Source: Paucilactobacillus hokkaidonensis JCM 18461 (lineage in GTDB: Bacteria; Bacillota; Bacilli; Lactobacillales; Lactobacillaceae). From it: a DNA stretch of 64,000 nt. Positions 1 through 64,000 of the stretch are shown piece after piece. A program made the position numbers and the translations under genes. The notes below the pieces were generated by a model. It worked only from the letters and a program-made list of their open reading frames with translations. It did no database searches and had not been told where the DNA came from. Within the stretch, counting starts at the first letter, position 1. Each line of letters opens with the position of its first letter. Location: NCBI RefSeq assembly GCF_000829395.1, contig NZ_AP014680.1, positions 434,001-498,000 on the forward strand. The letters are read 5' to 3'.

Positions 1-945
1 GATTTAGCAGAAATTGCAAGACAAACACCTGGATTTGTTGGTGCTGATTTGGAAAACCTGTTGAATGAAGCTGCACTGTTAGCGGCTAGACGTAATAAGC
101 ATGAAGTTGATGCGGCTGATTTAGATGAAGCTGAAGATCGAGTAATTGCCGGTCCAGCAAAACGAGATCGAGTAGTTTCTAAACAAGAACGTCAAACTGT
201 AGCTTATCATGAAGCCGGGCATACGATTGTCGGACTAGTCCTAAATGATGCGCGTGTCGTTCATAAGGTTACAATTGTTCCGCGTGGTCGCGCTGGTGGA
301 TATGCAATTATGTTGCCACGTGAAGATCAAATGTTAATGTCTAAAAAGGATGCAATGGAACAGATCGCTGGTTTAATGGGTGGTCGTGCTGCAGAAGAAA
401 TTATTTTTGATTCTCAGTCTTCAGGTGCATCAAATGACTTTGAACAAGCCACTCAGATTGCTCGGGCAATGGTAACTCAATATGGAATGAGTGATAAATT
501 AGGAGAAGTTCAATTAGAAGGCGGCGGGCAAGCATTTATGGGTACCCAATACGGCCAATCTCCAGCTTATTCTGAAAAGACAGCAGCTTTAATTGACGAA
601 GAAGTTCGCCGACTAACTACTGAGGGTCACAAAGAGGCTCGTGATATTATTGGAAGTCATCGTGCAGAACATAAAGTTATTGCAGAAGCATTATTGAAAT
701 ATGAAACACTAGATGAAAAACAAATTTTGAGTTTGTTTAAAACTGGTGAAATGCCTAAGGGTGATAACAGTGTTGAGGCTGCAACTGGTCTGGGTGCTAC
801 CTTTGAAGAGTCCAAACGTGAATTGGAACGCAAAGAAGCACAAAAACATAGTGAAGCTGAAGATAGTCTTCATAAAGATGAAGACCAATCTGACACTCCT
901 AATAGCGATCAACCAAGTGATGATTCACAATCAAAAGATGAATAG
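1..945 (+). CDS. ftsH: ATP-dependent zinc metalloprotease FtsH, C-terminal part (5' end outside window)
   Basis: Membrane-anchored AAA+ protease that degrades misfolded membrane proteins and short-lived regulators. The reading frame is open from base 1, so the N-terminal membrane segments and the Walker motifs lie upstream of the window. What remains is the end of the AAA lid and the peptidase domain with the zinc motif HEAGH at 208-222. The tail is highly acidic and polar (many E, D, S, K), as in other lactobacillar FtsH proteins. It heads the conserved order ftsH-hslO-dusB-lysS. A hairpin with a T-rich tail follows the stop. Confidence 0.97.
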
Positions 946-968
946 CAGCAAAAATATGTGATTTACCG

Positions 969-1009
969 GGATTGGTGCAAACTTTGTTTGTATCAATCCT
1001 TTGTTTGTT
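969..1009 (+). terminator. Hairpin terminator between ftsH and hslO
   Basis: A 14-bp stem (969-982 with 986-999, G-T pairs allowed) has a 3-nt loop and is followed by the T-rich tract TTTGTTTGTT. It ends ftsH transcription or attenuates read-through into hslO. It also argues against any hslO start upstream of 1029. Confidence 0.7.
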
Positions 1010-1028
1010 ACCTGTAAGGGAGAAAAAA

Positions 1029-1919
1029 ATGGCAGAAAATAATTATTTAGTAAAAAGTGTTGTAGCAGATGGTATGTTTCGAGCATATGTAATTGATGCA
1101 ACTAATGTTGTCAAGGAAGCACAACAACGACATGATACTTGGAGCGCAGCATCTGCAGCGCTTGGTCGTAGTCTAGTTGGGACTTTGTTATTATCATCAT
1201 CAGTCCTTAAAGGGGCTGAAAAAATGACAGTTAAAATTCAAGGTGATGGGCCAGTTGGCGCGATTGTAGTTGATGGCAATGCTGACGGGACTGTTAAAGG
1301 ATATCTACAAAATCCACATATCAACTTACCATTGAATGATAAGGGTAAAATTGATGTCCGTTCAGCAGTTGGGACGACTGGAACCTTTTCAGTGACTAAA
1401 GATATGCCAGTAGGAGATCCGTTTACCGGTCAGGTACCGATTGTTTCTGGTGAGCTTGGTGAAGATTTTACTTATTATTTAGCACAGTCAGAACAGATAC
1501 CGTCATCAGTTGGCTTATCTGTATTTGTAAATGCGGACAACAGTATCGAAGTTGCCGGTGGATTTTTAGTTCAAGTCATGCCAGGTGCCACAGATGAAGC
1601 GATTAGTGAGTTAGAAAAAAAGATTGCTGATTTGCCACTAGTATCAGAATTATTACGGCAAAATAAAACCCCTGAAGATATTCTACAGATGTTGTTTAAA
1701 GATCAAGATGTAAAAATTTTAGATAAAATGCCAGTTGCGTTCAAATGTGATTGTTCCAAAGAACGATTTGCTAAAGCACTTGCTAGTATTTCTCGTGCCG
1801 GGATGGAAGAGATGATTAATCAAGACCACCATGCAGAGGCTGTTTGCCACTTTTGTGGTAATCGGTATGAATATAGTGAAACTGAACTAAAGAAAATTTT
1901 AGTGCAGATGAAAGCATAG
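1029..1919 (+). CDS. hslO: Redox-regulated holdase chaperone Hsp33
   Basis: Cytosolic chaperone switched on by oxidative unfolding; it binds aggregating proteins. The 296-residue product has the full Hsp33 layout: an N-terminal core and a C-terminal zinc switch with C240-x-C242 and C273-x-x-C276. I chose the ATG at 1029 because AAGGGAG lies just upstream. The in-frame upstream extension to 972 runs through a hairpin terminator and lacks family sequence. It sits between ftsH and dusB, a common order in Lactobacillaceae. Confidence 0.97.
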   Translation: MAENNYLVKSVVADGMFRAYVIDATNVVKEAQQRHDTWSAASAALGRSLVGTLLLSSSVLKGAEKMTVKIQGDGPVGAIVVDGNADGTVKGYLQNPHINLPLNDKGKIDVRSAVGTTGTFSVTKDMPVGDPFTGQVPIVSGELGEDFTYYLAQSEQIPSSVGLSVFVNADNSIEVAGGFLVQVMPGATDEAISELEKKIADLPLVSELLRQNKTPEDILQMLFKDQDVKILDKMPVAFKCDCSKERFAKALASISRAGMEEMINQDHHAEAVCHFCGNRYEYSETELKKILVQMKA

Positions 1920-1995
1920 GAACGTGGTATCATTAAAGCGATTGTGCTATGATAGTTTTCGCGTATAAATGAATAATGAGTAATGAGGTGAAAAA

Positions 1996-3006
1996 ATGGA
2001 ATGGAAAATTGGTGATGTGACGATTCCAAATCAAGTTGTTGTTGCACCAATGGCAGGGGTCACTAATTCTGCTTTTCGTGTGATCTGCAAAAAGTTTGGT
2101 GCTGGTTATGTTGTCTGTGAAATGATTTCAGATCGAGGCATTATGTACCATAATAAAAAAACTTTATCAATGATGAATGTTGAAGAAACAGAACATCCAA
2201 TGGGTATTCAAATTTTTGGTGGTACCAAAGAGACACTGGTTGAAGGAGCTAAATTTGTTGACCAACATACTCAAGCAGATGTAATTGATATAAACATGGG
2301 GTGTCCCGTTAATAAAGTTGTAAAAACAGAAGCAGGCGCAAGATGGCTGTTGGATCCAAATAAGGTTTATGAAATGGTTTCATATGTGACTGATGCGGTC
2401 AAAAAGCCGGTGACAGTTAAAATGAGAATTGGCTGGGACTTGGATCATGTTTATGCAGTTGACAATGCTTTAGCGGCACAAAGAGCTGGTGCCAGTGCAT
2501 TAGCAATGCATGGACGAACCCGTAAACAGATGTATACGGGCCATGCTGATTGGAATGTACTGAAAGATGTTGCACATGAGTTGACGATTCCGTTTATGGC
2601 TAACGGGGATGTTAAGACACCTGAAGATGCAAAGAATATTTTAACTCAAACGGGTGCAGATGCTGTCATGATTGGTCGAGCAGCAATGGGAAACCCTTGG
2701 ATGTTAGAGCAAACTGAACATTACTTAGCAACTGGTGAATTACTGCCAGAGGCAACTCCTGAAAAAAAGGTCCAGATGGCTAAAGAACATTTAAAGCGAT
2801 TAGCGGACTTAAAGGGTGAAAAAATAGGTACTCATGAATTTCGCGGTCAAGCAACTTATTATTTGAAGGGTACACCGCGCTCAGCTCGGACTAAGGCCGC
2901 GTTGATGGAAGCTGAAAGTGTACAGGAAATGAATGACATTTTTGATCGCTTTGTAGATCAAACTAAAGAGCGTCAAGCAAAGCAAACTTTAAAACAGGCT
3001 CAGTAG
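1996..3006 (+). CDS. dusB: tRNA-dihydrouridine synthase (DusB type)
   Basis: FMN-dependent TIM-barrel enzyme that reduces uridines in the tRNA D-loop. The 336 residues include the N-terminal PMAGVTN motif, the catalytic cysteine in INMGCPVNKV (C103), and the FMN-phosphate region ANGDVKTPEDA followed by IGRAAMGNPW. The start has GAGGTG upstream. A possible extended -10 (TGCTATGAT near 1946-1953) lies in the gap after hslO, so it may have its own promoter. It is followed closely by lysS. Confidence 0.96.
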   Translation: MEWKIGDVTIPNQVVVAPMAGVTNSAFRVICKKFGAGYVVCEMISDRGIMYHNKKTLSMMNVEETEHPMGIQIFGGTKETLVEGAKFVDQHTQADVIDINMGCPVNKVVKTEAGARWLLDPNKVYEMVSYVTDAVKKPVTVKMRIGWDLDHVYAVDNALAAQRAGASALAMHGRTRKQMYTGHADWNVLKDVAHELTIPFMANGDVKTPEDAKNILTQTGADAVMIGRAAMGNPWMLEQTEHYLATGELLPEATPEKKVQMAKEHLKRLADLKGEKIGTHEFRGQATYYLKGTPRSARTKAALMEAESVQEMNDIFDRFVDQTKERQAKQTLKQAQ

Positions 3007-3022
3007 ATTTTGTGAGCATTAA

Positions 3023-4534
<1,512 letters not shown>

Positions 4535-4547
4535 ACTATCTAAGGTT

Positions 4548-4576
4548 AAAGACTGATGTTAAATCAGTCTTTTTTA
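4548..4576 (+). terminator. Rho-independent terminator of lysS
   Basis: Stem AAAGACTGA with TCAGTCTTT, loop TGTTAAA, then a T run. It isolates lysS from the rRNA promoters immediately downstream. Confidence 0.92.
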
Positions 4577-4606
4577 TTAGATTTTTTTCATATACTTGAT
4601 TTGGGA

Positions 4607-4635
4607 TTGACGGGTTAATTTAATATTGGTATAGT
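4607..4635 (+). promoter_or_regulatory. rRNA operon promoter P1
   Basis: TTGACG (4607-4612), 17-bp spacer, TATAGT (4630-4635): a near-consensus sigma-A promoter located about 300 bp before 16S. Confidence 0.8.
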
Positions 4636-4702
4636 TACAAAGCTGTCAATTTGATACAGATTTTGATTCTTAAAAAAGTTTCGAAAAAGATGTAGAAAGT
4701 TG

Positions 4703-4731
4703 TTGACACTGGATTGCCTGAATGGTAATCT
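4703..4731 (+). promoter_or_regulatory. rRNA operon promoter P2
   Basis: Perfect -35 TTGACA (4703-4708), 17-bp spacer, TAATCT (4726-4731). It is the second of tandem promoters, as is typical for rrn operons of Firmicutes. Confidence 0.85.
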
Positions 4732-4774
4732 AGTATACGTTGCCTGAGAGATATGACAACAAAGTAGACCTTTG

Positions 4775-4795
4775 AAAACTGAACAAAGTTTCGAC
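4775..4795 (+). other. 5' half of the pre-16S processing stem
   Basis: Bases 4775-4795 are complementary over 21 nt (with G-U pairs) to 6517-6537 just after 16S. Such flanking complementarity forms the RNase III stem that releases pre-16S. A boxA-like leader (TTTGAAAACT) overlaps its start. Confidence 0.75.
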
Positions 4796-4903
4796 AAATC
4801 AAATGTGTAGGGTCCTTAAATTTTAACGATTTAAGGCAAGTAACATTTGCGAAGTCAATTCGCTTAAAGTAATAAAAACAGATAAAGAGCTAACAAGCTT
4901 TTC

Positions 4904-6492
<1,589 letters not shown>

Positions 6493-6566
6493 ATAAAACG
6501 GAACCTTACACATCTTGTTGAAACTTTGTTTAGTTTTGAGAGGTTTACTCTCAAATTTGTACTTTG

Positions 6567-6584
6567 AAAACTAAATAATATCGA
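6567..6584 (+). other. 5' half of the pre-23S processing stem
   Basis: Bases 6567-6584 (AAAACTAAATAATATCGA) are the perfect reverse complement of 9664-9681 beyond the 23S 3' end. This 18-bp pairing is the expected RNase III substrate. The 16S-23S spacer (6488-6709) carries no tRNA. Confidence 0.85.
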
Positions 6585-6709
6585 AATATTTTTTTACAAA
6601 ACAACCGAGAACACCGCGTTATTTGAGTTTTTTAATTAAGTTTTTATCGCATGTTATACTCAATTAGCCAGGTGGTTAGGCCAGCCCTTCGTGCTGGTGT
6701 GATCATCAA

Positions 6710-9632
<2,923 letters not shown>

Positions 9633-9729
9633 CACATAGTGGTGGAGTAGGTTGGTAAAAAAATCGATATTATTTAGTTTTGAGAGCGCAAGTTCTCATC
9701 ATAGTTATAGCTATGAATAAGCACCATAA

Positions 9730-9847
9730 GTGTGGCGGCGATGGCCAGAAGGATACACCTGTTCCCATGCCGAACACAGAAGTTAAGCTTCTGAGCGCCG
9801 ATAGTAGTTGGGGGATCGCTCCCTGCGAGGATAGGACGTTGCCATGC
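9730..9847 (+). rRNA. rrf: 5S ribosomal RNA
   Basis: About 118 nt. Terminal helix GTGTGGCGGC pairs with GTTGCCATGC, and the internal landmarks CCTGTTCCCATGCCGAACAC and AAGTTAAGC are present. It follows 23S by about 100 nt. Ends are estimated within 2-3 bases. Confidence 0.95.
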
Positions 9848-9853
9848 AATTAT

Positions 9854-9926
9854 TCCGGCATAGCTCAGTTGGTAGAGCGTCTGACTGTTAATCAGAGTGT
9901 CGACGGTTCGAGCCCGCCTGCCGGAG
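9854..9926 (+). tRNA. tRNA-Asn (GTT)
   Basis: Full cloverleaf of 73 nt including discriminator G. Acceptor TCCGGCA pairs with TGCCGGA and the anticodon loop CTGTTAA gives GTT. No CCA is encoded. It lies 6 nt after 5S, so it is processed from the rRNA transcript. Confidence 0.96.
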
Positions 9927-9972
9927 TTATGTTTATTGATGTTAGCTGAATGGTTGACATCTTTTTGTTTAT

Positions 9973-10045
9973 GCCGACTTAGCTCAGTTGGTAGAGCATC
10001 GGTGTCGTAATCCGGGGGTCACAGGTTCAAATCCTGCAGTCGGCA
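9973..10045 (+). tRNA. tRNA-Thr (CGT)
   Basis: Cloverleaf of 73 nt including discriminator A. Acceptor GCCGACT pairs with AGTCGGC, the D-arm is GCTC/GAGC, and the loop GTCGTAA gives anticodon CGT, reading ACG. Two helix ends do not pair: 31-39 (T-T) at the base of the anticodon loop and 49-65 (A-C) at the outer end of the T stem. No CCA is encoded. It is the last RNA gene of the rrn operon. Confidence 0.88.
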
Positions 10046-10068
10046 ATATTAAAGGTTTACAACCTTTC

Positions 10069-10104
10069 AAAAGCCTACAATAACGTGTTTATTGTAGGCT
10101 TTTT
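10069..10104 (+). terminator. Terminator of the rRNA-tRNA operon
   Basis: 12-bp perfect stem AGCCTACAATAA / TTATTGTAGGCT, loop CGTGT, A run before and T run after. The rest of the stretch to 10368 holds only AT-rich DNA and the dtpT promoter. Confidence 0.95.
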
Positions 10105-10244
10105 GCTTATAATCATTTAATGGTTATTTTTATTTTATTTGTTGAATTTTGTGTAGTGTTGCGCTGGTAGAATATCATACATTATAGTTCAGTGAAAATA
10201 CATTTTTTGATATGAGAAAAAATCGAATAACTTCTAATAATTGA

Positions 10245-10274
10245 TTGACGACAATAGAATAGACAGTGTATAAT
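10245..10274 (+). promoter_or_regulatory. Promoter of dtpT
   Basis: TTGACG (10245-10250), 18-bp spacer, TATAAT (10269-10274). The start site would leave a leader of about 90 nt before dtpT; no recognised riboswitch is seen in it. Confidence 0.75.
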
Positions 10275-10368
10275 AGTCGTCATACTTTCTTAGTAAATGA
10301 AGAAGTTTTAATTTAACACCAATGAGATTGTTGATAAATTAAATGAACTCATATGATTCGGAGGAAAT

Positions 10369-11868
10369 GTGTTGGAAAATAAAAAAAATGTCGATACTGC
10401 CTTTTTAGGACAACCTAGAGGTTTATCTACATTGTTCTTCACTGAAATGTGGGAACGGTTTAGTTATTATGGTATGCGAGCAATTCTGCTATTTTACATG
10501 TATTATGCTGTCTCTAAAGGTGGTTTAGGTTTCGATCAAGGAACTGCCGCATCGATTATGTCTATCTATGGTTCATTAGTATATATGTCTAGTGTTGTTG
10601 GTGGTTGGCTTAGTGACCGTGTCTGGGGGAGCCGTCGAACGGTATTTATCGGTGGAGTTTTCATCATGTTTGGTCATATTGCACTGTCGGTACCTTTTGG
10701 TGCACCAGCACTTTTTGTTTCAATTGCATTGATTGTTATTGGGACAGGTCTACTAAAGCCAAACGTTTCTGAAATGGTTGGTGGGTTATATTCATCAACT
10801 GATAAGAGGCGTGATGCCGGTTTCAGTATGTTTGTCTTTGGAATTAACTTAGGAGCTGCAGTTGCTCCTTGGGCAGTACCATTTGCTGCTAATGGTTTTG
10901 GTTTTCATGCATTTGGAAATGAGATGAACTTTCACGTTGGGTTCTCCCTGGCTGCAATCGGAATGTTTTTGGGATTAATACAGTATTATTTTGGTGGGAA
11001 GAAATATCTTTCTAAAGAAAGTTTATATCCACAAGATCCAATTGAAAAAGAAAATATGCGTCCTATTATTATTTGGACAACGGTTGGTGTTGTTGCATTG
11101 TTGGTCATCATTGCTTTATTAGGTGTGACTGGTAACCTGAATGTCAGCAATATAATTTGGATAATCACAATTATAGCAATTGCACTACCAATCTTTTACT
11201 TTGTAATGATGTTGAGTAGTAAAAAAGTTACAAAAATTGAACATTCACGTGTTTGGGCTTATGTACCACTTTTCATTGCCGCAGCAATCTTTTGGGCAAT
11301 TGAGGAATCAGGCTCAGTTGTTTTAGCATTATTTGCTGCTAACCGAACTGTCCTGCACATCGGTGGTTGGCATTTTGCAGCTGCCAACTTCCAAACACTA
11401 AATCCGTTATTCATCATGATCTTAACGCCATTCTTTGTTTGGCTGTGGAGTAACTGGAGAAATCAGCCAAGTGCACCTGGTAAGTTCTCAGTTGGACTTA
11501 TGTTTGCTGGTGCATCATATTTATTCATGGCACTTCCTGGAATTATTAATGGAACGGCTGGTCGTGTTAGTCCATGGTGGTTAATCGGATCTTGGTTTAT
11601 TGTTGAAATTGCTGAAATGCTAATCTCGCCTATTGGATTATCCGTCACTACCAAACTTGCGCCAAAAGCGTTCCAATCACAAATGATGAGTATGTGGTTC
11701 CTAGCGGATGCTGCTGGTCAAGCTGTGAATGCTCAAATTGTTAAATTCTATAGTGCCAACACTGAAGTATCTTACTTCTTAATTATTGGACTGGTTAGTG
11801 TAGCATTTGGTATTCTATTGCTATTCTTAGTTAAACCAATTCATAGATTAATGGATGGTGTAGATTAA
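10369..11868 (+). CDS. dtpT: Di-/tripeptide proton symporter, POT/PTR family
   Basis: Membrane carrier that imports di- and tripeptides with protons. The roughly 499-residue product has the POT signature [11 protein letters not shown] near residues 29-39 and about 12-14 hydrophobic segments, matching DtpT of lactic acid bacteria in length. The frame opens at GTG 10369, but GGAGG (10360-10364) is better spaced for TTG at 10372; the two differ by one residue. It has its own promoter and terminator, so it is monocistronic. Confidence 0.94.
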
Positions 11869-11876
11869 AAATATTG

Positions 11877-11907
11877 AAGACTAAGCCAAGATGGTTTAGT
11901 CTTTTTT
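11877..11907 (+). terminator. Terminator of dtpT
   Basis: 12-bp stem (11877-11888 with 11892-11903, one G-T pair) with loop AGA, then TTTT. It lies just before the next gene's ribosome site. Confidence 0.9.
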
Positions 11908-11921
11908 AGTGGGGTGTAGAA

Positions 11922-12743
11922 ATGGTCAAAATTGCAATGAGTAGTGATAATCATTTTGATATTAATCGAATTAACAGTGAAGAAATGTTGGTACAACAAG
12001 CCAAATATTTAATAACTAAGCAAGTCGACTATTATTTGATTGCTGGTGATTTATTTAATGATTTTCGACAAAGCAAAAATTACGTCGAGCAGCTTGCTAA
12101 AGTATTGAAAGGTAAAACTAAGATTCGGTTCATTGCTGGTAATCACGATATGCTACGAGGTATCTCGTATAACGAGCTTGAATCTTTGAAGCAACCTAAT
12201 TACCTCCATAATCGAATTGAAGACGTAGCAGGCACACAATGGCGTTTAATTGGTAACAACGGGTGGTATGACTATTCACTCTCTAATCAAAATGCGACAG
12301 TGGCAGAGTTTGCTCATTGGAAAAATGCGTATTGGATCGATCAAACGATTGTACAACCTAGTGGGGATATAGAACGAATGCAAACAGTTTTACAACAAGT
12401 GGAAGTGCAATTAAAGCAAGCTCAGGAAGATCACAAAAAGGTCCTGTTTATGACTCATTTTGTACCAAAAAGGAAATTTATCATTGATGCTCCGGATAAG
12501 CGCATGTGGAACATGAGTAACGGTATGTTGGGAAGTGTTAAAATGGGAGAATTATTAGAAAATTACAATGTAGCGCACGTCTTATTCGGACACTTGCATA
12601 TTCATCCAGATCCGTTGCGGATTAACCAGACGACCTATTATAATCAAGCAGTTGGTTATCGTAATAAACATACGAATGAGTGGCTGGAAAGCAACTTTTA
12701 TGATCAGTGGCGTCGCCGGTTAAAAATAATTTCATTAGAATAG
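11922..12743 (+). CDS. Calcineurin-like metallophosphoesterase
   Basis: 273 residues with the complete dinuclear-metal motif set: SSDNHFD near residue 7, AGDLFND near 45, AGNHD near 76, THF near 181 and FGHLHIHPD near 221. It is probably cytosolic, with no signal peptide or membrane segment. Its substrate cannot be inferred; close relatives in lactobacilli are annotated only as putative phosphoesterases. It starts 15 nt after the dtpT terminator, with GGGGTG as ribosome site, and no clear promoter was seen between them. Confidence 0.88.
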   Translation: MVKIAMSSDNHFDINRINSEEMLVQQAKYLITKQVDYYLIAGDLFNDFRQSKNYVEQLAKVLKGKTKIRFIAGNHDMLRGISYNELESLKQPNYLHNRIEDVAGTQWRLIGNNGWYDYSLSNQNATVAEFAHWKNAYWIDQTIVQPSGDIERMQTVLQQVEVQLKQAQEDHKKVLFMTHFVPKRKFIIDAPDKRMWNMSNGMLGSVKMGELLENYNVAHVLFGHLHIHPDPLRINQTTYYNQAVGYRNKHTNEWLESNFYDQWRRRLKIISLE

Positions 12744-12764
12744 TAAACTTTTTCAATAATTCTC

Positions 12765-12793
12765 TTGCACTTTTTATTTGATTTCGGTATCAT
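12765..12793 (+). promoter_or_regulatory. Promoter of the tRNA-Tyr/tRNA-Gln unit
   Basis: TTGCAC (12765-12770), 17-bp spacer, TATCAT (12788-12793), about 18 nt before tRNA-Tyr. Confidence 0.7.
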
Positions 12794-12811
12794 GTAATAG
12801 TTGGTTGTTTC

Positions 12812-12894
12812 GGAGGGGTAGCGAAGTCTGGCTAAACGCGGTGGACTGTAAATCCACTCCTTCGGGTTCGGTGGTTCGAATCCACTCCCCTCCA
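12812..12894 (+). tRNA. tRNA-Tyr (GTA)
   Basis: Class II tRNA of 83 nt with a long variable arm. Acceptor GGAGGGG pairs with CCCCTCC, and the anticodon loop ACTGTAAA gives GTA. Discriminator A; no CCA is encoded. Confidence 0.96.
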
Positions 12895-12899
12895 TTTAT

Positions 12900-12971
12900 T
12901 GGGCTATAGCCAAGCGGTAAGGCAACAGGTTTTGATCCTGTCATGCGCTGGTTCGATCCCAGCTAGCCCAA
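12900..12971 (+). tRNA. tRNA-Gln (TTG)
   Basis: 72 nt. Acceptor TGGGCTA pairs with TAGCCCA; the T1-A72 pair is usual for tRNA-Gln. Anticodon loop TTTTGAT gives TTG. It lies 5 nt after tRNA-Tyr in the same unit. Confidence 0.95.
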
Positions 12972-12985
12972 TTATTATATTATGT

Positions 12986-13029
12986 ACTGTTATCACTGGT
13001 GTGAAAATCATCTTGGTAACAGTTTTTTT
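12986..13029 (+). terminator. Terminator of the tRNA-Tyr/Gln unit
   Basis: 10-bp stem ACTGTTATCA / TGGTAACAGT (one G-T pair) with an 18-nt loop, followed by a run of T. Confidence 0.82.
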
Positions 13030-13050
13030 ATGACTTTAATTAGTTTTAAA

Positions 13051-13080
13051 TTGCTTGCTTGGGTATTTGTTTGTTAGAAT
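13051..13080 (+). promoter_or_regulatory. Candidate promoter of usp-mntH
   Basis: TTGCTT (13051-13056), 18-bp spacer, TAGAAT (13075-13080), 45 nt before the usp start. A MntR-type operator was looked for but not convincingly found. Confidence 0.5.
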
Positions 13081-13125
13081 GGCCGAGGATGGTTAGATAC
13101 TTTATGAAAGGAAGAATTTATTATA

Positions 13126-13587
13126 ATGAACAATGATGAATTGAGTAAGCCATTAATATTTAGACGTGTCTTGCTTACGATTGATGAAGATGATCCAAAT
13201 TCCTCTACACATGCATTTCGCTATGCGACCACATTAGCCCATGATTATCAGGTTAAATTATGTATTGTATCGGTGTTGGAAAGTGATGATCTTAATATTT
13301 TTGATGTTATGACACCAGGTAAAGTGGATGAAAGAGCAGATAATATTAAACGCACTGTTGATAATTATATGAAGCTTGCCGAAGACCTAGGTGTTAATGA
13401 TGTTCAAGGTCTGACTATTAGTGCCGGCGATGTTGACGATGTGATTTTGGATCGTGTTATTCCGGAATTTAAGCCCGACTTGATTGTGTGTGGTTCGGAT
13501 ACTGATGATGCCAGTCATCGAGTGCCTGGTGCTGTCGGCCTTAGAATTGCTAAACGAGCAAATGTTTCTGTAATTGTAGTTCGGTAA
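13126..13587 (+). CDS. Universal stress protein, UspA family
   Basis: 153-residue cytosolic protein with the Usp alpha/beta fold. The N-terminus RRVLLTIDEDDPNS corresponds to the nucleotide-binding first strand, and the C-terminal half ends in a VIVVR strand after a glycine-containing loop. The classical G-2x-G-9x-G-S/T ATP motif is only partly kept (CGSDTDDASHRVPGAVG), so ATP binding is uncertain. It is directly upstream of mntH (37-nt gap) and likely co-transcribed, a pairing frequent in lactobacilli, suggesting a role tied to metal or acid stress. AAAGGAAG precedes the ATG. Confidence 0.9.
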   Translation: MNNDELSKPLIFRRVLLTIDEDDPNSSTHAFRYATTLAHDYQVKLCIVSVLESDDLNIFDVMTPGKVDERADNIKRTVDNYMKLAEDLGVNDVQGLTISAGDVDDVILDRVIPEFKPDLIVCGSDTDDASHRVPGAVGLRIAKRANVSVIVVR

Positions 13588-13624
13588 ACCTAATCGAATT
13601 AAAAAGTAGAAAAGGTGGTATGAC

Positions 13625-15034
13625 ATGGCAAAAAAAGAAAAGAAACAAGACGAAGTTAAAAATGTTCCAGAACAAGAGACAAAGGCTAATCACGAACGAC
13701 ATCATATGGTTTCGTCCACAGGTGGAGCTAGCAAATCACTGGATGAAATCAATGGTAGTGTGCAAGTACCGCAAAATGCGGGTGTGTTTAAAACCTTTTT
13801 AGCTTATTTAGGACCTGGTGTATTAGTTTCCGTTGGTTATATGGATCCTGGTAACTGGATTACGTCAATTGCTGGTGGAGCAACCTTTAAATACCGACTG
13901 ATTAGTGTGATCTTAATTTCTAGTTTGATTGCGATGTTGCTCCAAGCAATGGCAGCTAGACTAGGAATTGTAACTGGTCGTGATTTAGCACAACTGACAC
14001 GAGAAAAAACATCAAAGTCAGTTGGAATTGTATTATTTATTATTACTGAATTAGCTATTATGGCAACTGATATAGCCGAAATTATTGGTTCCGGGATTGC
14101 GTTACAGTTGCTGTTTGGATTTCCACTAGTTGTCGGAATCATAATAACGGCATTTGATGTTTTACTTTTACTATTTTTGATGAAATTAGGATTCAGGAAG
14201 ATCGAAGCGATTGTTGCTACTTTGGTTGCAGTTATTCTCTTTGTGTTCTTATACGAAGTAATTTTAGCTCAGCCCAACGTCCCTGAAATTTTTAAGGGAT
14301 TTGTTCCAGGCAAGGATTTGATTCAAAATAAATCAATGCTTTACCTGGGATTAGGGATTGTCGGAGCGACGGTTATGCCGCATAATTTATACTTAGGTTC
14401 TTCTATTTCACAAACTCGTAATTTTGACCGTAACGACCACAAGAGTGTGCGTAGTGCTATTCGCTACACGGTAGCAGATTCTAATATGCAATTAACACTT
14501 GCATTTGTTGTTAACTGTTTACTATTAATCTTAGGTGCTGCTTTGTTCTTTGGAACAAACTCCAGTTTAGGTAGATTCGTGGATTTATACAACGCACTTG
14601 ATAACTCACAAATTGTTGGTGCAATTGCTAGTCCAATCCTGAGTATGCTGTTTGCCATTGCACTATTGTCATCCGGACAAAGTTCTACGATCACTGGGAC
14701 TCTTTCTGGTCAGATTATCATGGAAGGCTTTATCAGACTTAAGATGCCACTGTGGGCGCAACGATTGCTAACTCGTTTAATTGCCATTGCTCCTGTTTTG
14801 ACATTTGCTATCTATTACCACGGTAATGAATCTAAAATTGAAGAGTTATTGACGTTCTCACAAGTATTTTTAAGCGTTGCTTTGCCGTTTGCAATGGTGC
14901 CGTTGATTATCTTTACAAGTAGTAAAAAGGTAATGGGGCCCTTCGTTAACCGAATGTGGGTTAAAATCTGTGCGTGGATTGCGGCAGTTATATTAATAAT
15001 TTTGAATGTTTGGTTGATTATTCAGACGATCTAA
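13625..15034 (+). CDS. mntH: Mn2+/H+ symporter, Nramp family
   Basis: Proton-coupled divalent metal importer. The 469 residues carry the metal-site motifs DPGNW (D74, N77 in helix 1) and MPH (251-253 in helix 6), and about 11 hydrophobic helices follow a 55-residue hydrophilic, lysine-rich N-terminus. Lactobacilli use high cytosolic Mn2+ against oxygen stress, so import is the likely role. It is the second gene of the usp-mntH unit and shares a two-way terminator with lctP. A Mn-riboswitch-controlled ATPase lies 7.7 kb downstream. Confidence 0.95.
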
Positions 15035-15058
15035 AAATCGTATTCCAGCAATAAATAT

Positions 15059-15104
15059 AAAAGATGCATGAAGCCAGTTTCAATCGACTTCATGCATCTT
15101 TAAT
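15059..15104. terminator. Bidirectional terminator between mntH and lctP
   Basis: Perfect 14-bp inverted repeat AAAGATGCATGAAG / CTTCATGCATCTTT with A run on the left and T-rich sequence on the right. It serves mntH (+) and the convergent lctP (-). Confidence 0.85.
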
Positions 15105-16826
15105 TTATGGAATCATCCAAGGGAAGACATATGCTTGTAAAACGGTTATGATTCCAGCAAAAACGAGAAAGAAGAGACTGCTTTTAACCGTAAACCGGAA
15201 GAGGTCAGATTCTTTGCCAACGAGGCCAACCGCTGCTGCAGCAACTGCGATCGACTGGGGTGAAATCATTTTTCCAGTTACTCCACCAGTTGTATTGGCA
15301 GCTACCAGTAGAACATCAGGAACACCAATCTGATGGGCCGTGATTGCCTGTAAATTTGAAAATAGAGCATTTGCAGATGTGTCAGAACCGGTTAGGAAAA
15401 CACCCATCCAGCCAAGAAATGGCGAGAAGAATGGAAAGGCTTTACCGGTTTTAGAAAGTGCCAATGCTAAAGTAGAAGATAAGCCTGAATAATTGGCTAT
15501 AAATGCAAAACTTAAGACAAGCCCAATTGAAAGAATTGGTAATGCCAGTTCCCTAATCGTTTCACCAAATGTTTGTAACGCTACTTTGGGTTTCATGTTT
15601 AATAATATAATTGAAATTATACCAGCCAAGAGAATTGCTGTACCCGTAGCTTGAATTAAATCGATTTTTAAAACAGCTTCATATGGGGTTACATGGCTAA
15701 CAATTGGGGTGGCCTTTAATACTTGCTGGTCAAGAAAGGGAATGTGAATTGAAAAAGTTGTTTTTTCAAGTAGGCCACCAGGAAGAAATAATTTTTTGAA
15801 GAAATCTTGGGTCCAGATTACCACCATCATAGTCAGGATGATAAATGGTGACCAAGCTTTAACTACCCTTCTGAAGGTTAGATGTGGTGATGGTGATGGT
15901 TTATCTGAAATAGTATCTGAACTAACAGACTCAGGAGCGCTTGACACACCACTTTGAAGATTTAGTTCTTCAGTTGTTTTGGCTGGGCCTGAATTTGTTT
16001 GGAAAATTTCTTTGGGTTGCCAAATTTGTAAAAATGCTGCTAACAATACTAGGCTGACCAAAGCTGATGTAATATCTGGTAGTTGTGGCCCTAAATATCT
16101 AGAAGTTAAAAATTGAGTTGTAGCAAATGAAACACCCGCAACGGTGAGGGCTGGCCAAGTTTGGCGAATTCCTTTGAAGCCATCCATTAAAAAGACAATG
16201 AAAAATGGAACAAAGACTGCCATAAATGGTAATTGACGGCCAGCCATTTCACCAATCAAGCTAGCCGAAATACCAGTAACTTGTCCTGAAACCGCGATTG
16301 GGATTCCCATTGCGCCGAATGCTACGGGCGCAGTATTAGCAATCAAACATAATCCGGCTGCATATAATGGTTTTAAGCCCAATCCAACTAGTAATGCAGC
16401 TGTGATGGCAACTGGAGCACCAAATCCAGCCGCTCCTTCTAAGAATGCACCAAATGAAAAGCCAACTAAAATTACCAATAAACGATGATCATTAGTAATT
16501 GAGAGTACAGATGCCCGAATTAAATCAAAATATCCTGTTTTGACTGATATTTTGTAAAGAAAAATTGACGTAACGATAATCCATGAAATTGGCCAGATAC
16601 CGTACATAAAACCATACAGTAAGGCCATGATTGCCATAACAAACGGCATTTTATATAAAAATAGCGCGACAAGCACGGCGATAGTAACGGTCCAAAATCC
16701 AGCGACATAGCCTTTAAGCTTAAACACTGTTAAAGCCAAGAAGAAAAAAATGATCGGAATAAGTGCAATTGCAGCAGAAAGCCAAATATTATTTAAAGGA
16801 TTGTACGTTTGTGTCCAGGTTGCCAT
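15105..16826 (-). CDS. lctP: L-lactate permease, LctP family
   Basis: Lactate-proton symporter of about 573 residues with 12 or more hydrophobic segments and LctP-family blocks such as [20 protein letters not shown] and [18 protein letters not shown] near the C-terminus. The ATG at 16826 is chosen because AAGGAG (16835-16840) sits 8 nt upstream; the longer GTG start at 16835 would overlap that site. A cre box lies in the promoter spacer, so expression is probably repressed by CcpA on preferred sugars. This fits use of lactate or lactate exchange after sugar is consumed. Confidence 0.95.
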
Positions 16827-16910
16827 AATAATCACTCCTTGTCTGAATAATAAACTTGTTCAACGGGGTAAACTATATTGTCTGTTAGGTTACCATAACA
16901 TATTTGTATC

Positions 16911-16938
16911 ATTATATGAAAGCGTTTACATGCTCAAA
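16911..16938 (-). promoter_or_regulatory. lctP promoter with embedded CcpA cre site
   Basis: On the minus strand: TTTGAG (16933-16938), 16-bp spacer, TATAAT (16911-16916). The spacer holds TGAAAGCGTTTACA (16917-16930, plus-strand reading), a full match to the cre consensus. CcpA bound here would block RNA polymerase. Confidence 0.8.
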
Positions 16939-17123
16939 TTTATGATCAAACTGTGTACTAATTAACAAACCATAAATTAGAAATTTAGTAATATAATAAC
17001 AGCGCGGATAAATGTAGCTACAAATAGCACAATCTCATTGAAATATAATTTAAAAGTCAAATGAAGGAACCATGGTTTAAATGGTAAAATAAGGACATCA
17101 TAAAATTTGAAAGGATGATTGCA

Positions 17124-17918
17124 ATGAAAATCGGATTTATCGGCGTTGGAGCAATGGCTAAGGCAATTATTAAGGGATTAATTGCTAGCAAAGTTGTTAC
17201 TGCTGGAGATATTAATGTTCATAGTGCGCATGAAAAAAATTATGTCTCGTTTTCAAAAGCAACTGGGGTAGTTTCTTATAAGTCGAATCAAACTTTAGTT
17301 GAGCAAAGTGATGTTGTGGTTTTAGCTGTCACTCCTGAAATGGCTAAGCCTGTTTTACAATCAGTACGTGAACAATTGAATGGTAAAACCTTGATTTCGA
17401 TCGTAGGTGGAATGAGTATTAGTCGATTGGAAGAAATTGGCGGATATAGTCTTAAAATTCTACGGGCATTACCAAATATCAACGTTGAAATTATGGCGGG
17501 GATGACTGCACTGGCTGCAAATGAACAATTAGATGATGCGGCTAAGAAACAGTTAGGCGACTTGTTTCAAGCACTAGGAGAAATTAGTTGGCAACCAGAA
17601 ACTGCATTCGGTATTTTTAGTGCGCTCGCAGGCAGTTCGCCAGCATATGTTGATTTCTTCATCGACTCACTTAGTCGTGTTGGCGTGAAATATGGGCTTA
17701 GCAAAGCGGCAGCAACTAAGATTGCAGCACAGGCAGTACAAGGATCAGCTAAAATGGTCCTACAATCAAGTCAAACGCCATTTGAATTGATCGATCAAGT
17801 GTCTTCTCCCGGTGGTAGTACGGTAGCAGGATTATTGGCCATGGAAGAAGCTGGTTTCATGACGGCAGTTGTTAAGGGGATTGATGCGACAATTCAAAAA
17901 AATAATCAGGTAGATTAG
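17124..17918 (+). CDS. proC: Pyrroline-5-carboxylate reductase
   Basis: Last step of proline synthesis: NAD(P)H-dependent reduction of pyrroline-5-carboxylate. The 264-residue protein starts with the Rossmann motif MKIGFIGVGAMAKAI and has the family C-terminal block QVSSPGGSTVAGLLAMEE near residues 220-237. The ATG at 17124 is preferred over 17115 because AAGGA is then properly spaced. A possible extended -10 (TGGTAAAAT, 17082-17090) precedes it. It stands alone; the next gene has its own promoter. Confidence 0.95.
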   Translation: MKIGFIGVGAMAKAIIKGLIASKVVTAGDINVHSAHEKNYVSFSKATGVVSYKSNQTLVEQSDVVVLAVTPEMAKPVLQSVREQLNGKTLISIVGGMSISRLEEIGGYSLKILRALPNINVEIMAGMTALAANEQLDDAAKKQLGDLFQALGEISWQPETAFGIFSALAGSSPAYVDFFIDSLSRVGVKYGLSKAAATKIAAQAVQGSAKMVLQSSQTPFELIDQVSSPGGSTVAGLLAMEEAGFMTAVVKGIDATIQKNNQVD

Positions 17919-17919
17919 G

Positions 17920-17948
17920 TTTACTTTTTGGTATATACCAATTATAAT
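17920..17948 (+). promoter_or_regulatory. nagA promoter with dre-like NagR operator
   Basis: TTTACT (17920-17925), 17-bp spacer, TATAAT (17943-17948). The spacer contains the perfect palindrome TTGGTATATACCAA (17928-17941). This matches the dre-type site (TGGT-N4-ACCA) bound by NagR/DasR-like GntR regulators, and such a regulator is encoded two genes along. Confidence 0.8.
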
Positions 17949-17986
17949 GAAATCAATGTAAGTGCTTAATAAAGGAGAGCGTCGAA

Positions 17987-19120
17987 GTGAGTGTAGTATT
18001 GAAACATGCTGAAATTTATACAGGTGACGGTAAAATTGATGATGGGTATGTCCGGTTTGATCGAACGATTGAAGCAATTGGCCCAATGAGTGAATATGTG
18101 GCACAGGCTAAGGATCAAGTTGAATTTGTTAATGGACGCAAGCTGATGCCTGGATTTATTGACGTTCATTCCCATGGTGGCTATGGATTTGACACGATGG
18201 ATGGAGATCCTGAACAGATTAACACAATGGTTAACAAGATGGTCCATGAAGGAATCACCACTATTTTTCCTACTACCATGACCCAATCAAATGAAAAAAT
18301 AGATCATGCAATGGCAGGAATTGCAACCGCAGCTGAGAAAAATCCGATTATTCAAGGGACTCATTTGGAAGGACCATTTATCGCTGCAATTTATAAGGGT
18401 GCTCAGCCAGAAAAATATATTAAAGATCCGGATGCTAAATTATTGGATCATTGGAATAAATTATCCGGTAATCGAGTTAAATTGATTACCTATGCACCTG
18501 AAGATAAAGGAGCGCGTGAATTTGAAGACTACTGTTTAGAACATGGAATTGTTCCCTCAGTTGGCCATAGCAATGCCACCCGTGAGCAAATGTTGGCTAG
18601 TCGAGCAACCCATGTTACTCATTTATATAACGCGCAGCGAGAATTTAAACACCGTGAACCAGGAGTTACAGGTCATGCCATGTTGGAAGACAACATGTAC
18701 TGTGAATTAATCTGTGATGGTTTTCATATTGTGTCAGACATGATTAAACTGGCTTTTGAACAAAAAGGAGCACACAAAATTGAATTAGTGACTGATTCCA
18801 TGCGTGCTAAGGGAATGCCAGAAGGGATCAGCGAGTTGGGTGGTCAAAAAGTTATTGTTAAAGATAAACAGGCCCGGTTGGAGTCTGGTAATTTGGCGGG
18901 CTCCGTACTAACCTTTGAAGATGCATTTAAAAATGCCATTGCATTTACTGGATGCAGCATTGAAGAAGCTGTATTAATGTCGTCCGTTAACCAAGCCACT
19001 GAATTTGGTCTAACTCAAAAAGGCGGGCTTGAAGTCGGTAAAGATGCTGATATAAACTTATTTGATGCTAATTTAGATTTAAAACGTGTTTACAGCTTTG
19101 GACGTCGCTTTGACAATTAG
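17987..19120 (+). CDS. nagA: N-acetylglucosamine-6-phosphate deacetylase
   Basis: Converts GlcNAc-6-P to glucosamine-6-P and acetate. The 377-residue amidohydrolase shows H61-x-H63 in HSHGG, E127 in HLEGPF, H193 in GHSNA, H211 in HLYNA and the catalytic D269 in VTDSM. GTG start with AAAGGAG upstream. It is followed 53 nt later by its probable regulator nagR. Glucosamine-6-P deaminase is not in the window. Confidence 0.96.
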   Translation: MSVVLKHAEIYTGDGKIDDGYVRFDRTIEAIGPMSEYVAQAKDQVEFVNGRKLMPGFIDVHSHGGYGFDTMDGDPEQINTMVNKMVHEGITTIFPTTMTQSNEKIDHAMAGIATAAEKNPIIQGTHLEGPFIAAIYKGAQPEKYIKDPDAKLLDHWNKLSGNRVKLITYAPEDKGAREFEDYCLEHGIVPSVGHSNATREQMLASRATHVTHLYNAQREFKHREPGVTGHAMLEDNMYCELICDGFHIVSDMIKLAFEQKGAHKIELVTDSMRAKGMPEGISELGGQKVIVKDKQARLESGNLAGSVLTFEDAFKNAIAFTGCSIEEAVLMSSVNQATEFGLTQKGGLEVGKDADINLFDANLDLKRVYSFGRRFDN

Positions 19121-19140
19121 ATAAAATTGGTTTAGATTTG

Positions 19141-19158
19141 TTAAAACACGTGTTTTAA
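19141..19158. promoter_or_regulatory. Perfect 18-bp palindrome before nagR
   Basis: TTAAAACACGTGTTTTAA reads the same on both strands and ends 4 bases before the nagR ribosome site AGGAG. It has no loop, so it suits a dimeric DNA-binding protein better than a hairpin. It does not match the dre site; the binding protein is unknown. Confidence 0.6.
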
Positions 19159-19173
19159 GAAGGAGACAACGAA

Positions 19174-19875
19174 ATGGCCTCACCGGTCTACATTCAAATT
19201 CATAATCAAATTAAACAAGAAATTGAGAATGGCAAGTGGCAAGTTGGGGCCAAAATTCCTGCCGAACGGGAATTAGCACTAGATTTTAGTGTGAGCCGAA
19301 TGACATTGCGTCAGGCTATTCAAACATTAGTTGATGAGGGAATACTGGAACGTCGAGTTGGATCTGGAACATTCGTTGCAAATCGAAAAGTTCAAGAGAA
19401 AATGTCCGGGGTTACTAGTTTTACTGATCTTATGATTGCGGCCGGAAAGGTGCCTTCAAGTAAGACACTTTCTTATCACATTACTACGCCATCCGAAAGT
19501 GAATCTGAACAATTAGATTTAAAACCAGATGTTAAAGTATTACGAATGGAACGAATTCGTTACGGTAGCGGTGTGCCAATTTGTTTTGAAATTGCAACTG
19601 TGCCGGCTGATTTAATTAATAATTTTAGTAAAGAAGAAATCACAACATCTTTGTATCGAACGCTAGAAAAGAAGGCCAATTTATTTCCTGGCCGTGCGAT
19701 CCAAACGGTTTCTGCAATGTCAGCTTCGGAAAGGATTGCTGAATATTTAGGAATCAAACGTGGTGCTGCATTATTGCGACTACGTCAAACGTCGTATCTA
19801 CAAGATGGCCGCCCGTTTGAATATGTGCACACTCAATATGTCGGGGACCGTTTTGAGTTTGTTTTGGAAAAATAA
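19174..19875 (+). CDS. nagR: GntR-family regulator of N-acetylglucosamine use (NagR/YvoA type)
   Basis: 233 residues: a winged-helix GntR domain (about 1-75; PAERELALDFSVSRMTLRQA helix-turn-helix and RRVGSGTFVA wing) and a C-terminal UTRA effector domain (about 95-230). Regulators of this type bind GlcN-6-P or GlcNAc-6-P and release dre operators. Adjacent to nagA and matched by a dre-like palindrome in the nagA promoter. AAGGAG lies 8 nt before the ATG. A hairpin element begins 6 nt after the stop. Confidence 0.92.
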   Translation: MASPVYIQIHNQIKQEIENGKWQVGAKIPAERELALDFSVSRMTLRQAIQTLVDEGILERRVGSGTFVANRKVQEKMSGVTSFTDLMIAAGKVPSSKTLSYHITTPSESESEQLDLKPDVKVLRMERIRYGSGVPICFEIATVPADLINNFSKEEITTSLYRTLEKKANLFPGRAIQTVSAMSASERIAEYLGIKRGAALLRLRQTSYLQDGRPFEYVHTQYVGDRFEFVLEK

Positions 19876-19880
19876 AAACA

Positions 19881-19999
19881 GTGCTCACAAGGCCGTTAAG
19901 ATGTCGTAGGCTAAGCCTAAACCACCAATTAATAAATCGAATTATGATTTATTGATTGGTGGTTTAAGTTTAGCCCTAGACATCTGGCCTAGTGAGCAC
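19881..19999 (+). repeat. Long hairpin element, copy A (full)
   Basis: 119-nt imperfect palindrome. Successive stems from the outside are GTGCTCAC, GGCC, AGATGTC, GGCTAA and a 12-bp block with TAAACCACCAAT, each pairing with its partner on the 3' side and separated by small internal loops (GTTA; GTA/CTA; GCC/AGT). The terminal loop is near 19940. It begins 6 nt after the nagR stop and belongs to a family found in most large gaps of this window. Confidence 0.88.
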
Positions 20000-20021
20000 G
20001 ACTATAAAAATAACGTAGAAC

Positions 20022-20100
20022 ATTAATAAACCGAATTATGATTTATTGATTGGTGGTTTAAGTTTAGCCCCAGACATCTGGCCTAGTGAGCGCGACTACA
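20022..20100 (+). repeat. Partial hairpin element A2 (3' half duplicated)
   Basis: A 94-nt-offset tandem copy of the loop, 3' arm and flank of copy A (nearly identical to 19928-20006), with no second 5' arm. The 5' arm of copy A could pair with either 3' arm. The remaining gap to pncB (20101-20223) is AT-rich with a candidate -10 but nothing certain. Confidence 0.85.
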
Positions 20101-20223
20101 AAATATGGGTGATTTTAGCAATATAAATATCCCAAATTGTAAAAGCTAGGCATAAGGCAAAATTAATGCTAAAATATCTGTGATTTAAATAAAATTTTAA
20201 AAACAAGACGGAGGAGTAACCAA

Positions 20224-21690
20224 ATGAGTTACCGATTTCCAGATGATAGTCATACATTGCATACGGATGCTTATGAATTAAGCATGATGCAGACATATTG
20301 GCAAAAAGGAATGGCCGATCGTAGAGCAGTTTTTGAATTATATTTTAGAGATATGCCATTTGGTAACGGGTACGCAATTTTTGCAGGCCTTGAGCGGGTA
20401 ATTCAATATATTGAACAATTAAAATTTTCCGATAGTGACATTGAATACTTAAAGACCACCAGGCAATTTGATGATGGATTTTTAGAGTACCTTCGGGATT
20501 TTAAGTTTACCGGTTCAATTAATAGTACTGTTGAAGGTGACTTGGTCTTTAATAATGAACCGATCCTACAAGTTGATGGGCCATTGATTGGTAGTCAATT
20601 AGTTGAAACAGCACTTTTAAATATTGTTAATTATCAAACACTAATTGCTACTAAAGCTGCAAGAATTAAATCTGTGGTTGGCAGCGATCCATTGTTAGAA
20701 TTCGGAACTCGTCGTGCACAGGAAATGGATGCTGCTATTTGGGGCACCCGAGCAGCATATATTGGTGGCTTTGATGCAACTAGTAATGTTCGCGCTGGTA
20801 AATTATTTGGTATTCCGATTAGTGGGACGCATGCTCATGCGCTGGTTCAAGCGTATATGAATGATTATGATGCATTTAAGGCGTACGCTGAAACCCACTA
20901 TGAATGTGTTTTTTTGGTCGATACATTTGATACACTGAAGAGTGGTGTGCCAAATGCAATTCGAGTGGCTAAAGAAATGGGTACTAAAATTGATTTTCAA
21001 GGTGTTCGCATCGATAGCGGTGACATGGCCTATATTTCTAAGCGTGTGCGTCAGATGCTTGATGAAGCTGGTTTTACCGATGCTAAGATATATGCCTCCA
21101 ATGATCTTGATGAAAAAACAATCATGAACTTAAAAATGCAAAAGGCTAAAATTGACGTTTGGGGGATTGGAACTAAACTGATTACAGCCTTTGATCAACC
21201 AGCATTGGGTGCGGTGTACAAATTAGTTTCTTTTGAAGATGAGCATGGCAAGATGATTGATACGGTTAAAATATCTAGTAATGCTGCCAAGGTATCGACG
21301 CCTGGTAAAAAACAAGTATGGCGTATTACGGATCGGTCTGATGGCAAAACTGAAGGCGACTACGTGTCATTATGGGATGAAGATCCACGTGAGCAAGATT
21401 CAATTTATATGTTCAACCCGGACTACACGTATATCAATAAAACGGTTGAAAACTTTGATGCCCGTCCTATTTTACAACCGATTTTTGATCAAGGAAAATT
21501 AATATATAAAGTACCTGAATTATCTGAAATCAGACATTTTTCAAAGCAACACTTAGATATGTTATGGGATGAATATAAACGAGATCTAAATCCACAGATC
21601 TATCCAGTTGATTTATCACAAAATTGTTATGATAATAAAATGGAGATCATTCAACATGTTCGTGATTATGTGAACCAACTAAAATTTTAA
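20224..21690 (+). CDS. pncB: Nicotinate phosphoribosyltransferase
   Basis: Makes nicotinate mononucleotide from nicotinate and PRPP in NAD salvage. The 488-residue protein matches the long Gram-positive PncB type: HTDAYELSMMQTYW at the N-terminus, EFGTRRAQEMDAAIWG in the middle (the histidine-loop region) and the PRPP/base-binding block RIDSGDMAY. GGAGGAG lies 7 nt before the ATG. It is 15 nt from nadE, forming a salvage operon. Confidence 0.96.
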   Translation: MSYRFPDDSHTLHTDAYELSMMQTYWQKGMADRRAVFELYFRDMPFGNGYAIFAGLERVIQYIEQLKFSDSDIEYLKTTRQFDDGFLEYLRDFKFTGSINSTVEGDLVFNNEPILQVDGPLIGSQLVETALLNIVNYQTLIATKAARIKSVVGSDPLLEFGTRRAQEMDAAIWGTRAAYIGGFDATSNVRAGKLFGIPISGTHAHALVQAYMNDYDAFKAYAETHYECVFLVDTFDTLKSGVPNAIRVAKEMGTKIDFQGVRIDSGDMAYISKRVRQMLDEAGFTDAKIYASNDLDEKTIMNLKMQKAKIDVWGIGTKLITAFDQPALGAVYKLVSFEDEHGKMIDTVKISSNAAKVSTPGKKQVWRITDRSDGKTEGDYVSLWDEDPREQDSIYMFNPDYTYINKTVENFDARPILQPIFDQGKLIYKVPELSEIRHFSKQHLDMLWDEYKRDLNPQIYPVDLSQNCYDNKMEIIQHVRDYVNQLKF

Positions 21691-21705
21691 AATAGGAGAA
21701 CGAGA

Positions 21706-22533
21706 ATGCGAAGATTGCAACAAGAAATAATTGATGCTTTAAAGGTGAAACCAACGATCGATGTCGATGCAGAAATCAAGCGAAGTATTAATTTCATGCA
21801 ATCTTATTTGCAAAAAACAGGGTTACAAACGCTGGTCCTGGGTATCTCAGGCGGACAAGATTCTACGTTAGCTGGAAAACTGGCCCAAATGGCAATCACT
21901 GATTTGCGCACGCAGACTGAAGATTCACGATATCAATTCATTGCTGTTAGGTTGCCATATGGCAATCAGGCTGATGAAGCAGATGCCATGGCTGCAATTG
22001 ACTTTATGCAAGCCGATCAAGTGATGCGGGTTGATATCAAGCCAGCGACGGATGCAACGGTTAAGTCCTTGCAAGCTAACGAGATTGATGTCAGTGATTT
22101 TAATAAGGGAAATATTAAGGCGCGCCAACGAATGATTGTTCAATTTGGCATTGCTGGTCAGCTTCATGGTGCTGTGGTAGGTACTGACCATGCTAGCGAA
22201 GCTGTTACTGGTTTTTATACCAAGTTTGGCGATGGTGCTGCGGATATTACTCCAATTTGGCGATTAAATAAACGACAAGGCCGTCAACTGCTTGAAAATC
22301 TGGGTGCACCAAAACATCTTTATATTAAGGTTCCTACCGCTGACTTAGAGGATGATCGCCCTTCTCTTCCTGATGAGGTTGCATTAGGGGTTAGCTATGC
22401 TCAAATTGATGATTACCTAGAAGGTCGTGAAATTAATGATTCTGCGGCTGAAAAAATAGAACAATGGTATCTTAAGACGGGGCATAAGCGTCACCTGCCA
22501 ATTAATATTTATGATCAATGGTGGCAAGGTTAA
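21706..22533 (+). CDS. nadE: NH3-dependent NAD+ synthetase
   Basis: Last step of NAD synthesis: amidates nicotinate adenine dinucleotide using ATP and ammonia. The 275-residue protein has the PP-loop SGGQDS (48-53), the downstream GTDHASE block and [11 protein letters not shown] near the C-terminus. No glutaminase domain is present. AGGAGA precedes the ATG. Co-transcribed with pncB. Confidence 0.96.
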
Positions 22534-22559
22534 TGGTTTATTTTTTAATTAAAGTAAGG

Positions 22560-22565
22560 TATAAT
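22560..22565 (+). promoter_or_regulatory. -10 box of the riboswitch-ATPase transcript
   Basis: TATAAT at 22560-22565, about 6-7 nt before the likely transcription start and just ahead of the riboswitch. The -35 region is weak (TTTATT at 22537-22542). Confidence 0.55.
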
Positions 22566-22573
22566 TAATAATA

Positions 22574-22664
22574 TTCATAAGGGAGTAACTAGCAGAGTGA
22601 TCTGCGATAATTCCGTCAGCAAGAAGATCTTTCCGGGATTGTCATAATTAGTGAGACTTATGTA
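22574..22664 (+). ncRNA. yybP-ykoY (Mn2+) riboswitch aptamer
   Basis: Closing stem CATAAG (22576-22581) pairs with CTTATG (22657-22662). The 5' side has GGGAGTAACTAG, matching the conserved GGGAGUA of the family, and the 3' side has GTGAGAC, matching the second conserved loop. Between them are a hairpin GCAGA/TCTGC and a second arm. The placement immediately before a P-type cation ATPase is the classical context for this Mn2+-sensing class. Assignment rests on motif recognition, not a covariance search. Confidence 0.82.
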
Positions 22665-22706
22665 TGCACACAATTATTTGCGACGCATGCGTAAGTCTCT
22701 TTTTCT
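22653..22706 (+). terminator. Riboswitch-controlled terminator
   Basis: 15-bp stem 22653-22667 with 22685-22699 (two G-T pairs) followed by TTTTT. Its 5' strand overlaps the aptamer closing stem and the GAGAC loop. Ligand-bound aptamer would therefore exclude the terminator: a Mn2+-induced ON switch. Confidence 0.82.
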
Positions 22707-22734
22707 ATCGTATGACGCCCACAAGGAGGAAGCA

Positions 22735-25386
22735 ATGAAGCGATTATTTTATAACCAACCGATTGAACAAGTTTTTGATGATGTACACACAAAAACTAGT
22801 GGGTTAACTAATGAAGAAGTTGAAGCTAAACGATCCGAGTTTGGTGCTAATGAGTTAGAACAAAAAAAGCAAACGTCATTATTAGAAAAGTTTTTCAATC
22901 AATTTAAAGATTTGATGATCATTGTGTTGATTGTAGCGGCTTTGATTGCTGCTGTTTCGGGTGAGCTAGTTGACGCCATTATCATTATGTTGGTAGTTAT
23001 TCTAAATGCCATGTTTGGTGTTTTTCAAGAAGCAAAAGCCGAAAATGCCATTAATGCACTGAAGGAGATGTCGGCACCGGATGCACATGTTCGCCGTGGC
23101 GACCAAGTTGTGACCGTTAAAAGTGATGAATTGGTGCCAGGTGATATTGTTTTATTAGAAGCTGGCGACATTGTTCCGGCTGATATGCGATTGATTGAAG
23201 GTGCTGCACTAAAGATTGAAGAAGCAGCACTAACCGGAGAATCAGTGGCAACCGAAAAACAATTTAATGTTTTAGAGGACGAAACACTTGGAATTGGTGA
23301 TCGTTCAAATATGGCGTACATGAATACTAATGTAACCTATGGCCGGGCAACTGGGGTAGTTGTGGCGACTGGAATGCAAACTGAAATGGGCCGGATTGCG
23401 GGGATGTTGAATAAAACCGCGGAAACCCAAACCCCATTGCAAGCTAACCTGCAACAATTAGGTAAAGTGTTAACGTTTCTAATACTGATTATTGCAGTAA
23501 TCGTTTTTGTCATTGGTTTAATTCGTGGCGAAGAAACGGTCCTTGATATGTTATTAACTGCAATTTCGCTAGCTGTAGCCGCAATCCCAGAAGGACTACC
23601 AGCCATTGTAACGATTACGCTGGCCTTAGGAACGCAGCGGATGGTGAAACGACATGCATTAATTCGTAAATTACCAGCTGTTGAAACACTCGGTAGTACA
23701 GACATCATCGCTTCAGATAAAACTGGTACTTTAACTCAAAACAAGATGACGGTCGAACGCCTATATACTAACGGAGAATTAACTGATTCGAGTGAGCAAC
23801 AAGATGAGTCCACTGGCTTGTTAACCAAAATCATGGTATTAGCTAATGATACTAAGCAAACCTCTGACGGGCTACAGGGTGATCCAACTGAAACAGCTTT
23901 AGTTCAATATGCGTTAGACCATAATGTTAATGTCGAACAGTTGATGGCTGACAATCAGCGGGTAGCTGAAATTCCATTTGACTCTGAACGAAAATTAATG
24001 ACGACAATTCATCAAAATGCTGATGGTATCTTTGCAGCCAGTAAAGGTGCACCAGACGCATTATTAACGCGCATTACCAAAATAGAAATTGACGGCAATG
24101 TTCAGCCAATGGATGAGCAGGCTCGTACAAAGATTTTGCAACAAAATCATGACTTGGCCACACAGGCACTGCGTGTTTTGGCATTTGCATATAAACCATT
24201 GCAAACAGTCCCGAGTGATCCGACCAGTGAAGATGTTGAAAATGATCTGATTTTCGTTGGATTAATTGGAATGATTGATCCTGAACGACCAGAAGCTGCT
24301 GAATCAGTGGCTAAGGCGCATCAAGCAGGAATCAAAACAATTATGATTACTGGTGATCATCGTGACACGGCCCAAGCTATTGCAAACCGGCTGGGAATTG
24401 TTGACGACGGCGAAGATGATGCAGTTATTACTGGAGCCCAGTTAGACGAGCAAGATGATGCAACTTTTGCCAAAAACGTTAAGAAATATCGGGTATACGC
24501 TCGTGTAGCACCTGAGCATAAGGTTCGGATTGTTAAGGCATGGCAAAAGCATGGCAAAGTAGTTGCCATGACCGGTGATGGAGTCAATGATGCGCCGGCA
24601 TTGAAAACTGCTGATATTGGTGTTGGTATGGGAATTACCGGAACTGAAGTCTCCAAAGGCGCCAGTGAAATGGTACTGGCTGATGATAACTTTGCAACCA
24701 TTGTTGTGGCGGTTGAAGAAGGGCGTAAAGTTTTCGCCAATATTCAAAAATCAATTCAGTATCTGTTATCAGCTAACTTAGGTGAAGTAATCACACTATT
24801 TATGATGACAATTTTAGGTTGGCAAATTTTAGCACCGGTCCAAATCTTGTGGATTAACCTGGTTACTGATACGTTTCCGGCAATCGCTCTAGGAGTTGAA
24901 CCAACTGAGAAAAACATCATGAAGCGACCACCACGCGGACGTAGTTCCAATTTCTTGTCCGGTGGGGTGATGTCGAGCGTAATTTATCAAGGGATTCTAG
25001 AGGGACTGCTAACTTTAGGTGTTTATGCATATGCGTTGCTAGTTCCACTGCATACAGGGGATGCACAGATTCACGCCGATGCATTAACCATGGCATTTGC
25101 TACATTAGGGTTAATTCAATTGTTCCACGCATTTAATTCTAAATCGATTCATCAGTCACTATTCACGATTGGTTTTTGGAAAAACAAGTACTTTAACTTA
25201 GCTATTCTGGTAGCCTTCTTACTATTAGCAATCACGATTTGGTTACCAGGATTTAATCAACTGTTCCATGTTACTCACTTAGAATTAAGTCAGTGGGCAG
25301 TTGTAGTTATAGCAGGTATATTGATGATTGTAATAGTTGAATTGGTTAAATTAGTACAACGAAAGTTTTGGTACAACAAAAAATAA
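22735..25386 (+). CDS. Cation-transporting P-type ATPase, P2A-like, riboswitch controlled
   Basis: Membrane pump of 883 residues: cytoplasmic N-terminus, helices M1-M2 (about 58-98), actuator TGES (167-170), M4 motif PEGLPA (285-290), phosphorylated D328 in DKTGT, hinge TGDGVNDAP, and M6 NLVTDTFPA. The motifs are those of Ca2+/Mn2+-type P2 ATPases. With the Mn-type riboswitch, the likely job is export of excess Mn2+ (perhaps also Ca2+), as for YoaB/MgtA-like pumps of lactococci and streptococci. ATG 22735 has AAGGAGGA upstream; the longer frame to 22651 runs through the terminator. Confidence 0.9.
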
Positions 25387-25440
25387 ATTCAACAACAATT
25401 TTTAAGTTATTTAGTGTTAAAATTAAATAGTTGTGTCGAT

Positions 25441-25481
25441 GACCAGAACAGATTAGTGCTTAGTGTTCTGGTCTATTTTTT
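25441..25481 (+). terminator. Terminator of the P-type ATPase gene
   Basis: 10-bp perfect stem GACCAGAACA / TGTTCTGGTC with a 13-nt loop and tail TATTTTTT. Confidence 0.92.
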
Positions 25482-25499
25482 ATGAGGAGTTAGAAATTT

Positions 25500-27683
25500 A
25501 TGAGTGAACAAGTGGCAACTTTAGTCAAAAAACATTTACCAGAAATTGGAACCCACCAAGTTGATGCCGTCTTAAACTTACTTGATGAGGGCAATACGAT
25601 CCCATTTATTGCTCGTTATCGTAAAGAAATGACTGGTAGTTTGGATGAAGTTCAAATCTTAACTATTCAAGACGAATTTAAACGGGTTACAACGCTACAA
25701 GATCGCAAAGAGGCCGTTGTTAAAAGTATTGCGGAACAAGGTCAATTATCAGATCAATTAAAGCAGCAAATTAACCAAGCTGAAAAGATTCAGGATGTTG
25801 AAGATTTATATTTACCCTATAAACAAAAACGACAAACCAAGGCAATGGTTGCCAAACAGCGCGGCTTAGAACCATTAGCCAATTGGTTACTATCTTTTCC
25901 AACTGATGATCTAAATGAACAGGCACGAAAATTTGTTAGCCCAGAAAAAGATTTAGCCGATGTTAATGCAGTATTGGGCGGTGCACACGAAATTTTGGCC
26001 GAAGCGTTTAGTGAAGTGGCGGCAATCAGAAACTGGATTCGAAATTTTACTACGAAACACGGTCAACTGGTTACAAAGGTAAAGACCCATGGCAAAGAGT
26101 TGGATGAAATGGGTGTTTATCAGCAATATTATGACTTTCAAACTTTGGTTGCTAAGCTAAATTCATACCGTGTATTAGCAATTAATCGTGGTGAAAAAGA
26201 AAAAGTATTGAATGTCAAAGTACAGGTTGAAGTAGATCCAATTACCAATTACTTACATTTTCGCTTAATTGGTCAGCATACTGATAGTCCAGCTACACAG
26301 TTTATTCAAGCGGCGTATGAAGATGCATACAAGCGGTTTATTGCACCTGCTATTGAACGGGAGATTAGACATGAGTTAACAGAATCCGCTCAAGAACAGG
26401 CCATTAAAGTATTCGGACAAAATCTGTATAATTTATTAATGCAAGCGCCAATGAAGGGTAAAGTTGTGCTTGGTTTTGATCCTGCTTATCGGACCGGTTG
26501 TAAATTGGCGGTTATTGATGAAAATGGTAAGTTCTTGACTAAAGCAGTTATTTATCCACATAAGCCAGCTTCAGAGGCTAAACGATCTGCTGCACAGCCA
26601 GAATTAATTGATTTAATTGAACGATATAAAGTTGAGATGATTGCCATTGGGAATGGAACTGCTAGTCGTGAGTCGGAACAATTTGTAGCTGATACCATCA
26701 CTAAAATTAAACGACCAGTTTATTATGTGATTGTTAACGAGGCAGGGGCATCCGTTTATTCTGCTAGTCAAGAAGCACGTGATGAATTCCCAGACTTGCA
26801 TGTTGAACAACGAAGCGCCATTAGCATTGGTCGACGGTTGCAAGATCCATTGGCAGAATTGGTAAAAATTAATCCTGAATCTGTCGGCGTTGGTCAGTAT
26901 CAGCATGATTTGCCTGCTAAAGATTTAAGCGGTGAGTTAGATGCAGTGGTTGAACGAGCAGTAAACCGAATTGGAGTTAATTTGAATACTGCTAGTTATC
27001 AACTGTTGGCTCATATTTCTGGATTGTCAAAAACAATTGCGACCAATATTGTTAAATATCGTGACGAAAATGGCCGCTATGATAGTCGAGCTCAATTGAA
27101 AAAAGTGCCTCGTTTAGGACCAAAAGCATTTGAACAGGCGGTTGGATTCTTGCGAATTATTGGTGGTAAGAATCCATTGGACAATACGGATATTCATCCT
27201 GAAAGTTATCCCATTGCTAAGCAGGTTATTGAACAGGCTGGGATCAAGAAAGATCAATTGGGGACACCAAAAGCAAATCAAAAGATTGCCAGCGTTGATT
27301 CTAAGTCAATTTTAGCAAGTGACCAAATTGGTGCCGAAACGTTAGCCGATGTTATTACCAGTTTGCAAGCACCAGGTCGTGATTTACGTGATGACATGCC
27401 AGCACCATTATTACGGCAAGATGTTCTTACGATGGAGGATTTAAAAGTAGGGATGAAACTGCAAGGCACAGTGCGAAATGTGGTTGATTTCGGTGCGTTT
27501 GTTGATATTGGTGTTAAGCATGATGGATTAGTCCATGTCTCTAAATTAACTAATAAATTTGTTAGTGATCCAAAGAAAGTTGTAGCTGTTGGCGATATTG
27601 TGACGGTTTGGATTGATACTGTTGATTTAGATCGACAACGGATCCAATTGACGATGATCGATCCACAGGAAAGTGATCAGTAA
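25500..27683 (+). CDS. tex: Tex-family transcription accessory protein with S1 domain
   Basis: 727-residue cytosolic nucleic-acid-binding protein. Order: N-terminal helical domain with FIARYRKEMTGSLDE (about 36-50), YqgF/RNase H-like domain (LGFDPAYRTGCKLAVIDENG, about 323-342), helix-hairpin-helix repeats (about 500-560) and C-terminal S1 RNA-binding domain (VGMKLQGTVRNVVDFGAFVD, about 650-720). AGGAGT precedes the ATG. It is followed without a gap by sprT. Confidence 0.96.
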   Translation: MSEQVATLVKKHLPEIGTHQVDAVLNLLDEGNTIPFIARYRKEMTGSLDEVQILTIQDEFKRVTTLQDRKEAVVKSIAEQGQLSDQLKQQINQAEKIQDVEDLYLPYKQKRQTKAMVAKQRGLEPLANWLLSFPTDDLNEQARKFVSPEKDLADVNAVLGGAHEILAEAFSEVAAIRNWIRNFTTKHGQLVTKVKTHGKELDEMGVYQQYYDFQTLVAKLNSYRVLAINRGEKEKVLNVKVQVEVDPITNYLHFRLIGQHTDSPATQFIQAAYEDAYKRFIAPAIEREIRHELTESAQEQAIKVFGQNLYNLLMQAPMKGKVVLGFDPAYRTGCKLAVIDENGKFLTKAVIYPHKPASEAKRSAAQPELIDLIERYKVEMIAIGNGTASRESEQFVADTITKIKRPVYYVIVNEAGASVYSASQEARDEFPDLHVEQRSAISIGRRLQDPLAELVKINPESVGVGQYQHDLPAKDLSGELDAVVERAVNRIGVNLNTASYQLLAHISGLSKTIATNIVKYRDENGRYDSRAQLKKVPRLGPKAFEQAVGFLRIIGGKNPLDNTDIHPESYPIAKQVIEQAGIKKDQLGTPKANQKIASVDSKSILASDQIGAETLADVITSLQAPGRDLRDDMPAPLLRQDVLTMEDLKVGMKLQGTVRNVVDFGAFVDIGVKHDGLVHVSKLTNKFVSDPKKVVAVGDIVTVWIDTVDLDRQRIQLTMIDPQESDQ

Positions 27684-27684
27684 A

Positions 27685-28143
27685 GTGACAAATGAACAAT
27701 TACAACAATTAACTGAACAGTGGTCAAAAGATTATTTTCATCAGGTGTTTAACCATCGAGTATATTTTAATCGGCGATTACAAACAACGGGTGGACGGTA
27801 TCACCTGAGTGACCACCACATTGATATTAATCCTAAAATGATTGATGAGTTTGATCTTGATAATTTACGGGGCGTAGTGCTGCATGAATTGTGTCACTAC
27901 CATTTACATTTGAGCGGTCAAGATTATCATCACCGTAGTCCGGAGTTTAAATTATTGTTGCATCAAGTTGGTGGTGCCAGGTATGCTCCAGCAACTGTTA
28001 GTGTTAAGACCAGACAAAGTAAGAAAATTATTTATCAGTGTTTAAAGTGTCACGCCACAATTATTAGGAAGCGACATTTTAATACGAGTAGGTATGTGTG
28101 CTCACGTTGCGGAGGTCATTTTAAATTAATTTCTACTAGTTAA
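27685..28143 (+). CDS. SprT-like zinc metalloprotease-fold protein
   Basis: About 152 residues. The metal motif HELCHYHLH lies about 66 residues in, and a C-terminal zinc ribbon has CLKC and CSRCGG pairs. Proteins of this family resemble the protease domain of Spartan and its bacterial homologues; the bacterial role is not settled. I chose GTG 27685, one base after the tex stop, with AGGAAAG upstream; the frame could also open at GTG 27673. Probably translated together with tex. Confidence 0.9.
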   Translation: MTNEQLQQLTEQWSKDYFHQVFNHRVYFNRRLQTTGGRYHLSDHHIDINPKMIDEFDLDNLRGVVLHELCHYHLHLSGQDYHHRSPEFKLLLHQVGGARYAPATVSVKTRQSKKIIYQCLKCHATIIRKRHFNTSRYVCSRCGGHFKLISTS

Positions 28144-28190
28144 AAGTGAGTAGTAGCAGGATAATTGCTACGGTAATAATTATTTTGGTG

Positions 28191-28219
28191 TTGTCATCAG
28201 CGTGATAATTTGCTATGAT
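28191..28219 (+). promoter_or_regulatory. Promoter of tRNA-Leu
   Basis: TTGTCA (28191-28196), 17-bp spacer, TATGAT (28214-28219) preceded by TGC as an extended -10; 13 nt before the tRNA. Confidence 0.75.
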
Positions 28220-28232
28220 ATTACACGTTGAT

Positions 28233-28318
28233 GCGGCCGTGGCGGAACTGGCAGACGCGCAAGATTAAGGATCTTGTGGTCAATTATGACCGTGGAGGTT
28301 CAAGTCCTCTCAGCCGCA
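28233..28318 (+). tRNA. tRNA-Leu (TAA)
   Basis: Class II tRNA of 86 nt with a long variable arm. Anticodon stem AAGAT/ATCTT encloses TAA. Acceptor GCGGCCG pairs with CAGCCGC except for a C-A mismatch at 6-67. Discriminator A; no CCA. A hairpin element starts 10 nt downstream and is the only terminator-like structure near it. Confidence 0.95.
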
Positions 28319-28327
28319 TAAAAAAGA

Positions 28328-28441
28328 GTGCGAACAGGTGCGTTTTGTGCCCGTGGCATAAAGCAAGTATCCCAATTACTTCGGTTTTCGAAGTGGTTGG
28401 GATGCTTGCTTTATGCGTTAGGGCACAGCACCCGTGAGCAC
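28328..28441 (+). repeat. Long hairpin element, copy B1 (full)
   Basis: 114 nt. Nested stems are GGTGC/GCACC, TGTGCCC/GGGCACA, GCATAAAGCAAG/CTTGCTTTATGC, ATCCCAA/TTGGGAT and ACTTCG/CGAAGT around a TTTT loop, separated by GTG/GTTA-type internal loops. It begins GTGCGAAC after AAAAAAGA and is followed by the tail GTTTCTGCAATAAAA. It directly follows tRNA-Leu. Confidence 0.88.
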
Positions 28442-28496
28442 GTTTCTGCAATAAAATAGTGAAGTATTTCGAATCTTTAAGTTTACCAAGAGAATT

Positions 28497-28555
28497 CTTG
28501 CTTATGCGTTAGGAGACAGTGGTTGTGAGCACGTTTCTGCAATAAAACAGTGAAC
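28497..28555 (+). repeat. Partial hairpin element B2 (3' half duplicated)
   Basis: A 91-nt-offset, partly decayed copy of the 3' arm and tail of B1 (TATGCGTTAG, GTGAGCAC, GTTTCTGCAATAAAA). No matching 5' arm is present. Confidence 0.8.
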
Positions 28556-28590
28556 GCAGTCTGTGCAAGTTGAATTTTGATGCAGTAAAC

Positions 28591-28711
28591 GTGTTCGAAA
28601 AGCCAGATGTCTGGGGCTAAGTCAGAAATAACAATCAATAAATTCATAGACCGAATTTTTTAATCGTTATTTCTGACTTAGCCTACGACATCTTAACGAC
28701 TTTTCGAACAC
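28591..28711 (-). repeat. Long hairpin element, copy B3 (full, reverse orientation)
   Basis: 121 nt. Outer stem GTGTTCGAAAAG / CTTTTCGAACAC, middle AGATGTC/GACATCT, inner GCTAAGTCAGAAATAAC with its complement. Read on the minus strand its 5' arm carries CGTTAAGATGTCGTAGG, identical over that stretch to copy A. Its 3' tail (CACGTTTACTGCATC, minus strand) nearly matches that of copy G2, 34 kb away. It ends 75 nt before fabH. Confidence 0.88.
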
Positions 28712-28785
28712 TCTCAAGTATAATAAGTAGTAATTTATCAACCGCTGAATTAAAATATAAGGGTTAAATATGAAAGTGAGCGAAG

Positions 28786-29766
28786 ATGATGACTACATTT
28801 GCAAAATTGACCGCCACCGCCAGTTATGTACCTGGCAGAATCGTTACAAATGATGAGTTAGCTGCTGTAATGCCAACCACAGACGATTGGATTGTGTCGC
28901 ATACTGGCATCCACACGCGCCATTATGCGTTTGATGATGAGAATACTTCTGATTTGGCTACTAAAGTAGGAATTAAGTTGTTAAAAAAAGCTGCATTGAC
29001 AGCCGATGAGATTGATTTAATTATTGTCACCACAATTACGCCGGACGCATTGACACCAGCTACTGCAAGTGTTGTTCAGGGTAAACTGAACGCAAAAAAT
29101 GCAGTGGCATTTGATGTTAGCGCAGCTTGTGCTGGATTTGTGTTTGGATTGAGTATTGCTGATAAAATGATGCGTAGCGGACAATTTCGACATGCACTGG
29201 TTATTAGTGCAGAAGTTAATTCTAAAATGATGGATTTCACTGATCGCACATCGGCCGTTTTTTTTGGTGATGGCGCAGGTGGGGCATTATTGTCGCAAAC
29301 ACAAGTAGAAAATGAAGAATTTTTAATTGCAGAAAAATTGCAAACAGATGGTACGAGAGCACAAACAATTCATAGTGGTCGAATTGTGCCATTAACTGAG
29401 GTTGCTTCTACAAATTATCCAACGACGGATGCTTTTTTTCAGGACGGACGTGCAGTCTTTGAATTTGCAACGACTACTGTTCCAGAACAAATTAAGCAAT
29501 TGTTGGCTGATGCGAAATACGCACCCGCAGAGTTGCAAATGGTTGTTTGCCATCAGGCTAACTTAAGAATCATTGAAACCATTTGTACTAAGCTAGGGAT
29601 GCCATTTGATAAATTTGCACACACTGTTGAACGTTTTGGAAACATGTCATCTGCTGGCATTCCCGTGACACTTGATCAGGAAACGCCAATTACAGGTGGT
29701 CAACCAATATTATTAAGTGGATTTGGTGCTGGTCTTAACTATGGCAGTATGTTAATCAGAATGTAG
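28786..29766 (+). CDS. fabH: Beta-ketoacyl-ACP synthase III
   Basis: Starts fatty-acid synthesis by condensing acetyl-CoA with malonyl-ACP. The 326-residue protein has the catalytic triad C115 (SAACAG), H256 (CHQAN) and N286 (RFGNMS). Two ATGs in tandem (28786, 28789) are possible starts; the ribosome site is weak. First gene of a tight unit with accB, accC, accD and accA. The usual companions (acpP, fabD, fabG, fabF, fabZ, fabI) are absent here and must be elsewhere. Confidence 0.94.
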   Translation: MMTTFAKLTATASYVPGRIVTNDELAAVMPTTDDWIVSHTGIHTRHYAFDDENTSDLATKVGIKLLKKAALTADEIDLIIVTTITPDALTPATASVVQGKLNAKNAVAFDVSAACAGFVFGLSIADKMMRSGQFRHALVISAEVNSKMMDFTDRTSAVFFGDGAGGALLSQTQVENEEFLIAEKLQTDGTRAQTIHSGRIVPLTEVASTNYPTTDAFFQDGRAVFEFATTTVPEQIKQLLADAKYAPAELQMVVCHQANLRIIETICTKLGMPFDKFAHTVERFGNMSSAGIPVTLDQETPITGGQPILLSGFGAGLNYGSMLIRM

Positions 29767-29774
29767 GGATTGTA

Positions 29775-30143
29775 ATGAATGAAAAACAAATTAAGGCACT
29801 AATTGATCAACTATCAAACTATAATTTTGTGCATGCGGAAATTAAAATTGACGATTTTGAATTAAAATTAGATCGTGATGAATTGGCAACAGGAAAAATT
29901 AGCAAAGATGAAATTACAATCAATAGTCCGATGATTGGTATTTTCCATACTAGTGGACAGGCTATCAAAGTGGGTTCGGTTATTAAAGAACACATGGTGG
30001 TTGGTCAAGTTGAAAGTATGAAATTGTTTAATGATATTGTGGCTACAACCGCTGGTAAGGTTAGTGCGGTTTTATGTCAGGATGGACAAGCAGTTGAATT
30101 TGATCAACCATTGTTTAAAGTTGTTCAAGGAGCGGTCGAATAA
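29775..30143 (+). CDS. accB: Biotin carboxyl carrier protein of acetyl-CoA carboxylase
   Basis: 122 residues, shorter than E. coli AccB (156). The biotinyl domain spans about 48-118, with the biotin-accepting lysine K83 in QVESMKLFNDI; the usual motif reads AMKM, here SMKL. The N-terminal region is short and has no Ala/Pro-rich linker. It lies 8 nt after fabH, and its stop overlaps the accC start (TAATG). Confidence 0.93.
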   Translation: MNEKQIKALIDQLSNYNFVHAEIKIDDFELKLDRDELATGKISKDEITINSPMIGIFHTSGQAIKVGSVIKEHMVVGQVESMKLFNDIVATTAGKVSAVLCQDGQAVEFDQPLFKVVQGAVE

Positions 30144-31489
30144 TGTTTAAAAAGATTTTGATCGCTAATCGTGGTGAAATTGCATGTCGGATTATTCGGG
30201 CGTGTCACCAATTAAATATTAAAACAGTTGCAGTTTATTCTACAGCAGATCGAGATGCACTGTTTGTTAAACAAGCTGATGAAGCATATTGTATTGGGCC
30301 AGCAGCGGCAAAAGATTCATACTTGAATCGTGAGGCCGTATTAATGGCCGGTGTAATTGCCAATGTAGATGCAATTCATCCTGGTTATGGTTTTTTGTCT
30401 GAAGACACATTGTTTGCGCAAATGTGTGGCCAATGTGATATTACTTGGCTAGGACCCAGCGCGGACCTAATTGCTTTAATGGGAAATAAGGCAGCTGCAC
30501 GTAAGTTTGCGGCAAGTCGCGGGATCGCCATTATCCCTGGAACGTTTGTGTTAAATGATATGGCACAAGCCAAGCAAGCAGCACAAAAGATTGGCTATCC
30601 ACTATTAATTAAAGCTAGTCAGGGTGGTGGCGGTAAAGGGATCAGGTTGGCTAATGATGATCATCAGTTACAATCGCAATTGGCAATTGCTAAACAAGAA
30701 GCTGCTTCATCTTTTGACAGTAGTGCGATTTATTTAGAAAAAGTGTTGCCGGATGCCAGACATATTGAGGTTCAAATCATCGGTGATCAAGCAGGACATA
30801 TCCAGATTTTAGGTGATCGTGATTGTACTTTGCAAAGCAGGCGGCAAAAAGTAATTGAAGAGAGTCCGGCATCATTTATCAAACATGCCCAACGCCGCGA
30901 ATTAGCCCAAATGGTGCACCAATTGCTAGATGTTTGTGGTTATCAAGGATTAGGAACAATTGAGTTTTTATTTAGTCAAGATCGTTTTTACTTTTTGGAA
31001 ATGAATACGCGTCTCCAAGTCGAACATGGAGTAACGGAAACCACTACAGGTTTGGATATCGTACTATTACAACTAGAGTTAGCCAGTAGTGAGGCAAAGT
31101 TACCAGATTATATTCCAGTAAACGCTGGGATTGCAATTGAATGTCGGTTGACTTTGACTGCGCCCACAAAAATAAATCAATTAACCCAGTTTGATTTTCC
31201 AAATACGATACGTGTTGACACCGGATATCAACAAGGTGACCAAATTCCACCGTATTACGATGCTTTATTAGCTAAATTAATTGTCAGTGCACAAACTAGA
31301 ACTCAAGCAATTGCAAAAATGAAACAATCCTTAGAAAATGTTAAAGTTAATGGTGTTCAAAATAATTTAGCGCAATTGAAAAAAATTATTAGTAGTGATT
31401 GGTACCAAAGTAACCAATTCACTGTTACAACATTAGATACGAGGAAGTCAACTGATGAGTCAACAACCAGAAAAGGGAATTTGGACTAA
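30143..31489 (+). CDS. accC: Biotin carboxylase subunit of acetyl-CoA carboxylase
   Basis: ATP-dependent carboxylation of biotin on AccB. 448 residues: N-terminal KKILIANRGEIACRII, glycine-rich ATP-grasp loop KASQGGGGKGIRL and catalytic EMNTRLQVEHGVTE. The C-terminal part overlaps accD by 35 nt, so the ribosome site of accD lies within accC and the genes are probably translationally coupled. Confidence 0.95.
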   Translation: MFKKILIANRGEIACRIIRACHQLNIKTVAVYSTADRDALFVKQADEAYCIGPAAAKDSYLNREAVLMAGVIANVDAIHPGYGFLSEDTLFAQMCGQCDITWLGPSADLIALMGNKAAARKFAASRGIAIIPGTFVLNDMAQAKQAAQKIGYPLLIKASQGGGGKGIRLANDDHQLQSQLAIAKQEAASSFDSSAIYLEKVLPDARHIEVQIIGDQAGHIQILGDRDCTLQSRRQKVIEESPASFIKHAQRRELAQMVHQLLDVCGYQGLGTIEFLFSQDRFYFLEMNTRLQVEHGVTETTTGLDIVLLQLELASSEAKLPDYIPVNAGIAIECRLTLTAPTKINQLTQFDFPNTIRVDTGYQQGDQIPPYYDALLAKLIVSAQTRTQAIAKMKQSLENVKVNGVQNNLAQLKKIISSDWYQSNQFTVTTLDTRKSTDESTTRKGNLD

Positions 31490-32243
31490 ATGTCCTCATT
31501 GTGAGGCACATGTTAATAAGTTAGAATGGGGCCAGTATCAAGAATGCCCGCATTGTGGCTATTATTTGCGGTTGACAGCACAAGACCGGTTGAAGCAAAT
31601 CGTTGACGCAGAATCGTTTACTTGTACAAGTAAAATAAAATCGAGTAAAAATGGATTGCATGTTCCTGGTTATGATGAAAAATTAAAAAATAGTCAACAA
31701 AAAACACATCTCAATGAAGCAATTATGACTGGACAGGCGACGATTAAGCAACTGCCGGTTATGATAGGTGTAATGGATAGTCATTTCATGATGGGAACTT
31801 TGAATACAACGGTTGGAAACATCATCCGGGAGTTATATTTAACAGCGCTAGGAAACCAATTACCAGTTGTTTTATTTATTGCTTCTGGTGGTGCACGGAT
31901 GCAAGAAGGCGTTTTTTCTTTGTTACAGATGAACACTATCTTGGCTGCTAAACATGAATTTGATCAGCAAGGATTGGTGTCAATTAGCGTCTTAACGGAT
32001 CCAACCATGGGTGGTGTTTCTGCAAGTTTTGCATTTCAAAATGATATTGTGATTGCCGAAAAACAAGCGCAAATCGGTTTTGCTGGGCGGCGTGTTATTA
32101 AGGCAACGGTACAAGAATCATTACCTGTAGAATTTCAATCGGCTGAGAGCCTGCTTAAACATGGGCTGGTCGATGATGTGTTAGCTCGCGAGAACATTCG
32201 AGACTACTTAGCGACAATATTGAAATTGCACCAGAGGAGTTAG
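31455..32243 (+). CDS. accD: Acetyl-CoA carboxylase carboxyltransferase subunit beta
   Basis: 262 residues. The N-terminal zinc ribbon has C13, C16, C31 and C34, and a crotonase-fold domain follows with the oxyanion-hole glycines in FIASGGARMQEG and TMGGVSASFA. With AccA it transfers the carboxyl group from biotin to acetyl-CoA. The stop is 2 nt from the accA start. AGGAAG within the end of accC is the ribosome site. Confidence 0.95.
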   Translation: MSQQPEKGIWTKCPHCEAHVNKLEWGQYQECPHCGYYLRLTAQDRLKQIVDAESFTCTSKIKSSKNGLHVPGYDEKLKNSQQKTHLNEAIMTGQATIKQLPVMIGVMDSHFMMGTLNTTVGNIIRELYLTALGNQLPVVLFIASGGARMQEGVFSLLQMNTILAAKHEFDQQGLVSISVLTDPTMGGVSASFAFQNDIVIAEKQAQIGFAGRRVIKATVQESLPVEFQSAESLLKHGLVDDVLARENIRDYLATILKLHQRS

Positions 32244-32245
32244 CC

Positions 32246-32995
32246 ATGTTAAGCAAACAACTGCAACAAATTAGAAACCAAAATCGAATCAGTAGTCGCG
32301 AAGCAATTAACTATTTATTCACTGATTTTGTTGAATTACATGGTGATCGCGTGCTTGGAGACGACGCTGCATTGATCGGGGGAATGGCCTTTTTTGATGG
32401 CCAACCGGTGACTGTATTAGGGGTTAATCGAGGTAAAACATTAGCACAAAGACAAGCGTCTAATGGTGGCATGGTGAATGTCAGTGGCTATAAAAAGGCG
32501 CTTCGTTTGGTTCAAGCAGCTCAGCGTTTTAAGCGACCAGTGATTAGCTTTATTGATATGCCGGGTGCGGATGCAAGTGTCTATTCTGAACAGCACGGAC
32601 AAAGTCAGGCAATTGCTGAAATGATTGCCGAAATGGGAATTTTAACGACGCCCAATATATCGATTTTTTTGGGAGAGGGTCATAGCGGTGGCGCATTAGC
32701 ATTTGCTAATACAAACCGAATTATAATGTTGGAACACGCTCTTTTTTCGGTGGCATCGCCAGAAGCAGTGGCAGCAATTGTTACTACGAATGATGATCTT
32801 AATCAGTATTTACCAATGACAGCTCAGCAGTTAAACCAAATTGGCCTTGTTGATGAGATAGTTGATGAAAAAAATGTCCTTATTAATTTACGGCAAGCGC
32901 TGAAACAGCAACTATCACCATTGCGAGCAATGACGAGTACAGAATTGATTACTCAACGGCAACAAAAATATCTAGATATCATTAATAATTTTTAG
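32246..32995 (+). CDS. accA: Acetyl-CoA carboxylase carboxyltransferase subunit alpha
   Basis: 249 residues, the short form found in lactic acid bacteria (E. coli 319). Conserved blocks are FVELHGDRVLGDDAALIGG, FIDMPGADAS and GEGHSGGALAFA. Last gene of the fabH-accBCDA unit, ended by a terminator 16 nt later. Confidence 0.95.
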   Translation: MLSKQLQQIRNQNRISSREAINYLFTDFVELHGDRVLGDDAALIGGMAFFDGQPVTVLGVNRGKTLAQRQASNGGMVNVSGYKKALRLVQAAQRFKRPVISFIDMPGADASVYSEQHGQSQAIAEMIAEMGILTTPNISIFLGEGHSGGALAFANTNRIIMLEHALFSVASPEAVAAIVTTNDDLNQYLPMTAQQLNQIGLVDEIVDEKNVLINLRQALKQQLSPLRAMTSTELITQRQQKYLDIINNF

Positions 32996-33011
32996 ATTAT
33001 AAAGGAATGCT

Positions 33012-33037
33012 GAAGCGTAATTGAACGCTTCTTTTTT
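33012..33037 (+). terminator. Terminator of the fabH-acc unit
   Basis: Stem GAAGCG/CGCTTC, 8-nt loop, then six T. Confidence 0.85.
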
Positions 33038-33093
33038 AGTAAAAAAATGAAATCGCTATCATTAGTAATTACGTAATTAGCGACGTTTTCGTG

Positions 33094-33102
33094 TGCTATA
33101 AT
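33094..33102 (+). promoter_or_regulatory. Extended -10 promoter of the AEC carrier gene
   Basis: TGCTATAAT (33094-33102), a consensus extended -10; no good -35 is seen. It lies about 30 nt before the coding start. Confidence 0.6.
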
Positions 33103-33133
33103 CGAATCATTACATATTTTGGAGGCTAGATTA

Positions 33134-34081
33134 ATGGCAGTGTTTCTATCTAGTGTTTCCGGCGTTTTCATCATTTTAGTCATGGTGGCGATTGGATACA
33201 TATTAACGGAACGTGGTTGGTTCGATGAAAAATCATCGAAATTAATTTCGCGGTTAGTCACACAAATTGCGTTGCCTGCGTACATGATCACAACGATTAT
33301 GCATGATTTTACGGCACAGGAGCTAAAAACATTGTTACCGGATTTACGTTATCCAGTAATCTCAATGTTAATTTTATTTGCATTTTCATTTGCGGTAATT
33401 CGGGTACTACGAATTAAGCATGAGCATGCAGGGCTATTTTCTTCAATGTTTTTTAATTCTAATACGGTGTTTGTGGGCTTGCCGATTAATTTGGCATTGT
33501 TTGGTGATAAATCATTGCCATACGTACTGGTCTATTACATGGCCAATACCACTTTTTTTTGGACATTGGGAGTTTGGTTAATCCAAAAAGATGGAATGGG
33601 CAGTGCCAAGATTAACATATTACAGACAGTTAAAAAGATTTTTTCGCCACCATTGCTTGGATTTATTGTTGGGGTTTTGCTGGTAATGTTCCATATTTCG
33701 CTACCTAAATTTTTAATGAGCGATTTGAGTTATATTGGCGGGTTAACAATTCCATTGTCAATGTTTTTTATTGGAATTGCGGTTTCCAACGCAGGGCTTT
33801 CGCGAATGCGGATCGACAGGGATGCGCTTGGTATTTTGTTAGGTCGTTTTTTATTTTCGCCATTTTTAATGACCTTGTTAGTATTGCCAAGCAGTATGCC
33901 GACACTGATGAAACAAGTATTTATTTTGCAAGCAGCAATGCCAGTAATGACCAATGCACCAGTTGTGTCTAAGTTGTACAATGCCGATGCTGATTATGCA
34001 GCAATTATGGTGACAGAGACAACGTTAGTTAGTGTGATTGTAATTCCAATTTTGATGGTCATTATTAAGGCGGTAGTTTAA
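33134..34081 (+). CDS. Auxin efflux carrier (AEC) family transporter
   Basis: 315 residues, with ten hydrophobic segments in two five-helix halves typical of this family, which includes malate and other organic-acid permeases in lactic acid bacteria. The substrate cannot be told from sequence. ATG 33134 has GGAGG (33120-33124) upstream; the longer frame from TTG 33119 overlaps that site. A DMT-family carrier follows 12 nt later, probably in the same transcript. Confidence 0.88.
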   Translation: MAVFLSSVSGVFIILVMVAIGYILTERGWFDEKSSKLISRLVTQIALPAYMITTIMHDFTAQELKTLLPDLRYPVISMLILFAFSFAVIRVLRIKHEHAGLFSSMFFNSNTVFVGLPINLALFGDKSLPYVLVYYMANTTFFWTLGVWLIQKDGMGSAKINILQTVKKIFSPPLLGFIVGVLLVMFHISLPKFLMSDLSYIGGLTIPLSMFFIGIAVSNAGLSRMRIDRDALGILLGRFLFSPFLMTLLVLPSSMPTLMKQVFILQAAMPVMTNAPVVSKLYNADADYAAIMVTETTLVSVIVIPILMVIIKAVV

Positions 34082-34093
34082 AAGGAGTTTCTT

Positions 34094-35056
34094 TTGAAAA
34101 AGACAGGGCTATATATTTTATTTTCGACGGTTATGTTTAGTTTAATGGAGATTGTGCTTAAGTCGACTGGGACAGCATTTAATCCCATTCAAATTAATTG
34201 GATTCGTTTTTCAATTGGTGGCATTGTATTATTACCATTTGCAATTCAATCGTTGCGCATTCAAGGCATAATGTTACGATGGTCCGATTTTAAATTGTTC
34301 GCGTTAACTGGGTTTATGTGTTTAGTTGTTAGTATGACGTTATTTCAATTGGCAATTGTGTATGATCAAGCATCGACTGTCGCGGTGGTATTTAGTTCCA
34401 ATCCAGTTTTTGCTCTGATTTTTTCTTATATTATTTTACATGAACGGCTTGGTAGAGCTAATTTAATTGCTGTTATTTTATCGATAATTGGATTGCTGGT
34501 AATTGTCAATCCGACTCATTTGAATAATCCATTAGGGCTGATGTTAGCAATTACTTCGGCTTTAACGTTTGGATTGTATAGTATCATTTCACGGTATGGA
34601 TCAATCAAGCGTGGATTTAATGGAATTGCCATGACCTGTTTTACATTTATAGTTGGATCCATTGAGTTGTACGTCATAATTATGATTACTAAAATTCACG
34701 TTGTGGCAAATTGGATGAACCAGATTTCATGGTTGAGACAGTTCAGCAATATTCCATTATTGACGAATGTGAATGGACACTTCTTTTGGACACTGTTTTT
34801 CATCGGGGTCTGTGTCACAGGTGGTGGATTTGCCTTTTACTTTTTGGCAATGGAACGTTCGAACGTTTCAACTGCTTCATTGGTATTTTTTATTAAGCCA
34901 GGATTAGCACCAATATTAGCAGCCCTGTTGATTGGAGACAAAATTGCAATGACGACGATTGTTGGGATTGTGATTATTATTGCCGGATCAATTGTTACCT
35001 TTATGGGTAATAAGAGACGTGAAACGGGCGGCCCAATGAAAGAAAAATTAAATTAG
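34094..35056 (+). CDS. DMT-superfamily transporter, EamA domains
   Basis: 320 residues, about ten hydrophobic helices formed by two EamA repeats (roughly 5-140 and 150-310). Typical block: YDQASTVAVVFSSNPVFALIFSY. TTG start supported by AAGGAG 6 nt upstream; no ATG fits better. It is probably a metabolite exporter with unknown substrate. Downstream of the AEC carrier, ended by a terminator. Confidence 0.88.
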   Translation: MKKTGLYILFSTVMFSLMEIVLKSTGTAFNPIQINWIRFSIGGIVLLPFAIQSLRIQGIMLRWSDFKLFALTGFMCLVVSMTLFQLAIVYDQASTVAVVFSSNPVFALIFSYIILHERLGRANLIAVILSIIGLLVIVNPTHLNNPLGLMLAITSALTFGLYSIISRYGSIKRGFNGIAMTCFTFIVGSIELYVIIMITKIHVVANWMNQISWLRQFSNIPLLTNVNGHFFWTLFFIGVCVTGGGFAFYFLAMERSNVSTASLVFFIKPGLAPILAALLIGDKIAMTTIVGIVIIIAGSIVTFMGNKRRETGGPMKEKLN

Positions 35057-35063
35057 TTTCGAG

Positions 35064-35097
35064 GATTAACAAAAAGTAAAATTTGTTAATCTTTTTT
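35064..35097 (+). terminator. Terminator after the EamA transporter gene
   Basis: 10-bp perfect stem GATTAACAAA / TTTGTTAATC, 8-nt loop, then TTTTTT. Between here and 35284 lies an AT-rich leader region with a possible promoter (TTGGAT 35186-35191, TACAAT 35208-35213). Confidence 0.9.
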
Positions 35098-35283
35098 AAT
35101 TATTAAGAATCCCTTAAGGACAAGGGTGAGGCGTTCTCTTGAAATCTGTTTGTAATAATTGCAAAGATTTGTAATGTTAATGCTATTGGATTGAAATGTG
35201 GAAGCGATACAATGACTCTCGTAATCAAGATAAATCAATTACATATTAAGACGCAATCAACTATTTAAACTACGGGAGAGATT

Positions 35284-36159
35284 ATGATTAAATCAGCAGC
35301 AAAGAAAACATTAATTGGAACATTGGGTGCAGCCAGTTTATTGGTTGCCGGTACACAAGTAGCACATGCAGATACTGTTAAGGTTCAAAGTGGTGACACT
35401 GTTTGGGCTTATTCACAAAAGTATCACGTATCAATTGATTCAATTGTTAAAGCTAACAAGTTGGCTGATGCAAACTTGATCATTGCTGGTCACGCTTTAA
35501 ACATTCCTGGCGTTTCTACTAGTGACGCTAGTCAAACATCAACTGCGACACAAAACTCAAATGCAACTTCAACAGCTAACCAAGCAGCTACAACAACACA
35601 AAGTAGTGCAGCTGCAAGCTCAGTTGCTTCATCAAGTGCAGCTAGTTCATCAGTTGCTTCATCAAGCACAGCTGCAACTGATACAACTTCAGCAGCAAGT
35701 AGTACAACTGCAACAGCAACTACATCAGCACAAAGTAGTGCGGCACAAAACAGTTCTACTCAGAGTAGCGTAGCAGTGCAGGAACCCTCAACAGAAAGTG
35801 CTTCAAGTACTGGAAATGGTGGGTTAGCGCAAGCGTTGACGCTAATCGGAACTAAATACACTTGGGGTGGTAATACTCCTGCGCAAGGTTTTGATTGTTC
35901 TGGATTAGTAGCTTATGTTTATGGAAGTCGTGTAAATGGTCGGACTACAACATCGCAAGCAACTACTGGCTCACATCACAGTGACGTTTACAATGCACCA
36001 GCTGGTGCGCTTGTATTCTTCGATTCAAGCAATGCACCTTATCATGTTGGTATTTCTACAGGTAATGGTTCGTTTGTTCATGCTCCACAAACTGGAGAAA
36101 CTGTGAAGGTTACTCAGATGAAGTACTATACTCCTAGTTTTTATGTTAATGTAAGATAA
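35284..36159 (+). CDS. Secreted LysM - NlpC/P60 peptidoglycan hydrolase
   Basis: 291 residues: signal peptide (cleavage likely after AHA, residue 29), one LysM domain (about 32-75, VQSGDTVWAYSQKY), a low-complexity Ser/Ala/Thr linker (about 76-175), and an NlpC/P60 domain (about 178-291) with C204 in FDCSG, H253 in HVGIST and H265 in FVHAP. Expected to bind wall glycan and cut the stem peptide between D-Glu and the diamino acid. GGGAGAG precedes the ATG. Monocistronic, with a long leader. Confidence 0.94.
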   Translation: MIKSAAKKTLIGTLGAASLLVAGTQVAHADTVKVQSGDTVWAYSQKYHVSIDSIVKANKLADANLIIAGHALNIPGVSTSDASQTSTATQNSNATSTANQAATTTQSSAAASSVASSSAASSSVASSSTAATDTTSAASSTTATATTSAQSSAAQNSSTQSSVAVQEPSTESASSTGNGGLAQALTLIGTKYTWGGNTPAQGFDCSGLVAYVYGSRVNGRTTTSQATTGSHHSDVYNAPAGALVFFDSSNAPYHVGISTGNGSFVHAPQTGETVKVTQMKYYTPSFYVNVR

Positions 36160-36177
36160 TTTATAATTTTTAAAAAA

Positions 36178-36203
36178 TAAAAAGCCCATTTAGGCTTTTT
36201 TTT
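36178..36203 (+). terminator. Terminator of the NlpC/P60 gene
   Basis: Stem AAAGCC/GGCTTT, loop CATTTA, followed by a T run. Confidence 0.88.
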
Positions 36204-36304
36204 GCTTTAAAATTATTTTTTTGCAAAATAAATTCATTTAAAGCTCCATTATTAATCAAGCAAATGAAATCAGAAACACAAATTGGTTGGTTAAAGTAGA
36301 TAAC

Positions 36305-37234
36305 ATGATGAAAAGCAAAAAAATAAATTTACATATTATCAAGGTAACTTTGGCCATAATCTTACTGGTTGGATTAATTTTAATTTGGGTTCAGCATTTC
36401 AACAATCCCACAACTAATGCCCAATCAGCTGAGACTAGCAGCAGTTCAACAGTTAAGCAACGTAAAATTATTAAGACTAATCTGACGAATTATCTGAATA
36501 GTGTGACTAAGGATGGCACTGTCAGTGTTAGTTTCTATAATTTAGGAACTGAATCTAGCAGTACGGCTGCTTCTCTTTATAAAAAGGGCAGCATACAAGT
36601 CGAATCTAATGCACATACGGCTCAAACTGCTGCTAGTACGTACAAATTATTTATTACTGCGTTTTTAATGCAGCAGAAATTGCAAGGTAATTTTACCTGG
36701 TCAACGGCTAACACAGATGGATTCACACGAATGATTGTAAATAGTGAAAATGATTTTGCAGAAACGCAATTAGCTAGCTATGGTAAAACTGCAATTAACA
36801 AGTTTATTAGTGGTCAAGGCTGGTACTCACCTGTCTTTCAGGATGGTGTCGACGCACAGACTACTAGCTATAGTTTACAATTATTACTACAACAATTGAA
36901 TGCTGGAACTGGTCCGTTTAAAAATAGCAGCGACCGTACCAAAATATTAAAATTGATGGGGAAACAGATCTATCGGACAGGTATTCCGACTGGAACCAAT
37001 GAAGCAAATGAAGGAACAACCGTCACCGATAAGGTTGGATTTTTGAATGATACTAATAATGATGCTGGGATTGTTACATTGCCAAACGGGCAAAAATATA
37101 TTCTTGTAATTATGACGCACGGGCATGGACAAAGTGGTTTTAGTGGCTTTTCCAAAATTGCTAAAATTGCTAAAAATGTGCAAACAATTGTTTATGGAAC
37201 CAATGCTGGTAAAAAAATAGAATCATACGACTAA
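36305..37234 (+). CDS. Membrane-anchored serine hydrolase, class A beta-lactamase-like fold
   Basis: About 309 residues. An N-terminal transmembrane anchor (about 12-30) is followed by a Ser/Thr-rich stretch and an extracellular domain with the serine-hydrolase signature S111-T-Y-K114, S147-E-N149 (SxN-like) and K243-V-G (KTG-like). The usual serine-tyrosine-lysine arrangement suggests activity on wall peptides or D-amino acid substrates; true beta-lactam resistance is not implied. No strong ribosome site; ATG 36305 or 36308 are both possible. It lies next to a wall hydrolase. Confidence 0.78.
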   Translation: MMKSKKINLHIIKVTLAIILLVGLILIWVQHFNNPTTNAQSAETSSSSTVKQRKIIKTNLTNYLNSVTKDGTVSVSFYNLGTESSSTAASLYKKGSIQVESNAHTAQTAASTYKLFITAFLMQQKLQGNFTWSTANTDGFTRMIVNSENDFAETQLASYGKTAINKFISGQGWYSPVFQDGVDAQTTSYSLQLLLQQLNAGTGPFKNSSDRTKILKLMGKQIYRTGIPTGTNEANEGTTVTDKVGFLNDTNNDAGIVTLPNGQKYILVIMTHGHGQSGFSGFSKIAKIAKNVQTIVYGTNAGKKIESYD

Positions 37235-37305
37235 CAAGGTTGTCTTTCTACTGTCAAAGATCTAAATTCTGCGCTATGATAGATGGTAGGCAGGGGGGAA
37301 GATAA

Positions 37306-37977
37306 ATGGCAACGTTGGTAATAACCCGACATGGTGAAAGTCAGGCTAATCGAGATAACATTTTTACTGGCTGGACGGATGTGCCCTTAACAGATAAGGG
37401 AGTATTGCAGGCTCAGAGGGCCGCTAAGCAAATTAAGCAACTGGGCTTGGACTTTGATGATGTGCACACATCAATGCTGCAGCGTGCGATTGTGACCGCT
37501 AATTTAATTTGCGATATGATTGGACAATCTTATATTCCAATTCATAAGACATGGCGATTAAACGAACGCCATTATGGCGCGTTACGGGGTCGCAATAAAG
37601 AAGCAGTTAAAGAGCAGTATGGCGCCCAACAAGTGGCTAAATGGCGCCGTGGTTTCAGTGCATTACCCCCTAAGCTAGCACAAGCTGACCATGAACGACG
37701 CTATGATGACTTAGGCGTTAAAATACCGTTAAGTGAGAGCCTAAAGATGACGCAGGAAAGACTGCTGCCATATTGGAATGATCAGATTGCACCACAATTG
37801 TTAGATGGTAAAAATCAATTGATTGTGGCCCATGGCAGTACACTTCGAGCACTGATTAAATATTTAGATCAAATCCCTGATGATCAAATTGATCACGTTG
37901 AAGTGGCAAATGGTGAGCCGATTATTTATCAATTTGATCGACAGCTACGGGTAATGAGTAAAGAAACGTTAGATTAA
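37306..37977 (+). CDS. gpmA: 2,3-bisphosphoglycerate-dependent phosphoglycerate mutase
   Basis: Interconverts 3- and 2-phosphoglycerate, or acts as a related phosphatase. 223 residues with the phosphohistidine H9 in TRHGES, E87 in [11 protein letters not shown] and H176 in VAHGSTLRA. The last motif usually reads AHGNSLR, so N is replaced by S. It contains the mutase insert with WRRGF rather than the short phosphatase form. Lactobacilli often carry several paralogues; this may be an accessory copy. GGGGGGAAG precedes the ATG. Confidence 0.88.
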
Positions 37978-37996
37978 AATTTAATGATAAAATGGT

Positions 37997-38024
37997 TTGA
38001 CTTCTCACATTTTAGAGCTACAAT
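37997..38024 (+). promoter_or_regulatory. Promoter of the PanE-type gene
   Basis: TTGACT (37997-38002), 16-bp spacer, TACAAT (38019-38024). It leaves a leader of about 120 nt. Confidence 0.75.
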
Positions 38025-38071
38025 AGTTGTAACTTGATAAGTGGTTGCAAAGTGAGATTTGAACCAGTTGG

Positions 38072-38106
38072 AATCCTCTTCAATTACTTGAAGGGGATTT
38101 TATTAT
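38072..38106 (+). terminator. Hairpin with T-rich tail inside the panE leader
   Basis: 12-bp stem AATCCTCTTCAA / TTGAAGGGGATT (one G-T pair), loop TTAC, then TTATTAT. It lies after the promoter and before the gene, so it may work as an attenuator. An upstream hairpin GTGGTT..AACCA(G) is a possible partner. Confidence 0.6.
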
Positions 38107-38148
38107 CAAGTACACATAGAACAAAATAGGAAAAGGAGTACAATACAT

Positions 38149-39126
38149 ATGAAATTTACAGTGGTCGGTTCAGGCGCAATGGGATTGCGCTATGGAGTTT
38201 TATTGCAAGAAGCAGGTAATGAGGTTGATTTTGTTGATACGTGGAAACCACATGTCGAAAAAATGAGGACACAGGGTGGGGTTTATGTTTCTCGTGATCA
38301 TAAAGACCGCCATTTGGTCCCAGTTAAAGTTTATTATCCAGAGGAATATAATGGCGATCCAGATTGTTATGTCTTTTTTACCAAACAAATGCAGTTAGCA
38401 GATGTGTTGAAACGATGCGCACACTTTTTTAAGCCACATCAATATGCATTAACTTGTATGAACGGGATGGGGCACGTTGAAAAATTACTCAAGTACTTTG
38501 CACCAGAAAAATTAGTGGCGGGAACTGCGTTAGTTGCAACGGTGCTAAATGGACCTGGAGATGTTGATTTTATCGGTGCTCGTGGGGCTGGAACAATGAA
38601 TTTAGCCAACTATACTGAAAAACCGGATGAATTTACACACCAACTTGTGGCACAGTTAGAGAAAGCACAATTTAATCCTAACTTGACCACCAACTTCCGT
38701 GGGACGCTGATGGCAAAAGTAGTTTTTAATTCTGTTGTGAATACGTTATGTACGATGTTTGAAATGACCATGGGTGAGTATGCTGCCTATGAAGGTGCAG
38801 ACGAAATGAGTCGACAACTAATTGACGAAGCGTATGATGCTTGTGAACGTGACGGGGTTAAAATGCTTAATACTCGCCAAGAAGAGTTGGATAGTGTGAA
38901 TTATGTCAGCAAAGTCGCTAATCCACTACATTACCCATCAATGTATCAAGATATGCATAATTATCGACCAACGGAGGTTGATTATATTAACGGATATCTA
39001 GTTAAATTGGGCCGTAAACACGGATATGAAGCAAAGACCCACGCATTTTTGACGCATGAGGTGCATTTGGCGGAGTTGCAGAAACAAAAAGAGCGTAAAG
39101 AGACGCGTTCAGAAGTTGTAGCATAA
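38149..39126 (+). CDS. 2-dehydropantoate 2-reductase family protein (PanE/ApbA)
   Basis: 325 residues, NAD(P)-dependent. Rossmann motif VVGSGAMGLRYG at 5-16, the family lysine in TLMAKVVFNSVVNTLC near residue 190, and a helical C-terminal domain. In lactic acid bacteria, members reduce ketopantoate (CoA synthesis) or branched 2-keto acids to D-hydroxy acids; sequence alone does not decide. AAAGGAG lies about 10 nt before the ATG. Two tandem hairpin elements begin right after the stop. Confidence 0.88.
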   Translation: MKFTVVGSGAMGLRYGVLLQEAGNEVDFVDTWKPHVEKMRTQGGVYVSRDHKDRHLVPVKVYYPEEYNGDPDCYVFFTKQMQLADVLKRCAHFFKPHQYALTCMNGMGHVEKLLKYFAPEKLVAGTALVATVLNGPGDVDFIGARGAGTMNLANYTEKPDEFTHQLVAQLEKAQFNPNLTTNFRGTLMAKVVFNSVVNTLCTMFEMTMGEYAAYEGADEMSRQLIDEAYDACERDGVKMLNTRQEELDSVNYVSKVANPLHYPSMYQDMHNYRPTEVDYINGYLVKLGRKHGYEAKTHAFLTHEVHLAELQKQKERKETRSEVVA

Positions 39127-39134
39127 AAAAAAGA

Positions 39135-39248
39135 GTGTGCAAGAAGACGAATAGGTCCTGAGCATTAACGTAACTTAACCCATGATCCCTGAACTTGGGA
39201 TCGTGGGTTAAGTTTTGTTAAGCGCAGGGACCTGTCTTCTGGAACAGG
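39135..39248 (+). repeat. Long hairpin element, copy C1
   Basis: Hairpin with stems AGAAGAC/GTCTTCT, AGGTCC/GGACCT, GC-AAC/GTT-GC and AACTTAACCCATGATCCC with its near-complement, around a short loop. Its first 37 nt align with the other copies (GTGTGCAAG.. ATAGGTCCTGAGC). It begins 8 nt after the PanE stop. The outermost GTGTGC has no exact partner here. Confidence 0.85.
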
Positions 39249-39261
39249 TTTCAAAAAAAGA

Positions 39262-39375
39262 GTGTGCAAGAAGACGAATAGGTCCTGAGCATTAACGTAA
39301 CTTAACCCATGATCCCTGAACTTGGGATCGTGGGTTAAGTTTTGTTAAGCGCAGGGACCTGTCTTCTGGAAAGGG
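39262..39375 (+). repeat. Long hairpin element, copy C2 (tandem duplicate)
   Basis: Almost identical to C1 at an exact 127-nt period, differing mainly just after the 3' arm (GGAACAGG versus GGAAAGGG). Near-identity implies a very recent duplication, here of the whole element. Confidence 0.9.
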
Positions 39376-39449
39376 TTTCAAAAATTAAGTGAGTGATCAA
39401 TCCTGGTTTGTAATCTAAATTGATCATCTCATACCTAGGTTGAAAAAAT

Positions 39450-39571
39450 GTGTTCACAGCCACAGATGGCTAACGTGTAGCACAAAAAAACAGGTATCAT
39501 AATCCACAGACCGAATTATGATACCTGTTTTTTTGTATTACACCACACCATCTACCCGTGGCTGTTCACAC
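39450..39571 (-). repeat. Long hairpin element, copy D (reverse orientation)
   Basis: 122 nt. Stems are GTGTTCACAGCCAC with GTGGCTGT..CAC, GATGG/CCATC, GTGTA/TACAC and AAAAAAACAGGTATCATAAT with its full complement. On the minus strand it starts GTGTGAACAGCC one base after the pepC stop codon (TAG-A-GTG), so it forms the immediate 3' end of pepC. Confidence 0.88.
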
Positions 39572-39572
39572 T

Positions 39573-40904
39573 CTAGGCTAATGCGCCCATTGGATCCCAA
39601 GGCTTTAGCAATACTGGTTCTTGTGCTTGAGCTGTCTTTAATTTATCTGGTAAAGCCTCTTTTTTAACGACGATTTGATAACAAAATTCATCCATCCATG
39701 CATCGCTCATTACAAAGTATCCTTTAGTCCCAACTTTAGGACCCCAAGAATTTTCAACCTTCCACTTAGAAGGTTTACCATCAACTAAATCTACGCCGGT
39801 CAAGACCATTGCGTGAGTCATCATACTCTCACCATAATCCAATCGTTGGGCTTTAGTCATTGCAAAGAGTGTGCCAAATAATTCGGCTTCATTATAAATG
39901 TTAAGATCCATAATTCCCTTTTGGCGGTCTGAACTCTGACCAACATCACAACCGAACCAAACACTTTCACCAGCCTTTAATTGATCAATAGCCAGTTGCT
40001 TGAAATCATTCATTGTAACGTTAAGATGTTTAACACTACGGCCACCAACTACATTACCAAGCATGTCAATTGTGTAGGTTCGATTGTATGGTTTATCTTC
40101 AGTTGGAGCGTTAATGATTGAAACATAATCATCTAAATTCCAGCCAATGTATTTTTTAAAAAATGATTGAGGTGTTAAATCAGCATCACGATGATAATTT
40201 TTTTGTTCATCCCGATATTCAAAATCAAACTTAACTGGTGGTTGACCAAAACTGTATGTCAATATCCGATAAATTGCATTCAGCATTTCATTACGGGTGT
40301 CGTTAATCTGATCTTCACTCACATTATCCGCCACCAACTGACGTAAGGTAATTGCGTTTTCACGTAGCTTACGGTTTAACGTGGTGTTAATTTCGTTTGA
40401 TTTAGAACTATTATAAGTTTCAGGCATTGCTGATTGTGGTACAACTCCGTATTTTTCAATCAGAGCACACAACATATCCCATTGACCACCATCTTGTTGT
40501 GGTGTTTCCATTAACCAAGCAACTTCACGACTGCTAGCAGGTTGTTGAGCTGTTTTCAAAACATTTTCATAAAAGTAGTTAGCCTTTTCAAATTTATCCC
40601 AGAAAAATGTATATGATTGGGATAACTCAAATTTTTTTAGACCAAATTTTTGTGCCATGTCATGACGCATTGTATTTAACGCCGCGAACATCCAGCAACG
40701 ACCTGATTGTTTCTGGTTTGAAACGTCACCAGTATCAAGATCAATTGAAAAAACAGGATCTGATTCACTGATAGCGTGCCAATCATAACTACTAGCTAAA
40801 ATTCCATTTTTAGTGACCGCACGCTCTAGTGCGGATGAGGCTGGTTGCTTTTTTAGATCTTGGTTAAATTGTTTTAATTGTTCAGTTGTAATTTCATGAC
40901 TCAT
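39573..40904 (-). CDS. pepC: Aminopeptidase C (bleomycin hydrolase family)
   Basis: Cytosolic cysteine peptidase of lactic acid bacteria that releases N-terminal residues from peptides; it partners with peptide import such as DtpT. 443 residues, peptidase family C1B: C70 in QSGRCWMFAA, the histidine in MTHAMVLTG and the asparagine in VENSWGPKVG near the C-terminus. AAGGAGAAT lies upstream of the start. First and longest gene distal to rpiA on the minus strand. Confidence 0.96.
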   Translation of the reverse strand: MSHEITTEQLKQFNQDLKKQPASSALERAVTKNGILASSYDWHAISESDPVFSIDLDTGDVSNQKQSGRCWMFAALNTMRHDMAQKFGLKKFELSQSYTFFWDKFEKANYFYENVLKTAQQPASSREVAWLMETPQQDGGQWDMLCALIEKYGVVPQSAMPETYNSSKSNEINTTLNRKLRENAITLRQLVADNVSEDQINDTRNEMLNAIYRILTYSFGQPPVKFDFEYRDEQKNYHRDADLTPQSFFKKYIGWNLDDYVSIINAPTEDKPYNRTYTIDMLGNVVGGRSVKHLNVTMNDFKQLAIDQLKAGESVWFGCDVGQSSDRQKGIMDLNIYNEAELFGTLFAMTKAQRLDYGESMMTHAMVLTGVDLVDGKPSKWKVENSWGPKVGTKGYFVMSDAWMDEFCYQIVVKKEALPDKLKTAQAQEPVLLKPWDPMGALA

Positions 40905-40938
40905 TTAGTTTATTCTCCTTATCTAAATAGCTTTGTTG

Positions 40939-41622
40939 CTAATCTCGAGCTTGCAGCACTTCTGGACCACTTTGGCGACCAACGATCACAGTATTGACCA
41001 TGTCAAGAAAGAATCCGTGTTCCACCACGCCAACCATCTTGATCAATTCATCAGAAAGTGCAAATGGATCGCCAATATGGCCTAAATGTAAATCAATGAC
41101 ATAGTTTTTTTGGTCGGTTAAGAATTTTTTTCCATCGGCCAAACGAAATTCGGGTTTGTAACCTTTCCGTGCTAATTCATCAAAAACATGTTTGCTGCCA
41201 AATGGGATTACTTCCACTGGTAATGGAAATTTACCTAGTTGATGAACCATTTTGCTTTCATCCACAATCCACATAATTTTGTTTGAGTTGGTAGCAACAA
41301 TTTTTTCCCATAAGTGAGCACCACCACCACCTTTGATACCTTGAAAATCGTCATCAATTTCGTCGGCGCCATCAATTGTTAGGTCGATATGATCAACTTC
41401 ATCAATATCTTTGATCGTAATCCCCAGGTCTTGAGCCTGCTTAGTTGTACGAAGCGAGGTGGTAACCCCGGTTATGTTTAGGTGTTCTGCTTGAACTCGT
41501 TGGCCAAGTGCATCAACCATGTAACGGACGGTTGAACCAGTTCCTAAGCCAACGATCATTCCATCTTGAATGTACTCAACGGCTTTTCTTCCGACTTGCT
41601 GTTTTAATTCATTTTGATCCAT
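40939..41622 (-). CDS. rpiA: Ribose-5-phosphate isomerase A
   Basis: Interconverts ribose-5-P and ribulose-5-P in the pentose-phosphate/phosphoketolase pathways. 227 residues with [13 protein letters not shown] (about 25-37), [14 protein letters not shown] (about 83-90) and [16 protein letters not shown] is 7 nt before the ATG. It lies between a GNAT gene and pepC with short gaps, probably one transcript. Confidence 0.96.
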
Positions 41623-41634
41623 GTAATTCCTCCG

Positions 41635-41928
41635 TTAGAAACGATCTTCTGGTGCCAATAGTTGTTGATATTGTGGGTGGTTGCCAAATTGCTTTTTAGC
41701 ATATGGACACAATAATTTTACCCGCAGATTGTTTTTGGTAGCGTAAGTCACAAATTCAGCTACCAATTGAGCAGCCAATCCTTGGCCACGACCGGCTGGA
41801 CTGACAAAGGTCCGTTCAACCACTACCTGATCTGAATTTTCATCGACGGCTGGGAAAACGATTTCTCCCAGTAACTCGCCGTGAACATCTTCAGTATAAA
41901 TTCGATTCTTTTCATATTTAAATTCCAT
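41635..41928 (-). CDS. GNAT N-acetyltransferase, YjdJ/Gcn5 small type
   Basis: 97 residues with the acetyl-CoA binding segment VSPAGRGQGLAAQLV and the C-terminal LLCPYAKKQFGNHPQYQ. This is the small family of predicted acyltransferases whose substrates are unknown. First gene of the minus-strand unit GNAT-rpiA-pepC; divergent from dut. Confidence 0.85.
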   Translation of the reverse strand: MEFKYEKNRIYTEDVHGELLGEIVFPAVDENSDQVVVERTFVSPAGRGQGLAAQLVAEFVTYATKNNLRVKLLCPYAKKQFGNHPQYQQLLAPEDRF

Positions 41929-42067
41929 GTTTTCACCCGTTTCTAGGTTTTAATATCACTTAAATTTAACCGTTAAAACCAGGCTTTGTCAACCAAACCG
42001 ATAAAGTAGTATTAAAAATCATCATCCTATCTTATAATTAGAAATGAATGAAAGAGGGGATGTATTG

Positions 42068-42604
42068 ATGGATCGTGGATTTGAGGTTGTTTCTGCTAAA
42101 AGTGAACAACAAATTAATTTACCAATGAGACAAACTAAGAGTGCAGCTGGGTATGATTTTGAATGTTCAGAGGACTTTGTTTTACCGTCCATTTGGAAAT
42201 ATAAATTTGTTAAAATATTTAAATTGCTGCACAAAAAAAACGAGGTTAGTGACATGGAATTCCAAGAAGCTAACGCTGTGTTAAAGCCGTTTTTAGTTCC
42301 AACTGGAATTAAGGCATATATGCAGCCCAACGAGTTTTTGTTGTTAGCTAATCGATCAAGCAATCCATTAAAGCGGCGATTGGTTTTACCTAACGGAGTC
42401 GGAATTGTTGATGCTGACTACTATAATAATAGTGGCAATGAAGGTGAAATTTTCTTTCAGTTACTTAATTTTGGGGTTACTGACGTTAAAATCAAAAAAG
42501 GTGAGCGCATTGGTCAGGGAATCTTTGTGCCTTATCTGACTACCGATACTGAAACAGTACCGTCAAAGAAACGTAGTGGTGGTTTTGGTTCGACTAAAAA
42601 ATAA
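42068..42604 (+). CDS. dut: dUTP diphosphatase, trimeric type
   Basis: Hydrolyses dUTP to dUMP and PPi. About 178 residues with motif 1 AAGYDFE, motif 2 ANRSSNPLK, motif 3 NGVGIVDADYYNN, motif 4 ERIGQG and motif 5 KKRSGGFGST. A segment of about 40 residues between motifs 1 and 2 makes it longer than the minimal form, as in other lactobacilli. ATG 42068 is chosen for AGAGGGG spacing; TATAAT at 42033-42038 may be its -10. radA follows 88 nt later. Confidence 0.93.
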   Translation: MDRGFEVVSAKSEQQINLPMRQTKSAAGYDFECSEDFVLPSIWKYKFVKIFKLLHKKNEVSDMEFQEANAVLKPFLVPTGIKAYMQPNEFLLLANRSSNPLKRRLVLPNGVGIVDADYYNNSGNEGEIFFQLLNFGVTDVKIKKGERIGQGIFVPYLTTDTETVPSKKRSGGFGSTKK

Positions 42605-42692
42605 CCTTAAGATCTGGTTATAATTACTGGGAAAATTAGAATTACCAATGGTTATGATACAATAGTATGTACCAATCTAAGGAGGTTAGTAG

Positions 42693-44060
42693 ATGGCAAA
42701 AGTTAAGACACAATTTGTTTGTCAAAATTGTGGTTATGGTTCGCCACGATTTTTGGGTCGGTGCCCAAATTGTGGTGAATGGAACACATTAGTAGAAGAA
42801 AAAGTCCAATCACCTGCTGACCGTAAATCGCGTGTGAGTATGAATGGAACGACTGTTAAGCCCACTAAAATTAATGAAATCAAGATGGGATCAACTCCTC
42901 GGGTTAAAACTAATATGCCCGAATTAAATCGGGTGTTGGGTGGCGGAATTGTTCCCGGGTCACTTATTTTAATCGGTGGAGATCCAGGAATTGGTAAGTC
43001 GACGTTATTATTGCAGGTTTCCGGTCAGTTAAATCAGACCGGTGGTAGTGTTTTGTACGTTTCTGGTGAAGAAAGTGCTACACAGATTAAAATGAGAGCT
43101 GACCGATTAAAAGTTACCGGCGATCAATTTTATGTCTATCCTGAAACGGACATGAGTAGTATCCGGCAAACAATTGAAGATTTGAAACCAGATTATGTGG
43201 TGATTGATTCGGTGCAAACAATGTCTGAACCCGATGTTGCTTCTGCAATCGGGAGTGTGGCTCAAATTAGAGAAGTGACTGCTGAATTGATGCAAATTGG
43301 TAAGACTAATAACATTACCATTTTCATTGTTGGACATGTTACTAAGGGTGGTGCAATTGCAGGGCCTAAAATTTTGGAGCACATGGTTGACACCGTCTTG
43401 TATTTTGAGGGTGACTTAAATCATTCTTACCGGATTTTACGATCACAAAAAAATCGCTTTGGTTCCACTAATGAACTAGGCATTTTTGAAATGCGTGCAA
43501 GTGGACTTGAAGAAGTCGCGAATCCATCTGAAATTTTTCTGGAAGAGCGATTAAAAAATGCTACTGGTTCTGCGGTAGTTGTTTCAATGGAGGGGACTCG
43601 GCCAATTTTGGTGGAAATCCAAGCATTGATCACCCCGACTGTCTTTGGTAATGCACAACGGACAGCCACTGGTCTTAATCGTAATCGCGTGTCACTTTTA
43701 ATGGCGGTACTGGAAAAACGGGCTAATTTTATGTTACAAAACCAGGATGCCTATTTAAAGGCTGCTGGTGGAGTGAAATTAGATGAACCGGCAATTGATT
43801 TAGCAATTTCAGTTAGTATTGCGTCTAGTTACCGCGATAAGGGAACACAACCAACTGATGCATTTGTGGGTGAAGTTGGGCTAACCGGTGAGATTAGGCG
43901 GGTAACTCAGATCGAACAACGGGTTGCAGAAGCTCAAAAGTTAGGTTTCAAACGAATTTTTGTTCCCAAAAATAATATGCAAGGTTGGACACCACCATCA
44001 GGCATTACGGTAGTTGGTGTGGCGACACTTAGCGAGGCTTTGAAGAAGGCATTGGATTAA
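42693..44060 (+). CDS. radA: DNA repair protein RadA
   Basis: DnaB-like branch-migration ATPase in recombination. 455 residues: C4 zinc finger (C10, C13, C24, C27), Walker [11 protein letters not shown] (95-104), KNRFGST motif in the middle, and Lon-like C-terminal domain with [17 protein letters not shown] precedes the ATG. The PIN-TRAM gene follows 21 nt later, as in B. subtilis radA-yacK/yacL-type neighbourhoods. Confidence 0.97.
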
Positions 44061-44081
44061 TTTTGAAAGGAGGAAATTTAG

Positions 44082-45233
44082 ATGAGAAAACATGTTATTA
44101 GAAGTTTATTTGTGATTGTCGGAGCTGCAATCGGATTTTATTATTTACCACTTTTGTGGAAAGCAATTAACTTTAAGCTAAATGGAGCTAGTTTAGTATT
44201 TATTGATCTATTAATTGGAGCACTTATTTTTTGGCTATTATCCTATTTACTGGCTACATCTGCTGAACGACTAGTTAATCGCACAGAAGCATATCTTAGT
44301 AAACAAAGCCCAATTTACCTATTGTTTGGTAGTTTGTTAACGATTGTTGGATTAGTATTGGCCGTGTTATTATCAATTCCACTGTGGAATTCACATGTAC
44401 CGGTGATTGATAATGTCGTGCCAATAATTTTGATGCTTATTTTTGGTTATATGGGTTTTCGTTTAGGGACAACCAGAGTTGACGATTGGAGAAAGTTATT
44501 TCAATTTCGGCGACAAAATAAGGACGGTCAACAAGAAGTTGCGAGTGATGGCAGCTTAATAAAAAAGCAGGATAAGAATTACCACCATTATAAGATTTTG
44601 GATACCAATATTTTAATTGACGGACGAATTTATGATATTGTTAAAACTGGATTTATCGAGGGAACGTTGTTGGTACCTAATTTTGTATTGTATGAACTAC
44701 AATATATTGCCGATTCCAGTGATAGCATTAAACGAGTGCGTGGTCGTCGAGGCTTGGATATCTTAAATAAATTACAAAGCGAAGACATTATTCCAATTGA
44801 GATGTACGAAGGTGACTTTGAAGACGTTCCTGAAGTGGATAGCAAGTTAATTCGATTGGCTAAAGAAGTTGATGGTGTCATCGTTACTAATGATTACAAT
44901 CTTAACAAAGTGATTCAATTTCAAAATGTACAGGTCATGAATATTAATAGTTTAACGAAATCATTGAAGCCTCGTGTTATTCCAGGAGAAACACTCAATG
45001 TGATGGTTGTTAAAAACGGTACTGAACGTCAACAAGGGGTTGCTTATCTTGATGATGGAACCATGGTTGTGGTTGAAGATGGACGTTATTACATCAATGA
45101 CCATATTGATGTTGAGGTAACCAGTGCATTGCAAACTGATGCTGGTCGGATGATTTTTGCCCGTCCATTGCACTCCACTAAGGGGATTAATGAACATCGC
45201 ACCTCTGAAAAGGGAAATTCTGATAGTAAATAA
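44082..45233 (+). CDS. Membrane PIN-TRAM domain protein (YacL type)
   Basis: 383 residues: four hydrophobic segments in the first 135, a PIN nuclease-like domain (about 165-300, ILDTNILIDGRIYDI, with acidic residues again in VIVTNDYNLNK) and a C-terminal TRAM domain (about 300-365). Likely a membrane-bound RNA-acting protein; function unproven. AAAGGAGG precedes the ATG; it is transcribed after radA. Confidence 0.92.
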   Translation: MRKHVIRSLFVIVGAAIGFYYLPLLWKAINFKLNGASLVFIDLLIGALIFWLLSYLLATSAERLVNRTEAYLSKQSPIYLLFGSLLTIVGLVLAVLLSIPLWNSHVPVIDNVVPIILMLIFGYMGFRLGTTRVDDWRKLFQFRRQNKDGQQEVASDGSLIKKQDKNYHHYKILDTNILIDGRIYDIVKTGFIEGTLLVPNFVLYELQYIADSSDSIKRVRGRRGLDILNKLQSEDIIPIEMYEGDFEDVPEVDSKLIRLAKEVDGVIVTNDYNLNKVIQFQNVQVMNINSLTKSLKPRVIPGETLNVMVVKNGTERQQGVAYLDDGTMVVVEDGRYYINDHIDVEVTSALQTDAGRMIFARPLHSTKGINEHRTSEKGNSDSK

Positions 45234-45263
45234 TACCGGAGCCTTGGAATTTTTGTGTGATAC

Positions 45264-45291
45264 TTGTAAACTAGAGATTGTGTTCTATGAT
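45264..45291 (+). promoter_or_regulatory. Promoter of gltX
   Basis: TTGTAA (45264-45269), 16-bp spacer, TATGAT (45286-45291). The leader to the TTG start is only about 20 nt, so a T-box is excluded. Confidence 0.65.
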
Positions 45292-45318
45292 GGAATTTTA
45301 ATGAAAGAGGCGTAAATT

Positions 45319-46809
45319 TTGGCTAAAAGTAATATTCGGGTGCGCTATGCACCAAGTCCAACAGGGCATTTGCATATTGGAAATGCACGAACGGCATTGT
45401 TTAATTATTTATTTGCTCGACACAATAAGGGTAAGTTCATTATCCGAATTGAAGACACCGATACAAAGCGAAATATTACAGGCGGTGAAGAAAGCCAGTT
45501 AGATAACCTTAAATGGCTTGGCTTGGATTGGGATGAAGGTCCCGATGTTGGTGGCGACTTTGGGCCATATCGCCAATCTGAACGAAAAGATATCTATGTT
45601 AAATTGATTCAACAATTGTTAGATGAAGGTTTGGCATATAAATCTTATCGTACGGAAGACGAGCTTGAGTCTGATCGTGAAGCACAAAAAGCACGCAAAG
45701 AAATGCCGCATTATGCATATGAATATGCGGGCATGTCTGACGATCAGATTGCAAAGGCACAAGCCGATGCACAGGCAAAAGGAATCGAACCAGTTGTTCG
45801 TTTCCGAGTACCACAAGAAAAGACATACACCTGGAAAGATATCGTCAAAGGTGAAATTTCATTTGCTGCCGATACAATTGGTGGAGATTTTGTTATTCAA
45901 AAACGTGATGGAATGCCAACGTACAACTTTGCGGTTGTGGTTGATGACCATTTGATGAAAATTAGTCATGTTTTCCGTGGTGATGATCATGTTGCAAATA
46001 CACCCAAACAATTGATGATTTATGAAGCTTTTGGGTGGGATGCTCCTCAATTCGGCCATATGAGTTTAATTATTAATACTGAGACTGGTAAGAAGTTAAG
46101 CAAACGTGACGAATCAGTGTTGCAATTTATTGAACAATATCGTGAATTAGGTTATTTACCAGATGCCATGTTGAACTTTATTGTGCTGTTAGGCTGGTCA
46201 CCAGTTGGTGAAGATGAAATTTTCACTCGACAAGAATTTATCAAGATGTACGATGAAACTCGTTTGAGTAAGTCACCAGCATCATTTGATGGTAAAAAGT
46301 TGGAATGGGTTAATAACCAGTACATGAAGAATGCCGATGAAGATGCGGTATTTGACTTAGCAATGCCACAATTGATTGAAGCAGGATATATTGAGAAACA
46401 ACCAGATGCTAAGACACTTGAATGGGCGCGTAAGTTAATTAGTATTTTCAAGCGTGAAATCAGTTATGCTCATGAAATTGTTCCGTTGACAAAGCCATTC
46501 TTCCATGGACCCGCCGAGATTGATGACGAAGCTAAAGAAGAGTTGCAAGCTGATACGGCATTGACAGTTTTGCAAGAATTCCGTGACCGCATTAAAAAGC
46601 TTGATTATTTGAACACTGTTCAAATCTTAAAGACAATTAAGAGTATCCAAAAGGACACTAAAATTAAAGGACGCAAGCTCTGGATGCCAATTCGGATTGC
46701 TGTAACTCATGAGATGCACGGGCCAGAATTGCCTGAAAGCATTGAAATAATTGGTTACGAAAAGACATTACAAAATTTAAATGAAATGATTGAACAGTTA
46801 ACTGTTTAA
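45319..46809 (+). CDS. gltX: Glutamyl-tRNA synthetase
   Basis: 496 residues, class I. N-terminal [15 protein letters not shown] with the HIGH-like motif, KLSKRDES as the KMSKS-like motif and an alpha-helical anticodon-binding C-terminal domain. TTG start supported by AAAGAGG 8 nt upstream. In B. subtilis and many Firmicutes gltX is followed by cysE-cysS; here cysE is absent and a hairpin element separates gltX from cysS. Confidence 0.97.
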
Positions 46810-46829
46810 AATTAATAATGAGATTAAAT

Positions 46830-46867
46830 AACAAAGTTGAGGGAATTCTTATTTCCTCAACTTTGTT
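46830..46867 (+). terminator. Inverted repeat after gltX, terminator-like but without T run
   Basis: AACAAAGTTGAGG pairs with CCTCAACTTTGTT (13 bp) around a 12-nt loop. The tail is ATGTTACGG, so it lacks the T tract of an intrinsic terminator. It may stabilise the 3' end. Confidence 0.6.
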
Positions 46868-46891
46868 ATGTTACGGGGAATTGTTGGAAAC

Positions 46892-47010
46892 GTGCTCACG
46901 AAGGTAGATGCCTAGGGCCAAGTCAGAAATGGTAGTTAAACAATCATAGTTCGATTATTTAACTACCATTTCTGACTTGGTCTACGGCACCTGAACGCCT
47001 CCGTTCGCAC
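46892..47010 (-). repeat. Long hairpin element, copy E (reverse orientation)
   Basis: 119 nt. Inner arms CCAAGTCAGAAATGGTAGTT and complement are perfect; the middle stem is AGGTGCC/GGCATCT (minus reading) and the outer GTGCGAACG / CGTGAGCAC. The minus-strand 5' arm contains GGCGTTCAGGTGCCGTAG, matching the family consensus. It lies 62 nt before cysS; the remainder to cysS is AT-rich. Confidence 0.88.
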
Positions 47011-47071
47011 TCTGCTGCTTTAAATGTGGTAAACTATTACTATTCTATTTAAGCTAAGTGAGGTCGGATAA

Positions 47072-48478
47072 ATGCTAAAAGTTTATAATACATTGACTCG
47101 CCAAAAAGAAATTTTTAAGTCGCTTGAACCCGGCGTTATCAATATGTATGTCTGTGGTCCAACAGTTTATAATTATATTCATATTGGGAATGCACGAAGC
47201 GCAATTGCATTTGATACGATTCGCAGATACTTTGAATTTCGTGGATATTCGGTTAATTATGTTTCTAACTTTACCGATGTTGACGATAAAATGATTAAAG
47301 CAGCTAACGAACAAGGCATCACCGTCCCTCAATTAGCTGATAAATTTATTGCAGCATTCATGGAAGATACCCAAGCGGTCAATATTGAGCCAGCAACAAA
47401 ACACCCGCGGGCAACTGAAAACATTCCGGAAATTATTGATTTTATTCAGGTGTTAATCGACAAAGGTTATGCATATGAATCAGATGGGGATGTTTATTAT
47501 CGGGCCCGTAAGTTCAAACACTATGGTGAATTATCAGATCAGCCAATTGATGAATTAGAGGTTGGCGCTAGTCAGCATGTTGATGATCAGGAGTTTGATA
47601 AAAAAGAAGATCCAATTGATTTTGCATTATGGAAAGCAGCCAAGCCAAAAGAAATTAATTGGCAATCACCATGGGGCGCTGGTCGGCCGGGATGGCATAT
47701 CGAGTGTTCGGTCATGTCGACCAAGTATTTAGGTGATACATTTGATATTCACGGTGGTGGTCAAGACCTTGAGTTTCCACACCATGAAAATGAAATTGCT
47801 CAAAGTGAAGCTAAAACAGGACAAAAGTTTGCTAATTATTGGTTGCATAATGGATTTGTCACGGTTGGTGATGAAAATGAAAAGATGAGTAAGTCATTAG
47901 GTAATTTTGTGACTGTACATGATATTATCAAAACGTTGGATCCACAAATCTTGCGCTTTTTAATGGCGACAACTCAGTATCGACGTCCAATTCAATACAG
48001 TCAAAAAAATATTATTGATGCGACAAACAACTTGCAACATATTCAGACAGCGTTTGGTAATTTAACTTATCGATTAAAAGATGCGCTGGCTGGTAAAGAC
48101 AATAAAGTGCTGGTACAAGTTGCTGAATTGCGAAATCAATTTGTTGCCGCCATGGATGATGACTTTAATGCACAAAATGCAATTGCCGTTGTGTATGAAT
48201 TGGTTAAGTTAAGCAATATTTATTCGCAACAAAAACAAGTCACACAACAGACTATTCAGGGGATGTTGTCAACTTTACAGGAGCTGGTTGGTATTTTTGG
48301 AATCAAACTCAGCGTAAATACATTAGATGATAGTGCTATTGAGCAATTAATCAAGCAACGTAATGCAGCACGAGATAATAAAGACTTTCAGTTGAGTGAC
48401 CAAATTCGTGATCAATTAAAAGAGCAGGGAATTGTCTTAGAGGATACACCTCAAGGTACCCGGTATAGAAAGGAATAA
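47072..48478 (+). CDS. cysS: Cysteinyl-tRNA synthetase
   Basis: 468 residues, class I. Zinc-binding C28 in [14 protein letters not shown] at 37-40, [10 protein letters not shown] and KMSKS in [11 protein letters not shown]. Heads the conserved cysS-mrnC-rlmB unit with mrnC starting 2 nt after its stop. AGTGAGGT upstream is the ribosome site. Confidence 0.97.
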
Positions 48479-48480
48479 GG

Positions 48481-48900
48481 ATGACAAAGATTGATTATCA
48501 ACAAGTGAATGGCATTGCCTTAGCTTATTTAGGCGATGCAGCGTATGAAGTTTATATCCGAGAGCATTTAATTGATCGAGGAATGACTAAACCAACCAAA
48601 TTACACCATTTAGCGACTCATTTTGTTTCGGCTAAGGCACAATCTGCATTAATTCGCCTAATGGAAGAAGACCAAATATTGACTGATGAAGAGTGGGATT
48701 TTTTCAAGCGTGGACGAAATGCCAATAGTCATACACACGCTAAGAACACATCAGTGCTGACGTATCGAATTTCGACTGGCTTTGAGGCTTTAATGGGTTA
48801 TCTAAAATTGAGCGAACAAGATCAGCGTCTGGCAGAACTAGCAAATTGGTGTATCGCGCAAGTTGAAGCGGGGAGAACAGAAGATGGAACGAGCAAGTAG
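48481..48900 (+). CDS. mrnC: Mini-ribonuclease III
   Basis: 139-residue RNase III catalytic domain without a dsRNA-binding domain; matures 23S rRNA in Firmicutes. Signature [18 protein letters not shown] near residue 12, and the second acidic site in the C-terminal helix. It overlaps the start of rlmB by 17 nt and is transcribed with cysS. Confidence 0.95.
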
Positions 48901-49639
48901 TGATTTAGATTTTGTCATCGGTCGTCATCCGGCGGTTGAAGCACTTAAATCAGAGCAAGAAATTAATAAGGTCTTTTTACAAGAAGGATTAAAGTCCGAA
49001 GCAATTGGAGAGATTGTCCAATTAGCTAAAGACCGGCGATTAGTCATTTCAACAGTTCCCAAGAATAAATTAGATCAAATGACTAATCGGCAAAATCACC
49101 AGGGAGTTGTTCTAGCAGTAGCCGCATTTGAATATGCAGATATTGATGATTTGTTTGATAATGCCAAACAGCGTGATGAGGATCCATTCTTCATTATTTT
49201 AGATGAGCTCGAAGATCCGCATAATTTGGGTTCAATTTTACGGACCGCAGATGCTGCTGGTGTGCACGGAATCATTATTCCCAAACGACGAGCAGTTGGA
49301 TTGACGTCAGTTGTTGCTAAAACGTCCACAGGAGCGATTGAACATGTGCCGGTTGCCCGAGTAACCAACCTTGTTCAAACGGCCAAGGAACTGCAAAAAA
49401 GAGGCGTTTGGCTATTTGGCACAGATATGAATGGGACTGACTATCGTAAATGGAACGCCAAGGGTGCGGTTGCGCTAGTAATTGGCAACGAAGGCAAAGG
49501 GATTTCTGCATTACTCAAGAAAACTGTTGATGAAATGTTGACTATCCCCATGGTTGGACATGTGCAAAGCTTGAATGCCAGTGTGGCTGCCAGTTTATTA
49601 ATTTATCAGGGATTTAATTCCCGCCATCCGTTGAAATAA
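48884..49639 (+). CDS. rlmB: 23S rRNA (guanosine-2'-O-)-methyltransferase RlmB, TrmH/SpoU family
   Basis: 251 residues: N-terminal L30e-like substrate-binding domain ([13 protein letters not shown]), then a SPOUT methyltransferase domain with motif 1 [20 protein letters not shown], motif 2 [11 protein letters not shown] and motif 3 [15 protein letters not shown] 48884 inside mrnC fits GGGGAGAACAGAAG; the longer start 48863 is unlikely. Ends the cysS unit. Confidence 0.95.
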
Positions 49640-49652
49640 CTGAGATTTCATC

Positions 49653-49684
49653 AAAAAAGTCCGGTTATGACCAGCGGATTTTTT
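49653..49684 (+). terminator. Terminator of the cysS-mrnC-rlmB unit
   Basis: AAAAAGTCCG pairs with CGGATTTTTT around an 11-nt loop. Confidence 0.85.
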
Positions 49685-49694
49685 ATCGAATTTA

Positions 49695-49723
49695 TTGTAA
49701 GCCTTTTCATTTTGTGGTAAATT
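49695..49723 (+). promoter_or_regulatory. Candidate promoter of rbsDACB
   Basis: TTGTAA (49695-49700), 17-bp spacer, TAAATT (49718-49723), upstream of a LacI-type operator. Confidence 0.5.
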
Positions 49724-49751
49724 TATATTTATGGAAGGTGACTTAGGCTTA

Positions 49752-49765
49752 GTAAAACGCTTTAC
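49752..49765. promoter_or_regulatory. LacI-family operator (RbsR or CcpA) before rbsD
   Basis: GTAAAACGCTTTAC is a 14-bp near-palindrome with central CG, as bound by RbsR and CcpA-like regulators. It lies about 30 nt after the promoter and 38 nt before rbsD. No rbsR gene is in the window. Confidence 0.65.
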
Positions 49766-49802
49766 CTATATAAAATAAATTTGTGGGAGGCTTGTAGTGT
49801 AG

Positions 49803-50198
49803 ATGAAGAAGACAACAGTAATTAATTCTGATTTATCAAGAGTGATCAGTCAGATGGGACATTTTGATACGTTAGCAATTGGAGACGCTGGAATGCCAGT
49901 GCCTGCTGAAACAGAGAAAATAGACCTGGCCGTTACTAAAAATATTCCTAGCTTTATGGATGTTTTGAAAAATGTACTGAGTGAGTTGGAAGTGCAAGAA
50001 ATAATTTTGGCCGATGAAATCAGAACGGTCAATCCACAACAATTGACCGCAATTCAGACTTTAATACCGGATATCAAAATATCATTTATCCCGCACGAAC
50101 AAATGAAAAAAGATTTAAGTACCGCAAAAGCGTTTGTTCGTACCGGTGAGATGTCATCGTATTCAAATATTATTTTAGTTAGTGGTGTTACTTTTTAA
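49803..50198 (+). CDS. rbsD: D-ribose pyranase
   Basis: 131 residues. Interconverts pyranose and furanose forms of ribose, making the furanose for ribokinase. Family motifs near the N-terminus are [17 protein letters not shown] and the C-terminal [19 protein letters not shown]. The GGGAGG site is about 14 nt upstream, wider than usual, but in-frame stops forbid an earlier start. First gene of rbsDACB. Confidence 0.96.
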
Positions 50199-50222
50199 AT
50201 AGGGTAAGGAGGTGTAGCAATA

Positions 50223-51713
50223 ATGCAGATTGAAATGAAAAACATTTCAAAGTCATTTGGGCCTAATAAAGTGCTTCGGGATGTTGATTTCTCAATTCAC
50301 GCTGGTGAAGTACATGCATTGATGGGAGAAAATGGCGCCGGTAAATCAACGTTGATGAATATATTGACCGGATTACTAGACTTTGATGGGGGCCACATTC
50401 TAGTTGACGGCAAAGAAACCAGATTTAAAAATGCTCTCGATGCCGAGCATCATGGGATTGCTTTCATTCACCAAGAAATGAATAATTTTTCTGAAATGTC
50501 CGTCGTTGAAAATATGTTTTTAAATCGGGAAATTAAAAAAGGTTTTGGCATGTTGGATATGAAAGAAATGAAAAAGCAGGCCAGAGAAGCACTAAAAAGA
50601 TTAGGTGCAGATATTTCCGTTGAAATCCCAGTCGGTTCACTCAGTGTTGGTCGCCAACAAATGGTTGAAATCGCTAAATCTTTAATGAATAAAACTCAGG
50701 TTTTAATCATGGATGAACCGACGGCTGCATTGACAGAAACTGAAATCGAAAAATTATTCGATATCATTCGGTCATTAAAAAAACAAAATGTTGCTATTAT
50801 TTATATATCACATCGAATGGAAGAAATTTTTCAAATTAGTGATCGATTGACTGTCATGCGAGATGGACTTTCTGTTAATACTTACAAGACAGAAGATACT
50901 GATGTTAAGCAAATTGTGCATGACATGGTTGGTCGAGATATGGGAGATTTTTATCCAGATCGGAATCCTAAATTTGGTGAAACCTATCTTAAAGCTGAAG
51001 GGTTAACTAGTAATGGTGTGTTTAAAGATGTTAGCTTTGAAGTCCATTCTGGGGAGGTATTAGCATTTTCGGGATTGATGGGTGCTGGCCGAACAGAGAT
51101 TATGCGATCGATATTTGGAATTGATAAATTAGACAGCGGTAAAGTTTGGGTGAAAGGTAAAGAGGTTCATATTACTAGCCCAGAACACGCAATTCAGAAT
51201 AATATTGGTTTTGTTACTGAAAATCGAAAAGATGAAGGCTTAATCTTAGATGCGTCATTGTCTGACAATATTGATTTGCCAAGTATCGATGGATTTGTCA
51301 AAAAAGGATTTATTGATAAAAAGGCGGATCGAGACTTTGTTGATATGCTGATGAAGCGGTTAGGTGTAAAAGCTCAGAGCGCTAAAGATCCTGCTAGCAG
51401 TTTGTCAGGTGGTAATCAGCAAAAAGTGGTCCTAGCCAAGTGGGTTGGGTCTGGTGCTCAGATTCTGATTTTGGATGAACCAACTCGGGGTGTCGATGTT
51501 GGAGCTAAACGAGAAATCTATGACTTGATGAACGAATTAACTGACCGGGGCACAGCAATTATCATGGTTTCCAGTGATTTAGATGAAGTCTTAGGATTCA
51601 GTGATAATATTGCAGTTGTCTACGAAGGAAAGATTCAAGGCGAGATTGCTACGAAAGATGCAACACAAGATAAAGTAATGACTTTAGCTACAGGAGGACA
51701 ACTTGATGAATAA
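50223..51713 (+). CDS. rbsA: Ribose ABC transporter ATP-binding protein
   Basis: 496 residues with two ABC domains. The first has GENGAGKSTL, SVGRQQM and LIMDEPTAAL. The second has the degenerate Walker A GLMGAGRTEI typical of sugar-type RbsA/MglA, LSGGNQQKV and LILDEPTRGVDVG. It energises ribose import with RbsC and RbsB. AAGGAGG precedes the ATG; its end overlaps rbsC by 11 nt. Confidence 0.96.
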   Translation: MQIEMKNISKSFGPNKVLRDVDFSIHAGEVHALMGENGAGKSTLMNILTGLLDFDGGHILVDGKETRFKNALDAEHHGIAFIHQEMNNFSEMSVVENMFLNREIKKGFGMLDMKEMKKQAREALKRLGADISVEIPVGSLSVGRQQMVEIAKSLMNKTQVLIMDEPTAALTETEIEKLFDIIRSLKKQNVAIIYISHRMEEIFQISDRLTVMRDGLSVNTYKTEDTDVKQIVHDMVGRDMGDFYPDRNPKFGETYLKAEGLTSNGVFKDVSFEVHSGEVLAFSGLMGAGRTEIMRSIFGIDKLDSGKVWVKGKEVHITSPEHAIQNNIGFVTENRKDEGLILDASLSDNIDLPSIDGFVKKGFIDKKADRDFVDMLMKRLGVKAQSAKDPASSLSGGNQQKVVLAKWVGSGAQILILDEPTRGVDVGAKREIYDLMNELTDRGTAIIMVSSDLDEVLGFSDNIAVVYEGKIQGEIATKDATQDKVMTLATGGQLDE

Positions 51714-52674
51714 TACCGAGACAAAGAAAAAATTTAACGTGGGTGAGTTTTATACCAAGCTTGGTCCACTGACAGCTTTAGTTGTATTAGTTATTTTAGT
51801 TAGTGTTTTAAATAGTGCTTTCTTGAACGTTAATAATTTGATGAACTTATTGCAGCAAGTTTCGGTTAATGCATTGATTGCATTTGGAATGCAGTTTGTA
51901 ATCTTAACAGCTGGAATTGACCTATCAGTTGGATCCATTCTAGCGTTGAGCGGGGCTTTTGCAGCCCAAATGATTTTGATGGGAATGCCACCGTTACTAG
52001 CATTCTTAGTAGGGATGATTTCCGGAGCCATATTTGGTGCTTTTAATGGTTTACTGATTGCATATGGGAAAGCAGCACCATTTATCGTGACACTGGCCAC
52101 AATGTCGGTTTTCCGTGGAGCAACATATGTCCTGACCAATGGAAACCCAATCACAGGTCCTAAAATGAATAACAGTCTTTCATTTCAATTTATAGGGCAA
52201 GGATATTTGTTTGGAGTTCCATTCCAAGTTTATATCATGATTGTGCTGTACGCACTTGCATACATGCTACTTCACAAGACGACATTCGGACGTAAAACGT
52301 ATGCCTTAGGTGGTAATGAAAAGGCTGCATTTGTTGCTGGTGTTAATACTAAAAGGTTACAGATCTTAATTTATACGATTGCTGGTTTTTTGGCAGCTGT
52401 AGCTGGAATGATTTTAACTTCGCAATTAGCGTCTGCTCAACCCGATGCCGGAACTGGGTATGAAATGGATGCGATTGCCGCCGTTGTTTTAGGGGGAACT
52501 TCTCTTGCCGGAGGAAAAGGAAAGATGTTTGGAACTCTGGTTGGTGCCTTGATTATCGGGGTATTGAATAACGGAATGAACTTACTTGGGATTTCTAGTT
52601 TTTATCAACAAATTGTCAAAGGAATTGTAATTCTAATCGCTGTCTTACTTGATCGTAAGCAATCACAAAATTAA
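51703..52674 (+). CDS. rbsC: Ribose ABC transporter permease
   Basis: 323 residues with 8-10 hydrophobic segments and family blocks FVILTAGIDLSVGSILALSG, NGLLIAYGKAAPFIVTLATM and VLGGTSLAGGKG. The start overlaps the rbsA end; a tandem ATG (51703/51706) exists. The ribosome site is AGGAGG inside rbsA. rbsB follows 15 nt later. Confidence 0.95.
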   Translation: MMNNTETKKKFNVGEFYTKLGPLTALVVLVILVSVLNSAFLNVNNLMNLLQQVSVNALIAFGMQFVILTAGIDLSVGSILALSGAFAAQMILMGMPPLLAFLVGMISGAIFGAFNGLLIAYGKAAPFIVTLATMSVFRGATYVLTNGNPITGPKMNNSLSFQFIGQGYLFGVPFQVYIMIVLYALAYMLLHKTTFGRKTYALGGNEKAAFVAGVNTKRLQILIYTIAGFLAAVAGMILTSQLASAQPDAGTGYEMDAIAAVVLGGTSLAGGKGKMFGTLVGALIIGVLNNGMNLLGISSFYQQIVKGIVILIAVLLDRKQSQN

Positions 52675-52689
52675 TGGGGGATTTATAAA

Positions 52690-53637
52690 ATGAAGAAAAG
52701 CACAAAACGATTACTCAGTTTATTTACAGTTTTTGCCGCATTTTTAATGGTAGCATCAGGTTGTGGTGCTGCATCAGTTGGTAATAATAAGAGTGATTCA
52801 AAGGTTACTAAAAAAGCAGCTAAGAACGTTAAAATTGGGGTTTCATTATCAACGTTAAGTAATCCGTTCTTTGTTAACGTAAAAAAGGGAATCGATGCCG
52901 AAGCTAAGAAAAACGACTCAAAGGTTGAAACTTTTGATGCCCAAAATGATAGCTCAAAGCAAAATAATCAGGTTCAAGATTTAATTACCAAAAAAGTAGA
53001 TGTTATTATTATCAACCCAGTTGATTCTGATGCAATTGTTCCAGCAGTTAAAAAAGCAAATCAGGCTGGTATTCCGGTAATTGCATGTGATCGTGGTTCA
53101 AACGGTGGTAAAGTTATGACCACAGTTGCTTCTGATAATGTTAAGGCTGGTAAAATGGCTGCTCAATTCTTAGAAGATCAACTTGGTAGCAATGCCAAAG
53201 TTGCTGAACTAGAAGGTACTCCAGGTGCTGATGCTGCCGTACAACGTGGAAAAGGATTTAATAATGAAATTAAGGGCAACCTTGATCTTGTAACAAAACA
53301 AAGTGCTAACTTTGATCGTGCCAAGGGATTGAATACAATGCAAAATATTTTGCAAGCACATTCAGATATTAAGGGTGTCTTTGCTCAAAATGATGAAATG
53401 GCCTTAGGTGCTGTTAAAGCAATCAAAGATCAAGATATTAAGATCGTCTCAATTGACGGAACTCCTGATGGAATGGCAGCCGTTAAGAGTGGTCAAATTG
53501 ACGCAATTGTAGCACAACAACCGAAAACTGAAGGTAAACTAGCCGTTGAAGCTGCTTACAAGTATTACCAAGGTAAGAAAGTGGATAAGACGATTGCCTC
53601 ACCAATCCATTTAGTTAAAGCAGATGATACAAAATAG
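52690..53637 (+). CDS. rbsB: Ribose ABC transporter substrate-binding lipoprotein
   Basis: 315 residues, lipoprotein signal with the lipidated C25 in MVASGCG, then a periplasmic-binding type I fold (VKIGVSLSTLSNPFFVNVKKG, DVIIINPVDSDAIVPAV, FAQNDEMALGAVKA, VSIDGTPDG). It delivers ribose to RbsAC. GGGGGAT precedes the ATG. Last gene of the operon, followed by a terminator. rbsK is not nearby. Confidence 0.96.
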   Translation: MKKSTKRLLSLFTVFAAFLMVASGCGAASVGNNKSDSKVTKKAAKNVKIGVSLSTLSNPFFVNVKKGIDAEAKKNDSKVETFDAQNDSSKQNNQVQDLITKKVDVIIINPVDSDAIVPAVKKANQAGIPVIACDRGSNGGKVMTTVASDNVKAGKMAAQFLEDQLGSNAKVAELEGTPGADAAVQRGKGFNNEIKGNLDLVTKQSANFDRAKGLNTMQNILQAHSDIKGVFAQNDEMALGAVKAIKDQDIKIVSIDGTPDGMAAVKSGQIDAIVAQQPKTEGKLAVEAAYKYYQGKKVDKTIASPIHLVKADDTK

Positions 53638-53676
53638 AAATTTATAATCTATTTGTTTTTGTTGAAAACTAGAAAT

Positions 53677-53713
53677 AAAGCATAGAGCTGTTTTTTGCTC
53701 CATGCTTTTTATT
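53677..53713 (+). terminator. Terminator of rbsDACB
   Basis: Stem AAAGCATAGAGC / GCTCCATGCTTT (one mismatch) with an 8-nt T-rich loop and a T run. The remaining gap to 53942 is AT-rich and contains TATAAT-like boxes (53772 and 53803 regions) upstream of the sigma factor gene. Confidence 0.85.
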
Positions 53714-53942
53714 TTGAATAAAAGCAACACGGCCTATATCTTTAATCCCCATAAAATACTAAATTTGATTATAATGAGCAAACTAATTAATTTGCCCATT
53801 AAAATTTTATAATGCTCACCATATATTCATAATTAGTGTGATATTCAATTATTTCTGCATATTAAACATATGTTCTCTTGTACGAAAAATTAGCTTGGGT
53901 ATATTTAATAGTGATAATAATTTAAAATTTTGGGGAGGAATT

Positions 53943-54518
53943 ATGCTTATAACTGCAGAGCACTCTGATTCTGACATGGAATTACTCACGCGATTTATCG
54001 CCGGAGATTCAGTCAGCTTTACAGCTTTATTTGAACGTTATTTACCATTGGTCCACAAATTTGGGCGGCAATATTATTTTCAGGATATTGATCGAGAGGA
54101 TTGGGAACAAGAGGCACGAATAGTAATGTTAAAAACAATTCGTTGCTACAAAGAAGAACTACAGGTTGATTTTGGCTATTTTTATAAACTTAATTTGAAA
54201 CATCGTGCATTTGATATTATTCGGCAAGAAAATGCATCAAAGAGGATTCATGAAGAAAAACGAGTTAATTTAGAAGTAGAAGATATCCATGAAAGTTTAG
54301 TTGACTATCATCAATGTCCGCCAGATGATTGTATCATGTGTCATGAGCAGTTAAAGGCATTTATCGCTCAATGCTCACCATTTGAAACCAATGTATTTCG
54401 ACTGATTCATTCGGGACTATCGCAGGAAATGACAGCCCAAAAATTACATTGTGATTCACGTAAAATTACGGGTGCGCTAGATAGATGCCAGAAAAAGTTG
54501 AATTTTTTATTAAAATAG
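53943..54518 (+). CDS. SigH/ComX-like RNA polymerase sigma factor
   Basis: 191 residues of sigma-70 type. Region 2 covers about 12-95 (LLTRFIAGDSVSFTALFERYLPLVHKFGRQYY, then DREDWEQEARIVMLKTIRCY and HRAFDIIRQENASKR). Region 4-like helix-turn-helix near the end (GLSQEMTAQKLHCDSRKITGALDRCQKKL). In other Firmicutes sigH follows the cysS-mrnC-rlmB block, as it nearly does here. Homologues in lactobacilli drive late competence genes. ATG 53943 has GGGGAGG 6 nt upstream. The stop abuts hairpin element F. Confidence 0.85.
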   Translation: MLITAEHSDSDMELLTRFIAGDSVSFTALFERYLPLVHKFGRQYYFQDIDREDWEQEARIVMLKTIRCYKEELQVDFGYFYKLNLKHRAFDIIRQENASKRIHEEKRVNLEVEDIHESLVDYHQCPPDDCIMCHEQLKAFIAQCSPFETNVFRLIHSGLSQEMTAQKLHCDSRKITGALDRCQKKLNFLLK

Positions 54519-54519
54519 A

Positions 54520-54640
54520 GCGCGAACAGCCGCGTTCATAAGTCGTAGTGTAACGTGAAAATACGCATCCTGTGATTCGATCTTTGAATCACAGGATGCG
54601 TATTTTTGGGTTACACGGAGACTTTTGCGGCTGTTCGCGC
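54520..54640 (+). repeat. Long hairpin element, copy F (full, best preserved)
   Basis: 121 nt, starting one base after the sigma gene stop (TAG-A-GCG). Stems: GCGCGAACAGCCGC / GCGGCTGTTCGCGC (14 bp), AAGTC/GACTT, GTGTAAC/GTTACAC, and AAAATACGCATCCTGTGATTC with its complement; loop GATCTT. Internal loops are GTTCAT/TT, GTA/GGA and GTG/TGG. No T run follows, so it is not an ordinary intrinsic terminator. Confidence 0.92.
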
Positions 54641-54671
54641 ATTTCAGCAAGAAAAGAGGGATTTACTCACA

Positions 54672-54748
54672 CGCATGAGGCAATTCGATCTTTGAATCAC
54701 AGCATGCGTATTTTTGGGTTACACGGAGACTTTTGCGACTGTTAGCGC
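54672..54748 (+). repeat. Partial hairpin element F2 (3' half duplicated)
   Basis: Repeats the loop, inner stem, GGTTACACGGAGACTTTTGC and end of F (CTGTTAGCGC) plus the 3' flank TTTCAGCAAGAAAAGA, at a 108-nt offset. The 5' arm is reduced to CGCATGAGGC. Confidence 0.88.
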
Positions 54749-54776
54749 ATTTCAGCAAGAAAAGAAGATTTATTCA

Positions 54777-54853
54777 CGCATGAGGCAATTCGATCTTTGA
54801 ATCACAGCATGCGTATTTTTGGGTTACACGGAGACTTTTGCGGCTGTGATCGC
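54777..54853 (+). repeat. Partial hairpin element F3 (second 3'-half duplicate)
   Basis: Third 3' arm in tandem, 105 nt after F2 and nearly identical to it, ending CGGCTGTGATCGC. One 5' arm (in F) now has three possible 3' partners. It reaches to within 40 nt of the end of the convergent crcB gene. Confidence 0.88.
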
Positions 54854-54891
54854 ATGTTAACAGTTACAATACGTGTAGGTTTTTTAAATTC

Positions 54892-55260
54892 TTAAAGCCA
54901 CATACCAGCCAGTGCGGCAGCTATACCGGTCACGTATGTAGCGATACCATAGCTAATCCCGGTAGCATAATGATGACTGTGCCAAAGTATAATTATTTCA
55001 TTATTAAAAGTCGAAAACGTAGTAAATCCACCGATGAATCCAGTTGTTATAAATTTATTAATCCAACTTGGTTGGAAATGCCAAAAAATAAATGACAATG
55101 TTAATGTACCGACGATATTAATTAGAAAGGTTGAAACTGGAAATTGAAGCTTTTGCCAGAAATCGCTTTTTTTAAACAGTTCCATGATTAATAAGCGTGC
55201 ACAGGCACCCAAACCAGCAGTAAAGCCAATCAATAAGGTTAAAGGAAAGCTCATTACCAA
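54892..55260 (-). CDS. crcB: Fluoride ion channel subunit CrcB/Fluc (second of pair)
   Basis: 122 residues, four hydrophobic helices, with GLGACARLLIMELF near the N-terminus (GAxxR motif), the central asparagine in STFLINIVGTLTLSF and the FTTFSTFNNE selectivity motif. It overlaps the neighbouring crcB by 7 nt. Gram-positive genomes often encode two Fluc proteins of opposite topology forming a heterodimer. Exports fluoride. Confidence 0.93.
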   Translation of the reverse strand: MVMSFPLTLLIGFTAGLGACARLLIMELFKKSDFWQKLQFPVSTFLINIVGTLTLSFIFWHFQPSWINKFITTGFIGGFTTFSTFNNEIIILWHSHHYATGISYGIATYVTGIAAALAGMWL

Positions 55261-55643
55261 TGCTCCCTTCTGCTTATCAGATGTTGACTGGTTAAAATTC
55301 CCAGAATGGCAAATCCGATGCCACCAATAATTGAGGCTGAATTATATATTCCTAAAAGTAGATATTCATGACTATGCAACAGAATAATTGAATCCACGCT
55401 TAGACCAGAAAAGGTGGTAAATGCTCCCACGAAGCCAACACTGAGGCCTGAAATTATATCTGAATTAAGTGGAAAAGTTAATGCAATATAATGAATGGCA
55501 ATTGAAAATAAAAAACAGCCAATTAAATTGACGATCAGGGTACCTAGTGGAAAGTGGTTGCTGAGAACAAATAAATTACTAATTGCAGTTCTGCAGATCC
55601 CTCCAAATGTACCAAATATTAAGACGGCCAAATACTTTTTCAA
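55254..55643 (-). CDS. crcB: Fluoride ion channel subunit CrcB/Fluc (first of pair)
   Basis: 129 residues, four helices, GTFGGICRTAISNLF, central LIVNLIGCFLFSIA and FTTFSGLSVD. The likely start is TTG at 55643, with a poor ribosome site; no better in-frame start was found. I looked for a fluoride riboswitch in 55644-55800 on the minus strand and saw none. Confidence 0.9.
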   Translation of the reverse strand: MKKYLAVLIFGTFGGICRTAISNLFVLSNHFPLGTLIVNLIGCFLFSIAIHYIALTFPLNSDIISGLSVGFVGAFTTFSGLSVDSIILLHSHEYLLLGIYNSASIIGGIGFAILGILTSQHLISRREHW

Positions 55644-55802
55644 GGTAGTTCAACTCATTTCTCTCTAGATTACAACATTTAAGTAATTCTAATAGTTATG
55701 TCTAATAAAGTAAAGATTCCACCGTGTTAGCCTTGATTCATATTGCTTTAGTTAACTCCTCTGAGTTGTTAAAATTAAATTATTAAAAAGTGAGGTGCAA
55801 TC

Positions 55803-56324
55803 ATGCGACAAATTCAATTTTATGGTGCTATGTCTCTTGATGGCTATTTAGCAACTACCAAGCATAATTTGCAATGGTTGCTAGATACACCGGGTGGAGA
55901 CAAAGCTAATTCAGAGCTGTTTTTTGATCAAATTGATACAACCATTATGGGACGAAAGACATATGATGTTAGTAAAGAATTAATGAATAATGAGCCGTTT
56001 TATCCAGATAAAACGAATTATGTACTGTCAAATAATCGTCATGGTAGAGAAGCTGACGCAATTTACTATAATAATTCACCAGTAAAGTTAGTTCAGGATT
56101 TGCTCGATCAGTCTGGTGGTAATATTTGGATTGTCGGAGGAGGCCAAATTGTAACTGATCTGTTGGCTGCAAATTTAATTGATGAGTGGTGGATCCAAAT
56201 TGCTCCAGTCATACTTGGAGATGGGATTCGATTATTTGCCAATGGTGATTATTCAACCCGGTTGGAACTTTTAAATGTTAATCAATATGACCAGTTGGCA
56301 GAATTGCATTTACGAAGAAAGTAA
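55803..56324 (+). CDS. RibD C-terminal / dihydrofolate-reductase-like protein
   Basis: 173 residues with the DHFR-like fold: QFYGAMSLDGYLA, TTIMGRKTYDVSKE, and the nucleotide-binding IWIVGGGQIVTDLL followed by IDEWWIQIAPVILGDGIRLF. Such stand-alone RibD-C proteins are NADPH reductases of unknown substrate. GTGAGGTG precedes the ATG. The next gene starts 8 nt after its stop. Confidence 0.88.
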   Translation: MRQIQFYGAMSLDGYLATTKHNLQWLLDTPGGDKANSELFFDQIDTTIMGRKTYDVSKELMNNEPFYPDKTNYVLSNNRHGREADAIYYNNSPVKLVQDLLDQSGGNIWIVGGGQIVTDLLAANLIDEWWIQIAPVILGDGIRLFANGDYSTRLELLNVNQYDQLAELHLRRK

Positions 56325-56332
56325 GGATTTAA

Positions 56333-57184
56333 ATGGTGGATAACGAACACGGGTTGGTTGGCTCGCCAGCTTATACCAGCTGGATGAAACAAAAAATTGA
56401 AAATGATTCAACTAAAGACAATTGTCGTAATATATTGATTCAGATGTTCAATCAACTAGGGGCACATCTTAACAGTCTGGGCGACCTGGAATTACCAGCT
56501 GATTTTGATTCGGATTTAAATCCAAATTCAATTTTTTTTAGTACGTTGGCAAGGATTGTTCAAGTAGCTTTTCCAGCGGGATTAGCTGAGGGATCAATTC
56601 AAGATATTAAACTCAGAAAAATGGTGCATCAATTACGTTATTATCTTGATGTGTTTAATGTTAGCTATTTGCGGCGTCAATATTCTGATGTTGAAAATGA
56701 TCGGCAAAGATTAATTTTATACGATCTTGATTGTTATCAAAACAGACAGCAAATGAGTCATTCGGAACCAGCACGACTACACAATAAGCTTGATCGTCAA
56801 TTGAAAATACCAGTTATGGATGGCTGGAATATTAAACGGGTTTATGATTTTCACGTAGAATTCATTTTAGATAGGCACGGGAGGTTCGTTTATTTAGATT
56901 TACAGCAACTTGGTAAGCAATTACCAGGACAAATCATTAACTGCAGTTCGTTCAATTATGCTGACCGAAACGATGATCAGCACAAAAAGTTGGATATTCA
57001 TTATAACGCTCGAAAAAGTCCATTAAGTCAATCCAAAGATCCGGGTTTGCGAAGCAGCTTTAACAGCCATACTTATTCACCTAAAAAAGATAATTTGGCT
57101 AATACAATTAGAGAAATTTGGTTTCAATTACAATTTGATCTGTGCCGACGCTGGGAATTATTAAAACGACGTATTAAAAATTAA
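56333..57184 (+). CDS. Uncharacterised protein, 283 residues
   Basis: I do not recognise a family. It appears soluble, with no signal peptide or membrane helix. The N-terminal half (about 10-135) is mainly helical with many charged residues; the C-terminal half has WNIKRVYDFHVEFILDRHGRFVYLDLQQLG, a beta-rich stretch, and ends in WFQLQFDLCRRWELLKRRIKN, a basic amphipathic helix. Codon use looks like its neighbours. It follows the RibD-C gene by 8 nt with AAGGA as ribosome site, so the two are likely co-transcribed. Confidence 0.75.
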   Translation: MVDNEHGLVGSPAYTSWMKQKIENDSTKDNCRNILIQMFNQLGAHLNSLGDLELPADFDSDLNPNSIFFSTLARIVQVAFPAGLAEGSIQDIKLRKMVHQLRYYLDVFNVSYLRRQYSDVENDRQRLILYDLDCYQNRQQMSHSEPARLHNKLDRQLKIPVMDGWNIKRVYDFHVEFILDRHGRFVYLDLQQLGKQLPGQIINCSSFNYADRNDDQHKKLDIHYNARKSPLSQSKDPGLRSSFNSHTYSPKKDNLANTIREIWFQLQFDLCRRWELLKRRIKN

Positions 57185-57239
57185 AATAAAGGGGAAGAAT
57201 TGTTTTGCAGTTGCAAGATAATTCTTCCCCTTTATTTTA
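57183..57239. terminator. Bidirectional terminator
   Basis: AATAAAGGGGAAGAATT pairs perfectly with AATTCTTCCCCTTTATT around an 18-nt loop, with A run on the left and T run on the right. It serves the unknown gene (+) and the convergent HesB-like gene (-). Confidence 0.9.
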
Positions 57240-57240
57240 T

Positions 57241-57591
57241 TCACGTTCGTAAATCTTCAATCTGTAAGTTATCCTCAATGATTTCACCATCGTCAGATAG
57301 GGTAAATAAATGATAATTAGTGTTAAATTGGATTTTTAAGTTAGTTCCTAAAAATTCAGTGGAGTATTCCTTCACGTAAATGGGTCCAAGGTTTGATTCG
57401 ATTTTTAGATTATAATCATCCATGGGCATTTGATCCGTAATAAAAATTAATTTGAATGCAATCTGAAGGGCTTCTAGTCCATGATGTGAATACGGACCGA
57501 CACCATCATCGTAGCTTAATAGTAGGTTAGTATGATCGCGCAGCTTTGGTTGGAGAATGGTGAGTGCTTCTTTTGAGACAGTTAGTTTCAT
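57241..57591 (-). CDS. HesB/IscA-fold (iron-sulfur biosynthesis family) protein lacking cysteines
   Basis: 116 residues. Resembles the small lactobacillar proteins assigned to the Fe-S cluster biosynthesis fold (LTVSKEALTIL at the start, then LLLSYDDGVGPYSHHG and YVKEYSTEFLG). The three cysteines of true IscA are missing; no cysteine occurs anywhere in it. It therefore probably does not carry a cluster. GGAGGTG upstream on the minus strand gives a good start. Confidence 0.72.
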   Translation of the reverse strand: MKLTVSKEALTILQPKLRDHTNLLLSYDDGVGPYSHHGLEALQIAFKLIFITDQMPMDDYNLKIESNLGPIYVKEYSTEFLGTNLKIQFNTNYHLFTLSDDGEIIEDNLQIEDLRT

Positions 57592-57734
57592 TCAATACAC
57601 CTCCATTGATTTAATTTTCACGCTCATTATAAACGCCTATGCATGCGATATGAATTATTTATACTTGAGAAGGGTTTTTGATTTTTTTAATCAGGTAAGA
57701 GTGCTAAGATTATTGCAATTAAGGAGATGTTTGC

Positions 57735-58583
57735 ATGAGTATTCTCACAGAAACTTTTACACTAGAAAATGGAATTCAGATTCCTAAGGTTGGGTTTGGA
57801 ACATGGCAGATTCCAGGTGGTAAAACAGCCTATGATGCAGTTGTAAGTGCTTTAAAAACTGGTTATCGGCATGTTGATACCGCACAGGCATATGCTAATG
57901 AGAGTAGTGTTGGTAAAGCCATTAAAGATTCAGGTATTAAACGAGAAAATATTTTTGTAACTTCAAAATTACCGGCTGAAATTAAAACTTACGACGGTGC
58001 ACTGGCCGCATTTGATAAGACGATGGATAACTTAGGCTTGAAATATTTAGATCTGTATTTAATTCATGCACCATGGCCATGGGGTCAAATTGGGACCGAC
58101 CATGACCGTGATAATGTTGAGACTTGGAAAGCCATGGAAAAAATTTATCAAAGTGGCCGTGTTAAAGCAGTTGGTGTCTCTAATTTTAATGTCCATGATT
58201 TGAAAAACATCATGGAAAAGGCAACGGTGATTCCATTTGTTGATCAGATTCAGTACTATGTTGGCTACACTGAACCTAAGATTACTAAATTTGCCCAAGA
58301 ACAAGGAATGTTGGTAGAAGCATATTCCCCATTGGCCACTGGAGATTTAATTAATAATCCTAAGATTAAAGAAATGGCAGCTAAATATAAAGTTAGTGTT
58401 GCTCAGTTGGCATTACGTTTTTGTATTGAAAATGGCGTTTTGCCGCTACCAAAAGCAACCAGTCAGGCGCATATTGAAGCAAATGCACAACTGGACTTTT
58501 CAATTAGTGCTGATGATATGGCAATATTAAACTCAATGCCTGATGCAGCACCTAGTCACATGCATAATGCTACTCAAGGATAA
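57735..58583 (+). CDS. Aldo/keto reductase
   Basis: 282-residue NADPH-dependent TIM-barrel enzyme with the full catalytic tetrad D48, Y53, K78 and H111 (HVDTAQAYANE, VTSKLP, LIHAPWPWG) and the cofactor-binding C-terminal PLPKATSQAHIEAN. Close to the 2,5-diketo-gluconate reductase / glyoxal reductase group; substrate unknown. AAGGAGATG precedes the ATG. Monocistronic. Confidence 0.93.
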   Translation: MSILTETFTLENGIQIPKVGFGTWQIPGGKTAYDAVVSALKTGYRHVDTAQAYANESSVGKAIKDSGIKRENIFVTSKLPAEIKTYDGALAAFDKTMDNLGLKYLDLYLIHAPWPWGQIGTDHDRDNVETWKAMEKIYQSGRVKAVGVSNFNVHDLKNIMEKATVIPFVDQIQYYVGYTEPKITKFAQEQGMLVEAYSPLATGDLINNPKIKEMAAKYKVSVAQLALRFCIENGVLPLPKATSQAHIEANAQLDFSISADDMAILNSMPDAAPSHMHNATQG

Positions 58584-58597
58584 AATTTGAATATATA

Positions 58598-58648
58598 AAA
58601 AAGTATTTCTGTGAGAAATTTTATTTCACGGAGATACTTTTTTTGTAG
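58598..58648 (+). terminator. Terminator of the aldo/keto reductase gene
   Basis: AGTATTTCTGTGA pairs with TCACGGAGATACT (two G-T pairs), followed by seven T. Confidence 0.9.
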
Positions 58649-58736
58649 AAAGCTTTATTTAGCTAATGTAAACGGTTGTAATTATGATATTTAAATTAGG
58701 TTTGGTAATATTGGGACAATAACATAAAATTTATGA

Positions 58737-58783
58737 TTGACTATGATTTATAACAGAATATACTGTAATTGAGCAAGCGCTCA
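58737..58783 (+). promoter_or_regulatory. Promoter of the acyltransferase-GT8 cluster with +1 palindrome
   Basis: TTGACT (58737-58742), 16-bp spacer, TATACT (58759-58764). TGAGCAAGCGCTCA (58770-58783), an inverted repeat of TGAGC spaced by 4 nt, covers the expected start site. Such a site suits a TetR-type repressor; no such regulator lies nearby. A cre-like but imperfect TGTAAACGGTTGTA lies at 58667-58680. Confidence 0.65.
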
Positions 58784-58824
58784 GCATGCTATAGACTACC
58801 ATTAATTACGAAGGGAGGACGGAC

Positions 58825-59592
58825 TTGAAATCTGAATTAAAAAAGACGATATACTATTATTCTTATACAGATGATCTAGTGACCAATAAGGGACAAACCA
58901 GCCAATTGCCAAATAACTATAAATGGTTGCATCATAATATTTTTTATCGCGGATTTGGATTCATCATTTTTGTGATTGCACGATTTATTGGCGTTTGTTA
59001 TTGTAAATTATGTCTGCATGTAACGGTTAAAAATAAACAAATTTTGAAAAATTACCGCAAACAAGGGATTTTTTTATATGGCAACCATACGCAAGCGGTG
59101 GGGGATGTATTCGTCCCGATGCTGATTGCATATCCTAAACGATCTTTTACGGTTGCAAGTGCTGCTAATTTGGGAGTGCCAGTGGTTGGGAAAATAATTA
59201 ATTTCGGCGGAATTGTCATACCGGATACTATTCGACAAATGAGATATTTTAATCAAGCTATTATTCAAAGAATAAATGAGAACCATCCGATTGTGATTTT
59301 TCCAGAGGCCCATGTATGGCCATATTATACTAAAATACGTCCCTTTACTGATACATCATTTCACTATCCAGTACAAAACAATGTCCCATCATTTTGCATG
59401 ACAACAACGTATCAAAAACGGAAACACGGTAATAAGCCGAAAATCACTGTTTATGTTGATGGCCCCTTTTTACCCGATGAAACACTGGCAAAAAAAGCAC
59501 GGCAAAAGAAACTGTGTGCAGATATTTATGATTGCATGGTAGATCGTACTAAAAATAATACGTATGAGTATATTAAGTATCAAAGGCAATAG
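58825..59592 (+). CDS. PlsC-like acyltransferase with H-x5-D motif
   Basis: 255 residues. One hydrophobic segment (about 44-63) is followed by an acyltransferase domain: GNHTQAVGD with H88 and D94, and the second conserved block IVIFPEAHVW (155-164). The usual spacing is H-x4-D; here five residues intervene. TTG start with GGGAGG 6 nt upstream. First gene of a three-gene set with a GT8 transferase and a second acyltransferase, suggesting membrane glycolipid or phospholipid modification. Confidence 0.82.
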   Translation: MKSELKKTIYYYSYTDDLVTNKGQTSQLPNNYKWLHHNIFYRGFGFIIFVIARFIGVCYCKLCLHVTVKNKQILKNYRKQGIFLYGNHTQAVGDVFVPMLIAYPKRSFTVASAANLGVPVVGKIINFGGIVIPDTIRQMRYFNQAIIQRINENHPIVIFPEAHVWPYYTKIRPFTDTSFHYPVQNNVPSFCMTTTYQKRKHGNKPKITVYVDGPFLPDETLAKKARQKKLCADIYDCMVDRTKNNTYEYIKYQRQ

Positions 59593-59642
59593 GCAAATGA
59601 TCACAAGATTTAATTCTAAATATGAGAGGACAATATTTTTTT

Positions 59643-60611
59643 ATGGACACACAAAAAGAAACGATCCCATTATTTTTTTCAGTAGATGACGGCTATGTTC
59701 CATTTTTGGCAGTTGCACTGAAGTCAATTATTGATAATGCATCGAAAGATTATAATTATGAAGGCATTGTTTTGCACGAAGGAATTTCTAAACAAAATCA
59801 AGCAGAAATTGCTGCAATTACGGCCGATAACTTTTCAGTTAAGTTTGTTTCAATGAAAGGGAAACTTAATGAGCAGATGAAAGGGGAACAGGCAAAATTA
59901 CGTGGTGATTATTTTACATTTACCATTTTCTTTAGACTTTTTATCGCTGATATGTTCCCAGAATATGATAAAGCAATTTATCTTGATGCTGATATTATTG
60001 TCCCGGGAGATGTTTCAGAGCTTTACAATATTGAATTAGGAAGTAATGTTGTGGGTGCTATTAGTGATTTATTCATTTCCAAGAATTCGGAAACAATCGA
60101 ATACAGTGAAAGTGCAATGGGTGTACCAATTACAGATTATGTTAATTCCGGAGTTTTACTAATGAATCTAGCACAGTTACGGAAAACAAGTCTAAGCCAG
60201 GTCTTTTTACGGTTATACAATAAATATCATTTTGAGACGATTGCACCTGATCAAGATTATTTAAATGTAATCGGGCATGACAAGATTAAACATTTAGGAT
60301 TTGAATGGAATACTCAGACTGCTGCGTTAGTGCATGAAAATGAGGTAGCAACTCCGAAGATAATTCATTACAATTTATTTCGGAAGCCTTGGTATTACAA
60401 GCATGTTATCTTTGAAGATTATTTCTGGAAGTATGCGAAAAGTTTGGGTTACGAATCTGAATTTGTTGAGATGCAAAATAATTATTCACAAGAACAAGCA
60501 GTTGCAGATCAGGATAATTTAACGGGGCTATTAAGCATGGCTGCAAAGATTGATGACGGTGATATAACCTTTAAGAAAATCCAAGAAAGGGGGGAACAAA
60601 TTACAATATGA
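59643..60611 (+). CDS. Glycosyltransferase family 8
   Basis: About 322 residues. GT-A fold with FFSVDDGYVPFLAVALKSII at the N-terminus, the metal-binding D115-A-D117 in AIYLDADIIV, ITDYVNSGVLLMNL and KIIHYNLFRKPW. The last 50 residues form a polar tail beyond the usual domain. ATG 59643 is chosen because AGAGGA is then upstream, not inside the gene. Its stop overlaps the start of the next acyltransferase by 4 nt (ATGA), indicating coupling. Acceptor unknown. Confidence 0.88.
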   Translation: MDTQKETIPLFFSVDDGYVPFLAVALKSIIDNASKDYNYEGIVLHEGISKQNQAEIAAITADNFSVKFVSMKGKLNEQMKGEQAKLRGDYFTFTIFFRLFIADMFPEYDKAIYLDADIIVPGDVSELYNIELGSNVVGAISDLFISKNSETIEYSESAMGVPITDYVNSGVLLMNLAQLRKTSLSQVFLRLYNKYHFETIAPDQDYLNVIGHDKIKHLGFEWNTQTAALVHENEVATPKIIHYNLFRKPWYYKHVIFEDYFWKYAKSLGYESEFVEMQNNYSQEQAVADQDNLTGLLSMAAKIDDGDITFKKIQERGEQITI

Positions 60612-61492
60612 TCGATAGAATGCTCCTCGGCGATGATCGTGATAGTGTAATCGCTAATATAAAAAAAGCTGCTAACGAGGGCCGGTTCAATGATAAGGTA
60701 GAAAATGGTGATCCGGTATTGTCGGTTGAACAACAAGATTTGGTACTGACAAATTATCTCAAGAAACACGATGGACTTGCTTACAAGTTTAATAATTTGA
60801 TTTCGCGGGTAACAGTGAATTCGGCCCTTAAATTTATCACGCGAACTGTAAAAATTGAGGGATTAGATAATATTAAAGCAGTTACGAGCGGAGCCATTGT
60901 GACAAGTAATCATTTTAGTCCGTTAGACACAGCTTATGTGCACAAAGCCGTTGTTAAGGCTGGTAAGTCTCGGTTATATATTGTTTCAGAATTAGAAAAT
61001 CTGAAAATGCAGGGACTATTAGGCTATATTATGAATTACTATGATACGATGCCAATTAGTACTAATGCCAACTATATGGGACGAGAGTTTCCGGAATTAG
61101 TAAAAAACATTTTGGATCGGGATCAATTTGTTTTAATTTATCCGGAACAAGAAATGTGGTTCAATTATCGTAAACCTCGTCCACCCAAAAGGGGTGCATA
61201 TTATTATGCCGCTAAATTTAAAGTTCCAATAATTTCTTGTTTTGTTGAGATGCAAAATCAGGCTAAGGTGAAAGATTCGGAGTTTGGTGACGTTGCAATT
61301 ATAATTCATATTTTAAATCCCATATATCCGGATCCACACAAGAGTGAACATGAAAATAGCATTTTACTAATGAATCAAGACTATGCGCAGAAAAGTACAG
61401 CATATGAAAAAGTGTACAATAAAAAATTAGATTACAAGTTTGCAGATGCAGATATTGCTGGTTGGTATCCGCCTGAACATTTAGACAATTAA
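60608..61492 (+). CDS. 1-acyl-sn-glycerol-3-phosphate acyltransferase-like protein
   Basis: 294 residues. About 80 polar N-terminal residues precede a PlsC domain with TSNHFSPLD (H102, D107: canonical H-x4-D) and VLIYPEQEMWFNYRKPRPPKRG. No clear transmembrane helix, unlike standard PlsC. GGGGG-AA is the ribosome site inside the GT8 gene. It may acylate the product of the GT8 enzyme, but this is inferred from position only. Confidence 0.84.
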   Translation: MIDRMLLGDDRDSVIANIKKAANEGRFNDKVENGDPVLSVEQQDLVLTNYLKKHDGLAYKFNNLISRVTVNSALKFITRTVKIEGLDNIKAVTSGAIVTSNHFSPLDTAYVHKAVVKAGKSRLYIVSELENLKMQGLLGYIMNYYDTMPISTNANYMGREFPELVKNILDRDQFVLIYPEQEMWFNYRKPRPPKRGAYYYAAKFKVPIISCFVEMQNQAKVKDSEFGDVAIIIHILNPIYPDPHKSEHENSILLMNQDYAQKSTAYEKVYNKKLDYKFADADIAGWYPPEHLDN

Positions 61493-61542
61493 TTTTTCGC
61501 ATATTTTAGCAATAAAAATTCGTTATAAAAGGGGGATCTTAA

Positions 61543-62094
61543 ATGAAGTACCTACTTTTATTACGTGGCATCAATGTTGGTGGACACAGCAGAGTTGCAA
61601 TGCAGGAACTAAAATTGGCACTGACAAACGTTGGATTTAATCGTGTTACTTCGTATATTAATAGTGGTAATTTAATTTTTGAGAGCACATTATCACAGCA
61701 AAAAATTAGTGACAAAATAGAGCAATTATTGAAAAATAACTACAAATTTCCAATTGTTTCAATGGTTATTAGCGAAGTGGAATACCGATCTGACTTTGTT
61801 AATTTGCCCAAATGGTGGGGTGAAGATGAACAGTTACGACACAATGCTTTATTTTTATTACCAACTTTTGATAAAAATGGTTTTGATGATATTAGAAATA
61901 GAATTACGGAGTATGATCAAGTGGAATTTAGGGAACACGTCATATTGTGGACTTCAACGCTAAAAAAGGATTTTAGTAAATCCCTATATTCAAAATTAAT
62001 GAAAGAAAAATTCTATCATGATATCTCGATCAGAAACCGAAATACGGCACTAAAATTATTAGCATTGTTATCAGAAAAAAGTGGGGAACAATAA
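61543..62094 (+). CDS. DUF1697 family protein
   Basis: 183 residues with the family start YLLLLRGINVGGHSRVAMQELK, then SYINSGNLIFES and the C-terminal RNRNTALKLLALL. Function unknown; soluble. GGGGG precedes the ATG. The stop overlaps the next start (TAATG), so both genes are probably translated together. Confidence 0.88.
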   Translation: MKYLLLLRGINVGGHSRVAMQELKLALTNVGFNRVTSYINSGNLIFESTLSQQKISDKIEQLLKNNYKFPIVSMVISEVEYRSDFVNLPKWWGEDEQLRHNALFLLPTFDKNGFDDIRNRITEYDQVEFREHVILWTSTLKKDFSKSLYSKLMKEKFYHDISIRNRNTALKLLALLSEKSGEQ

Positions 62095-62420
62095 TGGAAA
62101 TAAAAGAATTTAAAGCACGTTCTAATCACATCCGGGCTGCATACCATCAATTAGAGGTTAAGCAAGATGGACATCCTTGGAACACGGAACAAGACGCATT
62201 AGCATTTTTAACAGATGCTGCGTTAGTTGGACGATTAGTCATGGATAAGCAGGGGAGTTGGCCAAGCGAGGACAATATGTTCTCACTTGATTATAAAATC
62301 GCCGAAAGTATGTGGTGGCTGAATTCAATTGCGACGGCTAATAATATTGATATTGAAACGGCACTGAAATCATTTTTAGAAGCACGAGAAAAGTATACGA
62401 GTGTGAACAACCGCGATTAG
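62094..62420 (+). CDS. MazG-like nucleotide pyrophosphohydrolase-type small protein
   Basis: 108 residues, all-alpha. The stretch SLDYKIAESMWWLNSIATANNIDIETALKSFLEAR resembles the second half of MazG-like domains; the first metal-binding helix is less clear, so activity is uncertain. Its last codons (V-N-N-R-D-stop) lie inside hairpin element G, which starts at 62401, so the natural C-terminus may have been replaced by the element. Confidence 0.7.
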   Translation: MEIKEFKARSNHIRAAYHQLEVKQDGHPWNTEQDALAFLTDAALVGRLVMDKQGSWPSEDNMFSLDYKIAESMWWLNSIATANNIDIETALKSFLEAREKYTSVNNRD

Positions 62421-62516
62421 ATAACGGAGTGTAACGTAATAATGACCCTTACATGGTGATTTACCATGTAAGGGTCATTATTTTGTTATACGTAGTTATC
62501 TGCGGTTGCCGAACAC
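62401..62516 (+). repeat. Long hairpin element, copy G (overlaps gene end)
   Basis: 116 nt beginning GTGTGAACAACCGCG within the 3' end of the MazG-like gene. Stems: GATAAC/GTTATC, GTGTAAC/GTTATAC, ATAATGACCCTTACATGG and complement, with an internal loop GGA/GTA. The 3' tail GTTTATTCTATCAAAGTAGG follows. Confidence 0.88.
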
Positions 62517-62544
62517 GTTTATTCTATCAAAGTAGGAAGAATGG

Positions 62545-62604
62545 TGAATTTCCATGTAAGGGTCATTATTTTGTTACACTCCGTTATCTGCGGTTGCCGA
62601 ACAC
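62545..62604 (+). repeat. Partial hairpin element G2 (3' half duplicated)
   Basis: An 88-nt-offset copy of the 3' arm and tail of G. Its segment GTTACACTCCGTTATC is a perfect 16-nt complement of the 5' arm in G, closing the internal loop that the nearer 3' arm leaves open. It is followed by GTTTACTCCATCAAAAT. From here to 62855 the DNA is AT-rich without a recognised gene. Confidence 0.88.
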
Positions 62605-62855
62605 GTTTACTCCATCAAAATAGGAAGAATAGTAATCTGTATTTGGCCATATAAAAAGTAACCGTTTGGATTCTATCCCTTTTTATGAGAAAAATTTAAT
62701 TTAAAATAAACTTTATAAATAGAACGTTGTAACCGCCACCAGTTCATAAAAGCTTCAAAAACAATTTGACTAATGATATGTTTTTATGATAGTTTATTAG
62801 AAAATGATTAGAAGATTTAATCATATTTTAATTTTAATACATAGGGGATGTTGGT

Positions 62856-64000
62856 ATGCGCGCAAAGAAGTTAATGAGGGTACTGGGAACAGTAATGTTA
62901 GCCAGTACCTTAGTCTTAGCAGGCTGTAGTAGTTCTGCTGCAAGTGGCGGTAATAAACAAAGTGGTAACACGATCAAGTTAGGTGGAAATTTTGAATTAT
63001 CCGGCTCCGCAGCTGCGTATGGGGAAGCAATGCAAAATGGTGTGAAGTTAGCCGTTAAGCAGATCAATGCTGATGGAGGAGTTAAAGTTGGCAGTAAGAA
63101 GATGAAGATCAAGTTAATCCAAAAGGATAACAAGTCGGATAATTCTTCTGCGGCATCTGTTGCAACTAATTTAGCAACTACAAGCAAGGTCAATGCAGTT
63201 GTCGGACCAATTACGTCTGGAGCTGGTTTAGCTGCGTTACCAAACTATACAAAAGCAAAAGTACCATACATAACACCAGGTGGAACGCAAGATTCGTTAA
63301 CGGTTCAAAAAAATGGCAAGGTTCAACCATATATGTTCCGTTCTTGTTTTGAGGATAGTTACCAAGGTAAAGCGTTAGCTAAATACGTTTATGGCAATAT
63401 GAAGTTAAAGAAGGTCGCAATTTTAGGTGACAAATCAACTGATTATGCACAAGGGCTAACGAAGGCATTTAAGAAACAATTTAAGGGCCAAGTAGTTTCT
63501 ACACAGTATTATCAATCTGGTGACAAAGACTTTAATACGTTATTAACAAAGTTAAAGAGCAAGGATTTTGATGCCATCTTTGTTCCAGGTTACTACTCAG
63601 AAGCTGGATTAATTGTTAAACAAGCACGACAAATGGGGATTACTCAACCAATTGTTGGTGCCGATGGATTTGCTGATCCTAAACTAGTTAAAATTGCTGG
63701 CAAGAAAAATGCTACCAATATTTACTACACAACTCATTTCGATGCAAAAGCTAATACTAATGCTAAAGCAACGGCTTATATGAAGGCTTACAAGTCCCAA
63801 TATCATCAAGATGCCGGTACTTTTGATGCATTGGCATATGATGCAACGTACATGTTTAAAGATGCCATTGAAAACGAAAAATCGGCTGACTCAACCAAGA
63901 TTGCAACCGGTTTGAGTAAGTTGAAAAACTTCAAGGGTGTCACAGGTACGATCTCAATTGACAAGAAACATAACCCACAAAAACAGGTTATTATTGCAAA
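62856..64000 (+). CDS. Branched-chain amino-acid-type ABC transporter substrate-binding lipoprotein (3' end outside window)
   Basis: Open from ATG 62856 to the window end (381 codons seen). Lipoprotein signal with C24 in LVLAGC, followed by a Leu/Ile/Val-binding (LivJ/Peripla_BP_6) fold: IKLGGNFELSGSAAAYGEA, AVKQINADGGVKV, NAVVGPITSG, PYITPGGT and FDAIFVPGYYSEAGLIVKQA. AGGGGATG lies 6 nt upstream. The permease and ATPase genes are expected downstream. Ligand not certain; amino acids are most likely. Confidence 0.92.
   Translation, partial: MRAKKLMRVLGTVMLASTLVLAGCSSSAASGGNKQSGNTIKLGGNFELSGSAAAYGEAMQNGVKLAVKQINADGGVKVGSKKMKIKLIQKDNKSDNSSAASVATNLATTSKVNAVVGPITSGAGLAALPNYTKAKVPYITPGGTQDSLTVQKNGKVQPYMFRSCFEDSYQGKALAKYVYGNMKLKKVAILGDKSTDYAQGLTKAFKKQFKGQVVSTQYYQSGDKDFNTLLTKLKSKDFDAIFVPGYYSEAGLIVKQARQMGITQPIVGADGFADPKLVKIAGKKNATNIYYTTHFDAKANTNAKATAYMKAYKSQYHQDAGTFDALAYDATYMFKDAIENEKSADSTKIATGLSKLKNFKGVTGTISIDKKHNPQKQVIIA

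What the first reader, a model, noticed from the sequence alone, without database searches (positions are those of the whole stretch)
19881..62604. Dispersed family of long, covarying hairpin elements in gene-end gaps
Nine full copies (A 19881, B1 28328, B3 28591 minus, C1 39135, C2 39262, D 39450 minus, E 46892 minus, F 54520, G 62401), each 114-122 nt, align without gaps over the first 37 nt. Approximate consensus: GTGYGAAC, then ARNCG, then CGTTNAGRTGYCGTAG, then NNTAAG. Middle stem pairs differ but remain paired: AGATGTC/GACATCT in A, AGGTGCC/GGCATCT in E, TGTGCCC/GGGCACA in B1, AAGTC/GACTT in F, AGGTCC/GGACCT in C. The unpaired CGTT-A and GTAG positions stay alike. Compensating stems with fixed internal loops indicate selection on a folded RNA or single-stranded DNA. 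I recognise no named class.
Basis: seen in the sequence. Interest (0 to 1): 0.85.

Follow-up and report, generated by a model that had tools for sequence, protein, structure and literature searches.

The report
Gene-end hairpin repeats of lactobacilli
The nine long hairpins belong to a repeat family with more than a hundred copies in this food bacterium and many in its relatives, often sitting directly behind a gene's stop codon and keeping their folded shape while their letters change; what they do and how they spread is not yet proven.

Summary
All nine copies fit one covariance model. The genome, Paucilactobacillus hokkaidonensis LOOC260T, has at least 122 copies. Matches occur in 77 of 201 Lactobacillaceae genomes, 19 of 40 genera, but in only one other-family genome among 299 Bacilli (capped searches). 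No Rfam family reaches its cut-off. Shared plan: foot stem, GA/GA loop, 7-8 bp stem, CGNTTA bulge, 7 bp stem, 3x3 loop, long inner stem, apical YGRWYU loop, tail GTTTC. Stems vary freely but co-vary across genera (score 0.88, shuffles 0.20). New here: 76 genes have a copy glued to the stop codon, with an ordinary terminator following in 6 of 76 against 24 of 83 other gene ends. The inner stem tolerates G-T far more than A-C on the gene-sense strand; the outer stem shows no bias. Copies with unrelated flanks can be 92-94% identical, so the unit disperses. Half copies look like deletion products. No Y1 transposase or reverse transcriptase was found in the genome. Best reading: a non-autonomous palindromic element that settles at gene ends and whose inner hairpin serves as transcript 3' end; mechanism inferred.

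The parts
19881..19999 (+). Copy A; head 6 nt behind the stop codon of a GntR/UTRA regulator gene (19174-19875)
   Evidence: R1 118.6 bits; Pfam
20022..20103 (+). 3'-half copy of A (apical end, 3' arm, tail)
   Evidence: 95% identity to 19928-20009
28328..28441 (+). Copy B1; head 9 nt behind the end of tRNA-Leu (28232-28319)
   Evidence: R1 99.4 bits; ARAGORN
28502..28554 (+). Partial 3'-half copy of B1
   Evidence: 85% identity
28591..28711 (-). Copy B3, opposite to its neighbours, upstream of a beta-ketoacyl-ACP synthase III gene (28786-29766)
   Evidence: R1 112.7 bits; Pfam
39135..39247 (+). Copy C1; head 9 nt behind the stop codon of a ketopantoate reductase gene (38149-39126)
   Evidence: R1 69.3 bits; Pfam
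39262..39374 (+). Copy C2, tandem repeat of C1 at 127 bp
   Evidence: R1 58.5 bits; 98% identity to C1
39450..39571 (-). Copy D; head directly behind the stop codon of the Peptidase_C1_2 gene (39573-40904, minus)
   Evidence: R1 105.4 bits; Pfam
46892..47010 (-). Copy E, between gltX-like and cysS-like genes, opposite to both; no copy at this place in relatives G001 and G006
   Evidence: R1 115.6 bits; synteny
54520..54640 (+). Copy F; head directly behind the stop codon of a Sigma70_r2 gene (53838-54518)
   Evidence: R1 107.5 bits; Pfam
54671..54765 (+). First 3'-half copy of F
   Evidence: 92% identity; second downstream hit
54775..54860 (+). Second 3'-half copy of F (end approximate)
62401..62516 (+). 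Copy G; the stop codon of ORF 62094-62420 lies inside the element
   Evidence: R1 94.6 bits; ORF list
62541..62628 (+). 3'-half copy of G
   Evidence: 90% identity

Best explanation
A family of dispersed, non-autonomous palindromic elements of Lactobacillaceae (unit about 110-125 nt, from (N)AGA|GTG to CAC|GTTTC) that settles directly behind stop codons. Shown: the common architecture, free but covarying stems, the joining to stop codons, near-identical units between unrelated flanks, loss by deletion. Inferred: (1) the unit is copied to new gene ends by an enzyme encoded elsewhere that recognises a folded single strand (bulge, 3x3 loop, apical loop); (2) it is tolerated, and partly useful, because its long inner hairpin forms in the upstream gene's transcript and serves as its 3' end (terminator-like, or a block to exonucleases) where relatives can have an ordinary intrinsic terminator; (3) copies later shrink by slippage, mostly losing the 5' arm and leaving 3'-half copies.
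For: Architecture and covariation in 12 copies and in 54 rows from other genera. Inner stem G-T 507: A-C 50, similar in both fork orientations and all four gene contexts; outer stem 24:25; other genera inner 130:8, middle 17:7, outer 5:7. Upstream same-strand gene in 95 of 137 copies, opposite in 40, undetermined in 2, median gap 2-3 nt for the same-strand ones. Canonical terminator after 6 of 76 glued genes against 24 of 83 other gene ends and 3 of 83 shuffled. Ordinary terminator at the same stop position in G001 at site F. A-tract and U-tract at the inner stem's foot in 74 of 137 own copies. Dispersed pairs at 92-94% identity with unrelated flanks. Deletion products on plasmids; 3'-part copies behind 23 of 133 copies, in front of none.
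Against: No mobilising enzyme was found: no Y1 transposase and no RVT_1 reverse transcriptase in the genome; DDE transposases were not tested. No gain at a proven empty site with near-identical flanks was seen; the one near-identical 'empty' plasmid site is best read as a deletion. Copies at the same gene end in relatives are slightly more alike (0.687) than random pairs (0.649), so part of the distribution may be vertical. 40 of 137 copies have no same-strand gene upstream, and on plasmids one copy lies inside a PTS operon opposite to the genes. The A/U-tract feet are present in only 16 of 53 copies of other genera. None of the matches listed is on the genome's own two plasmids.
Confidence: 0.5

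Rival explanations
1. A vertically inherited class of structured RNA: a lineage-specific terminator or 3'-UTR stability element, with fast compensatory change and local tandem duplication but no transposition.
For: 47 of 94 site comparisons have a copy at the same gene end in a relative about 80% identical, and at least 7 of the other 47 look occupied too by fold energy; weak orthologous similarity; a copy behind the same Peptidase_C1_2 gene in Secundilactobacillus angelensis (read by eye); strong G-T bias of the inner stem.
Against: Near-identical copies at unrelated places; copy numbers from 1 to over 100 within one genus; no G-T bias in the outer stem.
Confidence: 0.25
2. A MITE: internally deleted derivative of a DDE insertion sequence, moved by that transposase; the hairpin is just the paired terminal repeats.
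For: Short dispersed palindromic units with sharp ends; present on plasmids.
Against: Fixed internal bulge, loops and apical loop with otherwise free stem sequence are not expected of terminal repeats; no target-site duplication recognised; no parent with the same ends was seen, though no dedicated search for one was made.
Confidence: 0.12
3. No selection on folding: arms stay complementary because template switching in DNA hairpins copies one arm onto the other.
For: The half copy of G complements the 5' arm over 49 nt at 90%, better than G's own 3' arm over 39 nt at 85%; hairpin-type deletions occur; outer stems are almost purely Watson-Crick.
Against: Copying would erase the bulge and 3x3 loop, which are kept, and would not give a ten-fold excess of G-T over A-C in the inner stem.
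Confidence: 0.06

Closest known systems
REP / BIME elements with RAYT transposases (passages of PMC3733652)
   Same: High-copy extragenic palindromes, often downstream of genes; G-T pairs in stems; a GTAG/GGAG-like tetranucleotide next to a hairpin (here inside, at the 3x3 loop).
   Different: Described there as 20-40 bp with a terminal GTAG and stems mostly 6-9 bp, in phyla that do not include Bacillota; here 110-125 nt, no Y1 transposase in the genome, GTAG not at the end.
Pneumococcal BOX, RUP and SPRITE repeats (abstract of PMC3049150)
   Same: Interspersed repeats of Lactobacillales with strong folding, judged there to be parasitic and of slow current spread.
   Different: Described as nearly confined to pneumococcus and close kin; sequences were not compared here.
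Intrinsic (rho-independent) terminators
   Same: Hairpin behind the stop codon; A-tract and U-tract feet on the inner stem in 74 of 137 own copies.
   Different: Nested in a conserved outer shell whose 3' arm would not be transcribed if termination happened at the inner U-tract; dispersed as a family; U-tract not general in other genera.
Integron attC sites (recalled)
   Same: Folded-strand plan with bulges, shape kept while sequence varies, place behind a gene.
   Different: attC box motifs (recalled) are not in the consensus; neighbours are core genes in conserved order, not cassettes.

Membership tests
REP/RAYT | Y1 (IS200/IS605-type) transposase in the genome | tested here: not met
   PF01797: 0 matches in the own genome; control rings in 5 of 14 known genomes. 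Relatives were not tested.
REP/RAYT | 20-40 bp unit with a terminal GTAG | tested here: not met
   Units of about 110-125 nt; GTAG/GGAG is internal.
MITE | Target-site duplication | tested here: inconclusive
   None recognised in flanks of 136 copies (by eye) or in three plasmid comparisons.
MITE | Autonomous parent with the same ends | not tested
   No search for the ends around a transposase gene was made.
Intrinsic terminator | Hairpin followed by a U-tract, stopping transcription | tested here: inconclusive
   A/U-tract feet in 74 of 137 own copies, 16 of 53 in other genera; few canonical terminators behind glued copies. Termination itself cannot be tested here.
Rfam 15 families | Score at or above a family's gathering cut-off | tested here: not met
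   (whole window); permissive searches give only sub-threshold hits, mostly eukaryotic microRNA hairpins.
Integron attC | Boxes RYYYAAC and GTTRRRY (recalled) | tested here: not met
   Consensus foot and tail GTTTC do not fit (by eye).
Retroelement | Reverse transcriptase encoded in the genome | tested here: not met
   PF00078: none in the own genome, G001 or G006; 1 of 9 genomes (G005) has a match.

The most novel reading that the evidence does not exclude
A new class of composite mobile element of Lactobacillaceae: a DNA shell recognised as a folded single strand and moved by an unknown enzyme that targets stop codons, carrying an RNA hairpin that becomes the 3' end of whichever gene it joins, so that one repeat family has taken over transcript-end formation at scores of unrelated genes.
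Probability: 0.25. Interest if true: 0.8.

Novelty: new variant of a known kind. Interest (0 to 1): 0.62.

Why it matters
If right, a repeat family that I could not find described shapes the ends of many genes in food and probiotic lactobacilli, some carrying over 100 copies, and offers a natural test case for how palindromes spread, are kept and are lost. The split between an inner stem with strand-specific wobble tolerance and an outer stem without it is a concrete clue that can be tested.

Tried and rejected
Rejected: an Rfam family; REP with RAYT; movement by a resident reverse transcriptase; attC-like cassettes (host genes tested are core-type genes and gene order is kept). The tail as target-site duplication: rejected because GTTTCNNCAATAAAAATAG is shared by copies at unrelated sites.

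Led nowhere or only part of the way. Phages: one Lacticaseibacillus-type copy (L242) has no match in 50,697 phage records; copy A has none among plasmids. SbcCD loss as a licence for palindromes: SbcD is below cut-off in the own genome, G001 (76% complete) and G006, which have over 100 matches each, and above it in G002, G003, G004 and G005, which showed 1, 11, 7 and 50 matches with 60 candidates scored; but G076 with 139 matches has it and several genomes without matches lack it. Stop codons in all three frames of the head: 33 of 136 against 12 of 136 shuffled, too weak to build on. An automatic fold test for hidden copies among 'empty' sites did not discriminate well (29 of 47 with 35 or more pairs). 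A viral-contig scan with the peptidase protein found no relative and says nothing about the repeat.

Literature: searches (open PMC library only) listed no title or abstract start that describes such a family; I read none of those papers in full. PMC12306157 and PMC3733652 hold no word beginning with 'lactobacill' in their main text (passages seen). PMC2267715: one passage seen. PMC4377027, the genome paper: passages seen; 'palindrom' occurs twice, both for CRISPR. PMC3049150: abstract seen. Subscription journals are not covered.
Full report
WHAT WAS CHECKED. The nine hairpins are at the stated coordinates. A covariance model R1 was built from 12 copies, eight of the nine window copies and four from elsewhere in the chromosome, with the structure common to their own minimum-energy folds. 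Paired cells are 93.5%, against 69.9% in column shuffles and 33-40% with slid partners.

WHERE IT IS. The sizes (C1 2,277,985; total 2,400,586) equal those printed for Lactobacillus (now Paucilactobacillus) hokkaidonensis LOOC260T (passages of PMC4377027). R1 gives 137 matches at E<=1, which are 122 distinct, non-overlapping places. Only 150 of 2219 candidates were scored, so this is a lower bound; it also includes a few weak matches (one at E 0.29). A search of the window and 79 stretches (354 kb) gave 233 matches; the best 150 collapse to 137 distinct copies, which are used below. All matches listed lie on the chromosome. Relatives: 16 of 60 genomes at E<=0.001, with 1 to 57 matches in the six same-genus relatives (60 candidates scored); with 150 scored, G001 and G006 have 122 and 118 matches, both strands counted. 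Lactobacillaceae: 77 of 201 genomes, 19 of 40 genera at E<=1e-7, 18 candidates scored each; 16 carriers scored with 150 candidates give 6 to 139 matches. Class Bacilli: 2 of 299, the own genome and one of another family at E 8e-7, 12 candidates scored each; one search had one other-family genome at 4e-5. So the family looks close to confined to Lactobacillaceae within these capped searches. Named carriers: 11 matches at E<=0.1 over 52 named loci, in Secundilactobacillus, Lacticaseibacillus, Lapidilactobacillus, Levilactobacillus, Schleiferilactobacillus and Companilactobacillus; 14 plasmid records of Pediococcus (9) and Lacticaseibacillus (5).

ANATOMY. From outside in: head AGA in front of GTG (96 of 136 copies; 39 read TAGA), a 4 bp foot, a GA/GA internal loop, a 7-8 bp stem, a bulge C-G-N-T-T-A, a 7 bp stem, a 3x3 loop, NNTAA paired with TTANN (one A-T pair kept in 137 of 137), an inner stem of some 25-30 bp, an apical loop near YGRWYU, then the tail GTTTC ((G/A)TTT in 107 of 136). 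In 53 distinct copies of other genera, one with 73% GC, the plan is the same; 48 of 50 pairs are changed on both sides and the covariation score is 0.88 against 0.20 in shuffles and 0.09-0.16 with slid partners (54 rows counted, one of them a reverse-strand match). Such alignments are fitted to the model and lean towards it.

TWO KINDS OF STEM. If the gene-sense single strand matters, G-T should be tolerated and A-C not. A symmetric Watson-Crick alignment of the inner arms of 137 copies gives G-T 507 and A-C 50; 237:25 in copies co-directional with the fork, 270:25 head-on; by gene context 191:16, 133:19, 51:0 and 134:14. Some of this is shared ancestry or fixed wobbles: in the model alignment 112 G-T cells lie in one column pair at the apical loop and 62 in another. 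Leaving out six such column pairs, my sum is 184:35. The seven pairs of the outer stem give 24:25 (my sum). Other genera repeat this: inner 130:8, middle 17:7, outer 5:7. A mutation bias would hardly be limited to the inner stem. The test does not by itself separate RNA from single-stranded sense DNA.

GENE ENDS. Of 137 copies, the gene upstream of the head is on the same strand in 95, on the other in 40, undetermined in 2; the median gap to same-strand genes is 2-3 nt (a simple ORF picker, not a gene finder). 76 genes have a copy glued on, from 45 nt before to 15 nt behind the stop. A canonical terminator follows within 150 nt in 6 of these 76, in 24 of 83 other gene ends with gaps over 60 nt, and in 3 of 83 shuffled sequences (my own strict finder, so absolute rates are low). 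At site F relative G001 has its stop codon at the corresponding place, followed by an ordinary terminator. In 74 of 137 own copies the inner stem has an A-rich and a T-rich foot like an intrinsic terminator, in other genera 16 of 53. Some decayed copies in G001 seem to keep little more than the inner hairpin (sites 1911010, 1920002, 1946974, by eye).

TURNOVER. Of 94 own-site/relative comparisons, 47 have a copy at the same gene end and 47 were called empty; this over-counts empties, since at least 7 of these 47 fold at -59 kcal/mol or lower over the 190 nt examined and read as copies, and others look decayed. Copies at the same end share 0.687 identity on average, random pairs 0.649 (s.d. 0.048): a weak vertical signal. 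In contrast, single copies at unrelated places of one genome can be 92-94% identical, with similarity ending at AGA|GTG and CAC|GTTTC, e.g. 626732/786306, 776349/2038459 and 2140363/956211 in the own genome: the unit disperses. Arrays occur, such as seven copies at 132 bp spacing. Partial copies: 23 of 133 copies tested are followed by a 3' part, 2 by a nearly full further copy, 5' parts follow in two places (one an array), and none of the 133 is preceded by a partial copy (correcting one search's self-matches). Two plasmids at 99.9% identity differ by a 57-bp loss of the 5' arm and loop with a 5-bp repeat at the joint, which would make a 3'-half copy. The 'empty' site on an L. plantarum plasmid keeps the 3' foot and is best read as a deletion between TGTGAGCG and TGCGAGCG of the two feet. 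Three L. paracasei plasmids show a three-unit array, a single unit and a remnant.

HOW IT MOST LIKELY WORKS. See Best explanation. Shown: architecture, covariation, strand bias of the inner stem, joining to stop codons, dispersal, deletion. Inferred: movement by an enzyme supplied in trans on a folded strand; 3'-end function. The enzyme was not found: no Y1 transposase and no reverse transcriptase in the genome; other transposase types were not searched.

NOVELTY. No Rfam match and no report in the searches named under Tried and rejected. The kind (dispersed folded repeats such as REP, BOX, RUP) is known. This variant differs by length, fixed loops with nearly free stems, near-fixed distance to stop codons, spread over a whole bacterial family, and the inner/outer asymmetry.

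Noticed in passing
own chromosome C1, about 0.96-1.5 Mb and 0-0.146 Mb: Few or no copies: per 100 kb the 122 places run 0 3 6 10 11 4 9 6 5 2 0 0 2 0 0 5 11 2 5 10 9 14 8; the sparse stretch includes the expected terminus and the two prophages of PMC4377027.
   Followed up: no
window 57182-57239 and 46826-46871: Two other near-perfect hairpins (27 and 21 bp arms) that R1 does not match; the second follows the gltX-like gene and looks like its ordinary terminator.
   Followed up: no
genomes G000, G001, G006 against G002-G005: SbcD is below the family cut-off in the three Paucilactobacillus genomes richest in hairpins and above it in the other four; the link fails in other genera.
   Followed up: partly
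L131 5009-5124 (Secundilactobacillus angelensis): A copy sits behind what reads as the same peptidase gene end as window copy D, although Paucilactobacillus relatives G001, G003 and G006 have none there (by eye).
   Followed up: partly
G006 contig C10 20368-20410, behind tRNA-Leu (site B): A mini-hairpin keeps the GAGTG head and the ACGTTAAGG bulge but lacks the long inner stem, followed by ATTTTTG.
   Followed up: no
L328 and L329 (plasmids), between PTS IIB and IIC genes: A copy lies inside an operon, opposite to the genes, where a sense terminator would be harmful.
   Followed up: no
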